The notes below the pieces were generated by a model. The model worked only from the letters and a program-made list of their open reading frames with translations. It did not search any database and was not told the origin of the DNA. From assembly GCA_001972305.1 (NCBI GenBank), contig BDDD01005744.1, positions 1 through 64,000 of the forward strand: DNA of 64,000 nucleotides. The letters run 5' to 3'. Positions 1-64,000 of the stretch are shown in pieces. The translations under genes were made by a program, and so were the position numbers. The stretch is from Cephalotus follicularis (lineage: Eukaryota; Streptophyta; Magnoliopsida; Oxalidales; Cephalotaceae). Every line of letters begins with the position of its first letter. Position 1 is the first letter of the stretch.

Positions 1-291
1 GACCTCAATCACAAGACTTTGACCTCAAAGCCTTAGAGGATTCTCCTCTTTTACAAGTAATATGAAAGTGTTTACAAGAACCTCTTAAATAGGTTGATGT
101 GAATAAATATAGCTCACAAAAAGAAACACTCAGATACACTCAAAGAATGAAGCTTAGAAGCCTTGTTGAACAATGTAGAGCACTTTGAGCTTTTTGCACA
201 CTAGAATGCTTGAATTGGATTTCACTTGATGTTTGTGTGATTGATGTAGATAATTCTGAATAGTTGTCTATCTTCTGAGGTTTCATGCTTC

Positions 292-300
292 CTTTTATAG
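292..300 (-). promoter_or_regulatory. TATA box of copia LTR
   Basis: Minus-strand CTATAAAAG, at the same place relative to the motif cluster as CTATAAATAG in the M LTRs. It marks the probable U3/R boundary nearby. Confidence 0.6.
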
Positions 301-395
301 CAAGAAAAAATTTGTAGACGTTGCTTAATTTGTGGAAGCTTTTGATTTTAATAATGTGAGTTGCAATTATTGAATTTTATCTCTGCTGGTGTAAA

Positions 396-975
396 GACGT
401 CGACTTCTTTGTGAAAGGCGTCGATGTCATTTCAGTTAGTAGCCGTTGGAAGTGGTTGAACTAGCCGTTCCAGCTTTCCCGGGTCTTGTTTACTTGAAAA
501 GGCGTCGACTTCTTTTGGAAGGCGTCGATGTCTTTTCTGGGAAATCTCCAGGTCTTGAAGCTTTGAACATCACATCGATCTCTTCTTTGGAGTCGATGCA
601 TTTTCTTGGAATTGCAAGTGGCTATGAAAATGGCGTCGATCTCTATTTAAAGGCCTCGATGTCTTCTGCTTTGACGTCGATGTCTTTTGTTTAAGGATCG
701 ATGTCTTTGATTGCAATTTTCATACAGTAGCTTATGGTTTAGAAAACGACTAAAAGCGTCGATGTTATCTCGGAAGTAGTCGATGTCATCTTTAAAGTAG
801 TCGACGTCTTTTGGAAGTGGTCGATGTCTTTTGGTACGAACGTCGATGCCATTACTGGAAGGACGATGTCTTCTTTGTAGTTAATCCTGTACTAAAGACG
901 TCGATGCTATTTCAAAAGAGTCGACTTTTTTCGTACGGACGTCGATGGTTTTCTTTGATAGTCGACTTCTTTTTC
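396..975. repeat. GTCGA motif cluster, GACATCGACGTC dialect
   Basis: About twenty short, evenly scattered motifs of the form GACGTCGAC, GCGTCGATGTC or AGTCGACTTC, each 8-12 bp and separated by roughly 10-40 bp of unrelated DNA. The cluster lies upstream (on the minus strand) of the TATA box at 292-300, in the U3 part of the LTR. The open frames crossing it are by-products of the repeats. Confidence 0.85.
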
Positions 976-1300
976 TGCAGATGGTATATTGCTTGGATTT
1001 TGAACTTGTAATTCCTTGCACATTAAGTAAATTGGTTAAATCCAAATATGTTATCATCAAAACAAGGATTGAGACTAAATCGTCAACAATGGGCATGACA
1101 TCCACCACTCCTTTAAGCAGTTTCGTCCTCGAAATTAAACATTACTAAAACAAAATAGGGTAACACTCTCTAATGTCCACCTCGCGTTCCCAAGTCCCCG
1201 TATCGAGTCGATGGAACTACCACTGAACCTTTACCATAGGAATGGTTTGGTTCCTCAATACCTGCGTCTTCCAATCCAGAATCTGTACCGGTAACTCTTC

Positions 1301-2649
1301 TTAAGAAAGGTCATCTTGCACAGGAACGGAATCATAATCCAAGACATGTGACGGGTCCCAGATATATCTCCTCAACATAGACACATGGAAGACATCGTGC
1401 ACATTTGATAGTGCAGGAGGTAAAGCAAGCTGATAAGCCACCTCCCCAACTCTCTCTAAGATCTCGAAAGGACCAATGTAGCGCGGGGCTAGCTTGCCCT
1501 TTTTCCCAAATCTCTGCACGCCCTACCATGGTGAAACCTTTAGAAACACAAGATCACCAACGTCGAAGATCAGAGGCTTCCTCTTGATGCTGTCCACATA
1601 GCACTTCTGCCGGCTCTGAGCTGCAAGCAGTTTCTCTCTGATAAACCTGAATTTCTCAGAAGTCTTCTCCACCAGATCCGACCCAAGCAATGGTCGTTCA
1701 CCAACTTCATCCCAACAAACGGGTGATCTACACTTTCTTCCACACAGAGCCTCGTATGGTGCCATACCGATACTAGAATGATAGATGTTATTATAAGAGA
1801 ACTCTATCATAGGAATGTGGTCCTCCCAAGTACCAGCAAAGTCAATAATACAAGTTCGGAGCATATCCTCCAAGGTCTGGATGGTACGCTCCGACTGACC
1901 ATCTGTCTGTGGGTGAAAGGTAGTGCTAAGGTTCAGATTTGTCCCAAAAGCTGTATAAAACCTCTTCCAAAAGTTGGAAGTGAAGATCGAATCTCTGTCA
2001 CAAACTATACTCACAGGAACGCGGTGCAACTTCATGATCTCCTTGATGTATAACCGAGCCAACTTGCTCACAGAATCTATGATTTGGGTAGGAAAAAAGT
2101 GTGCCGACTTCGTGAGCCGATCCACAATGACCCACACTGCATTATGACGGTTTTGAGTCAGAGGAAAACCCGAAACAAAATCCATTGTCACATGCTCCCA
2201 TTTCCACTCTGGAATCGGTAAAGGCTGTAAGAAACCTGCGGGCCTCTGGTGCTCAGCCTCAACAGTCTGACAAGTATAACACTTTGCGACATAGTCAGCA
2301 ATCTCCCTCTTCATACCAGACCACCAATAGTTTCTCTTCAGGTCTTGATACATCTTGGTGCTACAAAGATGTATGCTATACTGGGATTTGTTAGCCCCAT
2401 AAAGCAACTCACCCTTCAGCGCATCATCATTTGGGAGACACACTCGTCCCCAAAAGCTCAATATGCCATCCTTATGCACCTGAAAATCAGACACCGGTCC
2501 CAGGGATTCTCTCGAATCCCTGGCAATTCAGGATCATGCGCTTGAGCATCCTTTATATGATCCAGTAGCGTTGGCTGCGCTCGCATGCTAGCCACAAAAA
2601 CCCCCGGTGACCGATTAAATGGAGACCACCCTTGGAAGTCCTCTAACAT
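1301..2649 (-). pseudogene. Element B integrase and C-terminal domain, broken
   Basis: Integrase inserts the cDNA copy into host DNA. Three open pieces in different frames cover the end of RNase H (2649-2458), the zinc-binding and catalytic core (2494-1523) and the C-terminal barrel-like domain (1519-1301). Visible motifs: CYTCQ of the zinc-binding region, TMDF, VCDRDS and [12 protein letters not shown] for the D-D-E triad, then [17 protein letters not shown]. One zinc-binding His is replaced (YGANKSQYS where element E has HGAHKSTYS). A stop after KVSPW and a frameshift near 2470 separate the parts. The chromodomain-like tail seen in element E is not open here. Not functional. Confidence 0.85.
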
Positions 2650-3861
2650 CTTCCATTAAGATATCATCGTGCTAGCAATCATAGCCTTACGGCTTAAGGC
2701 ATCCGTGACCACATTCACTTTCCCGGGATGGTACCGAATACTGCAGTCATAGTCATTAAAGAACTCAACCCATCTCCGTTGCCTCATGTTCAGTGTGTCT
2801 TGACAGAAAAGATACCTCAAACTCTTGTGGTCAGTGAAAATCTCAAACTACGCCCCATACAAATAATGCCTCCATTTCTGAAGGGCAAACACAATCGCGG
2901 CCAATTCAAGATCATGCGTTGGGTAGTTCTCCTCATACGGATTTAGCTTCCGCAAAGCATAAGCGATCACTTTGCCTCGTTGCATCAATATGCAACCCAA
3001 TCCCTTACCTGAAGCATAACTATAGACTGCAAAGCACTCATTACCCTTATGTAACGAAAAAACAGGAGTAGAAACCAACTGATCCTTTAGCTCGCAAAAA
3101 CTGGCTTCACAGTCATCATCCCAGATAAAGAAGGTTTTCTTCTGGGTTAGCTTTGTCAATGGTGCAGCTATCCTCGAGAAGTCTTGAGTGAACCTCCGAT
3201 AATAACCCGCCAAACAAAGAAAGATGCGCACCTCGATCACATTCCTTAGTTGCGGCCAATCTTGCACCACCTCAGTCTTTGACAGGTCCACCGCCAAACC
3301 TTCTCCATATACAACGTGACAAAGAAAGACGACATGATTGAGCCAGAACCGGCACTTGCCAAAATTGGCATACAACTGATGCTCTTTGAGAATCTGCAAA
3401 ACTAATCTCAGATGATAGGCGTGCTCCTCCTCACTCCCCAGGTACACTAGTATGTCATCGATGAACACTACCACAAACTGATCCAGGTAGGGCTGGAACG
3501 CATAATTCATTAGTGACATGAATGCTGCCGGTGCGTTGGTAACACCAAACGGCATTACCAAAAACTCGTAGTGCCCATACCGTGTCCGGAAGGCAGTCTT
3601 CTCTATGTCTCCTTCCTTTACCCTCAGTTGCTGATAACCCAACTTCAGGTTGAGTTTGGAAAACACTCTTGACCCTTGTAACTGGTCAAACAAATCCTCA
3701 ATGTTTTGAAGAGGATACTTGTTCTTAATGGTGGCCTTGTTCAACATCCTATAGTCGATGCAAAGCCTCATCGGCCCATCCTTCTTCTTCAGAAACAAAA
3801 GTGGCGTGCCCCGCGGAGAAACACTGGGCCGAACAAAACCCTTATCTATTAGGTCTTGCAA
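2650..3861 (-). pseudogene. Element B reverse transcriptase and RNase H, broken
   Basis: The RT motifs are in order: [44 protein letters not shown] and the catalytic FIDDILVY. RNase H follows, with SYASGKGLG where elements D and E have an Asp (TDASG, SDASG), so an active-site residue is lost. The long frame ends with a TAG after HYLYGA; the rest of RNase H continues downstream (HPGK, DALSRK readable near 2690-2740). The piece starts inside the conserved region just upstream of RT; the link to protease (3862-4063) is broken by stops. Confidence 0.85.
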
Positions 3862-4063
3862 CTATAACTTCAATTCTCGCAACCCTGCAGGAGCCATTCG
3901 GTAAGGCGCCTTAGAGATAGGAGCCGTACTGGGTACCAAATCAATCACAAACTCCATGCTCCTCTTCGATGGTAAAGACACCAAGTCTGCAGGAAATACA
4001 TATGGAAATTCATTCATAACAGGAACTTCCTCCAGGCTCTTACTTTTCTCCTTCTTCTGTCAA

Positions 4064-4759
4064 TCACATGTGCCAGAAACCCTTCACACCACGAATAAAT
4101 GATATAATCGGCATCAAGAATCCCTTGTCTCCCATGAACTGGAATGTAGTCCCATCAGGTAGGCAAAAGTCCACAGTCTCGTTGTAACAATCCATGCGTG
4201 CAAGGTAAGCGGACAACCAGTCCATACCCAAGATGACGTCGAAATCATGTGTAGGTAGTACGATCAAATCTGCATACAACGGAACACCTGCCATAGAAAT
4301 CTCGCAACCCCTATACACTGAATCTGTACACATGGAACCCCTAGTGGGTGTACTCACATCGAGAACATATGGCATGCAATCAGGTGACACATCTAAACAC
4401 GATGCAAATCGGGAAGCAATAAAAGAATGCGATGCTCTAGAATCCATCAACACTCTAGGAGAAAAACCGTAAACATATATAGTACCTCCCACAACAGAAT
4501 TAGACTCTGGAACCTCTGTCTGAGTAAGAATGAAAATGCTACCTTTCACGATACCCTTGCTGGTATCCCTCCGCTGTGATGGTCCTGGTGCAGAACCACT
4601 ACCACTCGCTGGCCCAGTAGGTGTTTCCGTCTGACCCCTCGGGCAATCCCTCGCCATATGGCCAGCTTCCCCACATCTCATGCACAGCCCTTTCTTTAAC
4701 CAATAGTCTCTCTGAATGTGACCCATACGGCCGCAGACGGAACAAGCCCCAGGCCTCAT
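4064..4759 (-). pseudogene. Element B gag zinc knuckles plus aspartic protease, broken
   Basis: Two tandem CCHC knuckles open the frame. The first, CSVCGRMGHIQRDY, has lost its last Cys; the second, CMRCGEAGHMARDC, is complete. A Ser/Gly/Pro-rich linker leads to the protease, whose catalytic triplet reads MDSRASHSF instead of [11 protein letters not shown] downstream is typical of this group. The frame ends shortly after FIRG. The gag capsid domain is missing upstream. Confidence 0.8.
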
Positions 4760-5061
4760 GTTACTCCCTTGACTAGAAACACTCTTAGAAGCTGTCTGCT
4801 GAGATCCATACTTCGACGACTTTGAAGGCGAACCGCTACCCTGCCATTTCGATGACGCTGGCCTAGACTAAGTAGAAGTCTATTTACTCTGATGTGCTCG
4901 GGCTCTCTTGGCCCGGTCTTCACTCGATATACTCTCCAGTGGTCGCGCCTTCTAGGCGACCGTTCATTCTGTTCTTATAAAGAAAGATGTCATTAGTCAT
5001 CTCGAGAAAACAATTATTAATTGCCAAGGATAGTATCCTAGCTAATCATATAAATGGATAT

Positions 5062-5075
5062 ATGCTCTGATACCA
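5062..5075 (-). other. Primer-binding site of element B
   Basis: Minus-strand TGGTATCAGAGCAT a few bases after the LTR end TGTGACA, complementary to the 3' end of plant initiator tRNA-Met. It fixes element orientation and the inner LTR edge. Confidence 0.85.
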
Positions 5076-5454
5076 CTGTTGTCACACTCCGCTTCACTAA
5101 CAACGACATACAAGTCATGGCAATCAACATAAATCCAGCTTATGAAAAATACGATTAAATTTAAAACTTTGATTCCAATAACATCTTGCGGAAGCATTTA
5201 GTAATAAGCCGAATAAATAAACCAAATCATGCGTCCCATACCACATGATTCTAAAATTTGATATCATTATGTCATTGTCAAAAGCCCACAACGGAGCGTG
5301 ATCAAAAGTCGGTCAACATCATTAATATATCAATACAGTAATCCAAAATAAAAACATGTCTCAATACATCATTTAACATTATTTCGAGATAATAAAACTC
5401 CATCTCCCCTCTGATTCGGTCGGGCACGGTCGATATCCATATCACTGCATCAAT

Positions 5455-6837
5455 CTGTAATAGTAAGGGGTTAGCCTTTGTCCTCACTCGGCTAAATTAT
5501 AAACGTAATTCAGGGTCAATGATAATGAATATCATGAAATGAATGCATTCGTGATGCAATACATAATATATCACAGTACATATATACATATATGTATATA
5601 TGCCAATATGTGCAACCATGCCAAGTGGCTACAATCATCAAATCATCAATCTTGTCTCAAGGGAGAAACCAAATCAAATCGAATCGGTACGAAGAGCACC
5701 ACCATATCCTGGCCCCGATGTCGTACTCTTACTCCGGCCCCAGACTCCCGGGTCACGAAGCAAGGCAACAAATCAAACTCATGATGCTCGCACTCTGTGT
5801 TCAGTAATCATGGTAACCCGTGTTACTTGCACTAAGTGTTTAGTAACATTGTATTTGGGCGTCCCTAGCCATCTCCTAGCCCCTATGAGAACATCCCGCC
5901 ACCAGCCATCGATGACACTCCGTCACCCAGCCAGTACGGCATCAATCACAATCAACAAATCAATTCAAATCTAATCGTTCCAAGTAATTTATAAACTACT
6001 GGAAATAATAAATTTATTTTAAAACGTATTCCGTCTTTGAAACCATGTTTCAATCCGTCGAAAACATACATTTATCAAAATATACATTTTCATATCAAAT
6101 AATGATTTTTATAAAATCATGTACACATTTCTAAAATGAATAAAACACTTTAGAATCATTCATATTCCAATCAACAATTCATTTCGTATCAAAATGCAGT
6201 GCAAAGATATGCTAAGAATACGGGTCAGTCCCTAACAGTTGGTTGTCTCCTCTTGGCAGTCAGTTGTTTAACCTTCAACAGTCGGCTGCCCTATTTTGGT
6301 AGTCGGCTGCCCCCTTATCAGCCAGCTGTCTCTTCTTGAGAGTCGGCTGCCTCGTAAACAGTACACGTCTTCTCATCGCAACCCATCCCAGCCTCTCCAC
6401 CTCAGCGAATCCGGGTAGTGCGACACGTGGATAGTCGACTGTCACTCAAAACAGTCGGCCGTGCCACCAACAGTCAGCTGCCCTCACTCTGCAGTCGACT
6501 ACACAACCAGCAAGAGGTGTCCTCCATTAAAACGCATGAATAGTCAATTAGCTCATTTGCAGAGTCAGCTGTTTCCCATCGAGTAGTCGGCTGTTCTCAC
6601 TGAACAGTCGACTAGAACCCTCGAACAGTTGGCTGTCCTCCTGGGAAAGTCGGCTGCTTCTACGAGCAGTGTACAAAAACAACAGAAAAAGACATGCAAT
6701 TCTCAACCCAATCCAAACACAACAGAGCATTCATCAACAACAACACATTTCATGCTCATATCACAGTCTATTGCATGCATTTCATCTATGAATGTCCATT
6801 ATAACGGAACTTAAATCACAATTATAAAATCCCCTAC
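5455..6837 (-). other. Candidate LTR intron of element B
   Basis: On the minus strand the block preceding 6837 reads TAAAGAGGTGG...CAAAG|GTAGGGG, a good 5' splice site. Towards the other end are GAGGACAAAGGCTAACCCC with a plant-type branch sequence CTAAC (5474-5470) and TATTACAG|ATTGATGC with AG at 5456-5455. The same blocks recur in LTRs C, D and E. Length about 1.38 kb. Splicing is inferred, not observed. Confidence 0.45.
6233..6670. repeat. GTCGAC motif cluster 2 of B LTR
   Basis: About fifteen motifs (CAGTCGGCTG, AGTCGACTG, CAGTTGGCTG and variants). On the minus strand it lies downstream of the GTAGGGG donor-like site, so inside the proposed LTR intron. Confidence 0.8.
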
Positions 6838-7203
6838 CTTTGAATTCCAAGTTAGGAATTGAAATCCACCTCTTTAAGTCCCGGATCTAAGGCGTTCAAA
6901 GCTCCCAAGTCCATCCAATAACTCCACCAAGCTCGATTCTTCGACTGGTTCGAGCCTCCAAGCCCCCAGTTCAAGTATGGAGCATTTGGGGTTCACTTGT
7001 CTCTCTCTTTTCTCTCCTTTTTCTCCCTTACAATCACTCTATTTCTTTTCTCTCTTTCTCTGTGAAATGCCGAATAATGGAGGAGAAGAAAATGTGTTTT
7101 TATGGAGAAAACGTGTTTCTCTTTCTCTCTGCCGACATAGTCCCCACAATCACTCTCCCTCTGTCATGCCAGGTCTGGCAGCACGTTTTGCTATCTGACC
7201 ACA

Positions 7204-7332
7204 TGGCAGTCGACTGTCTCATCTTGGCAGTCGACTTTCTCTACCAACAGTTTGCAGCCGGCTGTTTCTCCCAGCAGTCGGCTTATTCCACTTAAGGGGG
7301 TCCAGTCGACTGTTCCACCTGACAGTTGGCTG
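7204..7332. repeat. GTCGAC motif cluster 1 of B LTR
   Basis: Six to seven motifs of the type CAGTCGACTG, CAGTCGGCT or CAGCCGGCTG, 15-40 bp apart, close to the 5' end of the LTR on the minus strand and upstream of the probable transcription start. Confidence 0.8.
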
Positions 7333-8144
7333 CCCGCCCTGTTTCAACACTTCTCACAATTCCTTTATCTTTTCATGCAAGCTTTAACATCGCAAAGTGG
7401 GAAAGTCCATAATTCTCATTAATTTTAATACGTAGATTACATCGAGAATTACAACATTACATTAATAAAAATCATGGGCGTTACAAGACCAGTCAATGAT
7501 AGTCCACAAAGGTACCAGACAACAGTCAGTCAGTACGAACAAACGCCGCAAACACCTGGCCCCACGTCGTACTATTACCTCAGTCCCGGATCCGGACAAC
7601 ACGAAGCAAGCCAATAATACAGTGAGTTACCCAGCCAACCCCTGGCTCCTAGGTCAACCCTGCCACTGGCCATCCTTGGCAACCTCCACCACGCAGCTAG
7701 TACGATGCAATCACAATCACAGTCCAATCACAGCATAGGCATAGTGCAATCACAGTACAGTTTAAGAAATTTATAAAAGTAATTACTTGATCAAAATACA
7801 AAAGTTCATTTCAAGTCGTTTAAAAGTTATAAACACTTGAAATCATGCATTTTCATTGTACAGAAAATACTTTAAACAATTCTCAGTATCGGAAGTCATT
7901 TTCCCAGTCATTTCGAGAATATGCATTTGTCGAATATATATTTTTGTACAAAATAATGATTCCTTCAAAATCATGCAGGTATTTCTAGAATAACGAAACA
8001 ATTTTAGAAATCAGTTACAGTCAAACCACAGTCAATTAACAGTTCAATATGCGATGCAAACACATGCTCTAACTGCATCTAAACTTGAATCGGGGACAAC
8101 GTACGTTAGTTAAGTGAAAATATAAGAAACAGTGCGTTAAAGCA

Positions 8145-8460
8145 TCGACGTTTATCATTTAGGCATTGACAGTTATGTCCTCTAAGCGTCGATGCTCAAC
8201 TCCATAGCGTCAGTGCTTTCCAGTGGCATTCATAGCGTCATTAGTCATCTTTGGCGTCGACGCTTCAAGGTAAGGAACCTTGAGCGTCGGCGCTTTTCCA
8301 TTAGTATCGACGCCTTGAGGTAGGACCTCAAGCGTCAATGTTTATCACCCCTATATCCATACTAAGAACCATGGTGTCAATGTTTAACATGCATTCAGTA
8401 ATAATATCGAGTTTTACAGTCCAAAGCATCGACGTTTATAACGTGACCGTCGACGGTTAC
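8145..8460. repeat. GTCGAC motif cluster 2 of C 3' LTR
   Basis: GCGTCGACGCTT-type motifs (AGCGTCGATGC, GGCGTCGACGCTT, CATCGACGTTT) at 20-45 bp spacing. Position matches 22115-22440 in the other LTR. Confidence 0.8.
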
Positions 8461-8690
8461 GTGCCCAGAATTGTTCTCTTTCATCCAACATAATCAGTAG
8501 GATTAAAACTCAATGATCAAGAAAACCAGTTTGATATACATCCAGAAATCGACATGGAATAACAAATTACATATCCAGTATATCAAAGCATCAATCCAGT
8601 AACAAAAATCAGTCCAAAACTGTCATGCAATTCATGCATATCATCATTGAAGAAACATTAAGATTGAACTCAAATTTGCAGGTATAGTTC

Positions 8691-8740
8691 CCCTACCTCT
8701 AGCTTCAAGTTAGAAGTCAAAAGTCCACCACTTTTAGACC
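8691..8740 (-). other. Conserved pre-donor block in C 3' LTR
   Basis: Minus-strand TAAAAGTGGTGGAC...CTAGAG|GTAGGGG, the same block as at 22669-22716, 6831-6880 and 11281-11330. GT would be at 8696-8695. Confidence 0.5.
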
Positions 8741-9194
8741 TCAATCCAGCAGCTTTGAGCTCCCAGGTTCAGTTTGGTTGCTCCCAGTTTGAGCCAGCAA
8801 CTTATGTCCAAGTCTCAGGCTCTCTCTTGGCTCAACAATGGAGGAAGATGCTCTTCCTCTTACATACACTCTCTGATGTCTTATCTCTCTAGCAAGTAAG
8901 TGGTAGAGATTAAGACAATAGCTTTTATGCAGGTGACATCTTTGTTTTGCTCTGCATGCATCCACAGACTTCATTTCCCTCACACCTAGTTGCATGGCGC
9001 ACAAGGTGTCATCTCTCCTTTTCCACTCTTGCATGCACCCTCACATGTCTCCTCTCTTCAGTCCTTTTTACTACTGGCAAGTCAGGGAATCATAATGCAT
9101 GCTCAACACGTCATAAACTGCATGTCAAGGCACGTGAAGAGTGGCATTTCCCCACCTCCATGAGACACGTTTCCTGTTTGTTTAATGGCGTCTG

Positions 9195-9365
9195 ATACTC
9201 GACACAAAGCGTCGACACTTAACTATAAGCGTCAGCGTTATTCGTGCTTTGTTCTATTGGCGTCGACGCTTATCCTTTGCATCGACGTTTATGCGCTTTG
9301 CAATACGTGCGTTTTACCTTGGCGAGGCATCGACGCTTTGGCTTATGGCATCGACGCTTAAGCCC
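9195..9365. repeat. GTCGAC motif cluster 1 of C 3' LTR
   Basis: Motifs AAGCGTCGACACTT, GGCGTCGACGCTT, GCATCGACGTTT and GGCATCGACGCTTA, about 150 bp from the LTR end. Some units are extended palindromes. Confidence 0.8.
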
Positions 9366-9619
9366 AATTTCCTAACTTTTAAATTCAAAGTAACCTTTTA
9401 ACATCGTGCACACTAAAAACAACATTATCAAAAGGGCAATTCCCTATTTCACATTAAATTGTGTCAATTTACAAATGGGAAAATACAACATCACACAAAC
9501 GAAAATCCCAGGTGTTACATCCACCCCTCCTTCAAGGAATTTCATCCTCGAAATTAAAACAATACTAAAACAAATGTGGGTAACGCTCACGCATATCCTC
9601 CTCGCGTTCCCATGTTGCT

Positions 9620-10700
9620 TCATCTGGTCGGTGGAATAGACACAGTAATTAAGTCATCCCACACAGTAATTAAATCATAATCCAAGACATGTGATGGATC
9701 TCGGATATATCCTCTCAGCATAGACACATGGAAGATATTGTGCACATTTGACAGTGTTGGAGGTAATGCAAGCTGATAAGCTACCTTCCCAACTCTCTTC
9801 AGAATCTCAAAAGGACCAATATAGCGCAGAGCTAACTTGCCCTTCTTCCCAAATCTTTGCACGCCCTTCCATGGTGAAACCTTTAGAAACACTTGATCAC
9901 CAACACTGAAGGTCAAAGGCCTCCTCTTGACACTATCCAGATAGCTCTTCTGCCGCTTTGAGCAGGAAGCAGCTTCTCTTTAATGACCTTGACTTTCTTC
10001 AAAGTCCCCTAAACTATATCAGGTCCAAGAAATGGTTGCTCATCGACCTCATCCCAACAAATGGGTGAACTACACTTCCTCCCATAAAGAGCATCATATG
10101 GTGCCATACCAATACTGGAGTGATAGTTGTTGCTATATGAAAACTCTGTCAGAGGAATGTGATCCTCCCAAGTACCAGTGAAGTCAATAATACAAGCTCG
10201 GAGCATATCCTCCAAGGTTTGGATGGTACGCTCTGATTGTTCCTCAGTCTGCAGGTGAAAGGCACTACTCAGGTTCAGTTTTGTCCCAAAAGCTGTCTGA
10301 AACCTCTTCCAAAAGTTGGAAGTGAAGATAGAATCTCTGTCACATACTATGCTCACAATCTCCTTGGTGTATAAACGAGCCAACTTGCTCGCAGAATCCG
10401 TGACATGAGTAGGCAAAAAATGAGCAGGCTTTGTGAGCCTATCCACAATAACCCACATTGCATTGTGGCAGTTTCGAGTCAGAGGAAAACCCAAAATGAA
10501 ATCCATTGTCACATGTTCCCACTTCCACTCGGCAACTAGTAAAGGCTGCAGCAACCCCGCTGGCCTCTGGTGTTCGGCCATGTCTCTCTAACAAGTATAA
10601 CACTTCGTGACATAGTCAGCAATCTCTCGTTTCATGCCGGACCACCAGTAATTCCTCTTCATATCCAGGTACATTTTCGTGCTACCTGGGTGAATGCTGT
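9620..10700 (-). pseudogene. Element C integrase, broken
   Basis: Reading from 10700 down: the zinc-binding region ([19 protein letters not shown]), a nonsense codon just after it, the catalytic core (10581-10009) with TMDF, VCDRDS and [12 protein letters not shown], and the C-terminal [17 protein letters not shown] domain (9916-9620). Compared with B and E, a run of seven residues just before SIVCDRDS is missing in frame, between two short VS-containing stretches. TEEQSERT stands where the relatives have TDGQSERT. The start of the gene is cut by E at 10701. Confidence 0.85.
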
Positions 10701-10842
10701 TGTAATACCCAGGATTTCCATTTACGTGTAATATTGCTTTTCCAATGTAATATTACACCTTGTGTTAATGAGAATCGTGTTTTCCCTCTTTCCCGTGTTG
10801 AGATGTAGCAAGAAAGTGTGTTATTGTGTGTTTTTGTGCAGG

Positions 10843-10992
10843 GGCAGCCGACTGCCACAGGGAGGCAGCTGACTGGACCCTTGCTGAGGCGTGGCAGCCA
10901 GCTGCTGTGAGGAAGCAGCCGGCTGGTGGGAGTGTCGGCAGAAATAGCCGACTGCCAAGCCAAGGCAGTCGACTGCCATGCGCCAGACAGCC
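10843..10992. repeat. GTCGAC motif cluster 1 of E LTR
   Basis: Motifs CAGCCGACTGCC, CAGCTGACTG, CAGCCGGCTG and CAGTCGACTGCC separated by 10-30 bp, beginning about 140 bp into the LTR. CAGTCGACTG at 10967-10976 is a perfect 10-bp palindrome. Confidence 0.85.
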
Positions 10993-11322
10993 CACGTGCT
11001 GTCTGCCTTAAGTGACAAAAGGGAGAGTGTTTTGGTTTTTATGGCATATGGCAGAGGAGGGGTCGAGTCTCTCTCCTTAAAACACAACCTTCCTCTCTTG
11101 TTTCTCCATCATTCTCTGTGTTTTCCAAGGGTGGTTGTGAGTTTGAGAGTGAAAGCGTGTGTGAGTTTGTGTGGAACAAAGAGTTTGTGAGGAAACCAAA
11201 AGCTTGGAGGCTTGACAGTGGGAGTTCGGACCTGTTGAAGGTGGCTGGACGTGTTGGGGTTGCAAGAGCTTCGGATTTAGACATAAAGAGGTGGATTGCA
11301 ACTCCTAACTTGGAGTTCTAAG

Positions 11323-12627
11323 GTAGGGGGAAGTCATTTTTGCAACATAATTTCAATTGATAATGTTTTGATGAAATAAAAATGCATGTTTATGTTATAT
11401 TGTGAGCTTGGAACGTGTATGTGCATAAATATGTCATTTTGGGTTGTGTTGGGTGTGTGATTGTGGCTTGTTTAGCCGCTGGTTTTTGCCTCTGCTGCAG
11501 AATCCAGCCGACTGCCCACGTTGGGCAGTCGACTACATAGGGGTCCAGCCTACTGTTCTTGAGAGGCCAGCCGACTGCACATGTCTGTGTATTCGAAAAA
11601 TGTCTGCAGAGGATGTGTAGTCAACTGTTGTAGGTCAACGGCCGACTGTGGGGGTGTGGACAGCCGACTGTCCTGAGGGCCAGCCGACTGTCGAGAGTGG
11701 GCAGCCGACTGTCTATGTAGACAGCCGACTGCCTGGTTGTGTAGCCGACTGCCTGGGACTGGCAGCCGACTACTTTGAGGGGAACAACCGACTGCCAGTG
11801 GTGGGCAGCCGACTGTTGGGGGCCTGTTTTGCCCGTGAATATATGTATGCATCATGTATTGTGATATTTTGGTTCGTGAAGCTTTATGAACTGTTTAGGG
11901 TATCGTGATCATTGAGTTTGAACTGTTATAACATATTTCTGGAAGTGCATTGTAGTTAATGAAAAATCATTACTTTACACGAAATTATATGTTTGAGAAA
12001 TATATACTTTCGAACCGTGAAAATGGCTTCCAAAATACCGTGAACTAAGTTTCGTGACATCGAGAATCGTGAACCGTGACATCGTGAAAATGAGTTTGTT
12101 TTCAGGTATTTTGTTTTATAAACTACTTGGAAAACTGTTTTGAGCATCGAGATGATTGTGATTGTGTTTGAGCTTGACTATGATTGTTGATTGTGAATTT
12201 GATTGTGGCCGTACTGGTTGCGTGGCGGAGATGCCAGCGATGACTAGTGGTCTGGTCGACTCAGGGGCCAGGAGTTGGCTGGGTGACTTACTGTATTGTG
12301 ACCTGCTTCGTGCCGTCCGGAGTCGGGGCCGATGTCGGGATGTACGACGTCGGGGCCAGGAGTTGACGACGCTCTTCGTACCCATAGTGTACCGTGAACC
12401 GAGTATTGTGTAGTCCATTGGACTTGTTTGAGACCGTGCATCATGATATTGTGACATTGTGAGAATGTGATATCGTGTTTTGGCATATGCATATCTATAT
12501 TTATACATATGCATCGAGATATAGTATGTACTGCATCATGATTCTTTCATACTTTGTTTGATTGTTATTGTGTTGCTTTTATGACTTTGGCCGAGTGAGG
12601 ACAAAGGCTAACCCCCTATTGTTGCAG
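11323..12627 (+). other. Candidate LTR intron of element E
   Basis: 5' site CTAAG|GTAGGGGG (GT at 11323), preceded by the conserved block from 11281 (ACATAAAGAGGTGGATTG). Near the end, GAGGACAAAGGCTAACCCCC holds CTAAC (12608-12612), about 16 nt before TTGCAG|ATTGATGC (AG at 12626-12627). Length about 1.3 kb. The gag start lies downstream, so removal would shorten the leader without touching gag. Inference from conserved signals only. Confidence 0.5.
11503..11815. repeat. GTCGAC motif cluster 2 of E LTR
   Basis: At least twelve CAGCCGACTG-type units at intervals of about 20-30 bp, densest at 11650-11815. It lies inside the proposed intron. Confidence 0.85.
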
Positions 12628-13004
12628 ATTGATGCTGCGTTTGGACCTTGCCGAGCATGGTTGTTTTGGACCGTGAAGTGACAGAGTTTTTCTGCTTTAA
12701 GTTTTGTTGAGCTGTGTAGCGAACATGTTGTACTTTGGTTTACGCACTAATGTTTTGCTATTGTTGTTGTATCAACTTTGGATCATGCTCTGTTTGCGGG
12801 CTTTTTAACATGTTTTGATAAGGATGTTGTGGGAATCATGCGGTATGGGATGCATGGTTCCATTTGTTTTCAGCTTATATTATATATGCTTCCGCAAGAT
12901 GATGTCTGTTTAAAAGTTTTAAATTTTATCGTTCTCGGTTTAAGCTGGATATCTGTTAAATTGCCATGTTGTATGTTGTTAATGCAAGCGGGGTGTGACA
13001 GTAG

Positions 13005-13018
13005 TGGTATCAGAGCAT
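13005..13018 (+). other. Primer-binding site of element E
   Basis: TGGTATCAGAGCAT, four bases after the LTR end, complementary to initiator tRNA-Met. Confidence 0.9.
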
Positions 13019-13108
13019 ATACCCATTTATATGCTTAGCTTGGATACTATCCTTGGCAATTAACATGTTTCCTCAAGAGGACTAACGACATCTTTCTCAT
13101 AGGAACCT

Positions 13109-14376
13109 ATGGACGGTCGAAGGAGACGCGCAAGGCATAGGGCCGTGAACGAGGATGTTCCTGAGGAAGTGAATGTTGGCGGAGATCATAATGCTCCACC
13201 GGAGGCAGTGCCGAATGTGAGAGACCCCATGGACCGCATCGCTGACTATATCCAGCAGCAGATAGCTGCCAATCAGCAACAGATGGCCGCTAATGCTGCC
13301 AATATGGAGGAGATACGGAGGATGTATGCTCAGGCTTAGCCGATGGCTCTAGCTCAGGGTGCGCATGATGATGGTAGCCGGTTTGGCAGAAACCTAGAGA
13401 GGTTTATGAGACAGAACCCACCCAGTTTCAGGGGAGAGTTGGATGCTACCGCCGCTGAGAGGTGGCTACAGGACCTTGAGAAGATTTTCGAGGTGATGGA
13501 ATGTTCTGATAGGCAGAAATTGAGGTTTGCCATGTACCGTTTATGGGGAGAGGCCACTCACTGGTGGGAGATGGTCTGTGCTAAATGGGAGGATACTGGA
13601 GTTGTAGGCTCCTGGGAGGGGTTCCGGGAGGAGTTTCTGGCAGCATATGTGCCGCGCATTGAGCGTGAGCGGAGAGAGACGGAGCTCCTGGAGCTACGTC
13701 AGGGGGAGATGACCATGGTCGAGTACCAGGCCAGGTTTGTTGAGCTTGCCAAACATTCAGCCTACTTGGTAGCAGATGAGGAGAAGAAGGTTCGGAGGTT
13801 CTTGAGGGGCTTGCGACCGGATCTTCGGTCTCGGATAAGGGTGATGGAGCTTGGTACCTTTGTAGAGGTTACCCAGAAAGCAAGGTTGTTGGAAAGTGTG
13901 TTGAATGAAGACAGGGCTGAGAGGGCCCGAGGACAACAGAGCAGGCAGACACAGAATTAGTCTAGACCAGCATCGTCAAAGTGGCAGGGCAGTGGTTCCC
14001 CGAAGAAGTCCCCGAGGAACAGGAATCAGCAGACAGCTTCATAGGGTGCTCCTAGTCAAGGGAGTGATGCTAGGACTGGGGTTTGTTACCACTGTGGTCG
14101 TGCAGGTCATCAACAGAAGGATTGTTGGCTGAAGAAAGGGTTATGTTTGAGGTGTGGCACAGCGGGGCATTCCGTGAGGGATTGCCCAAGAGGAGCAGCG
14201 ACGGCACCTACTGGGCCAGCTGGTGGTAGTGCTTCCGCAGTAGGACCGTCATAGCGCAGAGATACTGGCAATGGCATAGTGAAAGGTAGAGTTTTCGTTC
14301 TCACTCAGACAGAGGTTCCAGAGTCTACTTCTGTTGTGGGAGGTACTGTGTATGTTAATGTTTCTCTGTTAGAGCT
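13109..14376 (+). pseudogene. Element E gag, interrupted by four TAG codons
   Basis: Gag forms the particle that packages the RNA. One frame runs from ATG 13109 through a basic N-terminus, a Gln/Asn/Met-rich stretch, the capsid-type region (FRGELDATAAERWLQDL, GEATHWWEM, VEYQARFVELAK, RRFLRGLRPDLRSRI) and two knuckles, CYHCGRAGHQQKDC and CLRCGTAGHSVRDC. It is cut by TAG at 13337, 13958, 14042 and 14252, at sites where a CAG codon fits the context. A one-base loss near 14360 shifts the frame before protease. Two open pieces remain, 13109-13339 and 13343-13960. Confidence 0.85.
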
Positions 14377-17300
14377 TTGATGGATTCAGGAGCGTCACAT
14401 TCTTTCATTGATTCCCATTTTGCATCATGTTTGGATGTGTCTCCTGTTTGTATGCCTTTTGTTCTTGATGTGAGCACACCTTCTGTAGATTCTTTGTGTG
14501 CAGACTCGGTGTACCGAGGTAGTGAGCTTTCTGTTGCAGGTGTTCTGTTGTGTGCAGACTTGATCGTGCTACCCCTTTATGACCTTGATTTTATTTTGGG
14601 TATGGACTGGTTGTCAGCCTACCGTGCACAACTAGATTGTTACAATAAGGTGGTGGATCTTTGCTTGCCTGATGGGACTACTTTTCAGTTCCAGGGAGAC
14701 CGAGGCTTCTCTATGCCGATTATATCCTTTATTCGTGCATCGAGGTATCTGGAAAAAGGGTGCGAGGGGTTCCTTGCGCATGTGGTTGACACAAGGAAGG
14801 AGAAGGGCAAAAGTCTGGAGGAGGTTCCTGTTGTGAGTGAGTTCCCGGATGTGTTTCCTCCAGATCTAGTGTCCTTACCACCGAGGAGGAGTATGGAGTT
14901 CGTAATCAATCTAGTACCAGGTACGGCTCCGGTTTCTAAGGAGACTTACCGTATGGCTCCTGCAGAGTTGCGAGAGTTGAAGTTACAGTTGCAAGACTTG
15001 ATCGATAAGGGTTTTGTGCGACCCAGCGTTTCTCCTTGGGGTGCGCCCGTGCTTTTTGTGAAGAAGAAGGATGGGTCGATGACGCTTTGCATCGACTACA
15101 GGATGTTGAACGAGGTGATTATCAAGAACAAATATCCTCTTCCCCATATCGAGGATCTGTTTGACCAGCTGCAAGGGTCAAAGGTGTTTTCCAAACTCGA
15201 TCTAAAGTCGGGTTATCACCAGCTGAGGGTAAAGGAAGGAGATGTAGAGAAAACTACTTTCCGAACGAGGTATGGTCACTATGAGTTCTTGGTTATGCCT
15301 TTTGGTGTCACCAACACACCAGCAGCGTTCATGTCCCTGATGAACGACGTGTTCCTACTGTATTTGGATCAGTTTGTGGTGGTGTTTATAGATGACATAC
15401 TGGTGTTCTCAAGGAGTGAGGAAGAGCATGTCTATCATCTGAGGTTAGTTTTGCAGACTCTCCGAGAGCATAAGTTGCATGCTAAATTTGGCAAATGTGA
15501 GTTCTGGCTCGACCATGTGATCTTCTTGGGTCACATCGTGTCTGGAGAGGGTTTGGCGGTGGATCCGTCGAAGACAGAGGTGGTGCGAGATTGGCCACGT
15601 CCGAGAAATGTGACAGAGGTACGTAGTTTCCTTGGTTTGGCGGGATACTATCGAAGGTTCATCCAGAACTTCTCGAGGATAGCAGTGCCTTTGACAAGGC
15701 TGACTCAGAAGAAAACCTTGTTTGTTTGGGATGACGTCTGTGAAACCAGTTTCTGTGATCTGAAGGATCGGCTGATTTCCGCTCCTGTTCTGGCATTACC
15801 TGAGGGTAATGAGGGCTTTACAGTGTACAGTGATGCTTCGGGCAAGGGCCTGGGTTGCGTGTTGATGCAACGAGGCAGGGTGATCGCTTATGCTTCACGG
15901 AAGCTGAAGCCATATGAGGAGAACTATCCGACTCATGATCTCGAGCTAGCAGCTATCGTTTTTGCTCTTCAGAAATGGAGACATTACCTGTATGGAGTAC
16001 AGTTTGAGATCTTTACCGATCACAAGAGCCTGAGGTATTTGTTCAGTCAGGATGATTTGAATATGAGGCAGCGTCATTGGGTTGAGTTCTTTAATCACTA
16101 CGACTGCAGTATTCAGTACCATCCAGGGAGGGCGAACGTTGTCGCCGATGCCCTAAGCCGTAAGGCCATGGTTGCCAATGCCATGGTGTCTCAGTGGAAG
16201 TTGTTGGAGGACTTTCAGGAATGGTCTCCATTCAATCAGTCACCGGGAATCTTTCTAGCCAACATGCGGGTAGAGCCTGTGTTGCTGCATCACATCAAAG
16301 ATGCACAACTGCGTGACCCGGAGTTGCAGCGGATTCGAGAGAATATGGATTCGGAGTCTGATTTTAGAGTACATGATGATGGTATTATGAGATATCGGGG
16401 ACGTGTGTGTCTTCCGAATGAACCGGGGGTGAAGGGTAGGTTGCTTCACGGGGCCCATAAATCTACATACAGTATTCATCCTGGTAGTACCAAAATGTAT
16501 CAAGACATGAAGAAGTGTTACTGGTGGCCTGGCATGAAGCGGGAGATCGCTGAGTATGTTGCAAGGTGTTTGACTTGCCAAACAGTGAAGGTCGAACACC
16601 AGAGACCGGCAGGTTTGCTACAACCCCTACCGATTCCAGAGTGGAAGTGGGAACATGTTACTATGGATTTTGTTTCGGGTTTTCCTTTGACTCGGAACCG
16701 CCACAATGCAGTGTGGGTAATTGTTGATCGACTCACGAAATCAGCTCACTTTTTGCCTACTCGTGTTTCTGACTCCGCGAGCAAGTTGGCTCGGTTGTAT
16801 GTGAAGGAGATCGTGAGGCTACACGGTGTTCCAGTGAGTATAGTCTATGGCAGAGACTCGATCTTCACTTCCAACTTTTGGATGAGGTTTCAGACAGCGT
16901 TTGGGACGAAGCTGAACTTGAGCACAGCTTTCCACCCACAGACGGATGGCCAGTCAGAGCGTACTATCCAGACTCTGGAGGATATGCTCTGAGCTTGTAT
17001 TGTTGATTTTGCTGGTACTTGGGAGGACCACATTCCCTTGATAGAGTTTTCTTATAATAACAGCTATCATTCCAGCATCGGTATGGCACCGTTTGAGGCT
17101 TTGTATGGGAGGAAGTGTAGGTCCCCCATGTGTTGGGACGAGGTTGGCGAGCGACCTCTGTTGGGCTCGGACCTGGTGGAGGAGACTTCTGAGAAAGTCA
17201 ATTTCATAAAGGAGAAGCTGCTTGCTACTCAGAGCCGGCAGAAGAGCTATGTTGACAGTGTAAAGAGAAGGCCCTTAACCTTCGACGTCGGTGATTATGT

Positions 17301-17703
17301 GTTCTTGAAGGTTTCACCGTGGAAAGGCGTTCAGAGGTTTGGGAAAAGGGGCAAGTTAGCTCCACGTTACATTGGTCCCTTTGAGGTTCTGGAGAGAGTT
17401 GGGGAGGTGGCTTACCAGCTTGCTTTGCCTCCTGCACTGTCAAGTGTGCATGATGTCTTTCATGTATCCATGTTGCGGGGATATGTCAGAGATCCTTCGC
17501 ATGTCCTGGACTTTGCTTCAGTTCCGGTGCGAGATGACCTATCTTGCGAGGAGTTACCCGTGCGGATCCTGGATTGGAAGACCCAGGTGCTGAGGAACCG
17601 AACCATTCCTATGGTAAAGGTTCAGTGGCAGTTTCACCGTCCTCAGGAGGCGACTTGGGAACGTGAAGAGGAGATGAGGGAGCGTTACTCTCACTTGTTC
17701 TAG
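14377..17703 (+). pseudogene. Element E pol: protease, RT, RNase H, integrase, chromodomain-like tail
   Basis: A long frame of 871 codons (14377-16992) plus its in-frame continuation to the stop at 17701-17703. Domains in order: protease with MDSGASHSF and [10 protein letters not shown] with [29 protein letters not shown] and FIDDILVF; RNase H with [18 protein letters not shown] and DALSRK; integrase zinc-binding HGAHKS...CLTCQ, TMDF and [29 protein letters not shown]; and a tail (VRILDWKTQVLRNRTI...ATWEREEEMRERY) resembling group II chromodomains. TGA at 16990 interrupts integrase. The second integrase Asp is lost: VYGRDS here, VCDRDS in B and C. Protease, RT and RNase H active sites look intact. 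Confidence 0.9.
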
Positions 17704-18107
17704 TACCGCCTTCATTTCAGTTCAATAATCATATTACATATATATCTAATATGCAATATAAGAGTTGTTTTCTTTAGAAACATTTGCAATTCAATGATCG
17801 TACATCTCGTAGGAGGAAAACGATATCAATACAATAGTGGTTCTCAATTGGAGAACAAAACAGTAGCAGTGCCTCTATCAAGAGAAAAATAACAGTAGTT
17901 GTATGACAATAAGATTTCCATTAGAAAATCGTTAGAAAATCATTGTTTATGTTTAAACATTAGGTTGGTGAAATCCTCGAACATGTAATCATAACAGGAG
18001 AGATTTCATCCAATAACAGTAAATATAGTTGCATTATATCAATCAAGAGTAATTGCAACCATAATCAATTCAATTGATCAATTTACAAATTTCTACTCCT
18101 ACTGTTC

Positions 18108-18255
18108 TAAAGCGTCGACTGTTACTATATAAGCGTCGACGGTTAATGACTAAGCGTCGACATTACACAGCTTAAGCGTCGACATTCTAAGCCTTATTAT
18201 GCCATTTTCGTATCAAAGCGTCGACATTTATTTGTAAGCGTCGACGCTTCTGGCA
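18108..18255. repeat. GTCGAC motif cluster 2 of LTR F
   Basis: Six AAGCGTCGAC(A/G/T) units at 18111-18247, spaced 20-45 bp, downstream (minus strand) of the GTAGGGG site. Corresponds in position to 49588-49706 of D. Confidence 0.85.
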
Positions 18256-19167
18256 TTCATACGAATTCCAGGAGCAGCTTCAAAACGGGGGATGCACAAA
18301 TTCAATCCAAACTCAATCCAGTTCAGCATGCAATCAAGTATCAACCATCATAACATATTATACATGTTATATGTTCAAAAACATGTCAAAATCCCCTACC
18401 TCAATTGCTATCCCAAGGCCAAATTGGATTGACATGTCACTTTATGTCCAATGTTCCTCACTTGCTTCAATCTTCCGAATTTGAAGAATTAATCTACATA
18501 ATCGCATGATTACGGGTCTTAGGTACGAATCCAGTATGTTAAACTAGTCATATAATCATGACAAACCTCAAGAAATTAAACCAGAAGCTTAATAATTAAC
18601 TTCTAAGTTCAACTTCCTAAACCTTAGCTAATACATCATCCTATCTCTTCTTCCATGCTTAATCTTTCATAATCATGGTAACAGTGGCATTGGTGTTACC
18701 ATTAAGGTATTACATTACTAACGTTCTTAACAATCATCAAGAAATTTTGGATAACTTACCAATCTCAAGTAGTGCTCCAAGTTTTCCCCTTTGAACTTCA
18801 AGTCCCTTCGACATGCAATCCCAGCCACTGTCCAAAGCTTCCTTATTGCACAGTGTTTTCTAGCACTCACATTCAATCTCACAGATTTGATATAAGGTCC
18901 AGTTGGTGTCTTTAATTTCATCAGTTTCCCCCTTCCTTCATTGCACACTTCTCTCTCCTTCACCTGTATGCACTCTTTTCATTGTTGTTTATCTTAATCG
19001 CAGGTTGTGCAGGTGAAGGGACATGCAGGACCCTTAAGTCTGGCACCATCAACAGCTGGCAAGGTCCCTTTTGCATGGCCAACACGTCTATGGACGCATG
19101 CCTCTGTGCCCATTGTGTCAGGTCTGCCATTTCACTCCAACTGACAACTATTTTGCGCCAGAGCCCT

Positions 19168-19335
19168 ACTAAAGCGTCGCCGGTTACCTTTAGGCGTCGG
19201 CGCTTAATGTGCCCTTAGGTGTCGATGCGGGGCGTTTAAAGGTCGACGGTTGGCGCCCAAACTCAGCCCTCAACTGTGCGTTTTTACACATGCCAGGTCT
19301 TAAAGCATCGACGGTGTTACTTGGGCGTCAGCGGT
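19168..19335. repeat. GTCGAC motif cluster 1 of LTR F
   Basis: Diverged units such as AAGCGTCGCCGGTT, GGCGTCGGCGCTTA, GTGTCGATGC and AAGCATCGACGGTG. Corresponds in position to 48572-48693 of D. Confidence 0.7.
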
Positions 19336-19484
19336 TTAATAACAAAATTCAATTCTTTAATTTTCCACTTAATAATTCTATTCCAACTTCATTCATTTAA
19401 AAAGTAATCCCACATAACATCTCAAAAGGTATATTTATTCAATGTCAGATACAAAATACATGAATTGAAATTGCGGTTATTACA

Positions 19485-20760
19485 CCATAAACGCCCGAGC
19501 AGAAAAGTCATAAATATACAAAGTACCTCCAACAACAGAAGTCGACTCCAGAATTTCTGTCTGAGCGAGAGTGAAAATTCTACCTTTTGTGATACCCTTG
19601 CCGATATCCCTCCGCTGCAACGGCCCAGCTGCCACACCACTACCACTCGCGGGTCCCATCGGCACTATCGTCAGACTATTCGGGCAATCTTTCATGAAAT
19701 GATCAGGTGCCCCACACCTCAAGCACCATCCATTGAACTTCCAGCAATCTTTCTGTTGGTGGCCCACATGACCACAATGAAAACAACCTCCGGATCTAGC
19801 ATTACTCCCCTGGCTGGGAGAACCCAGAGAAGCGGTATGCTGTGATCAGTTCTTCGATGATTTCGTCAGAGAACCACTGCCTTGCCATTTTGACGATGCT
19901 GGCCTGGATTGTGTAGGAATGTGTTTATTCTGCTGTGTGCGAGCCCACTCCACACGGTGTTTAGAAGATATGTTTTCCAACAGTCTCACTTTCTGAGCGA
20001 CCTCCACAGAAGTCCACAAATCCATAGCCCTGATACTTGATCAAAGATCCGGTCAAAGACCCCTCAAAAACCTCTGTATCTTCTTCTCATCATCAGCCAC
20101 GAGATAGGGTGAATGTCTTGCTAGCTCCATGAACCTTGCTTGATATTCTGCCACTGTCATCTCCCCCTATCGCAACTTGAAGAGCTCCATCTCCCGCCGC
20201 TCTTGCTCAATCCGAGGAACATAGGTCTCCAGGAACTCTGTCTGAAACCTACCCCAAGTGATGTCAAGCCTTCGAGACTCCCACTTTGCCTTGACCATCT
20301 CCCACCAATGAGTGGCCTCTCCCCATAGACGATATACAAAAAAACTTCAATTTTTGATCATCCGTATAGTCCATCACTTCAAAGATTTTCTCCAAATCCT
20401 GTAGCTATCTCTCCGCTACGGTGGTGACAAGCTCCCATCGGAAACTGGGAGGATTATGCCTCATGAACCTCTCAAGGTTCCTTCAAAACTGATTACCATC
20501 CTCCCATGGGCAATGGTCAGGAGCTCTGTGTCATGGTCGAGCTTGCGCATAGTATTGGCGCATCTACTCTGCATTAGCCACATTAAAGGCCATCTGCTAC
20601 TGAAAGTAATTCTCAGTACGAGCCATTGGATCCCTCTCATCTTGGGGAACATTCACCCCTTGTGGAACAATCGCCTCCTCGGGGGCATTTGCCTCAGCAG
20701 CCCTAGCCCTAGCTCTAGCACGTGTCCTTCTTCTGTCTATTTTTGTTCCTATATGGAAAG
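19485..20760 (-). pseudogene. Element C gag, heavily decayed
   Basis: Near 20750 an Arg/Ala-rich N-terminus is readable (RRTRARARARAA), then NLERFMRHNPPSF, a capsid-type stretch with RLQ/LEKIFEVM features, and two complete knuckles, CFHCGHVGHQQKDC and CLRCGAPDHFMKDC, followed by a Ser/Gly-rich linker and the first residues of protease (FSARAFM). The frame is broken many times; the probable start codon reads ATA. Cut at 19485 by LTR F just before the protease catalytic triplet. Confidence 0.8.
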
Positions 20761-20839
20761 ATGTCATTAGTAATCATCCCAAGGAAACAATTCGTTAATT
20801 GCCAAGGAACTTATCCAAGCTAAGCATATAAATGGATAT

Positions 20840-20853
20840 ATGCTCTGATACCA
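20840..20853 (-). other. Primer-binding site of element C
   Basis: Minus-strand TGGTATCAGAGCAT, three bases from the LTR edge at 20857. Confidence 0.9.
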
Positions 20854-22114
20854 TACTGTCACACCCCGTTTTACGTAAACAGTATATAGGTAAAGGCAAT
20901 CAACACAAATATTCAGCTTATACAAAACGGTAAAATTTAAAACTTTCCATAGCAGTTGGTATCTTGCGGAAGCATTATACTGTAATCCGAATATAAAAAC
21001 GTAACATGCATCCCATACTACATGTTACCAAAAAACATAACCGAATACAACACTTCATTGTTAACTGCCCACAAAACGAAGCATGATCATAAACTTATCC
21101 GTTAACAACGTAAAACATGTAAACCAAAAGTACAGTGTACAACAACCATTTACTACAGAAATAGCTAAACATAATCCAGAAGAATACAAGTATGATAAAC
21201 AACATTATTACAACTTGATCCTTATCCATGCTGGTCCACATTCAATCCACTGCATCAATATGAAATTGTAGGGGGTTAGCCTTTGTGCTCACTCGGCTAA
21301 GTATAAGTGCAATTCGAGATCAATATTAATGCATGACATGTAATGAATGCATTATGATACGTTACGGTATATATAACAGTATATACATATGCAAATATAT
21401 ATATATGTATAACAGCAGTACAACTGCAACTCGATCAGAGCTACATCAACACAGTCACAATCATGTCTGCAAAGGACCAGTCACAGAATGTCCATAAAGG
21501 GACCAGTCAACAGCCAGTCAGTACGAATGAACGCCGCAAACTCCTGGCCCCATGTAGCAATATTACCTCGGTCCCGGCTCCGAACAACACGAAGTAAGCC
21601 AACAGTACAGTGAGTTACCCAGCCAACTCCTAGCTTCTAGGTCAACCCTGCCACTAGCCATCCTTGGCAACCTTCGCCACGTAGCTAGTACGGCGCAACC
21701 ACAATCACAGTCCAATCACAACATAGTCACAGTGCAATCGCAGTAGAGTTCAAGTAATTTCTAAAAGGAATTACGTGATTAAAATACAACAGTTCATTTG
21801 AAGTCGTTTAAAAGTTATAAACACCTGAAATCATGCATTTTCATTGTAAAGAAAACACATTAAATAGTTCTCAGTATTGGAAGTCATTTTCCCAGTCATT
21901 TAAAGAATATGCATTTGTCGAATATATATTTTCGCTCAAAATAATGATTCCTTCAAAATCATGCAGGTATTTCTAGAATAACGAAACAATTTTAGAAATC
22001 AGTTACAGTCAATTAATAGTTCAGTATGCGATGCAAACATATGCTCTAAATGCATCTAAACTTGAATGGGGGTCAACGTACATCAGTTAAGCGAAAATAT
22101 ACGAAACAATGCGT

Positions 22115-22440
22115 TAAAGCGTCGACGTTTATCATTTAGGCATCGACACTTATGTCCTCTAAGCGTCGAATCTCAACACCATAGCGTCAGCGCTTTCTAG
22201 TGGCATTCTTCGCGTCAGTAGTCATCATTGAAGTCGACGCTTCAAGGTAAGGAACCTAGAGCGTCAACGCTTTTCCTTTAGTATCGACGCCTTGAGGTAG
22301 GACCTCAAGCGTTGACGTTTATCACGCCTATATCCATACTAAGAACCATGGCGTCGACATTTAACATGCGTTCAGTAATAATATAGCATTTTACAGTCCA
22401 AAGCGCCGACGCTTATAACTTGAGCGTCGATGGTTACGTG
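22115..22440. repeat. GTCGAC motif cluster 2 of C 5' LTR
   Basis: AAGCGTCGACGTTT, GCATCGACACTT, AAGTCGACGCTTC, GCGTCGACATTT and similar units. Eight or more, spaced 20-50 bp. Confidence 0.85.
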
Positions 22441-22668
22441 CCCAGAATTGTTGTCTCTTTCGTCCAACATAATCAGTAGGATTAAAACTCAAATATCATG
22501 CAAACCAGTTTGATATACATCCAGAAATCGACATGCAATAACATATTACATATCCAGTATATCAAAGCATCAATCCAGTAACCAAAATCGGTCCAAAACA
22601 GTCATGCAATTCATGCATTTAATCGTTGAACAAACATTAACATTGAACTCAAATTTGCAGGTATAGTT

Positions 22669-22716
22669 CCCCTACCTCTGGCTTCAAGTTCGAAGCTGAA
22701 TGTCCACCACCTTTAG
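22669..22716 (-). other. Conserved pre-donor block in C 5' LTR
   Basis: Minus-strand TAAAGGTGGTGGAC...CCAGAG|GTAGGGG, GT at 22675-22674. Shares with B and E the order GGTGGA, a CTAACTTG-like stretch, then AG|GTAGGGG. Confidence 0.5.
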
Positions 22717-23184
22717 ACCTCAATCCAGTTGCTTTGAGCTCCCAGGTTCAGTTTGGTTGCTCCTAGTTTGAGCTAGCAGCTTATGTCCAAGTCTCAAGCT
22801 CTCTCTTCGCTCAACAGTGGAGGAAGATGCTCTTCCTCTTACATACCCTCTCTGTGTCTTATCTCTCTAGAAAGTAAGTGGTAGAGATGAAGACAATACC
22901 TTTTATTGAGGTGACATCTTTGTTTTGCTCTGCATGCATCCACAGACTTCATTTCCCTCACACCTAATTGCATGGCTCACCAGGTGTCATCTATCCTCTT
23001 CCACTCTTGTATTCACCCTCACATGTCTCCTCTCTTCAGTCCTTTTTACTCATGGTGAGTTAGGGAATCATAATGCATGCTAAACACGTCATAAAGTGCA
23101 TGTGAAGGTGCCTGAAGAGTGGCATTTCCCCACCTCCACGCGACACGTTTCCTGTCTGTTTAAAGGTGTCTGATACTTGACACA

Positions 23185-23312
23185 AAGCGTCAACGCTTTT
23201 TGTGCTATTGGTGTCGACGCTTATCCTTTGCATCAACGTTTATGCGCTTTGCAATACGTGCGTTTTATCTTTGCGAGGTGTCGACGTTTTGTCTTATGGT
23301 ATCGACGCTTAA
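23185..23312. repeat. GTCGAC motif cluster 1 of C 5' LTR
   Basis: AAGCGTCAACGCTTT, GTGTCGACGCTTA, GCATCAACGTTTA, GTGTCGACGTTTT and TATCGACGCTTAA, within 300 bp of the LTR end. Confidence 0.8.
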
Positions 23313-23470
23313 GCCCAATTTCCCAACTTTTAAATTCAAAGTAACCTTTTAACATCGCTTACACTAAAAACAACATTATCAAAAGGGTAATTCCCCATTT
23401 CTCATTAAATTATGACAATTTACAAATGGGAAAATACAACATCACATAAACGAAAATCCCGGGCGTTACA

Positions 23471-24640
23471 ATTGGTATCTCTATGCAAGGAGCTGTGAGA
23501 AGCTAGGCAGCTTGAAGCTGTCAAAGCTGTGGATATACGCCATGGTGATGAATCAGGGGATTCACACCATTTGGATGGCGTAATGGATTGTATAAATATT
23601 TCAAATGGATATATACTGAAACTGGATCCTAGTATATAAAGAATATTGATAGAAACTTTATTTCAATTGTATAAGATGAGCAAGGAGCTCAAATTTGTGG
23701 TAAATTCTTTATTCTCATACATAACAATATTATAGTTAGTGCAACGAGCACGTGGATTAAAAAGGATCTAAGTTTTAACCATTGTGTTAATAATTCAATT
23801 AAGGAAGAAACTAATCAAAGACAATGAGATACAATGGGACTTTCTCTCTAAATGGACATATCCTGGAAAACCATGTTAATAGTATATCCATACAGAGCAT
23901 GTGGACTTTGTGTAAAAGGTCCAGTCCATGATATCTTTTATACATCTTCCTATCTCCTTCTGGGTGATGCATTAAAGTGGGCAGTGTACATCCTAATCCT
24001 GATTCTTTTGAAATCCGTCTACTCTGATATCTTTGGAGATATCATATAATCAAGGAGATCATACATGGCGGAAACCTAGCCTAAACCATTGGTCGGTTAA
24101 AGGCTGCCCAGCCTATATAAGAAGGTGAAAACCTTCTAAGCTGGAGGCATGAAAGGATCATTACTGGTTTTGGGGGATATCTTAAGACAGGCTTAGGATA
24201 TCATTCCACCATCCCAGCGAACAAAAAGGCTTTTTGTTTTACGTACTGCAAAATTCCCAAGGGGGGAATTCCTGATTACAGGAAGCAGTGGGAGTAAGGT
24301 ATAACTAAGGAAGTTATTACCAGGTGATAAATCACAGTACAATAAGGAATTAGAGGTTAAACCCTCTACAGACATAATTGGGAAAGGATCCCAATCTGAG
24401 ATAAAATCTCAGTAAGGTACTCCTCTAGGGAGGATAATAAGAAAACTTTTTCAACATCGCTTAATAGATAGGGTTTCTCAACGATGACACTGACAAACCT
24501 AATGACATCAAGGGATGACAAGCCTATCACCAAAAGGAACCAGTGAAGGACACTGATTCCAGGGCATGGCATGGAGCAATGATAACCAAATTGGACTCCA
24601 TAAACGCTAACCAAGTGTGGTACTTCGTAAATGCACCAAA
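23471..24640 (+). pseudogene. Decayed Ty1/copia pol, integrase end and RT start (element O)
   Basis: No long frame survives, but plus-strand translation gives copia landmarks in order: GDALKWAVYIL near 23965 (integrase C-terminal region), VKGCPAYI...KPSKLEA near 24100, FWGYLKTGLGYH near 24165, then AWHGAMITKLDSINANQVW at 24567-24623, the start of copia RT. Many stops and frameshifts. The first 350 bp show no clear domain. The RT is cut at 24641 by solo LTR S and continues at 27294. This is the oldest recognisable layer. Confidence 0.8.
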
Positions 24641-24723
24641 TGTAACACCCCCGATTCGGAACCGGGATCACTCCCGATTCGGGATCGGTGTGTCACACAA
24701 GACTGAACTAAAACATATCAAAG

Positions 24724-24762
24724 ATCTTAATCTTAATCTTAATCTTAATCTTAATATTAATC
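24724..24762. repeat. Hexanucleotide microsatellite (TCTTAA)n
   Basis: Five consecutive TCTTAA units and a diverged sixth, close to the 3' end of solo LTR S. Confidence 0.9.
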
Positions 24763-26953
24763 ATCATCAATACGTGGTGGTTCTAAAAATCTGAAAACAT
24801 GTATAATCATGGAACATAAACTGAATCTGAAACATAATTTGAAAACTTTGTCATAAACCAAAATGTCATAATCCCAAAAATCACAATACTGTTTAGATAA
24901 CTGGCCTATACACGACCATAACACTACTAAAAACATAACCGAACCAATCTCCTAGATGATCCTTAAACATAGGTGACATCTCGCTCATCACACATTGCCC
25001 GGATATTGTCCCAGAATACCTGCCGCATGGAAAACAAAACGCAGCTGAGCAAACCTCAGTACGGATATAGAATCATAAAACATAAAACGATAATTTAAAA
25101 GATAGAAAATACCTGAACCTTGAAATATCATACAACACATGCATAAAATAATTATAAACAGTTCTATCAATTCAAAACCAATATCCGAATTTCAAAACGT
25201 TTCCAAATTTTCAAAACGATATCTGAAAGCAAAGTCTGATTTCAAAGCATAATCTAAGTTTCAATGCAAATCAAAATCTCAAAACAATATTCAAAATCTC
25301 TTTAACATTGTTCGAGTTAAGGTTTCAAAAGAAAACTTATCCGATTCCAAAATCTCATAATGGAGATCCAAAACATATAACAGAGACTTATCCGATTCCG
25401 AAATCTCATAATAGCGATCCAAATTACATATACATAAGTGCAAGGGGTTCATGAGGCCCACATGCCCAATGGAAGGACGTGTACGGCACTACACAGTCAA
25501 TCCCTAGAATCCATATCCTTAACATAAAATATAACTAGAGTCGACCCATACGCCTCTATCACACATATCGGATCCATAAATCCACCTCATGGGATTTATT
25601 CATAACATAGAGAGACACCGTAGTCAAATCACACCGCTACGGTAGTGTCATATCCCCGTGCCAGGCCTACGACATGCCTATGGTACACCCCATAGGTGGG
25701 AAATATCTCTGTATATCCTTATTCAAAATTGACATACTTCCTAATGTGAAAGTCATGTTCGTTTAACATACTTCGATAGTAGAAGTCATGTTCCTTATCA
25801 AATCCAAAATCCGTATACTTTCGTATGTGAAAATCATACTTAGTTTATAAAACCGGTGATATTAAACTTCAGGTTCATAAAATCGAAGGGACATATTCAT
25901 AAAGTAAAACTATCTTTTCACCATAATAAAGACAGTAGGAGGGTATCGAGGAACGAAACATCCGTACTTTAATCATAAAAGTGAAACGGGATAGTTCCAA
26001 TAAAATCAGATAGCCAAAGAGCAGAAAATCCGTACCTCATGCAATCACCAAAATAACCTTAAGAATATAAATCGAGACTTCTCCAGACCGGTCCTCGATT
26101 GTTGCAAACATCTAACAGAAATAAAATCATTCTCATAAGGACTTGAAATAAAATAAGACCTCAACTCATGGGTCATTGTACACTGATCATAACCATATAA
26201 TATAATAATAGGTTTGTTAAGTCCAATTCGCAGAAGTCTCATCTAAACATAATTTCGAATTCACTAAGGTAAGTCCAAGTTATCCAATTCATCTAATTTC
26301 GAATCATAATACTAGTTCAGCTCATAATATCGCAAAACGATTACATAAATACATAATTCAACCGAAAATAGAATTTAACGGAGTAGGGTTCAGAGTTTAC
26401 CGAAAGCAGACTGAACAGATAACAGAGCCATAATCACACCGCGGAATCTAAGCGGATCACACCTATGCGGAGAACGGAGTTGGAAACTATCAAAAACGTG
26501 TCGCTGAAGACTGCCGCGCGTGGGCTCACGCGCCGCCGCTGGCCGGCGCGTGTCTGTCACGCGCAGTCGACCAGTAGCAGTGAGGGTCCGATCTGGAGCG
26601 TTTGAGGCCAGGGATCACATATCCGGGGCACGTTTGCCAAAATGCCACCACATTTGGCCGGAACGAAGACATTTGACCGCGATTGACTTTGCGCCGATCT
26701 GCTTTTCCGGCGTCGCCAAAGGTCAGGGCTGGTCGGGTTCGCTTCCTCTCAACACCAGGATGCCGAATATGTGATTGTCTTGTCGTGACAATCACTGGAG
26801 ATGGAGCTATATCATTCGAGAGAGGCGGGGAGAGAAGACGTCGCGCACGCCGATTGGGCCGTTGGCCGGTGCATGGGTTGGGTCCGGTGGACTCAGGAGG
26901 TCATGGGCGTTCGACCGGTGCCTTCGCCGGTCCCATATCAGTACCGACACCGA

Positions 26954-27024
26954 TGGCAGAGGTAGAGAGGGGAGAGAGAACGGGAGAGAGAGAGTGGCAG
27001 GGAGAGAGAGAGGGAATGGGAGAG
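26954..27024. repeat. GA-rich low-complexity tract
   Basis: Mostly GAGAGAG runs with interruptions. On the minus strand it is a CT-rich stretch in the upstream part of LTR S, possibly leader or promoter sequence. Confidence 0.7.
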
Positions 27025-27298
27025 CAAACAATTTTTAATATAAAATTAGGGTTTTTAAATGTTTAAATGCTAAAATTAGGTTTTAACAAATAAATAAAAT
27101 ACCAAAAAATGTTTTATTTATTCATGGACTTAATATCAAAACCCACTAGGCTAAGGCCAAAACCGATTAGCCTAGCCAAAAGCAAAACAAACCGAAAAAA
27201 ATGGGCAGTCCACAAACCGAAAAAAAAATCGACAGCCCATACGAAATAGATCGAAAAGCCCGAAAATTCTACACGGAAAAACGGGATATTATACCAAA

Positions 27299-27723
27299 GG
27301 GTGGGTACCCATCGGATGCATATAAATCTTGATAGGGAAGATAGTCGTTAATGGAAAGGGTTGAAACCCTTAAAGTTTGATTATCACTGAAAGGGTATAC
27401 AATGAGATGAGAGGTCAACTATACTTTCTTGCAAATCGCAATGCTTAAGTCCATTCGGATAATGCAAACAATAAAGGTCTATGGATGACCCTAAGCGAGC
27501 ATCCCGTAGCTGAAACATCTTTTATACTTTATCAAAAGCATAGATGTGCATTATGTCTACCGGAAATAGGATAACCCAGATATCACTATCTAGGTTAAAA
27601 TACATAAACATGTTACAGTTCATGTAAGTACGATAAACCAAGAATTTCTCCATCAAGGATTTGGGAGGGGCACCCTACGTATTGAGAGTGAAGATCTAAA
27701 GAGTATATCAAGTAGGTTTCTTC
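27299..27723 (+). pseudogene. Decayed copia RT, middle part of element O
   Basis: Continues the RT begun before 24640. Readable pieces are KGWVPIGC-like just after the junction (in a shifted frame), LKGYT near 27393, TFLQIAMLKSIRI near 27430, and KNFSIKDLGGAPYVLRVKI near 27640-27695. Stops and indels throughout. The copy is cut at 27724 by gypsy G and resumes at 43355. Confidence 0.8.
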
Positions 27724-29245
27724 TATAACGCCCCCGATCCAAGTTCACTTTATGCTCAAAGCGAGCGACGAGGATCCGGTGCGCTACGAGGGGTGGATGA
27801 ACCTTTAAATCGTTTAACAATCTCGATGTTGAACCATTATCCATCAAATCGTTTAATCATTTAACGATCTATGTTATATCGTATTCAAAACCTCATAATT
27901 TCCAAATATACATACAACTTTGAAGAGTACACCTTAGAATCATCATACTTTTAATTGAAACTATTATATATCAAAAATCTTGCTTATTGCTAACATCTCT
28001 CTTTAAATTATCATAATCTCAAACATGCCTTACAACATTCAACACTAATTTCTAAACATCATAATCTTATTTGAGAATATCATACACCATAGCATCCATC
28101 TCTATACATCTACATCTATACATCATCTATCATAATACATTACACAGCGAAAAATGTTAACTTATTACATCGAAAGCAGTCATAGCAACATAATTCTTTT
28201 CCAAAACTTCCTTTTACAAACTTCCTCTAAAGCTCGAATTCCACGTTCAACCATTTCCTGGAAAATTTTATTTAAAAACAAAACATTGAAAGGAGTGAGC
28301 TCAAATAGCCTAGTAAGAATCATAGTCATAAAAATGTTATCGAAATCCATTTTTGATAATTGTTATCAAAACATTCCCAATTCATACACTTTTCTTGTAT
28401 ATAGTCCAGCCAAACAAAACATCATTGAAAATCATTTTCTGGTATCATTTTATAAAACCAGCACATTTCACATTCATCTCTTTTCTGATCATATCTCATG
28501 CATCAGAACGTTTCATAAATAACTGAGGGGTTTTATAAACTTAAAGAACCCAACTGAAACATTCTTCACCGGGGCCTTCTGCACTCCCCGATTACTATCC
28601 TTACATCACATGCATGTCCGCGAGCACTCTCCGCTCCATTATCCCTCTTTGGGTCATAACCCAAGAGTTGTTCATCTCAGTTCATTACATTTTCATATTT
28701 CATAAAACATTTCTCAATACTTTGAGTGATCAGCTCAAAGAATTCATAAAACAACATTGCACAACATTTGTAAAACTGATTTTTTTTTCATATACAAACA
28801 TTCATTTCCAGAGAAAACTTAAAACATCAAAATTAAATTAGACATCTCAACGAATTCAGAAAGATAAAGTTCATAAATTTTGGTTGAGAAACGAATCTGC
28901 AATGAATTTTTGAAAGCTGCAGGTTCCATATTAAAACATCACATGAGCAATAATCTTAAACATAGTTTTTCATCAAGAAGTTGACAAATTTTCGAAATAT
29001 ACAAAACATAACAGTTTTAGAGGACATCTTATAGTTTCCAAAACATTTAACCATTGAAATTTTCATCAAGAAACGAATACGTTATGAATAAAACAAGCTG
29101 AAAATTATCAGATGAAAACAGGACATTTGATATTTTATAAAAATGAGTAGGAATCCTTACCTTGCTTTAATATGCTTCTCTTCCTCTCTTCACTGAGTTA
29201 TCCTAGCCAATCTCAGCAGAAAACAACCTCTTCTCAGGCTAAAAC

Positions 29246-29273
29246 TACACACACACACACACATATATATATA
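29246..29273. repeat. Microsatellite (AC)n(AT)n
   Basis: Nine or so AC units followed by AT units. Much shorter in the other G LTR (near 35696), a length difference between the two LTRs. Confidence 0.85.
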
Positions 29274-29690
29274 AAGAGAGAAACTTGGGGTCCAAGCTTG
29301 CATACGTGAGTCACCATGCTAGTTGCCCATGTGACTAAATTCTTCACCTACAAATTGGTGACAATTGTCCCATATTATCATTCCAACATCAAAATATCTG
29401 ATTTCCTCTCTCCCCAGCTTGACATGTGTCCATTAATTGGTATAATTAATTCACAAAGTGACAAAAAGCTAGATTTGTAACTGGTTTTAACAGGATCCGT
29501 TCCCACTCTGCTCTGGGCTGACGTGTCCTGTCGGGGATGGCACTCCTTGCCAACAACCCTCTCTTCTGAAAACTGCCCGAGCAACCCACTAATATCACTC
29601 CAGGAACACGCTACGCAAAAGCCTTGGGAGAATGCCTGGGCAAAACATGGAATAGATGCAGGGTTAAAAAGGGCAGGGGACAAAAGGACT

Positions 29691-30492
29691 CGAGGACTCA
29701 AACTCCCCATTTCACTAAGTCACATACTGCACACGTCCAAGAACTCCAAAACGCGCCGCATTAGTAAACGCCCGAGGAGAGCACCCACGTGCTCCTCACA
29801 TGCTCACTTAAACACCTAGGTCTGCTTAACGCCCATGGACACACTTCCTCCACGGCTTTTCTCCTCTGCTCTTCTCCAAGGAGTGCTTAACATATATCAA
29901 AACGCACAGCTTAACTAACTTAACAAACTGTAGCACTAGAAACTATTATAATAATCTGCCGCATGAAACCTCAAGTCATCCTCTGACTTATCTCTTTTTC
30001 TCCTCTGGCACACATCGAGGACTCAACGTTTAGCCACATGTCTATCTCTAAAGCCATCAAAGGTCTCCCTCTCTTTTCTTTTCTTCTAAGGCATTCGGGG
30101 ACAATGCCTAAAGCTACGCAGAAATATATAAAACCATCCGATGACTCCCTAGTTCCTCGGGCAAGCCACCAACATATATATAGATATATCTATATCCATA
30201 ACTATCTATCTGAGGGCTCCTCAATGAGCCTCACCCATCAATACATAAAGCCATATCTCATCATCCGAGGACTACCTGCCTCCTCGGGTAAAACCTCATA
30301 CGCATAACTATCAGCCTTTGCCCTGCTAGGCCTTGCTATTCGAGGACTCCTTAGCTCCTAGGACGTATTTGATAACAGAAAACTCATAACACCAAACATT
30401 CATCAAAGGACAAGGTAAAACTAGTCCACGGACTAGAAACATCTATTTCTTTCATCAAAGTACTATTACAAACACATGTTAGTCCTCTGACT
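29691..30492. repeat. AGTCC..GGACT palindrome cluster in G LTR
   Basis: Scattered units with arms AGTC and GACT: CGAGGACT at 29691, AGTCATCCTCTGACT at 29974, TCGAGGACT at 30015, ATCCGATGACT at 30136, ATCCGAGGACT at 30263, CGAGGACT at 30341, AGTCCACGGACT at 30424 and AGTCCTCTGACT at 30481. Some units occur in the other LTR (near 36111 and 36410). On the minus strand it lies in the first third of the LTR. Confidence 0.65.
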
Positions 30493-30901
30493 AAAGACAT
30501 ACATTGCTTTCTCTACCAACAGAAGGAACAGCATAAGTTTTCTTTCTATACATCAAAAGAGTAACATAGAATCTCTTGCTTTAACATATCATATACGAAA
30601 CATAAGCTCTTTATCCTCAAATTTTCTTTATCTCCAAGAAGGAAACATTAGGGGGCGTTACATAGAGTAAGAACATTTCTATAAATAATATCTTCAACGA
30701 AAATTTCTGGTCATTACAATCTTCCGTCCTTACAAAAATTTTGTCCTCATAATTTGCTACACAATAGACTAAAAAAGGTGAGTGTATTCTTGTCTCATTG
30801 TTCCTCCAACTCCCAAGTATCTTCTTCAACTTCCATGGTTTTTTTCCACAAAACCTTTACGAATGGAATTGTCTTGGTCCGCAAAATTTTTTCTTTATGA
30901 T

Positions 30902-31618
30902 TCAAGATTTCCATCGGTTGCTCATTGTATGCACTTGCATTGGTTCGACCCTTAGAACATGAGATAGGTTGGCCATATATTTCCGAAGTAGAGATACATG
31001 GAACACATTGTGAATGTGAGAGAGACTTGGTGGCAATGCAAGCCTATACGCAACCTCTCCCATTCTTCCTAAAATCTCAAATGGTCCAATGTACCGAGGA
31101 CTGAGCTTTCCTTTCTTGCCAAATCTCATTACTCATTTCCATGGTGATACCCTTAGAAAATACGTAATCTCCCATTTCAAACTTCAACTCCCTTCGTCTC
31201 TTATTTGCATAGCTTTTGTCTACTTTGGGCTGCTAGTAGATACTTCCGAATTAACCTTATTTTCTCAGTTGTTATTTGTACCAATTCTGGTCCCAATAAC
31301 TTTCTTTCTCTTATTCCTCCCAACATATAGGTGTTCGACACCTCCGTCTGCTATCTTCTTAAGTTCCGGATCATCCTACTGACACTGCTTGATTCATTCA
31401 ACTAAAGACGATCAAGCTATGACTTGAGATAAGTATGCTCCTTCTCCTTGCTTTCTAGCTTCCAAGTTCAATATTTGGAAATCTCTTATTAATTCGTCTT
31501 GCGCAGTACTCATCATTGCCAAATTTCCCGTGTTCTTTGAACTCAGGGCGTCCTCCATGACGTTTGCTTTTCCCTGATGGTACTGAATTGTGCAGTCATA
31601 ATCCTTAAATAGTTCCAA
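30902..31618 (-). pseudogene. Element G RNase H end and integrase C-terminus, core missing
   Basis: 31618-31412 reads FKDYDCTIQYHQGKANVMEDALS, the end of RNase H. 31129-30902 reads [27 protein letters not shown], the C-terminal integrase domain. Only about 280 bp separate them, so the catalytic core of integrase has been deleted. Confidence 0.8.
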
Positions 31619-31876
31619 TCATCTTTTTTTAATCTCATATTTAGCTCATTCTGAGTAAAATATATTCAAGGCTTTTATGATCCGTGAAAATTTCGCACTT
31701 TTCTTCATATATATATGCCGCCAAATATTTAGTACGAAAACGACTGTAGCCAATTCAAGGTAACCTCGTATCTCCGTTACCGATGTAGGTCTTTTCCATT
31801 CTCTTATTGCATTGTCTTAGCAGGGTATATTGAGATACTTTCTCGTGAAATCATGTGTCCCAAGAAGATACCTTCT

Positions 31877-32410
31877 TCATCCAAAATTGGCACTTGCTGA
31901 CTTAGCATATAATTGTTCCCTCCTCGGCTTTTGTAGTACACTGATCAAATGCTCTTCATGCTCCTCTTGACTCTTGGAGTACACTAATATGTCATTGATA
32001 AAATTATCTCGAACATGTCCCAAAAATTTGCTGAATACCCTATTCATCAAATCCATAAATGCAACTGGAGCATTTTTCAATCCAAATGACATTACCAAAA
32101 ACACGTAATGTCCATATCTTGTCCGGAAAGCAATTTTCAGTACAGCCTCCTTCTTAACCTTTACTTACTGATAACCCGATCGAAGGTCGATCTTCCAGAA
32201 ATATCGAGCATTCTTGAGTTGATCAAATAGATCGTTGATCCTTGGCAGTGGGTATTTATTCTTGAAGGTGACTCGATTCAGTTCTCGATAATCTATGCAG
32301 AGTCTCATTGTCCCGTCTTTCTTCTTTACAAACAACACCGGTGCACCCCATGCTGATGCACTCGGTCGGATAAATGCTTTATCCAAAAGTTCTTGGAATT
32401 GATTCTTCAA
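31877..32410 (-). pseudogene. Element G reverse transcriptase, broken
   Basis: Two open pieces in different frames: [20 protein letters not shown]...KIDLRSGYQ (32410-32165) and LVMSFGLKNAPVAFMDLMN...FINDILVYSKSQEEH (32104-31877). The catalytic motif reads FINDIL where active RTs have a second Asp. Confidence 0.85.
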
Positions 32411-32478
32411 TTCTTTTAACTCATTTAGTGTTGTACAATAGGGACTCTTTGAAATTTGGGGTCGTTCCAGGGACTATG

Positions 32479-32829
32479 TCAATTGCAAACTCTATCTCGA
32501 TCAAGTTGTATACCTAGTAGATCTTCGGGAAACACATCCGTAAACTCCTTAACAATATGAACATCTTCTATCCTCATCTTCTCTACCTTGGTGTCCAATA
32601 CAAATGCGAGGTAACCTTCGTAACCGCTTTTCAACAATCGTTTCGCTTGAATTGTTGATATGAAACTTAGGGGCTTACTGACTTCTGCGCTCCGGTAAAC
32701 AAACTCCGGTTGATCGGGCGTAGTAAACCTAACCTCCTTCTTGAAATAGTCAACACTAGCATGATTTTCTGAGATCCAATCCATACCTGTTACAACGTCA
32801 TTAGAATCTTCCATATATTCAGCTATCAT
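32479..32829 (-). pseudogene. Element G protease C-terminal part
   Basis: GMDWISENHASVDYFKKEV and EFTDVFPEDLLGI place this between protease and RT. The catalytic DSG region is upstream in another frame and not clearly readable. Confidence 0.75.
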
Positions 32830-33594
32830 GGCGTATGTCCTAACCGATGCTCTAGGTTATTGATCTCCATCCTCTCTTTCTCCATCGGACTTTCCTTTCT
32901 TGCTGCTATAGCTACAGGATTCGCCTACCTTCCTCTTTCCTTGTTCTTGGTCCGTCCGTTTTTGCTGGTACTTCTGGTTATCGCACCCTTCAACACCGCT
33001 TCATAGGTTTGCGGATCTGTGCTATCAACAATCTTCGAATGTTGGGTTTTAAACCCTTGCAAAACCTATTCGCTCTTCTTTCCTCCGTCGACACCATGTC
33101 AGTAGCGTATCGAGACAACCTCACAAAATTCGCATCGTGTTGAGCTACGGTTTCAGACTAACCCTGCTCCAATCAGAGGAAGCCCTCTTCCATATTGTCC
33201 TTCATCGTCTAAGGAAAATATTTGTCCATAAATATTTCCTTAAACATTTCCCATGTCATCGCTTCTAACTCTCGATGTGTCTTCGTCCTCTTGATCATGC
33301 TCCATCATTGATCTGCTTCTCCTTCTAGTTTGTTGATTGAAAACTCTACCTTCTGGCGATCCGTGCAACTTATGCTTCGGCTTCCAAAAGATCTATCATT
33401 CCCAAAAAGGTCTTCGGATTTTGTCTTGCAAACTGCTCTAGAATTGGCCTTGCTGGCGAAGGTGCTTGATGGTTATTACCGTTGTTATCCGCAATAACTC
33501 GAGCCAATCGATTCAATACCACATTTAGAGAGTTATCTTCTTCGTTGACTGGCACATTTTTTCTTTGATCACGACCTCGTCTTAAGTCAATCAT
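32830..33594 (-). pseudogene. Element G gag, remnant
   Basis: An open piece from 33594 (MIDLRRGRDQRKN, then ILEQFARQNPKTFLGMID) is the gag N-terminus. Downstream text to 32830 keeps capsid-like and basic stretches only in scattered frames. Confidence 0.6.
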
Positions 33595-34142
33595 CTCTTT
33601 ACTACTTACGAGTTAGTCCTTAACCTTAGACAATTCTACTCATTTAAGCAAAACAATTAAATTCTAATACTCAACACCTTACAAGGAAACTAACATTTGC
33701 ACTTTCATGCACATATCTTACATTCACTATACATTTCTTACATAAAGCTCCTTCATTGTCATTCTAATCTTCGTCACTGGACTCATTGACATCGGGTATC
33801 TCCTCTCGAATACGCCTTATCATCATTAACAAATTTTCTTTAACTCCTTGCATAATTATTCCATTGATTCCCCAGATATACCTGAAAAGAATCTTCTGAC
33901 ATGACTTAACTTCTCTAAAACATTCATCCTTTCTTGCTAACTCCTGCCCATAAAATTCTTTTCAGTTCTTCGCTATGATCCCTCTTAAAATTTCTTTCTC
34001 TTCACGAAGTTCCTAATTCCTAGTTATTAAATCCTCTACTAGTCTGCGAATGATCAGACTCACTCTTTGATGACATCTAAGGAAATCATATCAGCAATAT
34101 CTCCACACAGTTTATATCCTCAAAATATAGCAATATTCAATT

Positions 34143-34153
34143 CTCTGATACCA
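34143..34153 (-). other. Primer-binding site of element G
   Basis: Minus-strand TGGTATCAGAG, four bases after the LTR end at 34158; initiator tRNA-Met type. Between it and gag (33600-34140) I see no gene, only leader-like AT-rich sequence. Confidence 0.85.
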
Positions 34154-34157
34154 TTCT

Positions 34158-36564
34158 TGTAACACCCCCGATCTGAGTTCACTTTATGCTCAAAGCGAGC
34201 TACGAGGATTCGGTGCATTACGAGGGGTGGATGAACCTTTCAATCGTTTAACAATCTCGATGTTGAACCATTATCGATCAAATATTTTAATCATTTAATG
34301 ATCTATGTTATATCGTATTCAAAACCTCATAATTTCAAAATATACATACAACTTTGAAGAGTAAACCTTAGAATCATCATACTTTTAATTAAAACTATTA
34401 CATATCAAAAATCTTGCTTATTGCTAACATCTCTCTTTAAATTCTCATAATCTCAAATATGCCCTACAACATTCAACACTAATTTCTAAACATCATAATC
34501 TTATTTGAGAATATCATAAACCATAACATCCATCTCTATACAACTACATCTATACATCATCTGTTATAATACATTACACAGCGGAAAACATTAACATATT
34601 ACATCGAAAGCAGTCATAGCACAGCATAATTCTTTTCCAAAACTTCCTTTTACGAACTTCCACTAAAGCTCGAATTCCACGTTCAAACATTTCCTGGAAA
34701 ATTTTATTTAAAAACAAAACATTGAAAGGAGTGAGCTTAAATAGCCCAGTAAGAATCATAGTCCTAAAAACGTTATCGAAATCCACTTTTGATAATTTTT
34801 ATCAAAACATTTCCAATTCATACATTTTTCTGGTATATAGTGCAGCCATACTTGAAAACAAAATATCATTGAAAATCATTTTCCGGTATCATTTTATCAA
34901 ACCAGCACATTTCACATTCATCTCATTTCTGATCATATCTCATGAATCAGAACATTTCATAAATAACTGAGGGGTTTTATAAACTTATAGAACCCAACTG
35001 AACCATTCTTCTCCGGGGCCTTGTGCACTCCCCAATTACTATCCTCACATCACATGCATGTCCGCGAGCACTCTCCACTCCATTATCCCTCTTTGGGTCG
35101 CAACCCAAGAGTTGTTCATCTCAGTTCATTACATTTTCACATTTCATAAAACATTTCTCAATACTTCGAGTGATCAGCTGAAAGCATTCATAAAACAACA
35201 TTGTACAACATTTGTAAATCTGATTTTTTTTTCATATATAAACATTCATTGCCAGAGAAAACTTAAAACATCAAAATTAAAGTAGACATCTCAACAAATT
35301 CAGAAAGATAAAGTTCATAAATTTTGGTTAAGAAACGAATCTGCAATGAATTTTTTAACGTTGCAGGTTCCATATTAAAACAACACATGAGCAGTAATCT
35401 TAAACATAGTTTTTTGTCAAGAAGTTGACAAAATTTTGAAATATACAAAACATAACAGTTTTATAGGACAACTTATAGTTTCCAAAACATTCAACCATCA
35501 TAATTTTCATCAAGAAACGAATAAGTTACGAATAACACAAGCTGCTACAAAATATCAGATGAAAACATGACATTTGATATTTTATAAAAATGAGTAGGAA
35601 TCCTTACCTTGCTTTAATCTCCTTCTCTTCCTCTCTTCACTGAGTTATCCTAGCCAATCTCAGGAGAAAACAACCTCTTCTTAGGCAAAAACTATACACA
35701 TATATATAAAGAGAGAAAGTTGGGGTCCAAGTTTGCATAGGTAAGTCACCATGCTAGTTGCCCGTGTGACTGAATTCTCCACCTACAAATTGGTGACACT
35801 TGTCCCATATCATCATTCCAACATCAAAATATCTGATTTCCTCTCTCCCTAGCTTGACATGCATCCATTAATTAGTATAGTTAATTCACAAAGTGACAAA
35901 AAGCTAGATATTGTAACTGGTTTTAACAGGATCCGTTCCCACTCTGCTCTGGGCTGACGTTTCTTGCCGGGGATGGCGCTCCTTGCCAACAACCCTCTTT
36001 TCTCTAAACTGCACGTGCAACCCACTAATATCGCACCAGGAACACTCTACGCAAAATCGTTGGGAGAAAGCCTGGGCAAAACATGCAATAGATCAGGGGA
36101 CAAAAGGACCTGAGGACTCAAACTCCCAGTTTCACTAAGTCACCAATTGCACACGTCCAAGCACTCCAAAATGTGCTGCATCACTAAACGCCCGAGGAGA
36201 GCACCCACGTGCTCCTTACATGCTCACTTAAATGCCTAGGTCTGCTTAACGCCTGGGGACACACTTCCTCCATGACTTTTCTCCTCTGCTCTTCTCAAAG
36301 GAGCTCTTCTTAACATATACTTGTCGGGCATCAAAACGCACAGCTTAACTAACTTAACACACTGTAGCACTAGAAACTATTATAATAATCTGCCGCATGA
36401 AACCTCAAGTCGTCCTCTGACTTATCTCTTTTTCTCCTCTGGCACACATCCGAGTACTCAACGTTGAGCCTCAGATTTATCTCTAAAGCCATCATAGGTC
36501 TCCCTCTCTTTTCTTTTCTTCTAAGGCATCCAGGGACAACGCCTTAAGCTAAGCACAAATATAT
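34158..36564 (-). repeat. 5' LTR of element G, inner part
   Basis: Collinear with 27724-30130 of the 3' LTR, with differences at a few percent of sites. Interrupted at 36565 by copia N. Confidence 0.9.
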
Positions 36565-37110
36565 TGTAGGAAGTCTAGAGGGGGGGTGAATAGACTAATA
36601 AAATTTACTAGCAATAATATCACAAAATATATCAATAAACACAAACACACAATTGCGGAAATGTAAAGAGTGTAGGGTTTAGAGAATTTGCAAACGGATA
36701 TATAGTGGTTCGGCAAACCGCCTACGTCCACTCCCCAAGGCCTCCCCTTGAGTATTTCACTAGTATGCCCCAATCCGGGCTTGAAACTCCAACCGAGCTC
36801 CAACAAACTTTCGCTCCAACCAAGCGAATTACACTTTGCTCCAACCGAGCAATACAAGAGACAACCTCTCTTGTATGAGTGAAATAAATGTTTGAATGAT
36901 TACAAATTAGAAGTGAATTTGTTTACAATAAGGAACACTTTGAACAAAGCTACAAGTGTGTATGTAAGGTAAGAAATAAAGCTTTGTAAATGTAGATGAT
37001 TGCTTTGGATTGATCTATTTTGATTATATGAATGCTTGGTATTATGCTTGAGATAACTTGAGAGAATGTGCAACTTGAAAGCTTGATCCCTTGTGCTTAA
37101 GCTCCAAATT

Positions 37111-37121
37111 TCCTTAAATAG
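37111..37121 (-). promoter_or_regulatory. TATA-like box of N LTR
   Basis: Minus-strand CTATTTAAGGA, directly downstream of the motif cluster, as in the M and P LTRs. Confidence 0.5.
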
Positions 37122-37164
37122 GTATGCCTCCAAAGGATCTATTTTTAACTGTCTGATGTGAATC

Positions 37165-37680
37165 CAGTCGGCTGGATTTGGACGGCAGTCAGCTGGATTG
37201 ATGGCGCATTTATTTGAATATAGCCGTTGGTAGTAGGCAGTCGGCTGTCTCCTCTAGGCAGTCGGCTGGATGTCTGGGCAGTCGACTGGATCCCTGTTCC
37301 AGTCGGCTGTTGGCCTCAATTTGGAGATTACAAAACCTACTGTATGAATTTGCACAATTGAAGGCAGTTGGCTGGATTCCCTGGAAGTCGACTGGACCCC
37401 CTGGCAGTCGACTGGTCCCCTGCTTCAGTCGGCTGGATTGAGAGTAAAATGTTACAGAAGCTACTGCCTGATTTTGTACCCATGGCAGTCGACTGATGCC
37501 CTGTGAAAGTCGACTGGATTTACCTGGCAGTCGACTGGACCCCTGTGACAATAGAATGGATTGTTGTTCCTGCAGATTTTGAGTTTGGATGAAGATGCAG
37601 TCGACTACATAGCCTTTGGAAGTCGACTCCTATCCTTGGCAGTCGACTGGATTGCCCTCCAGTCGGCTGGAATGGCCTGT
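37165..37680. repeat. GTCGAC motif cluster in N LTR
   Basis: About twenty units of CAGTCGGCTGGA or CAGTCGACTGGA, 15-40 bp apart with some larger gaps. It lies just upstream (minus strand) of the TATA-like site at 37111-37121. Confidence 0.9.
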
Positions 37681-37835
37681 ATCTGCATAAACATTCTTGG
37701 CACAACTTTGGACAAGGAATCAAGTGAGTATATGAAGTTATAACTTAAAGAATTATGCATACAAGTTAATCTATGTTTGTTAATCATCAAAATAACATAT
37801 GTAAATGCAATTAAACGGGGTGGCAAAGGCCAACA

Positions 37836-38370
37836 ATCTCCCCCTTTTTGATGATTGACAAACATGCATATTTTGCATAAAGCTTGACAAATTTTACCCA
37901 TTTTTGTTCCAAAGTCCAAATTTACCAGTAAAGGCATATCCAATGCATTTGTCATAACATAGTACACTTGCTCAAAGCAAGATTACAGGTCATTTCATCA
38001 ATATGCAATATTTAGCAATTATATTCCCCAAATGTATATGCAACCTTTCAATGCAATGTGCAAAATAATATATCTCTCCCCCTTTTTGTCAAACAACAAA
38101 AAGAGAGCCGGAAGCTCCCCCTCAATCATAGCACGGATTGAAGAGCTCCCCCTCAAGTTATGCATTCCTATAGAATTTAATCAATACGATCAATGCAATA
38201 AGAGAGATCAATTAAGATTGAAGTGCATAAACCAATCACATTTACCACAAGATTAAAGCAATAATGTGAGACACATTGTAATCCAATACATAAAACATTT
38301 AAGATCAAAAGCATATAGTCATTACAAACTTTAAGAAACATCAAAAGCATTAACCAACATAACTTGTCTT
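37836..38370 (-). other. Polypurine tract and 3' untranslated region of N
   Basis: Minus-strand AAAAAGGGGGAGAT abuts the LTR. A second tract of the same kind (AAAAAGGGGGAGAGA) lies at about 38073-38090, with GAGGGGGAGC runs near 38120-38150. Repeated polypurine tracts also occur in copia M. No gene. Confidence 0.7.
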
Positions 38371-39603
38371 TTACATAACCAAGGAAATTGAAATAAAGAC
38401 AATACAAATGCAAAGTTCCAAAATACAATAAAAACATGATAATGTAAATGTAAGCTCAAGATGGAGGAGGGTGCTGTGGGAAAGCATTTTGAAGCAATTG
38501 AATGATGTCCGCTTGTCCCTGTCGGAGATCCGCTTGACTTTGCATGATGTTTGCTTGTCCCTCACGAAAGTGATGCATTTCCCCTTTGAGATGTCAGCTT
38601 GGGCAAGATCCATCCTTGCCTGAAGAGACTCCATGGTAGGCCTGCTGCTACTGCTGCTCGGGCCAACATTCGGACGCATCTCATACTGTTGAGGATCGTC
38701 CTCCTCCTCATCATCATCATCCCCAACCCTAACATCCGCTTGCTCTCTTGCTTGCTCTCTAGCTCTTCCTCTCATCTTGACCCACTCACCGTCCTCAAAT
38801 ACAATGCCACAATGTCTAAGGCCTGCCTTGTTCACTAATTGCCTATGGGTAGGTTTGATACTTTGCTCATCATCCGGAAAATCTATGTTAAGTGAGGCAA
38901 GGACAAACGAAATGATCCTACTAAGAAGCATAGGATATGGAGTGTGATTTGGTCTAGACAAAAGGTGGTTGACAATAAGATAGGGTAGGTTAATAGGGGT
39001 TCCGTTTTTAACGCAAGCAACGAATTTAAGGTCGCGCTCGGAGGGGAGGGTGTGTGATCCTTCTTTTGGAAGAAAAGTGTTGGTAACAAGAAGTAGAATG
39101 ATCCTAGAGGCAATTGGCAAATGACCACTAGTCACATTCAAAAGTGGATTGACATTAGCTTGTTCTAGACAAATTCCTAGTGCCTCCGTTCTACCAATGT
39201 CATGAAAATTAGTAATTCCCTCATTAGGAATTTCTAATATTTTGGCAACTAAGTCGGGAGTAATGGAGATAGGAGTGCCTAAAACATATGATTTGGCAAT
39301 GCAAGTGGTAGAGGTTTCTAGATTAGCATAAAACATCTTAACTAATCTAGGGTAAATCATGTGAGATGAGCAAATATATTCAAGCCAACCCATAGTCTCT
39401 AACAAAGTTATTACCACAGCAAGATTACTCACTAACACATCCCTACTCAGCCATTTCTCACAATGTAACTTAACTGAGCTAAAATAGGAGTTATACCTCA
39501 ACTCTTTCTCCTTGGAGAGAAAGAGTGCATTGTCATAGTCTAGCTCTTGTTGTGAACCTCTTGGTGCCCTTGAAGTGGTTGCTCTTGCTCTCTTAGGTGC
39601 CAT
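38371..39603 (-). CDS. Accessory ORF of copia N (plant transposon protein type), C-terminus frameshifted
   Basis: The ATG at 39603 starts MAPKRARATTSRAPRG, a basic start typical of the extra ORF found after pol in some plant LTR elements (the domain family called putative plant transposon protein). The body (about 250 residues) contains ELRYNSYFSSVKLHCEKWLS, FYANLETS, KILEIPNEGI and PIASRIILLLVTNTF. Then follow an Arg/Glu stretch, an acidic run (DDDDEEEDD) and a Ser-rich linker. The last 60 or so residues turn hydrophobic; another frame continues a Gln-rich helical pattern and ends near 38460, so a frameshift near 38590 is likely. The open frame extends 51 codons upstream through the motif cluster, but I prefer the MAPK start. 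Function unknown. Confidence 0.65.
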   Translation of the reverse strand: MAPKRARATTSRAPRGSQQELDYDNALFLSKEKELRYNSYFSSVKLHCEKWLSRDVLVSNLAVVITLLETMGWLEYICSSHMIYPRLVKMFYANLETSTTCIAKSYVLGTPISITPDLVAKILEIPNEGITNFHDIGRTEALGICLEQANVNPLLNVTSGHLPIASRIILLLVTNTFLPKEGSHTLPSERDLKFVACVKNGTPINLPYLIVNHLLSRPNHTPYPMLLSRIISFVLASLNIDFPDDEQSIKPTHRQLVNKAGLRHCGIVFEDGEWVKMRGRAREQAREQADVRVGDDDDEEEDDPQQYEMRPNVGPSSSSSRPTMESLQARMDLAQADISKGKCITFVRDKQTSCKVKRISDRDKRTSFNCFKMLSHSTLLHLELTFTLSCFYCILELCICIVFISISLVM

Positions 39604-39717
39604 GGATGATTGCAGGTCAAAATTTTGAGAGAGAAAGGGTTTTTGGCGTTTTAAAATTGTGAGAAGTGAGAGAAGGCAGGTGAAAAATCGAGTATAAAAC
39701 CCTGTTTGTCGTGATTC

Positions 39718-39795
39718 CAGTCGACTGGTCACTAATGACAGTCGACTGGATAGCAAGGCAGTCGACTGGAAAGCAATCCAGTCGGCTGTTTTCTG
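39718..39795. promoter_or_regulatory. GTCGAC motif cluster ahead of the accessory ORF
   Basis: Four units in 78 bp: CAGTCGACTGG at 39718-39728, 39739-39749 and 39759-39769, and CAGTCGGCTG at 39779-39788. On the minus strand a TTTTATACTCG stretch follows (about 39695), then a CT-rich leader, then the ATG at 39603. This is the same order as in the LTR promoter, so it may be an internal promoter. Confidence 0.55.
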
Positions 39796-40004
39796 CAGAA
39801 TGAGAAATGCAGAAAATTGCCATCCAATTGAATTTCAAACCTTTGGTACACTATTATGGACTAATAGCAACCTAGGTAAATGAGCTAATATGTGTCATTG
39901 AGTTTACAAGCTCAATGTTTGAATGCAATATGAACTTTGAAAACATTTTTCACTCAATTCAACCAAAAATCAATTAAGCATCACAAATATACACATAAAA
40001 TGAG

Positions 40005-41060
40005 TTAGGAAGGATTTTGCATACCTAGCTCTCTCCTCAAAGTGCAGAATCTTTCGTTGTCCAGCGGCTTTGTGAATATATCTGCAACTTGGTTCAAAGT
40101 GTCAATATATTCAAGAAATATATCTCCCTTTTCAACATGATCTCTAAGAAAATGATGTCTAATTTCAATGTGTTTAGACTTAGAGTGTTGAACGGGATTT
40201 CTACTCAAATTAATAGCATTAGTATTATCACATTTAATACACACATTGCTAATGCTAATTCAAAATTAACAAAGGAATCTAAGGCATCACTCTTCAAAGC
40301 TAAGAAAATAACCCAAGTAAACCTAGAATAATCATCAACAATAACTAATCCATATTGTTTACCACCAAGACTTAAAGTTCTAGTTGGTCCAAACAAATCA
40401 ATGTGTAGTAATTGTAAAATGCGAGTGGTTGAAACAACATTTTTTACTTTGAAAGATGTTCTTGTTTGTTTGCCTTGTGCACAAGCATCACACAACTTAT
40501 CATTTTAAAATTTCTTTTTAGGCAAACCAATAACTAAATCTTTTCTTGAAAGTTTGGCAAGAACGTCCATGCTAGCATGGCCTAATCTTCTATGCCGAAG
40601 CCATTTGTCATTTGTATTTGCATTAAAACAAACATCTTTTGAAAACATTTCTTTTAAATGAACCACATACACATTGCCTTGTCTATGACCAACAAACTTT
40701 ACAATATTGGTGCTAGAATCAATAATGTGACAAAGTGAAGATTCAAAATTAACTTTGTATCCTTTATCACATAATTGACTCACACTAAGCAAATTATGCA
40801 TAAGGCCTACAACATAAGATACATTTTCAATAAGAGTTGAGAATTTGTTACCAATTGAGCCAATGCCACAAATCTTGGCCTTGTTGTTATCTCCAAAGGT
40901 GACCTTTCCTCCATCAACTTCTTTAAGATCGATGAAGAGGCTTTTGTCACCCGTCATGTGCTTCGAGCACCCGCTATCCACATACCACGGTTGCTCCTCT
41001 TTGTGGTTTACCCGCAAGCATTGTTCCACATACAAAAGCGTTGAAAGAATTTGATCTTGG
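40005..41060 (-). pseudogene. Copia N pol with large internal deletion
   Basis: From 41060 down: protease WYVDSGCSKHMTGD, then YVVGLMHNLLSVSQLCDKGYKV, the pre-integrase motif WLRHRRLGHASMDVLAKLS, and a stop before the integrase start CDACAQGKQTRTSFK...LHIDLFGPTRT...VIVDDYSRFTWV. Near 40245 the text jumps directly to the end of RNase H: CDNTNAINLSRNPVQHSKSKHIEIRHHFL...QVADIFTKPL. The rest of integrase, all RT and most of RNase H are missing. The frame also changes at the junction. Confidence 0.85.
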
Positions 41061-42764
41061 TACCCATTGTTTATTGGGTCCTTTAATGTTACTTTTAGGA
41101 CTAATAGTTCCCTTGGGAACCCAAACTTGTCTAAAAGTAAATGCATCATGATATGGTGATGGTCTAGTGTGTGAGTGATGTGAATGTGCAATTCTTCTAA
41201 AGCATTTATTCCTAGTATGTCCCATTTTATTGCAATATGTGCAATGAGGTCTTATTCTAGCCTTTTTCAATTTAGCCTTAACCTCTAAAGGGGCATAACC
41301 TATACCGGTCTTATCTAGGTAGGATCTTTGACTACCTAGCATCTCTTCTAACTTCTTACTTCCTAATGTGAATTTACTAAATGATTGTTCTAAATTCACA
41401 TTCTTTTCTCTAAGGGACTCTACTTCCTTTTCTAATGCAATGTCACTAGATGAACTAGGTTTAGCTATGTCATTATCCCTTTTGGCTAGTTCATGTTCTA
41501 ACATAGCAATGTCATTTTTTAAGTACTCATTTTCAACAACTAGCATTTCCTTTTCATTTTCTACACTAGTCATGGTTTTCTTAAGAAGCGAACATTGTGA
41601 ACATTTTTTCTTAAATTCTACAAGCAATTCATCAAATGTAAATTGCAATTCACCAAAAGTGTAAGAGTCACCTACCTCATTTTCGCTATCCTCATCATCA
41701 TCACTCAATGCCATAAAGCATAGGTCTGCTACTTGCTCGGTGACTTCATCTTCGAAGGATTCGTCATCACTTAGTTGCCAAGCCTTGAGTGCTTTCTTCT
41801 TGAATAGCTTCTTTTTCTTCAATTGTGGGCAATCCACTTTGATGTGCCCCGGCTTATTGCATTCGAAGCATGTGGGAGGATCCATCTTGCTTCCTTCTCC
41901 CTTGTTGAAGTTCTTTCTTTGGAAGCTTCTTGCTTTGTTCATCTTTGCGAATTTTGTGAATCGTTTTGCAAAGAGAACATATTCCTCTTCCTCTAGCTCA
42001 TCTTCACTTGACATATCTTCCTTGTGAGTGTTGTTGAGGGCAATGTCTTTTCTTTTTTCCTCTTGTGGCTTTGTCTCCACAAGCTTTGCCGATTTCTTGT
42101 TCAACTTAACCTCATGAGTCATGAGAGAACCAAGCAATTCTTCAATCTCCATGGTCTTCAAGTCTTTGGATTCTTCAATTGCCGTCACCTTGGGTTCCCA
42201 CTCATCATTGAGACACCCTAGCAATTTCCTTACAAGTTCGTCCTGCCCAAATACCTTACCAAGACCAAGCAAACCATTTGTAATGTAAAGCAACCGATTA
42301 TACAAATTCTTAATGGATTCGTTCGGTTGCATTTTGAATAATTCGTAATCTCTATTTAAAATAGCAAGTTTGGCATTCTTAACTTGCTCGGTACCCTCGT
42401 GGGTAAGAATGAGCAATTTCCACACCTCATGTGCGAAAGTACATCTCCTAACGAGATTGTATTCGGTCTTGTCTAAAGCTACAAGTAAAATGTTCAAGGC
42501 CTTGTTATCTATAGTCAATTTTCTAAAGTCATCCTCATCCCATTCGTCTTCCGGTTTGGAAACGAGTTCACTTTTGTCATTGAGCTTCATAGGGGTGTGA
42601 GGGCCATTCTTGACACTAAGACAATTCTTAAAGTCTCTAGACTTAAGGTATATCTCCATACGGATTTTCCAATAAGGAAAATCGTCACCACTAAAGAATG
42701 GGACCTTAAATTCGGAGACATCGTCATTGTGTCGGGATTGGTTGTTCATGCTAGTAGAGGCCAT
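40974..42764 (-). CDS. Copia N gag polyprotein
   Basis: A 596-residue open frame. Residues about 20-220 form the copia gag domain (VPFFSGDDFPYWKIRMEIYL, YNRLLYITNGLLGLG, LVRKLLGCLNDEWEPKV). A CCHC knuckle CFECNKPGHIKVDC lies at about 299-312 and acidic stretches at 325-365. A long coiled-coil-like segment (about 370-480) precedes a second knuckle CTYCNKMGHTRNKC near 508 and repeated WVPKG/WVPR text. The frame then overlaps protease, which lies in another frame from about 41050; this may be an indel or a frameshift site. The start ATG is 40 bp from the primer site. Packaging function is known for the family. Confidence 0.85.
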   Translation of the reverse strand: MASTSMNNQSRHNDDVSEFKVPFFSGDDFPYWKIRMEIYLKSRDFKNCLSVKNGPHTPMKLNDKSELVSKPEDEWDEDDFRKLTIDNKALNILLVALDKTEYNLVRRCTFAHEVWKLLILTHEGTEQVKNAKLAILNRDYELFKMQPNESIKNLYNRLLYITNGLLGLGKVFGQDELVRKLLGCLNDEWEPKVTAIEESKDLKTMEIEELLGSLMTHEVKLNKKSAKLVETKPQEEKRKDIALNNTHKEDMSSEDELEEEEYVLFAKRFTKFAKMNKARSFQRKNFNKGEGSKMDPPTCFECNKPGHIKVDCPQLKKKKLFKKKALKAWQLSDDESFEDEVTEQVADLCFMALSDDDEDSENEVGDSYTFGELQFTFDELLVEFKKKCSQCSLLKKTMTSVENEKEMLVVENEYLKNDIAMLEHELAKRDNDIAKPSSSSDIALEKEVESLREKNVNLEQSFSKFTLGSKKLEEMLGSQRSYLDKTGIGYAPLEVKAKLKKARIRPHCTYCNKMGHTRNKCFRRIAHSHHSHTRPSPYHDAFTFRQVWVPKGTISPKSNIKGPNKQWVPRSNSFNAFVCGTMLAGKPQRGATVVCG

Positions 42765-42803
42765 GATCTAAACTCAAGATGTTAATCTTTAAAAAGAGTA
42801 ACC

Positions 42804-42816
42804 CTCTTTGATACCA
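42804..42816 (-). other. Primer-binding site of copia N
   Basis: Minus-strand TGGTATCAAAGAG immediately after the LTR end CCTACA; initiator tRNA-Met type. Confidence 0.85.
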
Positions 42817-42818
42817 AT

Positions 42819-43130
42819 TGTAGGAAGTCTAGAGGGGGGGGTGAATAGAATAATAAAATTTACTAGCAATAATATCACAAAATAAATCAATAAACACAAA
42901 CACACAATTGCGGAAATGTAAAGAGTGTAGGGTTTAGAGAATTTGCAAATGGATATATAGTGGTTCGGCAAACCGCCTACGTCCACTCCCAAAGGCCTCC
43001 CTTGAAACTCCAACCGAGCTCCAACAAACTTTCACTCCAACCAAGCGAATTACACTTTGCTCCAACCGAGCAATACAAGAGACAACCTCTCTTGTATGAG
43101 TGAAATAAATGTTTGAATGATTACAAATTA
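42819..43130 (-). repeat. 5' LTR of copia N, truncated
   Basis: Matches 36565-36907 of the other LTR, except for a short deletion near 42990. All upstream sequence (motif cluster and TATA-like box) has been removed, so this copy has no 5' promoter. Confidence 0.9.
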
Positions 43131-43354
43131 AGACATACACTGCTTTCTCTGCCAACAGAAGGAACAACATAAGTTTTCTTTCTATACATCAAAAGAATAA
43201 CATAGAATCTCTTGCTTTAACATATTATATGCGAAACATAAGCTCTTTATCCTCAAATTTTCTTTATCTCCAAGAAGGAAATATTACGGGCCGTTACATA
43301 GAGTAAGCACATTTCTATAAATAATATCTTCAACAAACATTTCCAGTCATTACA
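43131..43354 (-). repeat. 5' LTR of element G, outer part
   Basis: Matches 30487-30718 of the 3' LTR, ending in TTACA at 43354. The segment equivalent to about 30130-30486 is absent, so the insertion of N was followed by a deletion at its right end. Confidence 0.85.
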
Positions 43355-44180
43355 CCTCGGGCTTTCCCAAAGCCAGTACATCAGTAAGGAGCTAAAATGG
43401 TATAGCCAGGGAATTCTTCTCTCCATGAGCATGTCTTCACAAACGTCAAGCAGAGAATACGCCTGAATAGGAAACCATAAGATTTAGCTGTGGAATCCAT
43501 AATTTAAGCCATACCTTGTAGTAGGCCTGATGTTGTACATGCCCGATTAGTTGGCTAGTCGATTTCAGTCCTATTTCCAGTGATTGGCACTGGGAATTTT
43601 CAATAGGGATTGTGATAAACCTTCGGAGAGCTCAGGATCCCTTCTTGACATATGGAGAATATAGTGAAATTCAATATTGATCTGGATGATCATGAATTTG
43701 TTTAAGGATATTCTTATATCCTAAACGGAGGTGATGTAAGAGATACACGAGTTTAAATCAAAGGATGCTTCAAACTCCAATTTGCAATTTGAGTATGTCA
43801 TAACCTATGATCCCGTATCAGAGTAATTATTTTGGAAGCAGAAATTCATTGGTGAACTTCTAGTGGTTCCACCCATTATTAATCTAGTTGTGATGACTGT
43901 GATAGTGATGGAGGGTTTTACACAAACCCAGGAATCGTAGTCTTATTACCTCTCCATCATTTTAAACAACGATGGTATCACTTGATCAATTAGATCATAT
44001 GATCATGGAGATCATAATACATAGAAATGTATCCCTTTTGAGAGATTTGCGAAGGTAGCAAACTTAGCAGACCCAATGACCAATGCCATCAGCTATTTAG
44101 TACTCAAGAGAGTCATATGTACGACATGCTTAGGCTGTAAGGTCTTCATGGCTGTAGGGATGAGTGAGAGACTGTTTGAT
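43355..44180 (+). pseudogene. Decayed copia RT and RNase H end (element O)
   Basis: Resumes element O after G. Readable landmarks: WYSQGILLSMSMSSQT near 43400, YLVVGLMLYMPD near 43510 (RT/RNase H junction), and NLADPMTN-like text near 44060-44085 (end of RNase H). Several stops per 100 bp. The pol end is placed near 44130-44180. Confidence 0.7.
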
Positions 44181-44695
44181 TTGGGTGTCCCTGCAGCCAA
44201 GAAGGGGATGCATGCGTGTACATATTTGATATACTCCTTAATTGGAGGGATCCATGCAAGCCGATGGCTGGCTGCGTGTATGTACTTTACACTTAGATTT
44301 CCATATTCTTAGTTCCAATTATGTTCTATTACGCATATACATTTACAATGGCAACCGGCTATATGTAATATCCCAAACCATCAAAAGCGGATCAGTTGAT
44401 CACCATGTCAACTGAGTACACATATAGCGCCCTGTCCCTAAGGGGTTGGATCTCATGCCTGAGAGGTTATGAGAATGAGATCCTTAGTGCCTTCAGACAA
44501 AAGTTCCAACTCATAGGTTCACTTTCTAGGCAATTGATGAACCACAAAGACTTTCCATATTATGCTTGCTCCCTTGTGTGTGGAGGACAGAAGGTCCCAT
44601 TGCCATTTGGATGGCACTAAAGCTGATATGGGGTACACGCAGCAGCATGATACTGAACCAACGCACCATAGGTGACCTATCTGGATGGACATTAC
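44181..44695 (+). other. Non-coding sequence downstream of O pol, similar to 62290-62635
   Basis: No gene seen. Parts resemble 62290-62635 in the same orientation and order: ATGTAATATCCCAAA against ATGTATATCCCAAA, GAGTACACATATAGCGCCC against GAATACACATATGATGCCC, and GAGAGGTTATGAGAATGAG against GGGAGGATATGAGAACGAC. Probably two diverged copies of one element end. Confidence 0.55.
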
Positions 44696-44827
44696 TGTTG
44701 GGACTTTATTGATGATAAGTCTCAATCATATGTTTTAATGATTACAAATTGCATTTAACTTGTTTACTTCATGTGCAAGGAATTACAAGTTGAATATCAA
44801 AGTCTAAAACCAATCTGCAGAAAAAGA

Positions 44828-45350
44828 AGTCGACTCCTTCCAAATAGCATCGACGTCTTTTGTACAGGATTAACTGCAAGGAAGACATCGTCCTCCCAGT
44901 TATGACATCGACGTCCGTACCAAAAGAATTCGACTACTTCAAGAAGACGTCGACTACATTCAAGAAGACATCGACTACGTCAGTGATAACATCGACGTGA
45001 TTAGTCATTTTTCAAGACAGAAGCTACTGTATGGAATTGCACTCAAAGACATCGATCCTTAAACAAAAGACATCGATCCTTAAACAAAGACATCGACGCC
45101 TTAATATAGAGATCGACGACATTTTCAAGATTCCCAGAAAAAGCATCGACTCCAAGGAAGAGATCGACGTGACACTCAAAGCCTCAGCACCTGGAGATTT
45201 CCCAGAAAAGACATCGACGCCTTTGGAAAAGAAGTCGATGCCTTTTCAAGTAGACAACACCCGGGAAAGCGGGAACGGCTAGTTCAAGCACTACAACGGC
45301 TATCAACCACAAAAGACATCGACGCCTTCTGGAAAGAAGTCGACGTCTTT
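44828..45350. repeat. GTCGA motif cluster in M 5' LTR
   Basis: About twenty-two units such as AAGTCGACT, CATCGACGTC, GACGTCGACTAC and GACATCGACGCC, spaced 8-45 bp. Same order in LTR 2 (46697-47215) and in the LTR at 1-1088. Confidence 0.9.
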
Positions 45351-45441
45351 ATGCCAGCAGAGACTAAAACAAAGCTGCATTAACAAAATGTCACATCCAA
45401 CATGCCCAAGACTTTTGCAAAGGCTATAATGAGAATGAGGC

Positions 45442-45450
45442 TATAAATAG
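45442..45450 (+). promoter_or_regulatory. TATA box of M 5' LTR
   Basis: TATAAATAG, about 90 bp after the last motif of the cluster. The same box is at 47312-47320 in LTR 2. Confidence 0.7.
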
Positions 45451-45545
45451 AGGTCAAGAAACAAAAACAATAAGAGAAGAACACAAACTCTTGATCATCT
45501 AACATCCAAGCTCAAATTTGCACATTTACATCAAGCTTTTTGTTT

Positions 45546-46096
45546 TTGAATATGAGAATGTGTGTTTGAAAAATAAGACTTTAAAGAAAAATGCTATTTT
45601 TTTGTCAAAAGAAATTGATGATTTAAAAAATGAAAATAGCAAGCATTTAAATGAAATTGAATCTTTAAAGGAGAAAAATAGCTTCTATTTGAATGAGATT
45701 GACGTTTTAAATATTTCTTCAAAATTGTCAAATGATTTTATGGAAGAAAATGAAAAATTGAAAATTGAGATTGATGCTTTAAAGAAATCTTTTTCTACAT
45801 TTTCAAATAGTAGTGCTAAATTGGATAATCTTCTAGGATTACAAAGATGTGTTTTTGACAAAGCCGGTCTTGGCTTTGAAGAATTGAAAAATGTCAAGCA
45901 CTTTAACAATTTCTTTGTCAAGAAATTTGAGCCTCAAATTATTTGCAATTATTGTGGTAGATTAGGACATATATCTACTTCATGCATTTTTAGGAATAAT
46001 CTTTGCTATGGTAAAACTAGAAAGATTTGGGTTCCAAAAGGAACTCTTGTGACTAACCTCAAAGGACCCAAGTTTAAATGGGTACCAAAAGCTTAA
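45546..46096 (+). pseudogene. Copia M gag C-terminal fragment
   Basis: An open frame starting inside the LTR at 45518 runs into gag text. A coiled-coil-like Glu/Lys/Asn/Leu-rich segment (about residues 15-120) is followed by LDNLLGLQRCVFDKAGLGF, a CCHC knuckle CNYCGRLGHISTSC and WVPKGTLVTN...FKWVPKA before the stop. It matches the C-terminal half of N gag in layout. The N-terminal gag domain is deleted. Protease, integrase and RT do not follow. Confidence 0.85.
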
Positions 46097-46565
46097 ATTT
46101 TGTTTTGTAGGTGTACTTGAAGTCAAATTTTAATATGTTCAAGTACATATTTTGGGGAGAAAGCTTTTGTTGAGGGGGAGGTATTGATATATTGATATAA
46201 TGGTTTATTTAATATCATTTCATCCAACAAATTGGTATATCTTATTTCTTTTATATAATTGTTACCTTCAAATTTTTTTTGTATCCCTTTAAAATGATTT
46301 AATTAATATCTTTTTGATGCTAACAAAAAGGGGGAGAATGCTTATGATTAAAGAAAAATTGATAGCATAAACTTAGGGGGAGATTGTTTTGAAAATATGC
46401 TATTAATGATGAATATGATAAAAAGGGGGAGCTTATGGCAAAAAGGGGAGCTAGAAATGTTTTACTTGCATATTATATTAAGGGAGAGTTTTATCTAGCA
46501 TTTTAAGTTGGTATAAATTTTTTTGTTTGAAGCAAATGTTTTGTAATCATCAAAAAGGGTGAGAT
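46097..46565 (+). other. 3' untranslated region of M with repeated polypurine tracts
   Basis: AT-rich, no gene. Polypurine runs occur at about 46167, 46327-46338, 46377-46384, 46422-46432 and 46441-46450; the last, AAAAAGGGTGAGA (46553-46564), abuts LTR 2 and is the likely plus-strand primer. Confidence 0.7.
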
Positions 46566-46696
46566 TGTTGGGACTTTATTGATGATAAGTCTCAATCATA
46601 TGTTTTAATGATTACAAATTGTATTTAACTTGTTTACTTCATGTGCAAGGAATTACAAGTTGAATATCAAAGTCTAAAACCAATCTGCAGAAAAAG

Positions 46697-47215
46697 AAGT
46701 CGACTCCTTGCAAATAGCATCGACGTCTTTTGTACAGGATTAACTGCAAGGAAGACATCGTCCTCCCAGTTATGACATCGACGTCCGTACCAAAAGAAGT
46801 CGACTACTTCAAGAAGACGTCGACTACATTCAAGAAGACATCGACTACGTCAGTGATAACATCGACGTGATTAGTCATTTTTCAAGACAGAAGCTACTGT
46901 ATGGAATTGCACTCAAAGACATCGATCCTTAAACAAAAGACATCGATCCTTAAACAAAGACATCGACGCCTTAATATAGAGATCGACGACATTTTCAAGA
47001 TTCCCAGAAAAAGCATCGACTCCAAGGAAGAGATCGACGTGACACTCAAAGCCTCAGCACCTGGAGATTTCCCAGAAAAGACATCGACGCCTTTGGAAAA
47101 GAAGTCGATGCCTTTTCAAGTAGACAACACCCGGGAAAGCGGGAACGGCTAGTTCAAGCACTACAACGGCTATCAACCACAAAAGACATCGACGCCTTCT
47201 GGAAAGAAGTCGACG
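46697..47215. repeat. GTCGA motif cluster in M 3' LTR
   Basis: Unit for unit the same as 44828-45350. One unit is intact here (AAGTCGACTAC near 46797) that is changed to AATTCGACTAC in LTR 1. Confidence 0.9.
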
Positions 47216-47506
47216 TCTTTATGCCAGCAGAGACTAAAACAAAGCTGCATTAACAAAATGTCACATCCAACATGCCCAAGACTTTTGCAACGGCTATAAT
47301 GAGAATGAGGCTATAAATAGAGGTCAAGAAACAAAAACAATAAGAGAAGAACACAAACTCTTGATCATCTAACATCCAAGCTCAAATTTGCACATTTACA
47401 TCAAGCTTTTTGTTTACACTTTTATATCCAACCTTTGAGAGGTTACTTGTAAACACACATTATCTTTACAACTCATTCATTGTAAAAGAGGGGAGTGAAC
47501 CCTCAT

Positions 47507-47635
47507 AAGGTGTTTGCTTGATTTGCACCCGGAACCCAAAATCAAGTGTAAGGTGTTTGATTGATTTGCACCCGGAACCCAAAATCAATTGTAAGGTGGT
47601 TTGTTTGATTTGCACCCGGAAGCCGAAAATCAAAG
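47507..47635 (+). repeat. Three tandem 43-bp repeats in U5 of M LTR
   Basis: Units start at 47507, 47550 and 47593, each with AAGGTG(G)TTTG...GATTTGCACCCGGAA. The P LTR and the LTR at window start have related direct repeats (GATTGAGGTCAATCAC, GACCTCAATCACAAG) at the same place. Confidence 0.85.
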
Positions 47636-47843
47636 GTTGCTAGTGGATTCTAGTGGAAACTCAAGAGGTCTTGAGGAAGTGGACGTAGGCACGGATTTGC
47701 CGAACCACTATAAATTTGTTTGCACACTCTCTATCCCTTAACTCCTTATTTATTTGTTCTTGTGTGCTTGTTTATGTTCATAGCTTAATTTGTATTTTCT
47801 GCATACAAAGTTATTAGCTAAAGGTTGCCACACTTTTCTTTCA

Positions 47844-48420
47844 ATTACCTTTATCGATAGGATCCCTATTGTCTTCGGTGGTGTATAGTCTATGGTGACA
47901 AGTAGGTCTTAGCATACGTTGTATCCTTAGACTTGAGCGACTGGCATGTGTTATGCAGTGACTGCTTGGCGTTGATTTCTGCCTTCCCCAGCACTAGCCA
48001 TGTGCTGGTAAAAGGGTTGTCTTTGGACCTTGTGGAAGCTGTATGAAGACGTATGGGTTGAGCGTGCAATATGCGATCGTCACACCCGTAATGATGGGTG
48101 AATGGCTCTATACAATCTTGACCACTGCTGATTGAAATCTTGGCCAAGTGTAGGCGGACTAGATTAGTGTGATTCCATGGGATGTCCGCCAAAGTCACAA
48201 TGTGTTCATTGATTTATAGGATCGTGGTATTTTCTAGGGTGGACATTTATCCTCTCCCTATTTCACGGTCAGAGCCAATAGTTATTAGGGTTACATGACT
48301 CATATACCAAAGACAGGCTTAAAGCACAGGCTATTGGCTTACGACTGATAGACATGGTAATACACGAATCCGGGGGTGATGAAAGTTTGCACTGAGACCA
48401 TTTTGAATAGTGGGAGACTA
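47844..48420 (+). other. Non-coding sequence between M and D
   Basis: No gene recognised. It ends AGTGGGAGACTA just before D; the purine run resembles copia polypurine tracts, so it may be the 3' end of element O with its LTR starting at the D insertion point. That is a guess. Confidence 0.35.
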
Positions 48421-48571
48421 TGTAATAACCGCAAATTCAATCTGTGTATATTGTACTCTTGATGAATAAAATATGCACTTACTTGAATTTTAATGTCTAA
48501 TTGTTATATGAATTGTGGTTGTGAATTCAATTGAGAAAATAAACTTGAGCAACCAAAGTCAGGCAAAACAG

Positions 48572-48693
48572 CCTACTGTTACAAGGTAACAGTCGACTGC
48601 CTGGTTCATGGGGGAAACAGCCGACTGTCATAGGAGAACAGTCGACTATTTGATGCTAGGAATGGACAGTCGACTGCCAAGTGAATACAGTCG
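48572..48693. repeat. GTCGAC motif cluster 1 of D 5' LTR
   Basis: Six units, including CAGTCGACTGCC, CAGCCGACTG and CAGTCGACTGG, spaced about 20 bp. Repeated in the 3' LTR at 55402-55530, where several units differ by C/T changes. Confidence 0.9.
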
Positions 48694-49450
48694 ACTGGAA
48701 TGGTACAGAACAGGTGTCTGTGCATGCGTGAAACAGAGCAGGGACAGTGGTGACATGTGTCTAACCGTGGCATGCATGAGGGATGCGTGTCACCAACTGC
48801 CTTAACAGGAAAGGGAGGTGCCTTGCATGACCTCTATCCCTCCTGCAACCTACAAACAGAAGATTGAAAAGAGAGAAAGTGAGAAAGAAGTGAACATGTG
48901 AGAGAGAGAAGGAGGAAATTGTGAAGGAAAGTAATGACACAAACTGAGCCTTATATCAGCTGCACATGAGCTGACTGAGTGTTAGGAAACACTGAGGATA
49001 GAGGAGAGCTTGCTAGAGAATTGTTGGAGTTTGCTTTTGGAGATTTTAGGGTGTTCAAGAGGCTTGGAAGCTTTGGATTTTCCTGGTAAGTTCCCAAATC
49101 CGAGCTCACTGCTGATGTTGATAATGTAACTAGGAGAATGTTAGATATCTTCTGTTAACATGATTAAGGTTAGCAATTCCTAGAATTGAACTGGAATTGG
49201 TAAATGATTCAAGAAAAGTGGAGAGATATTGGTAATTTAAAAATGGAGACTTAATGGATTATTAAGAATTTCTGCTAGGAACTTGTAATTGTAATGAGGG
49301 GATTATTGATACTTAATGGTATTAATGCATGTGTCCGTAAACATACATGTTATAGATTAAATTCTGCAAATTGGAAGATTGGTTGGTGAAAAGGCCTTGG
49401 AAACTCAAAGAGAGAGATCAATCACAATTGATCTCGGGATAGCAATTGAG

Positions 49451-50707
49451 GTAGGGGTAATGACATATTTTGGAAGATATGAGTATGCATATCATGTATG
49501 GTTATTTTCTACTTGATTGCATGCACTGATTGGTTTTGTTTTAGGCATTGAAATATACAACCTGCTACTGCCTGCATTTTCTGGGCAAAGCAGTCGACTG
49601 TTCTTCATGGCAGTCGACTACTTAACCTATCCAGTCGACTGTTAAGAGAAAACAGTCGACTACTCAATCAAAACAGCCGACTGTTCTTGAGAACAGCCGA
49701 CTGTCCTGGGTTAAAATTCTTATATAGGTCCTGTTTGGGCCTCAATTTAAATGTAATTAACTGGGCCTCCATATGGATGATTAGAACAATCAATCCTGGC
49801 CTTATATACAATTACATTTCAGAAACTAAACATGTATGCAAGCCTTGTGTGAGTTGCACATGAATGACTATGGTATGCTAATTACCTCATTGAATGTCTT
49901 GAATTGCTATTGTGCTTCACTGTTTGCTGTATATACCACTGACATAATTCGTATATACTGTCTAAGTGTTCTTCAACACTATTATCACTTATCTTCAATG
50001 ATTAAATCAAACTAAGTGCTATAAGCACGAATATGGGTTTTACTAATGGTTTCAAAATGAAAACTTATTGCCAATGATTTACTACTCCTCCTATGTGAGG
50101 TACCTACTGTTTTGTTCTCCAACTGGGAACCACTATTGTATTGACATCGTTTTTCTCCCATGAGATGTACAATCAATGAATTGTTAAATGTTTCTAAAGA
50201 AAACAACTTTTATATTGCATGCTATTGATATATGTAATATTCTACTGAATTGATTGAATTGTTTGTCTATGCTTAATGCCGTTAGTCGAGTGATGGCAGA
50301 GGTCACTGACTACGGTGGGGATCCTAGGTGCCAGGAGTTGCTCGAGTATCACCCAAACCTATTTGCCTTGTAGATCTTATTTGTTAAACTGCCCGCTAAC
50401 GCCAGCAGTAAATGTTACCTGATCTATCATCTTCGGAGTGTAGGGTGATAGATAGGTGTTGCGCAGTCGGTGCTAGGAGGCAGCGACATGTGACACCCAA
50501 ACCACAGTATGAATTGATTGTACCCTTGTGCGGTATTCTTGCATTGTATTGTCTATGGACACTTTGCATGATTTCTTATATATTGGAATACTTAATTATG
50601 TTATTTTCAATATAAAATGTCATACATGTTGCATTCATATATTCCTTAACATGCATTATCTTCCTACTTAGCCAAGTGAGGACAACGGCTAACCCCTACA
50701 ATTTCAG
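49451..50707 (+). other. Candidate LTR intron of element D
   Basis: AGCAATTGAG|GTAGGGG at 49441-49457 and GAGGACAACGGCTAACCCC with CTAAC at 50689-50693, 14 nt before ATTTCAG (50701-50707). An earlier consensus donor GTAAGT at 49086 could begin a first intron, with a small exon ending at 49450; F shows the same pair of sites. Inferred from sequence only. Confidence 0.45.
49588..49706. repeat. GTCGAC motif cluster 2 of D 5' LTR
   Basis: Seven units, CAGTCGACTG, CAGTCGACTAC and CAGCCGACTG, spaced 10-20 bp, inside the proposed intron. Absent from the 3' LTR because of a deletion. Confidence 0.9.
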
Positions 50708-51041
50708 ATTAAGTGAAGACGTTGGAGGGTGCTGCTGAAGCTTTTGGAGAGATTCTTTCTATCTTAAGGTTGTTATTTTATTATGATGTACTGTATTTGT
50801 AACGAACGGTTCATACCCCGTGATGTTGTTGTACTTCCTTATGTAAAAGGATAATTTGATGGATTGTACCTACACATAGTATGGGCTGCGTGCGGATGAC
50901 TTGTATTTTTATTCCGACTTACTGAATGCTTCCGATTATATATGAATTGTTGAATGGAATGCTGGAATATTATATTTATTTATGATATCACCATATATGC
51001 TTATGTGCCTAACGGAATCGAAGGGCCGGGTGTGACAATCA

Positions 51042-51055
51042 TGGTATCAGAGCAT
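51042..51055 (+). other. Primer-binding site of element D
   Basis: TGGTATCAGAGCAT, four bases after the LTR end; initiator tRNA-Met type. Confidence 0.9.
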
Positions 51056-51141
51056 ATTCCATATATGCTAGCTGGGATAAGTTTCTTAGAAATTGAGTGG
51101 ATTGTTTCCTAATGATTATGTCATTCCATATAGGAAACCAA

Positions 51142-52154
51142 ATGGACCTATGAAGAGGAGGAAGAGGAAGGCGTAGAGCCGACGAAGGACTCAAAGCACC
51201 GCCAGTGCACGAACATAATCCGCCAGCGAATGAAGGAGTGAATGTTCCCCCAGTACAAGACAAGAGGAGTAACTTTGACCGCATGGCTTACCTCTTTCAA
51301 CAAAAAATGCAAGCTAATGCGGCGAACATGGAACAGATTCGGCAAATGTACGAGGCTAACCAGACCTATCATCAGGCTCCTGAAGCTTGCCATACTGGTG
51401 GTTTTGGCCGAGATCTGGAGCGGTTCATGAGACAGAATCCTCTGATATTCAATGGTGAGCTGAATGCTTCTGTAGCTGAACAATGGATTAGAGACTTGGA
51501 GAAGATATTTGTTGCGCTGGAATGTACCGATGAGCAGAAACTCAACTTTAATGTATACCGCTTATAGGGCGAGGCTACTTACTGGTGGGAAAGGACTGAA
51601 GCAAACTGGGAATATCGTGGACTTGACCGGACTTGGGACAGATTCCAGTTTGAGTTTCTTGAGGCTTATGTGCCACAGATAGAGTGTGACCGATGGGAGA
51701 CAGAACTGATGGAATTACGTCAAGGAGACATGACGGTAGCTCAGTACCAGACCAGATTTGTGGAGCTGGCAAGACACACGCCTTATCTTGTGAAGGGTGA
51801 ATCACGGATGATGCGGAGGTTCTAAAAGGCCTTCGACCGGACATCAGATCTAAACTGTTGATGTTACACCTAACCTCTTTTGTAGATGTTACTGAGAGGG
51901 CGATGATTCTAGAGGTAGATGCGAATGAAAGGAGAGCAGAGCGGTCTCGTACTAATCAACCGAGGACCGCACAGTCACAAGGACAGGGAAGTAATAATCC
52001 TGCTAAGTTAACAAAGTCTGACAACAGAGGTCAAGGAGGTTCTCGACGCCGAAACTCACGATCAAGGACCCCTAGCCAAAATAGTCAATAGAATGCAGGT
52101 GGATGTGCCTTTTGCGGTCGTCAAAATCATGATGAGACTGAATGCTGGAAGAAG
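51142..52154 (+). pseudogene. Element D gag, broken
   Basis: ATG at 51142, then a stop within a few codons and a frame change. 51205-51567 is open: MAYLFQQKMQANAANMEQI, GGFGRDLERFMRQNP and NASVAEQWIRDLEKIF. TAG at 51565 stands where E has Trp (YRLWGEA). Open text continues (GEATYWWER), with a one-base loss near 51824 before KGLRPD-like text. From 51858 a basic Ser/Arg-rich stretch leads to a TAG at 52089 and the first knuckle [14 protein letters not shown]. Confidence 0.85.
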
Positions 52155-53356
52155 ATGGGAAGGTGCCTGAGGTGTGGTTCACAAGATCACATGCTGAATA
52201 ATTGCCCAATGATGAGGAATCAAGCACGCGACCAACAGGGAAGTGCGGGTGCTAGTGGTAGTGTTGCGGCTGCTCAACTGCGGAAGGACACCGGGAAAGG
52301 GATTGTGAAAGGTAGGGTCTACACCTTATCTAAAGATGATGTGCCAGAATCTACTACTATTGCGGGAGGTACTATTTATATATCTAGCATACTAGCTCAT
52401 GTATTGATTGACCCTGGTGCGACGCATTCATTCATTGCATCTGAATTTGCTCGCAAATTGCATGGTATTACTTCTAGACCACCTTATGTTTTGGAAGTGA
52501 GTACTCCCGTGGGTACTTGTCTTCTATCTGATACTGTTATGAAAGATTGTGAGATCATGGTAGCTAGAATCCAATTATCTGCTGACTTGATAGTGTTACC
52601 TATCCGAGATTTTGATGTAATCTTGGGGATGGACTGGTTGTATGCTCATCATGCTTGTGTTGATTGCTACAACAAGATGATGACATTTTACCTTCAAGAT
52701 GGGACTGAGTGCAAGTTTATCAGGGAGAAGAATGTTTTTGCTTCGATCAATTCATATACTCGAGCACAGAAGTATCTCAAGCAAGGATGCGAAGGCTATT
52801 TGGCGTATGTGATTGATCATACGAAAGGTAAGCCCAGTATTGAACAAGTGCCAGTTGTATGTGAATTTCCTGATGTATTTCCAGATGAACTCACTTCGTT
52901 ACCACCGGAGAGGGATATAGAGTTCAGTATTGAGCTGTTGCCTGGAACTGCTCCTATATCCAGAGCACCGTACCGAATGGCTCCTGCTGAACCGAAGGAG
53001 TTGAAGGTTCAATTACAGGATTACCTTGACAAAGGCTTTATCAGGCCAAGTGTATCACCGTGGGTAGCACCGGTTCTGTTTGTGAAAAAGAAGGATGGAT
53101 CGATGGGGCTATGCATTGACTACAGGCTGCTAAATCAGGTAACAGTGAAGAAAAAGTAGCCTCTGCCACATATTGAGGAGTTGTTCGACCAATTGCAAGG
53201 CTCCACTGTATTCTCCAAACTTGACCTAAGAACAGGTTATCGTCAGTTGAAGATCAGAGAGGGTGATATGGAGAAAACCGCATTTCGAACCAGATATGGG
53301 CATTACCGGAGGGAAATGAGGGTTTCACTGTCTACACTGATGCTTCTGGGAAGGGA
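52155..53356 (+). pseudogene. Element D protease and N-terminal RT, RT core deleted
   Basis: It begins in the second knuckle [14 protein letters not shown], then [13 protein letters not shown]. The protease triplet reads IDPGATHSF rather than [19 protein letters not shown] and [20 protein letters not shown] lead into RT ([14 protein letters not shown] at 53157, [21 protein letters not shown]). At 53306 the text jumps from GHY to the RNase H side (PEGNEGF in another frame), so about 0.5 kb including the catalytic FIDD motif is absent compared with E. Confidence 0.9.
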
Positions 53357-55212
53357 TTGGGATGCGTTCTTATGCAACATGGTAGAGTGATTGCATACGC
53401 ATCAAGGAAGTTAAAGTCGTACAAGGAAAATTATCCCGTACATGATCTTGAGTTGGCAGCCATAGTGTTTGCTTTGCAGAAATGGAGGCACTACCTCTAT
53501 GGTGCTGAGTTTGAGATCTTTACTGAGCATAAGAGTTTGAAGTATTTGTTTTCCAAGAAGGAACTCAACATGAGACAGAGGCGATGGGTGGAATTCTTTA
53601 ATGACTACAACTGCAACATTCAATACTACCCAGGAAAGGCGAATGTAGTGGCTGATGCGCTGAGTCGCAAGGCAATGATAGCTGGAGCAATGTTTTCACA
53701 GTGGAAGCTATTGGAGGAATTTCAGAGATGGAATCCGTTCATGGTTTCCCGTGGAGTTATTGTGGCAAGTCTGAGAGTACAACCGGAACTTCTGGAGCGT
53801 ATTCTGACTACTCAGTATAGTGATTCTAAATTGTGGAGTATTCGTGACAATCTATACACTGATTCTGAGTTCTCCATTCATACTGATGGCATATTGAGGT
53901 TCCGAGGGATGATATGTGTTCCGGATGATGAGAGCATCAAGAATGAGCTACTGCAACAAGCTCACAAGTCAAAATACAGTGTTCACCTTGGAAGTTCCAA
54001 GATGTGGCACGACCTGAAAAAGAACTACTGGTGGAGTGGTATGAAACGAGAGATTGCTGAATATGTAGCATGATGTTTGACCTGCCAGAGAGTGAAGGCT
54101 GAACATCAGAAACCCGCAGGACTGCTACAATCGTTAGCAGTGGTTGAATGGAAATGGGAACATGTGACCATGGACTCCGTGTCAGGATTTCTGAGGTCAC
54201 AGAATCAGCATGAGGCAGTGTGGGTAGTAGTGGACAGACTTACTAAGTCTACTCACTTCCTTCCGATGAACATGACGTATTCTATCGAGAAGCTTGCTCG
54301 ATTGTATATCCGGGAGATAGTGAGATTGCATGGGGTGCCAGTCAGTATTGTTTGTGACCGAGATGCTAGCTTTTCTTCAAGGTTCTGGAAGAAGTTCCAA
54401 TCAGCAATGGGAACAACCTTGAACTTTAGCACTGCATTCCACCCACAGACTGACGGGCAGTCCGAGCGTACTATTTAGACTCCGGAGGATATGTTACGGG
54501 CTTGCATGATTGATTTTGCTGGGAGTTGGGAGGATCATCTGGCACTGATTGAGTTCTCCTACAAAAACAGTTTTCACACCAGCATTGGAATGGCTCCCTA
54601 TGAAGCTTTATATGGGAGAAAGTGCAGATCACCTATTTCCTGGGACGAAGTAGGTGAGAGACAAGTGCTGGGACCGGACTTGGTACAGGAGACCACTGAT
54701 AAAGTGGAAATAATCAAGAAGAGACTGCTAGCTACACAAAGTCGACAGAAGAGTTACGCCGATAGCAAGAGAAGGAAGCTAGAATTCGAGAAGGGGGATC
54801 ATGTTTTCTTGAAGATATCCCCTTCGAAAGGGATATGCCGTTTTGGACTCAAAAGGAAGTTGGCACCGAGGTATATCGGGCGTATGAAATACTGGAAAGA
54901 GTGGGGGATGTAGCGTATCAAATTGCTCTACCGCCTAGTTTGTCGGATGTGAATAACGTATTTCATGTTTCCATGCTACGGAAATATGTGCCTGACCCAT
55001 CTCACATTTTGAGCTACGACCCTGGATTCATCAGCCCTAGATTGACTTATGAGGAAAGGCCGACGAGGATAGTGGATCGAATGGAAAAGGTACTAAGGAA
55101 CAAGACCATTCCTATGGTAAAAGTACTGTGGCGTTTTCATGGAGCAGAGGAAGCTGTGTGGGAGCGTGAGGACGAAATGATGGAGACATTTCCCCACTTG
55201 TTCAGAATGTAA
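53357..55212 (+). pseudogene. Element D RNase H, integrase and chromodomain-like tail, broken
   Basis: The RNase H start TDASGKGLG lies at 53338-53364; then [25 protein letters not shown], the zinc-binding QAHKSKYSVHLGSSKM...CLTCQ with TGA at 54073 inside it, [25 protein letters not shown] with TAG at 54476, a frame continuing with EDMLRACMIDFAGSW, and KLAPRYIG, where a one-base loss near 54880 shifts frame. The end (YEILERVGDVAYQ ... VDRMEKVLRNKTIPMVKV...AVWEREDEMMETFPHLF) is open to 55212. The catalytic Asp and Glu residues are mostly still visible. Confidence 0.9.
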
Positions 55213-55253
55213 GGGCTAAATTCGAGGACGAATTTTCTTTAACGAGGGGGGAA

Positions 55254-55547
55254 TGTAATAACCGCATATTCAATCTGTGTATATTGTACTCTTGATGAAT
55301 AAAATATGCACTTACTTGAATTTTAATGTCTAATTGTTATATGAATTGTGGTTGTGAATTCAATTGAGAAAATAAACTTGAGCAACCAAAGTCAGGCAAA
55401 ACAGCCGACTGTTACAGGGTAACAGTCGACTGCCTGGTTCATGGGGGAAACAGCCGACTGTCACAGGGGAACAGCCGACTGTTTGATGCTAGGAATGGAC
55501 AGTCGACTGCCAAGTGAATACAGTCGACTGGAATGGTACAGAACAGG
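55254..55547 (+). repeat. 3' LTR of element D, left part
   Basis: Matches 48421-48714. Motif cluster 1 is at 55402-55530. Interrupted by LTR T at 55548. Confidence 0.92.
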
Positions 55548-58337
55548 TGTAATACCCTGCTTATTCGTATGTGTTTTTACGGACTTTTTATGTGTGTTTT
55601 CGGGCCTTTTAATTTGGTTAATTTTAAAAGTCTGGTTGCCCTTTGTTTTGGGCCTATGTGATTTGGGCTGACTGATACCAGTCCGAATTTTGGGTATGTT
55701 GTGCAATGTTGGGTTTGGGTTTTTAATTAATTTAATCAAAATTTTATTCCTTTTTATTTTAGAATACTTTATTTCGTTTTTATTTTATTTATTTCTTTTC
55801 CTTTTTATTTTTCTTTCCTTTTTCCCTCTTCTTTCCTATTTCTTTCCTCCTTCTCCCGAAGTCACTCCCTCCCACATTACTCTCACACGTCTTCAATCTC
55901 CCTCTGCCTTATTCAGTCGATTTTGTTCCCTCTTCTTCCCTTTTTGAGCAGATTTGTCTTCCTTTTTCCTTTTGTGAGTGCCATTGTATTTTTATATCTT
56001 CCTCCATCTTTTTCTTGCAAGCCACTGCCGAATTCTGCCTTGTGAGCCTATCTAATCTGCTGTGTAATCGTTTCAGTATATTTGAAGAGGTAATCTCAGC
56101 CCTTTAGTTGTTCTTTTGAGTTGAATTCGTTTGGTTTGCTAAGCATGTCCTTGTTTTGGTTTCCTTTGGTTTCCTTTTGTCCCTGTGTGCAGCAGATTGT
56201 GATTGTGTGGTAGTGTTCCTTCTGCTGTTTTCTGTGTCCTTAACATCATTACAGGTTAGTAAATTCGTTCCCTTCTGTGATGAATTTGCTGCAATGTCAT
56301 AATTTCAGTTTTATGCTCTTACTGTCCTGTAGTTTCAATTCTTACGTATATATGTTTAATCATAGTGTTAGTAAGTCTGTTAACATGTTGATATACCTAG
56401 ACTTCTCACAAACTGGTTTTATAACATCTATAAATGATAATGGACAGAATGTGGACATATAAGTATGCATGTTTTCTTGTCCTCCTTTGAAGTTAAGCCA
56501 CTGATTATCTTGTTCAGTGTCAATTTTGTGTTTCCATGTCACCTAGAGGTCATATATGGTCGTATATTTGTGTTCATATGTCTCTGGTTTAACGTGGTAC
56601 TCGTTTGAATCAGTTTCTGTATTGAATTGTCTAGTTTCCTACTGTTCTGTCATCCAGAACAGTCGGTTGTTCCTGTGGACAGTTGGCTGGATTGGATGAG
56701 CAGTCGACTGCCATATGAATAGAGTCGACTGGATCTATGAACCCGTCGACTGCCTGTATTCTAGTCTGAGTAGTCGACTGGCCCTTGTGATTAGTCGACT
56801 GTCAAGCTTCCCCAGTCGGCTGGTGCTCTGTAATAGTCGACTGTTTTGCCCAGAAATGTACTGTTTTCAACCGTTTTGATCCATTTGTTCCTCAACTCGA
56901 TCCGAGTCTTTTCCAAACACTGATATGAGTCTGTTTAATGTTTCTGATGTGTCTTAGACTCTTATACGTATGGCTTTGGTGTCTTTTAGATTATTGTGCT
57001 TCAAGTGAAGTTTGTTTGAATCATCTATCCGTAAGTGCATTGTGAACGCATAAGGTACGAATACTTCGTTCCTTGATACATTCTTATGATCTTATCAAAT
57101 AAAATCAGTTTTGCTTTATGCTAAGCTTCTTCGTTTATGAAATTGATAATGTTTTTAACATGTTTCAGAAATGAAGTTGGTTTGACATTTTTAAATGATT
57201 CCGACTTTATGCATATGATATGAAATGATACGATATGTTACGATCACCTCTTTATAGCGAAATATAAATGAGTTGATGAATTGGGTTATGAAATGTATGT
57301 TATGATACCGTTGTGAGCGGTTTTCTGATCTGTTTTGTGAAAGCATCTTTTATGTGGTTTAAAATTGATTTCGATAAATCGATGTTTTTGCAACAATTGA
57401 ATACTGAGTATTGTACCCACCTATGGGGCGTACCATAGGCACGTCGTAGGCCTGGTACGGGGACGTGACACTTCCGTAGTGGTGCGATTAGTCTACGGCG
57501 TCTCTGAGTGTTATGAATAAATCCCATGAGGTGGATTTATGGATCCACTACGTATAATAGAGGCGTATGAATCGATTCTAGTATATGATATGTGATCTGG
57601 TGAATGATCTGATATGTGATATGTGAGAATTGACTTGTGTAGTGCCGTACACTTCAATTCTAGTGGGCATGTGGAATTAGCGCCTCCCTTGCCAAATTTA
57701 TGTTATGTGATATGTATGTGGCTCAGTATGACTTATAAATTGTGAAATGGCATTTTGAAATGTTTCGTAAATGTTTCGAAAGTTATATGAATTTTATGAA
57801 AGTACAAATGTGATTTACGATTATTTATTTGTTTTAATTACTTAAGATTTCTGTTATGAATCTTACTGTCCTTAAACTTATCATTTACTGTTTTATTTCC
57901 CTTATCCGTACTGAGGTTTGCTCAGCCGCGTTTTTGTTTCCATGCTGCAGGTTATCGGGAGCAGCGGGGGAATGTGTGAACGAGAGATGACCACTCTATG
58001 TCTTTGGATCCCTAGGAGTGTGATCCATATGTTGTTATGTCTAGTGGTCATAAACAATGATTTTTCTGTTTTTATGTTTTAAATTTTAGGACTGAAATAT
58101 GTTTTGGGTTTTTCCGCAAATGATTAATTGCTAAGTTTTTAATGTTTCAGTTTTAATAAGACCGCCACGTTTTTGGCTAATAAAATAAGTAATGCTATGA
58201 TAAGTTATGATATGATCAGATATGTTATGATAAGTTATGTTTTGTGTCCTGTGATGACTCCCGCCGTCCGGGGGTGTTACAGATTTTTGTATTAGAGAAT
58301 TAGGTTTGTTTCCTTAGAAGACCTAACTAGGTTTGAC
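55548..58337 (+). mobile_element. LTR T of another gypsy element, with a scrap of internal sequence
   Basis: TGTAATACCC (55548) to GGGGGTGTTACA (58280), then about 57 bp (TGTATTAGAGAATTAGG...) that looks like a mutated primer site and leader. So this is a 5' LTR whose element was lost rather than a true solo LTR. It is the same family as solo LTR S, in the opposite orientation. It has a CT-rich leader (about 55790-55960) and CATGCTGCAG|GTTATC near 57950, an acceptor-like site. No right-hand target duplication, since the D LTR resumes about 1.5 kb further along. Confidence 0.8.
56655..56845. repeat. GTCGAC motif cluster in LTR T
   Basis: Nine to ten units (CAGTCGGTTG, CAGTCGACTGCC, GAGTCGACTGG, TAGTCGACTGG, CAGTCGGCTGG), spaced about 20 bp, roughly 1.1 kb into the LTR. 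The related solo LTR S has no such cluster. Confidence 0.88.
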
Positions 58338-59155
58338 CTATTGATATATGTAATATTCTACTGAATTGATTGAATTGTTTGTCTATGCTTAATGTCGTTA
58401 GTCGAGTGATGGCAGAGGTCACTGACTACGGTGGGGATCCTAGGTACCAAGAGTTGGCTAGAGTATCACCCAAACTTATCTGCCTTGCATATCTTATTTG
58501 TTGAACTGCCCGCTAACGCCGGCAGTAAATGTTACCTGATCTATCATCTTCGGAATGTAGGGTGATAGATAGGTGGTGCGCAGTCGGTGCTAGGAGGTAG
58601 CGACATGTGACACCCAAACCACAGTATGAATTGATTGTACCCTTGTGCGGTATTCTTGCATTGTATTGTCTATGGCCACTTGGCATGATTTCTTATATAT
58701 TGGAATACTTAATTATGTTATTTTCAATATAAAATGTCATACATGTTGCATTCATATATTCCTTAACATGCATTATCTTCCTACTTAGCCAAGTGAGGAC
58801 AACGGCTAACCCCTACAATTTCAGATTATGCGAAGACGTTGGAGGGTGCTGCTGAAGCTTTTGGAGAGCTTCTTTCTATCTTAAGGTTGTTATTTTATTA
58901 TGATGTACTGTATTTGTAACGAACGGTTCATACCCCGTGATGTTGTTGTACTTCCTTATGTAAAAGGATAATTTGATGGATTGTACCTGCACGTAGTATG
59001 GGCTGCGTGCGGATGACTTGTATTTTATATTCTGGCTTACTGAATGCTTCCGCTTATATATGAATTGTTGAATGGAATGCTGGTATATTATATTTATTTC
59101 TGATATCACCATATATGCTTATGTGCCTAACAGAATCGAAGGGCGGTGTGTGACA
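58338..59155 (+). repeat. 3' LTR of element D, right part
   Basis: Matches 50222-51037 closely, ending TGTGTGACA followed by the target duplication GACTA. The acceptor-like block is at 58790-58826. The segment equivalent to 48715-50221 is missing. Confidence 0.92.
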
Positions 59156-59647
59156 GACTATTTGGATGGTAGTACCAGAACCTAAGGATGTTCTGAGAAA
59201 TTTATCAGTGTACCGGAGAACGACAATGCTTTCTGGGTCCCGCTCGATCATCGTAAGAGGATGACATCGCGAAGATGTTACTTTGACCGAGAGTAATTTA
59301 TTTGCTAGACATATATCACTTTATGGCAAGTGAGTCCAAACATAATCATGATAAAGTGTTCCGGTCAAAGGCTTCAGTGTTGGACAAGTTATTTTGTCGG
59401 GAGAGAGAAATTGGGGCTGCTAAGGTTCCGTGTGACACTAGCCACATGGGCCGAATTTCATGTCAAGGAGACAAGAAAATTTATCAAACCCACTAGCCAT
59501 GCAAGGAACCATTTAGTTGGTCTCCTATTTTTTCTTATGTGTTATTAAGAAACCAAAGCATGGACTAATTCTTACACAAATGTAAGACAACGTTGACATA
59601 AGATGGGGCCCTCTCTTACATTGTATAAGAGAGGGCACGGCTACACA

Positions 59648-59652
<5 letters not shown>

Positions 59653-59689
<37 letters not shown>
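59653..59689. repeat. Microsatellite (AG)n
   Basis: About eighteen uninterrupted AG units. Confidence 0.95.
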
Positions 59690-59692
<3 letters not shown>

Positions 59693-60210
59693 GAAAAATG
59701 TGAAGAGTTTTTCAATTTGAACACACACGGCATCTCTATCATTCTTGCCCCCCACACGTCGCTTTCTCTCTCCTTCTTCCTTTCTCCCTTTTCTCTCCAC
59801 CCCCATTAATGGAGAATGGAAAAGGCTTCCAGCTTATGGGAAAGTTAGACAACTCTACAAGCTCCTCTTACATACATAGTCACAATGGGTGGAGATAACT
59901 CACACCATGTGATTTATCCTGACTTATTGTGATATTTAGTTTTAGGTCTAAACACACAAGCCTCCATCCTTCAAGTATGTTCAAGGCCGCCAACTACGGA
60001 GCATCTTTTGTGAAGGAAGCAAGCTTGGATGTGGAGCTTTCATGGTGGAAAACTCGGGTCAAATTTTGGGTCACCCATGGAGCAAGCCAACCTGAAAATT
60101 GTAGATGGATTCTTGGAATTAAAGTGACCAGGGAGATCTTGAAGGAAGGAGCCATCACTTTGGGTAACATTTTCTCTTTCTCTCTATTTGTGGAAAATTC
60201 GGATTGGGGC

Positions 60211-60420
60211 TAGGGTTTTCCAACCCTAGTCGAACTCATTATGAATCATATATGTGGTTATATGTTTTGTATGTGTAGGTTGTGGTTTTGGGTTATGGTT
60301 AGGGTTTCCCAACCTTAGATGAACCCTTGCTTTTCTTTGGAGGAAACCCTAGCAAACCCTAAGGGTTTGGGATGCTAGGGTTCGGGATTGATGGATCAAT
60401 TGTCTAGGGTTTGTGTGTGT
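60211..60420. promoter_or_regulatory. Group of AAACCCTAG/CTAGGGTTT motifs
   Basis: Telo-box-like motifs at about 60211 (CTAGGGTTTTCC), 60220 (CCAACCCTAG), 60299 (TTAGGGTTTCCC), 60344 (AAACCCTAGC), 60354 (AAACCCTAAGGGTTT), 60375 (CTAGGGTTCGGG) and 60402 (CTAGGGTTTG). Such boxes occur in leaders and promoters of plant growth-related genes, but no gene follows here. Confidence 0.5.
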
Positions 60421-62752
60421 TATCCTAGTACCATTTTGCATGATCAAAGTAAGAGTTATGGTTACTGTTGCTAGAAACTTACCCTTACCTTTATGCTTGG
60501 ATGTTTTGTGTGGTTTGATTATATGCTTAATTATGGTTCCTTGGACATGTTGGGACAATTTCCTTCATAGATTAGGGTATCCCATTGCTTGGAGATCAAT
60601 CATTTGGTTAAAAATTAAAATTGATCACCCTAAATACCTATGCCCATAATTGGTTTTTCTTTCGCTCCCCGTTCCCAAGATTAGTAATGATCAGATAATT
60701 TAACCACTGAGGTAAAATTATGGTTGACACATATCCTTAGCCTATACCTCAACGGGGCCAAGTATGACGAGTGATTATAGTACACGCGAACCGACGACTC
60801 AAAAAGTCACGTATTACGGCGGTGTGTAATAAATTATGAGAAATTTAATTGAATTAATTTTTCATCTGGATAATATTGGATATTAGTTTGAAAGCATTTT
60901 AAATAGGTCTAGGACTATTTAGAATGGCTTAACCGAACCCCAGGGGCATTTCGTTAATTTATTAACACCGCCGAAAATAACCGAGACTTTAAAGGGTCCC
61001 TACCCGATAATGATATCTTTATAATATGTTGGACATATTTATCTTGGTGACAATACTAAAATCATATATTGGTTAGGTGGATTTCGTGAGTTGCGTCAAC
61101 ATTAGATGATGACGCATAACATTACCTCACTTAATCTTCTCTAATTCACATGAAGGGACATGTGATATCACTAGAATGAGTAGGACTCATTTAAGTGATT
61201 AGTGGCTAGTTTCTTAGAGAGTATTTGACATGTGGCAATGTTATACATGGTTATGTGACATTTTGCCTTCTAACTCATGCTGAGTGTGACATGTGTCATA
61301 TGAGAAGGATGAGTAAAACTCATCTTACTCAATCCAGCACGCATGGCAGAGATTAATGAGACGTTCTTTCTCTTTTCCCAGCAGTTTTTTATTAGAGAAA
61401 AGGAGAGAAAAAAAATGAGACCAAGAGGGTTTTCGTCTCTCATAGAATTACAAGCTTAGAGCTTGTTTCTCTCTTGAATCCTTCTTTCATTTTCTTCACC
61501 AAGTTTGGAGCTACCTAGGGTGGATTAATATTGACATCCTTAGTCAATTTCAATACTCCCCCTGTGAGCATAGTTGGTTACTTAAAGAAGGAACCAGAAA
61601 ATTGAAGTTATTTGTTAAAGAAGGAGTTGTTGATTTTGAAGCTATTTTCTTTGAGGAAAAGTTTCCAAAATTTCAAAGGTTTGGAGCATAAGGTACTTAC
61701 ATCTTGGAGGTGTTAAAATCTTGGATTAATCAAGGGGAGTCTACCCAAGATTGTACTAGCAAAGAGAAGGAGCCATCACTATTGGTATATCTCTTATTCA
61801 CTCTCTTTGTAACTTGCGCATCAGACTAGCATGCCTTAGCGATGCCAATTTAATTATGAGTTTATGTGGTTTTTCCTCAGACCTGGAATTGTAAGAGTCG
61901 GACCTATTTTAATAGTGGTGTAAAGGGTTTGTCTTCCGCTGAGAAAACAAAAATTTTAAAATTGCACCCCTTAACACCCTTTTGTCCGATTCCAGCAACA
62001 GGCATGAACGTCCATTCCTAACAACCTCATCTTTAATGATATTCAATAAATATATATATTCCACTACCTATGGCTATGGGTTCATTTACCGTATTAATGT
62101 ATGAATTAATAATTGAGTGTCCTAGATTAAAGTTGGAGGAACCAAGTTCTTGATGAGATAAAGATTTGAGAATTGAAACCTCAGTAAGCTTTATTCTTGA
62201 ATCTTCCTGGTCGCAGGATTAAATACTCAAGGCATACTTAATTCAGTAAGACCAGCACGTAGTATGCTAGCTCGTATTCAGGGTGACTAATCTCATATGT
62301 CATCTTGTGGGGACAAGGGCAATACACGTGTGTGAATGAGTTCACTGAAGCTGACTCTCAAGATGGAGTGTCTGTATTGTTAGATTAGGGGTGTTCCTGC
62401 ATGCCACGAGGTGGCTGGTTTTATATCTATTGTACTCCTTGTAAATACAATCTTAATTCCATTTATGTTAAAATTGTGCAATTTCCAGTAGTTATGGCAT
62501 TGCCATATGTATATCCCAAATTATTATTATTGATAAGGTTAATTTATATATTAACCGAATACACATATGATGCCCAGTCACTCAAAGGGTTGTATGTCTT
62601 GCTGGGGAGGATATGAGAACGACTACCTTACTCCCTGTTGACATTTATGTCTCAATTCCTAATTTTGATGATAACACATTTGCAACTAATGAGTTTGTTT
62701 TGTGAAAGATAAGCAAAAAGATATACCAGATACAAATCAGTTCAACCACACA

Positions 62753-63062
62753 AAGCGTCGACTGTCAAATTGAAAGCGTCAGCGCTTCTGGGCTTGTGGT
62801 TTTGAAGGCGTCGAGAATTAATATGAAAGTGTCGACTACAAAAATTTCACAAAGCGCCAGCTCTCAAATTGAAAGTGGCGACAATTTCAGCACAAAGTGT
62901 CAGCAGTTTAGTGTACAGAGTATTCAAAGCGCTAGCAGTTAAAATTCAAAGTCTGAAAATAACGAATGACACAAAGCATCAGCGTTACTAAGAGGCGACA
63001 GTTAATCTCAAACTGGCAGCACATGAAGCGTCGACGCTTATATTAAAACCGGCGACGCTTTG
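62753..63062. repeat. GTCGAC motif cluster in P LTR, GCGTCGACTG/GCGCCAGC variants
   Basis: AAGCGTCGACTGTC, AAGCGTCAGCGCTTC, GGCGTCGAGAATT, AGTGTCGACTAC, AAGCGTCGACGCTTA and ACCGGCGACGCTTTG among others, about fifteen units, upstream of the TATA box. Confidence 0.85.
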
Positions 63063-63175
63063 ATCGGGAATTACAGCCAGACGATATCTTATCAACGCAC
63101 AAATTAAGGCCAAAGTTTCCAAAATTATTCCAACGGCTACAAGACATTACACAACGGCTCCTTCACCAAAAACAG

Positions 63176-63184
63176 TATAAATAG
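63176..63184 (+). promoter_or_regulatory. TATA box of P LTR
   Basis: TATAAATAG, preceded by two CAACGGCT boxes and the motif cluster, as in the M LTRs. Confidence 0.7.
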
Positions 63185-63653
63185 GGCTCAAGAACAACCA
63201 AGAAAAATCAATCAAGTCATACAGTAATCATAGCATTACTCTGAGTTGTTCTTGTCTTATTTCAAACTATTATTGTGAGCAAATTTAGTCTATATCAAGC
63301 CTTTGAGAGGTGATACAAAAAGCTATTCATTCTTGTATTTGTTCAAATATTTGAGGGAAGTGAACCCTTGTGTGTGTGATTGAGGTCAATCACAACTATT
63401 GTATTCGAGGTCGGATACTAGTGGAAACTCAAGGAGATCCTTGAGAAAAGTGGACGTAGGCAAGAGATTAAGCCGAACCACTATAAAACTGTGTTTGCAT
63501 TCTTCTACTCTATCTCTTTATTTTGTTAGTATAATAGTTTGAATATAATTGTTGTTGAATTGTTAGTTTAATTTTTATTTTGGCTAATCTTTCGAAAAAG
63601 TTCATAATTTATTTAAAGTCTACAATTCACCCCCCCTCTTGTAGTCTTTCAAT

Positions 63654-63664
63654 TGGTATCAGAG
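63654..63664 (+). other. Primer-binding site of copia P
   Basis: TGGTATCAGAG right after the LTR end; initiator tRNA-Met type. Confidence 0.9.
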
Positions 63665-63709
63665 TAGGTAATCTCGTTATTCTTAATTGTTAGAGATTTA
63701 AAGATCAAA

Positions 63710-64000
63710 ATGGCCATGAACTTTAATTCTAGTGAAAGCCAAAATATTTCAAAACCACCATTTTTTTATGGAAATAATTATAGTCATTGGAAAGCCAAAA
63801 TGAATATTTTTATTCAATCTCTATATTATAATCTTTGGGACCTAATTGTAGATGGTCCAAATTTACCTACCATCACTAATGAAAATGGTGAAATTATTTC
63901 AAAACCTAGGAATAAATATAATGATGATGATAGGAAAATAGTACAGTTGAATGCTAAGGCAAAACATGTAATCATATGTGCTATAAATTCAAATGAATTT
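63710..64000 (+). CDS. Copia P gag, N-terminal 97 codons, runs off window
   Basis: The ATG at 63710 opens a frame with no stop to the window end. It reads MAMNFNSSESQNISKPPFFY, then GNNYSHWKAKMNIFIQSLYY, the copia gag start (compare FFSGDDFPYWKIRMEIYLKS in N). The NYSHWKAKM motif and the later acidic NDDDRKIVQLNAKA match the family. 46 bp separate the primer site from the ATG. A second ATG is at codon 3. The only pol-side gene in the window with no visible damage. Confidence 0.9.
   Translation, partial: MAMNFNSSESQNISKPPFFYGNNYSHWKAKMNIFIQSLYYNLWDLIVDGPNLPTITNENGEIISKPRNKYNDDDRKIVQLNAKAKHVIICAINSNEF

What the first reader, a model, noticed from the sequence alone, without database searches (positions are those of the whole stretch)
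396..63062. GTCGAC palindrome clusters shared by unrelated LTR retrotransposons
Clusters of 4-22 short units built on GTCGAC occur in the LTRs of gypsy families B, C, D/F, E and T and of copia families M, N and P. These belong to two superfamilies whose LTRs otherwise do not match. Units are often perfect palindromes (CAGTCGACTG), spaced irregularly by about 10-45 bp of unrelated DNA, so they are neither tandem repeats nor inherited LTR homology. Repeated use of one palindrome next to promoters suggests binding sites for a dimeric host factor, or a target of silencing or nucleosome signals. Sharing across families implies convergent gain, capture or gene conversion.
Basis: partly seen in the sequence, partly recalled or inferred. 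Interest (0 to 1): 0.88.

Follow-up and report, generated by a model that had tools for sequence, protein, structure and literature searches.

The report
Two-turn-spaced palindrome arrays in plant LTRs
In this plant DNA, unrelated families of jumping genes carry rows of the same short palindrome, set almost exactly two turns of the DNA helix apart in what look like their control regions, which suggests that they have come to use the same DNA-binding factors.

Summary
GTCGAC occurs 74 times against 6.1 expected, first of 2080 hexamers; 69 of 74 lie in nine LTR families and one linker, 35% of the window. The units are not irregularly spaced: 21 consecutive pairs lie 20-22 bp apart, against 0 in 200 whole-window shuffles, and no other hexamer in any 3-bp spacing band from 12 to 59 bp does as well. 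The core mostly fits RYCGAC. Its flanks form about three "dialects": CAG-YCGA-CTG, AAGC-GTCGAC-GCTT, AAAGAC-RTCGAC-GCCTT. They cut across superfamilies and LTR homology: copia T and gypsy-type a, b, g2, h share one; copia Z and gypsy-type c, g3 another; homologous LTRs g2 and g3 differ. Spacers of T or Z and the gypsy arrays match only at chance level. The closest known thing is the Sirevirus palindromic "RM" (PMC2829016), there called Sirevirus-specific. Most likely these are promoter-upstream arrays for DNA-binding factors of the host, acquired convergently. The factor is unknown, and no genome-wide test was possible because the genome search did not complete.

The parts
375..1089 (-). Es: solo or truncated LTR of copia family E; array 399-966, 17 units, AAAGAC dialect
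   Evidence: 79% to E LTRs; units
5080..7485 (-). a5: 5' LTR of gypsy element a; arrays 6281-6612 and 7209-7310, CAG dialect
   Evidence: primer site at 5064 and LTR ends; units
7487..9519 (-). c3: 3' LTR (cut short) of gypsy element c; arrays 8256-8454 and 9211-9355, AAGC dialect
   Evidence: 88.8% to c5
10701..13000 (+). b5: 5' LTR of gypsy element b; arrays 10947-10973 and 11507-11813, CAG dialect, mostly GCCGAC cores
   Evidence: primer site at 13005
17716..19480 (-). g3: gypsy-type LTR stretch homologous to the g2 LTR; arrays 18114-18245 and 19221-19247, AAGC dialect; ends approximate
   Evidence: 73-88% blocks to g2 LTR, alignment
20857..23470 (-). c5: 5' LTR of gypsy element c; arrays 22121-22431 and 23213-23306, AAGC dialect
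   Evidence: primer site at 20842
27726..36564 (-). X: gypsy-type element whose LTRs (27726-30129, 34158-36564) have no array: negative control
   Evidence: 91% LTR pair; 0 GTCGAC in both LTRs
36565..37835 (-). T3: 3' LTR of Sirevirus-like copia element T; array 37240-37667, 14 units, CAG dialect
   Evidence: gag PF14223
39720..39786 (-). Array of 4 CAG-dialect units just upstream of the likely ATG of the env-position ORF of T (38371-39834), as in Sirevirus linker RMs
   Evidence: ORF hits PF20167
44696..47843 (+). E: internally deleted Sirevirus-like copia element (target duplication ATTAC); arrays 44829-45344 and 46699-47214 upstream of CTATAAATAG at 45441 and 47311
   Evidence: gag 31% to T gag, E 3e-21
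48421..51037 (+). g2: 5' LTR of gypsy element g2 (target duplication GACTA); arrays 48592-48695 and 49593-49701, CAG dialect
55254..55547 (+). g2: start of the 3' LTR with array 1 (55404-55528)
   Evidence: 97.7% to 48420-48717
55548..58281 (+). h: gypsy-type LTR inside the g2 3' LTR; array 56703-56841, CAG dialect (orientation and class inferred from its ends)
   Evidence: termini; units
62636..63651 (+). [not shown]
   Evidence: 81% to E over 106 bp of the downstream LTR half

Best explanation
The clusters are cis-regulatory arrays in the promoter-upstream (U3) part of the LTRs. Each unit is a binding site of about 14-18 bp for a sequence-specific nuclear protein, and units sit two helical turns apart (20-22 bp) so that bound molecules line up on one face of the DNA and can bind cooperatively. 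At least two, probably three, related specificities exist (the dialects). Gypsy elements and Sirevirus-like copia elements of the same host have each built arrays for the same specificities by local duplication followed by selection on core, flank and spacing while spacers drift. Shown here: enrichment, spacing, dialects, sharing across superfamilies, core conservation in family E, position relative to TATA in copia E and Z. Inferred: protein binding, cooperativity, promotion of transcription, and that the factor is the host's. A DREB/CBF-type AP2 protein is a weak candidate for the core, because RYCGAC is a listed DRE/CRT-type element; it does not explain flanks or phasing.
For: GTCGAC 74 vs 6.1, first of 2080 hexamers. 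20-22 bp spacing in 21 consecutive pairs vs 0 in 200 whole-window dinucleotide shuffles and at most 1 in 200 local shuffles; top of 2080 hexamers x 46 spacing bands. Dropping E5, c3 and the g2 3' copy: 59 sites, 20 such pairs. RYCGAC in 108 of 115 array cores vs 23 of 148 similar cores outside (partly by construction; leaving out exact GTCGAC on both sides, by subtraction, 49 of 56 vs 18 of 143). Flanks, not used to pick units: 62% identical between neighbours vs 37% for spacers, 72 pairs. Dialects, nonredundant sets: CA half-sites 93 of 118 in a, b, g2, h, T (LTR and linker) vs 2 of 106 in c5, g3, Z, E3, Es; GC or AC half-sites 0 of 118 vs 63 of 106 (sums; left out: the b5 'array 3' of 3 chance-like units, 0 CA and 3 GC or AC of 6, and the copies c3, E5, g2_3). 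T flanks match a, b, g2, h at 0.52-0.57, about as units within a, b or h match each other (0.47-0.52; within g2 and within T 0.66). g2 and g3 LTRs are homologous but differ in dialect. E3 vs Es: core 86/90 identical, the rest outside core and flank 365/450, Fisher p 0.0003; units picked on Es instead give p 0.0006. Arrays end about 100-140 bp before TATA in E and Z.
Against: No expression, binding or chromatin data. No TATA box could be assigned in the gypsy-type LTRs, so 'U3' there is inferred. Within c (two LTRs of one element) the core is not conserved: 50/60 vs 1684/1852, p 0.07; core CpGs kept 10/15, others 39/52; that fits neutral decay after insertion but gives no support. In E the flanks are not clearly more conserved than the rest (103/120 vs 365/450). 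Units in an array are not independent (tandem origin), so counts overstate certainty. Helical phase of gaps longer than 22 bp is only weak (26 gaps, R about 0.4, p about 0.02 at 10.2-10.5 bp; none at 20.7 bp, p 0.86). Most deviations from the palindrome fall on one side, so a strictly symmetric dimer site is not proven.
Confidence: 0.6

Rival explanations
1. The arrays matter as RNA: self-complementary units make hairpins in LTR transcripts that are templates for small RNAs and host silencing, as proposed for maize Sirevirus palindromes (Bousios 2016, seen only as cited in PMC10760457 and PMC5311732).
For: RNA folds of the 11 array stretches tested are more stable than 60 dinucleotide shuffles each (z -2.2 to -7.3); 3 control segments are not (z -0.4 to +1.0). 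Maize Sirevirus palindromes are small-RNA hotspots (passages).
Against: Any array of palindromes folds well, so this is expected either way. Units have no loop at the centre, unlike the maize motif. In a, b, g2, T and E most deviations are those that break pairing in the sense RNA (GCCGAC 28 vs GTCGGC 2 in a5, b5, g2_5, T3; ATCGAC 21 vs GTCGAT 1 in E3, Es; counted over whole LTRs), not the wobble-tolerant ones; c is the opposite (ATCGAC 1 vs GTCGAT 4 in c5, 1 vs 7 in c3). Fixed 20-22 bp spacing is not required.
Confidence: 0.15
2. The arrays are neutral minisatellites: a 21-bp unit expanded by slippage and drifted, with no function.
For: TRF finds 20-21 bp repeats; neighbouring spacers are slightly more alike (37%) than those of different families (27%), so tandem duplication probably did occur.
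Against: The same core, flank dialect and spacing recur in LTRs of two superfamilies. Flanks stay at 62% while spacers fall to 37%; unit length stays at 20-22 bp in diverged units. Core changes are rarer than other changes between E3 and Es although the core holds a CpG.
Confidence: 0.1
3. The sharing arose by capture or gene conversion: one LTR's array was copied into another family, for example during nested insertion or template switching.
For: BLAST matches between copia T or Z and gypsy-type LTRs lie in the arrays or within about 50 bp of their counted units; T and a, b, g2 even share the sense-strand GCCGAC bias. Spacers drift fast, so an old transfer would leave no trace.
Against: Spacer-only similarity of T to a, b, h and both g2 arrays, and of Z to c5, c3 and g3, lies within 200 shuffles (29 to 194 of 200 at or above observed); the true relatives E3/Es score 78 against a maximum of 18 (with 30 shuffles agrees). 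One copia-copia pair of different dialects, E/T, is slightly above its shuffles (4 of 200).
Confidence: 0.15
4. Anti-silencing target arrays: a transposon- or host-encoded protein binds the clusters to remove DNA methylation, as VANC proteins do on VANDAL elements in Arabidopsis.
For: VANC targets are dense same-orientation short motifs in tandem arrays of non-coding DNA whose motif changes in concert with the protein (passages of PMC5735166). The dialect difference between g2 and g3 and the one-sided core variants resemble this.
Against: Pfam scans of the 13 window ORFs of 150 aa or more gave gag, protease, RT, RNase H, integrase parts and one Transposase_32 domain; 2 of 13 gave nothing, and no VANC profile was searched by name. 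VANC motifs are family-specific, these are shared between superfamilies.
Confidence: 0.08

Closest known systems
Sirevirus palindromic repeated motif (RM), Bousios et al. 2010, PMC2829016 (sections 9 and 19 read, other passages seen)
   Same: 8-32 copies of a palindrome per element, in the upper half of the LTR upstream of TATA and, in env-bearing elements, in the linker before ENV. Vitis RM is CGGTCGACCG, which contains GTCGAC; Tnd-1 RM is ACAATCGATTGT. Copia T has both locations here.
   Different: That paper calls RMs Sirevirus-specific (its comparison set is Ty1/copia elements), with a CGG-CCG core in all but one; no fixed spacing is reported in what I read. Here one motif, spacing and dialect set occurs in Ty3/gypsy LTRs too.
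Maize Sirevirus CACCGGAC palindromes (Bousios 2016, not held; seen only as cited in passages of PMC10760457 and PMC5311732)
   Same: Clusters of palindromes in the LTR cis-region; RNA folding potential.
   Different: Different sequence with a central loop. PMC10760457 reports the same palindrome as the most abundant motif in maize Helitron structured regions, so spread beyond copia has a precedent.
VANC-binding motif arrays of VANDAL elements, PMC5735166 (passages)
   Same: Dense motif arrays by tandem repeat formation in non-coding DNA, with concerted motif change between relatives.
   Different: VANDAL-encoded binder known; motifs family-specific. That VANDALs are DNA transposons is recalled.
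HTLV-1 21-bp repeats (Tax-responsive elements) of the U3 region (recalled, no call)
   Same: LTR enhancer made of about 21-bp repeats around a palindromic factor site.
   Different: Animal retrovirus, three repeats, CREB-type site; only an analogy.

Membership tests
Sirevirus RM | Multi-copy palindrome in the LTR upstream of TATA | tested here: met
   [not shown]
Sirevirus RM | Extra copies upstream of the env-position ORF | tested here: met
   T: 4 units at 39720-39786 before the likely ATG of ORF 38371-39834; E lacks that region; Z runs off the window; the ORF is not an envelope by Pfam
Sirevirus RM | CGG-CCG core signature | tested here: not met
   Core mostly RYCGAC with CA/TG, GC/GC or AC/GC flanks; the published exception Tnd-1 also lacks CGG-CCG
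Sirevirus RM | Carrier is a Sirevirus (Ty1/copia) | tested here: not met
   Copia met for T (PF14223, Pol_BBD, gag_pre-integrs) and E (gag relative of T; no Pfam hit). Not met for a, b, g2: Ty3-type domains (RVP_2, RVT_1, RT_RNaseH, Integrase_H2C2, SH3_Tf2-1) and c, by DNA homology to a and b only (its one ORF scanned had no Pfam hit). g3 and h by LTR features only
Sirevirus (elements T, Z, E) | C-rich integrase signal about 21 bp from the LTR 3' end and multiple PPTs | tested here: inconclusive
   C-rich stretch present at T and Z LTR ends, absent in E (by eye); repeated GGGGGAG-type tracts before the 3' LTR in E and T (by eye); no RT tree was made
Chromovirus, Tekay-like (gypsy a, b, c, g2) | Ty3 gag-pol with integrase C-terminal chromodomain | tested here: inconclusive
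   Ty3 domains met for a, b, g2. Pfam found no chromodomain in the 236-aa piece of b, but an 85% identical Cephalotus protein is named 'Chromo domain-containing protein'; lineage name recalled
DRE/CRT (CBF/DREB) element | RYCGAC consensus | tested here: met
   108 of 115 array cores; RYCGAC listed as CBFHV, a DRE/CRT motif, in passages of PMC7570135
DRE/CRT (CBF/DREB) element | Bound by a CBF/DREB protein and responsive to cold or drought | not testable with these tools
   needs binding and expression data
VANC target array | Encoded VANC-type binder and hypomethylation | not testable with these tools
   no methylome; no such domain named by Pfam in the 13 ORFs scanned

The most novel reading that the evidence does not exclude
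A shared cis-code across retrotransposon superfamilies. One host has two or three DNA-binding specificities that read palindromes set two helical turns apart, and both gypsy elements and copia Sireviruses have converged on them and switched between them in concert within an LTR (g2 vs g3), as expected of an arms race with a host activator, silencer or anti-silencing oligomer.
Probability: 0.35. Interest if true: 0.85.

Novelty: new variant of a known kind. Interest (0 to 1): 0.66.

Why it matters
Sirevirus palindromic repeats were described in 2010 without a known binder, and I saw none named in the later papers opened. If the same phased palindromes, in the same flank dialects, occur in gypsy elements of the same genome, the binder is likely a host (or common) factor. 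The dialects then give clean bait sequences and a matched homologous LTR pair (g2/g3) with which to find it. It would also suggest that retrotransposons of two superfamilies compete for one regulatory input, and that helical phasing is part of plant LTR promoter grammar.

Tried and rejected
Literature: 10 searches used. No title or abstract start that was listed ties GTCGAC arrays to gypsy LTRs; (GTCGAC, LTR retrotransposon, palindrom) found 0 papers. But several lists were capped (20 of 1,192, 25 of 121, 20 of 86, 12 of 17, 10 of 119), only open-licence papers are held, and Bousios 2016 is not. One search failed on a slash in a term; one search was a reworded form. I opened none of the papers.

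Relatives: a pattern scan of viral contigs for three phased GTCGAC gave 101 stretches (80 printed; all 101 in the box). tblastn with three window proteins found no retroelement in them; 96 of 101 have GC of 0.48 or more, and 21 bp is seven codons, so I dropped them as mostly chance in coding DNA. Four (L087, L092, L034, L101) were looked at: 7-, 9- or 21-bp simple repeats or scattered sites, unlike the window's arrays. A protein scan of viral contigs found no relative. The genome search on the window's own genome was sent 11 times and never answered, so the genome-wide control is missing.

Rejected ideas: insertion hot spot for integrases (passages of PMC6911290: only a weak preference for palindromes at insertion sites, and not arrays); plain LTR homology between superfamilies (matches confined to the arrays and their edges; copia E and T share a 39-bp inverted match outside them); chance composition. 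Helical phase of longer gaps is only weak; the best period of the 30 relaxed gaps was 8.0 bp (searched range 8-30), not 10.4, so I claim only the 20-22 bp neighbour spacing. In one search three planned pairs were skipped because of wrong labels; T/b and a/b were run, while c array 1 against g3 was not.

Full report
What is there. The window is plant DNA made largely of nested LTR retrotransposons. Of the 120 listed relatives of one gypsy piece, the most identical is a Cephalotus follicularis protein (85% over 87%; third by score), and short gag stretches match Cephalotus at 74-97%, so the host may be near Oxalidales; that is an inference. I identified gypsy elements a, b, c, g2 and X, gypsy-type LTRs h, g3 and y, copia elements T and E, a copia-type LTR Z and an E-type LTR Es, from self-comparison, ends, primer sites and domains. 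Element g2 has a GACTA target duplication at both ends and E has ATTAC. E's remaining ORF has no Pfam hit but is a relative of T's gag (31%, E 3e-21). Z has no coding part in the window that I tested.

Enrichment. GTCGAC occurs 74 times against 6.1 expected and 6.2 in shuffles (maximum 14 in 200), first of 2080 hexamers by excess. Of the 74, 69 fall in the array-bearing LTRs and the T linker, 35% of the window. In single LTRs the top word is one of the unit's words (AGTCGA, AGTCGG, CGTCGA, CAGTCG, ATCGAC, CATCGA or CGACGC) in all 12 array LTRs examined, GTCGAC itself ranking 3 to 25; not so in X5, X3 or y. Of 12 internal or other segments, 11 have 0-1 sites and the T internal region has 3.

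Spacing. Consecutive exact sites are 20 (6), 21 (13) or 22 (2) bp apart, 21 pairs in all, with none at 23-27 bp. Shuffling the window gave 0 such pairs in 200 trials; shuffling in 500-bp blocks gave at most 1. Among 2080 hexamers and 46 bands of 3 bp between 12 and 59 bp, GTCGAC at 20-22 is the highest count, and the 25 highest rows are all words from the same units. Without the duplicate LTR copies, 59 sites give 20 such pairs. With a relaxed core the pair distances are 20, 42 and 6 at 20, 21 and 22 bp, with secondary peaks at 40-43 and 60-64 bp. Two turns of B-DNA is about 21 bp. Longer gaps show only weak 10.2-10.5 bp phasing (26 gaps, p about 0.02) and no 20.7 bp phasing (p 0.86).

Unit and dialects. 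Array cores are GTCGAC 59, GCCGAC 23, ATCGAC 20 and 13 others out of 115; 108 fit RYCGAC on a strand, against 23 of 148 similar cores outside array LTRs (partly by construction because exact sites were selected). Beyond the core three flank types stand out: CAG-YCGA-CTG (a, b, g2, h and copia T), AAGC-GTCGAC-GCTT (c, g3 and copia Z) and AAAGAC-RTCGAC-GCCTT (copia E, Es). In one search, counting the dinucleotide next to the core on both sides and leaving out the copies E5, c3, g2_3 and the three chance-like b5 units at LTR +1555 to +1654, CA occurs in 93 of 118 half-sites of the first group and 2 of 106 of the rest; GC or AC in 0 of 118 and 63 of 106. The T linker array has 8 of 8 CA. Mean flank identity of T with a, b, g2 and h is 0.52-0.57, but with c and g3 0.14-0.18; Z with c5 and c3 is 0.53-0.55 and with g3 0.45.

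Dialect crosses homology. LTRs g2 and g3 align from near their starts to about position 1800, with 73-88% blocks, and carry arrays at the same two places; g2 units are CAG type (19 of 22 half-sites), g3 units AAGC type (8 of 16 GC, 1 CA). The g3 array 1 contributes only 2 counted units (1 of 4 half-sites GC), so the difference there rests on few sites plus inspection of the alignment. The LTRs of a, b, c, g2 and g3 all have a first array at about +160 to +310 and a second at about +800 to +1370.

Selection or drift. Neighbouring units share 62% of flank but 37% of spacer bases (72 pairs); across families spacers are at 27%, near chance. Between E3 and Es the core is 86/90 identical, the flanks 103/120 and the rest 365/450 (core vs rest p 0.0003); core CpGs are kept 22/23, others 8/11. 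Between the two LTRs of c, which decay together after one insertion, the core is not spared (50/60 vs 1684/1852, p 0.07). This is what selection between source elements and neutral decay after insertion would give, but it rests on one family pair each.

Origin of sharing. All copia-gypsy BLAST matches lie in the arrays or within about 50 bp of counted units. Spacer-only comparison of T with a, b, h and both g2 arrays, and of Z with c5, c3 and g3, stays within 200 shuffles (29 to 194 of 200 at or above observed); E3 against Es, a true relative, scores 78 against a maximum of 18. T against E, both copia but of different dialect, is slightly high (4 of 200). Recent capture between superfamilies is therefore unlikely for the pairs tested; old capture cannot be excluded, since spacers drift fast even inside an array.

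Mechanism. In E and Z the array ends about 100-140 bp upstream of a TATAAATA box, the place of an upstream promoter array; in T an array also lies just before the env-position ORF. Palindromic consensus, two-turn spacing and dialects point to cooperative binding by sequence-specific proteins. One-sided deviation (GCCGAC 28 vs GTCGGC 2 in a5, b5, g2_5 and T3 together; ATCGAC 21 vs GTCGAT 1 in E3 and Es; c opposite) argues that the site is not read as a perfectly symmetric dimer site, and in most families breaks rather than keeps pairing in the sense RNA. The 11 array stretches folded are still more stable than shuffles (z -2.2 to -7.3; three controls near 0), so a small-RNA role stays open.

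Known or new. Bousios et al. 2010 described palindromic repeated motifs in 13 Sireviruses, in the LTR upstream of TATA and in the linker before ENV, one with a GTCGAC centre (Vitis, CGGTCGACCG), and called them Sirevirus-specific. T fits that description except for the CGG-CCG core. New here, as far as the sections and passages I read go, are the gypsy carriers, the common dialects across superfamilies, and the 20-22 bp rule. PMC10760457 notes the maize palindrome also in Helitrons, so wider spread has a precedent. Motif arrays that change in concert are known for VANDAL elements and their VANC proteins. RYCGAC is a listed DRE/CRT-type element, a lead for the binder only.

Noticed in passing
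44696-47843: Copia element E has lost the 3' part of its 5' LTR through much of its coding region, yet its two LTR stretches are 99.5% identical over 850 bp and it has an ATTAC target duplication: apparently a young, internally deleted element.
   Followed up: partly
38371-39834 (-): ORF at the env position of copia T matches Pfam PF20167 (Transposase_32, putative plant transposon protein), not an envelope.
   Followed up: partly
47506-47633: 43-bp tandem repeat, 2.9 copies at 92%, in the 3' part of the E LTR; unrelated to the GTCGAC units.
   Followed up: no
27726-36564: Gypsy-type element X has 2.4-kb LTRs 91% alike and no GTCGAC array: some families of the same genome do without it.
   Followed up: partly
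55548-58281: LTR h sits inside the g2 3' LTR, but about 1.5 kb of g2 LTR (counterpart of 48718-50221) is missing beside it, so the insertion came with a deletion or a later recombination.
   Followed up: no
window, LTRs a5, b5, g2_5, T3, E3, Es: Core variants are strongly one-sided relative to element orientation, which a symmetric palindrome would not predict; copia T and gypsy a, b, g2 share the same side, c has the other.
   Followed up: partly
L092:3705-3766 and L087:6936-7366: Two IMG/VR stretches hold dense GTCGAC in 7-bp repeats (L092) or in 9-bp and 20-bp steps (L087); they look unrelated to the window's arrays and their nature was not worked out.
   Followed up: partly
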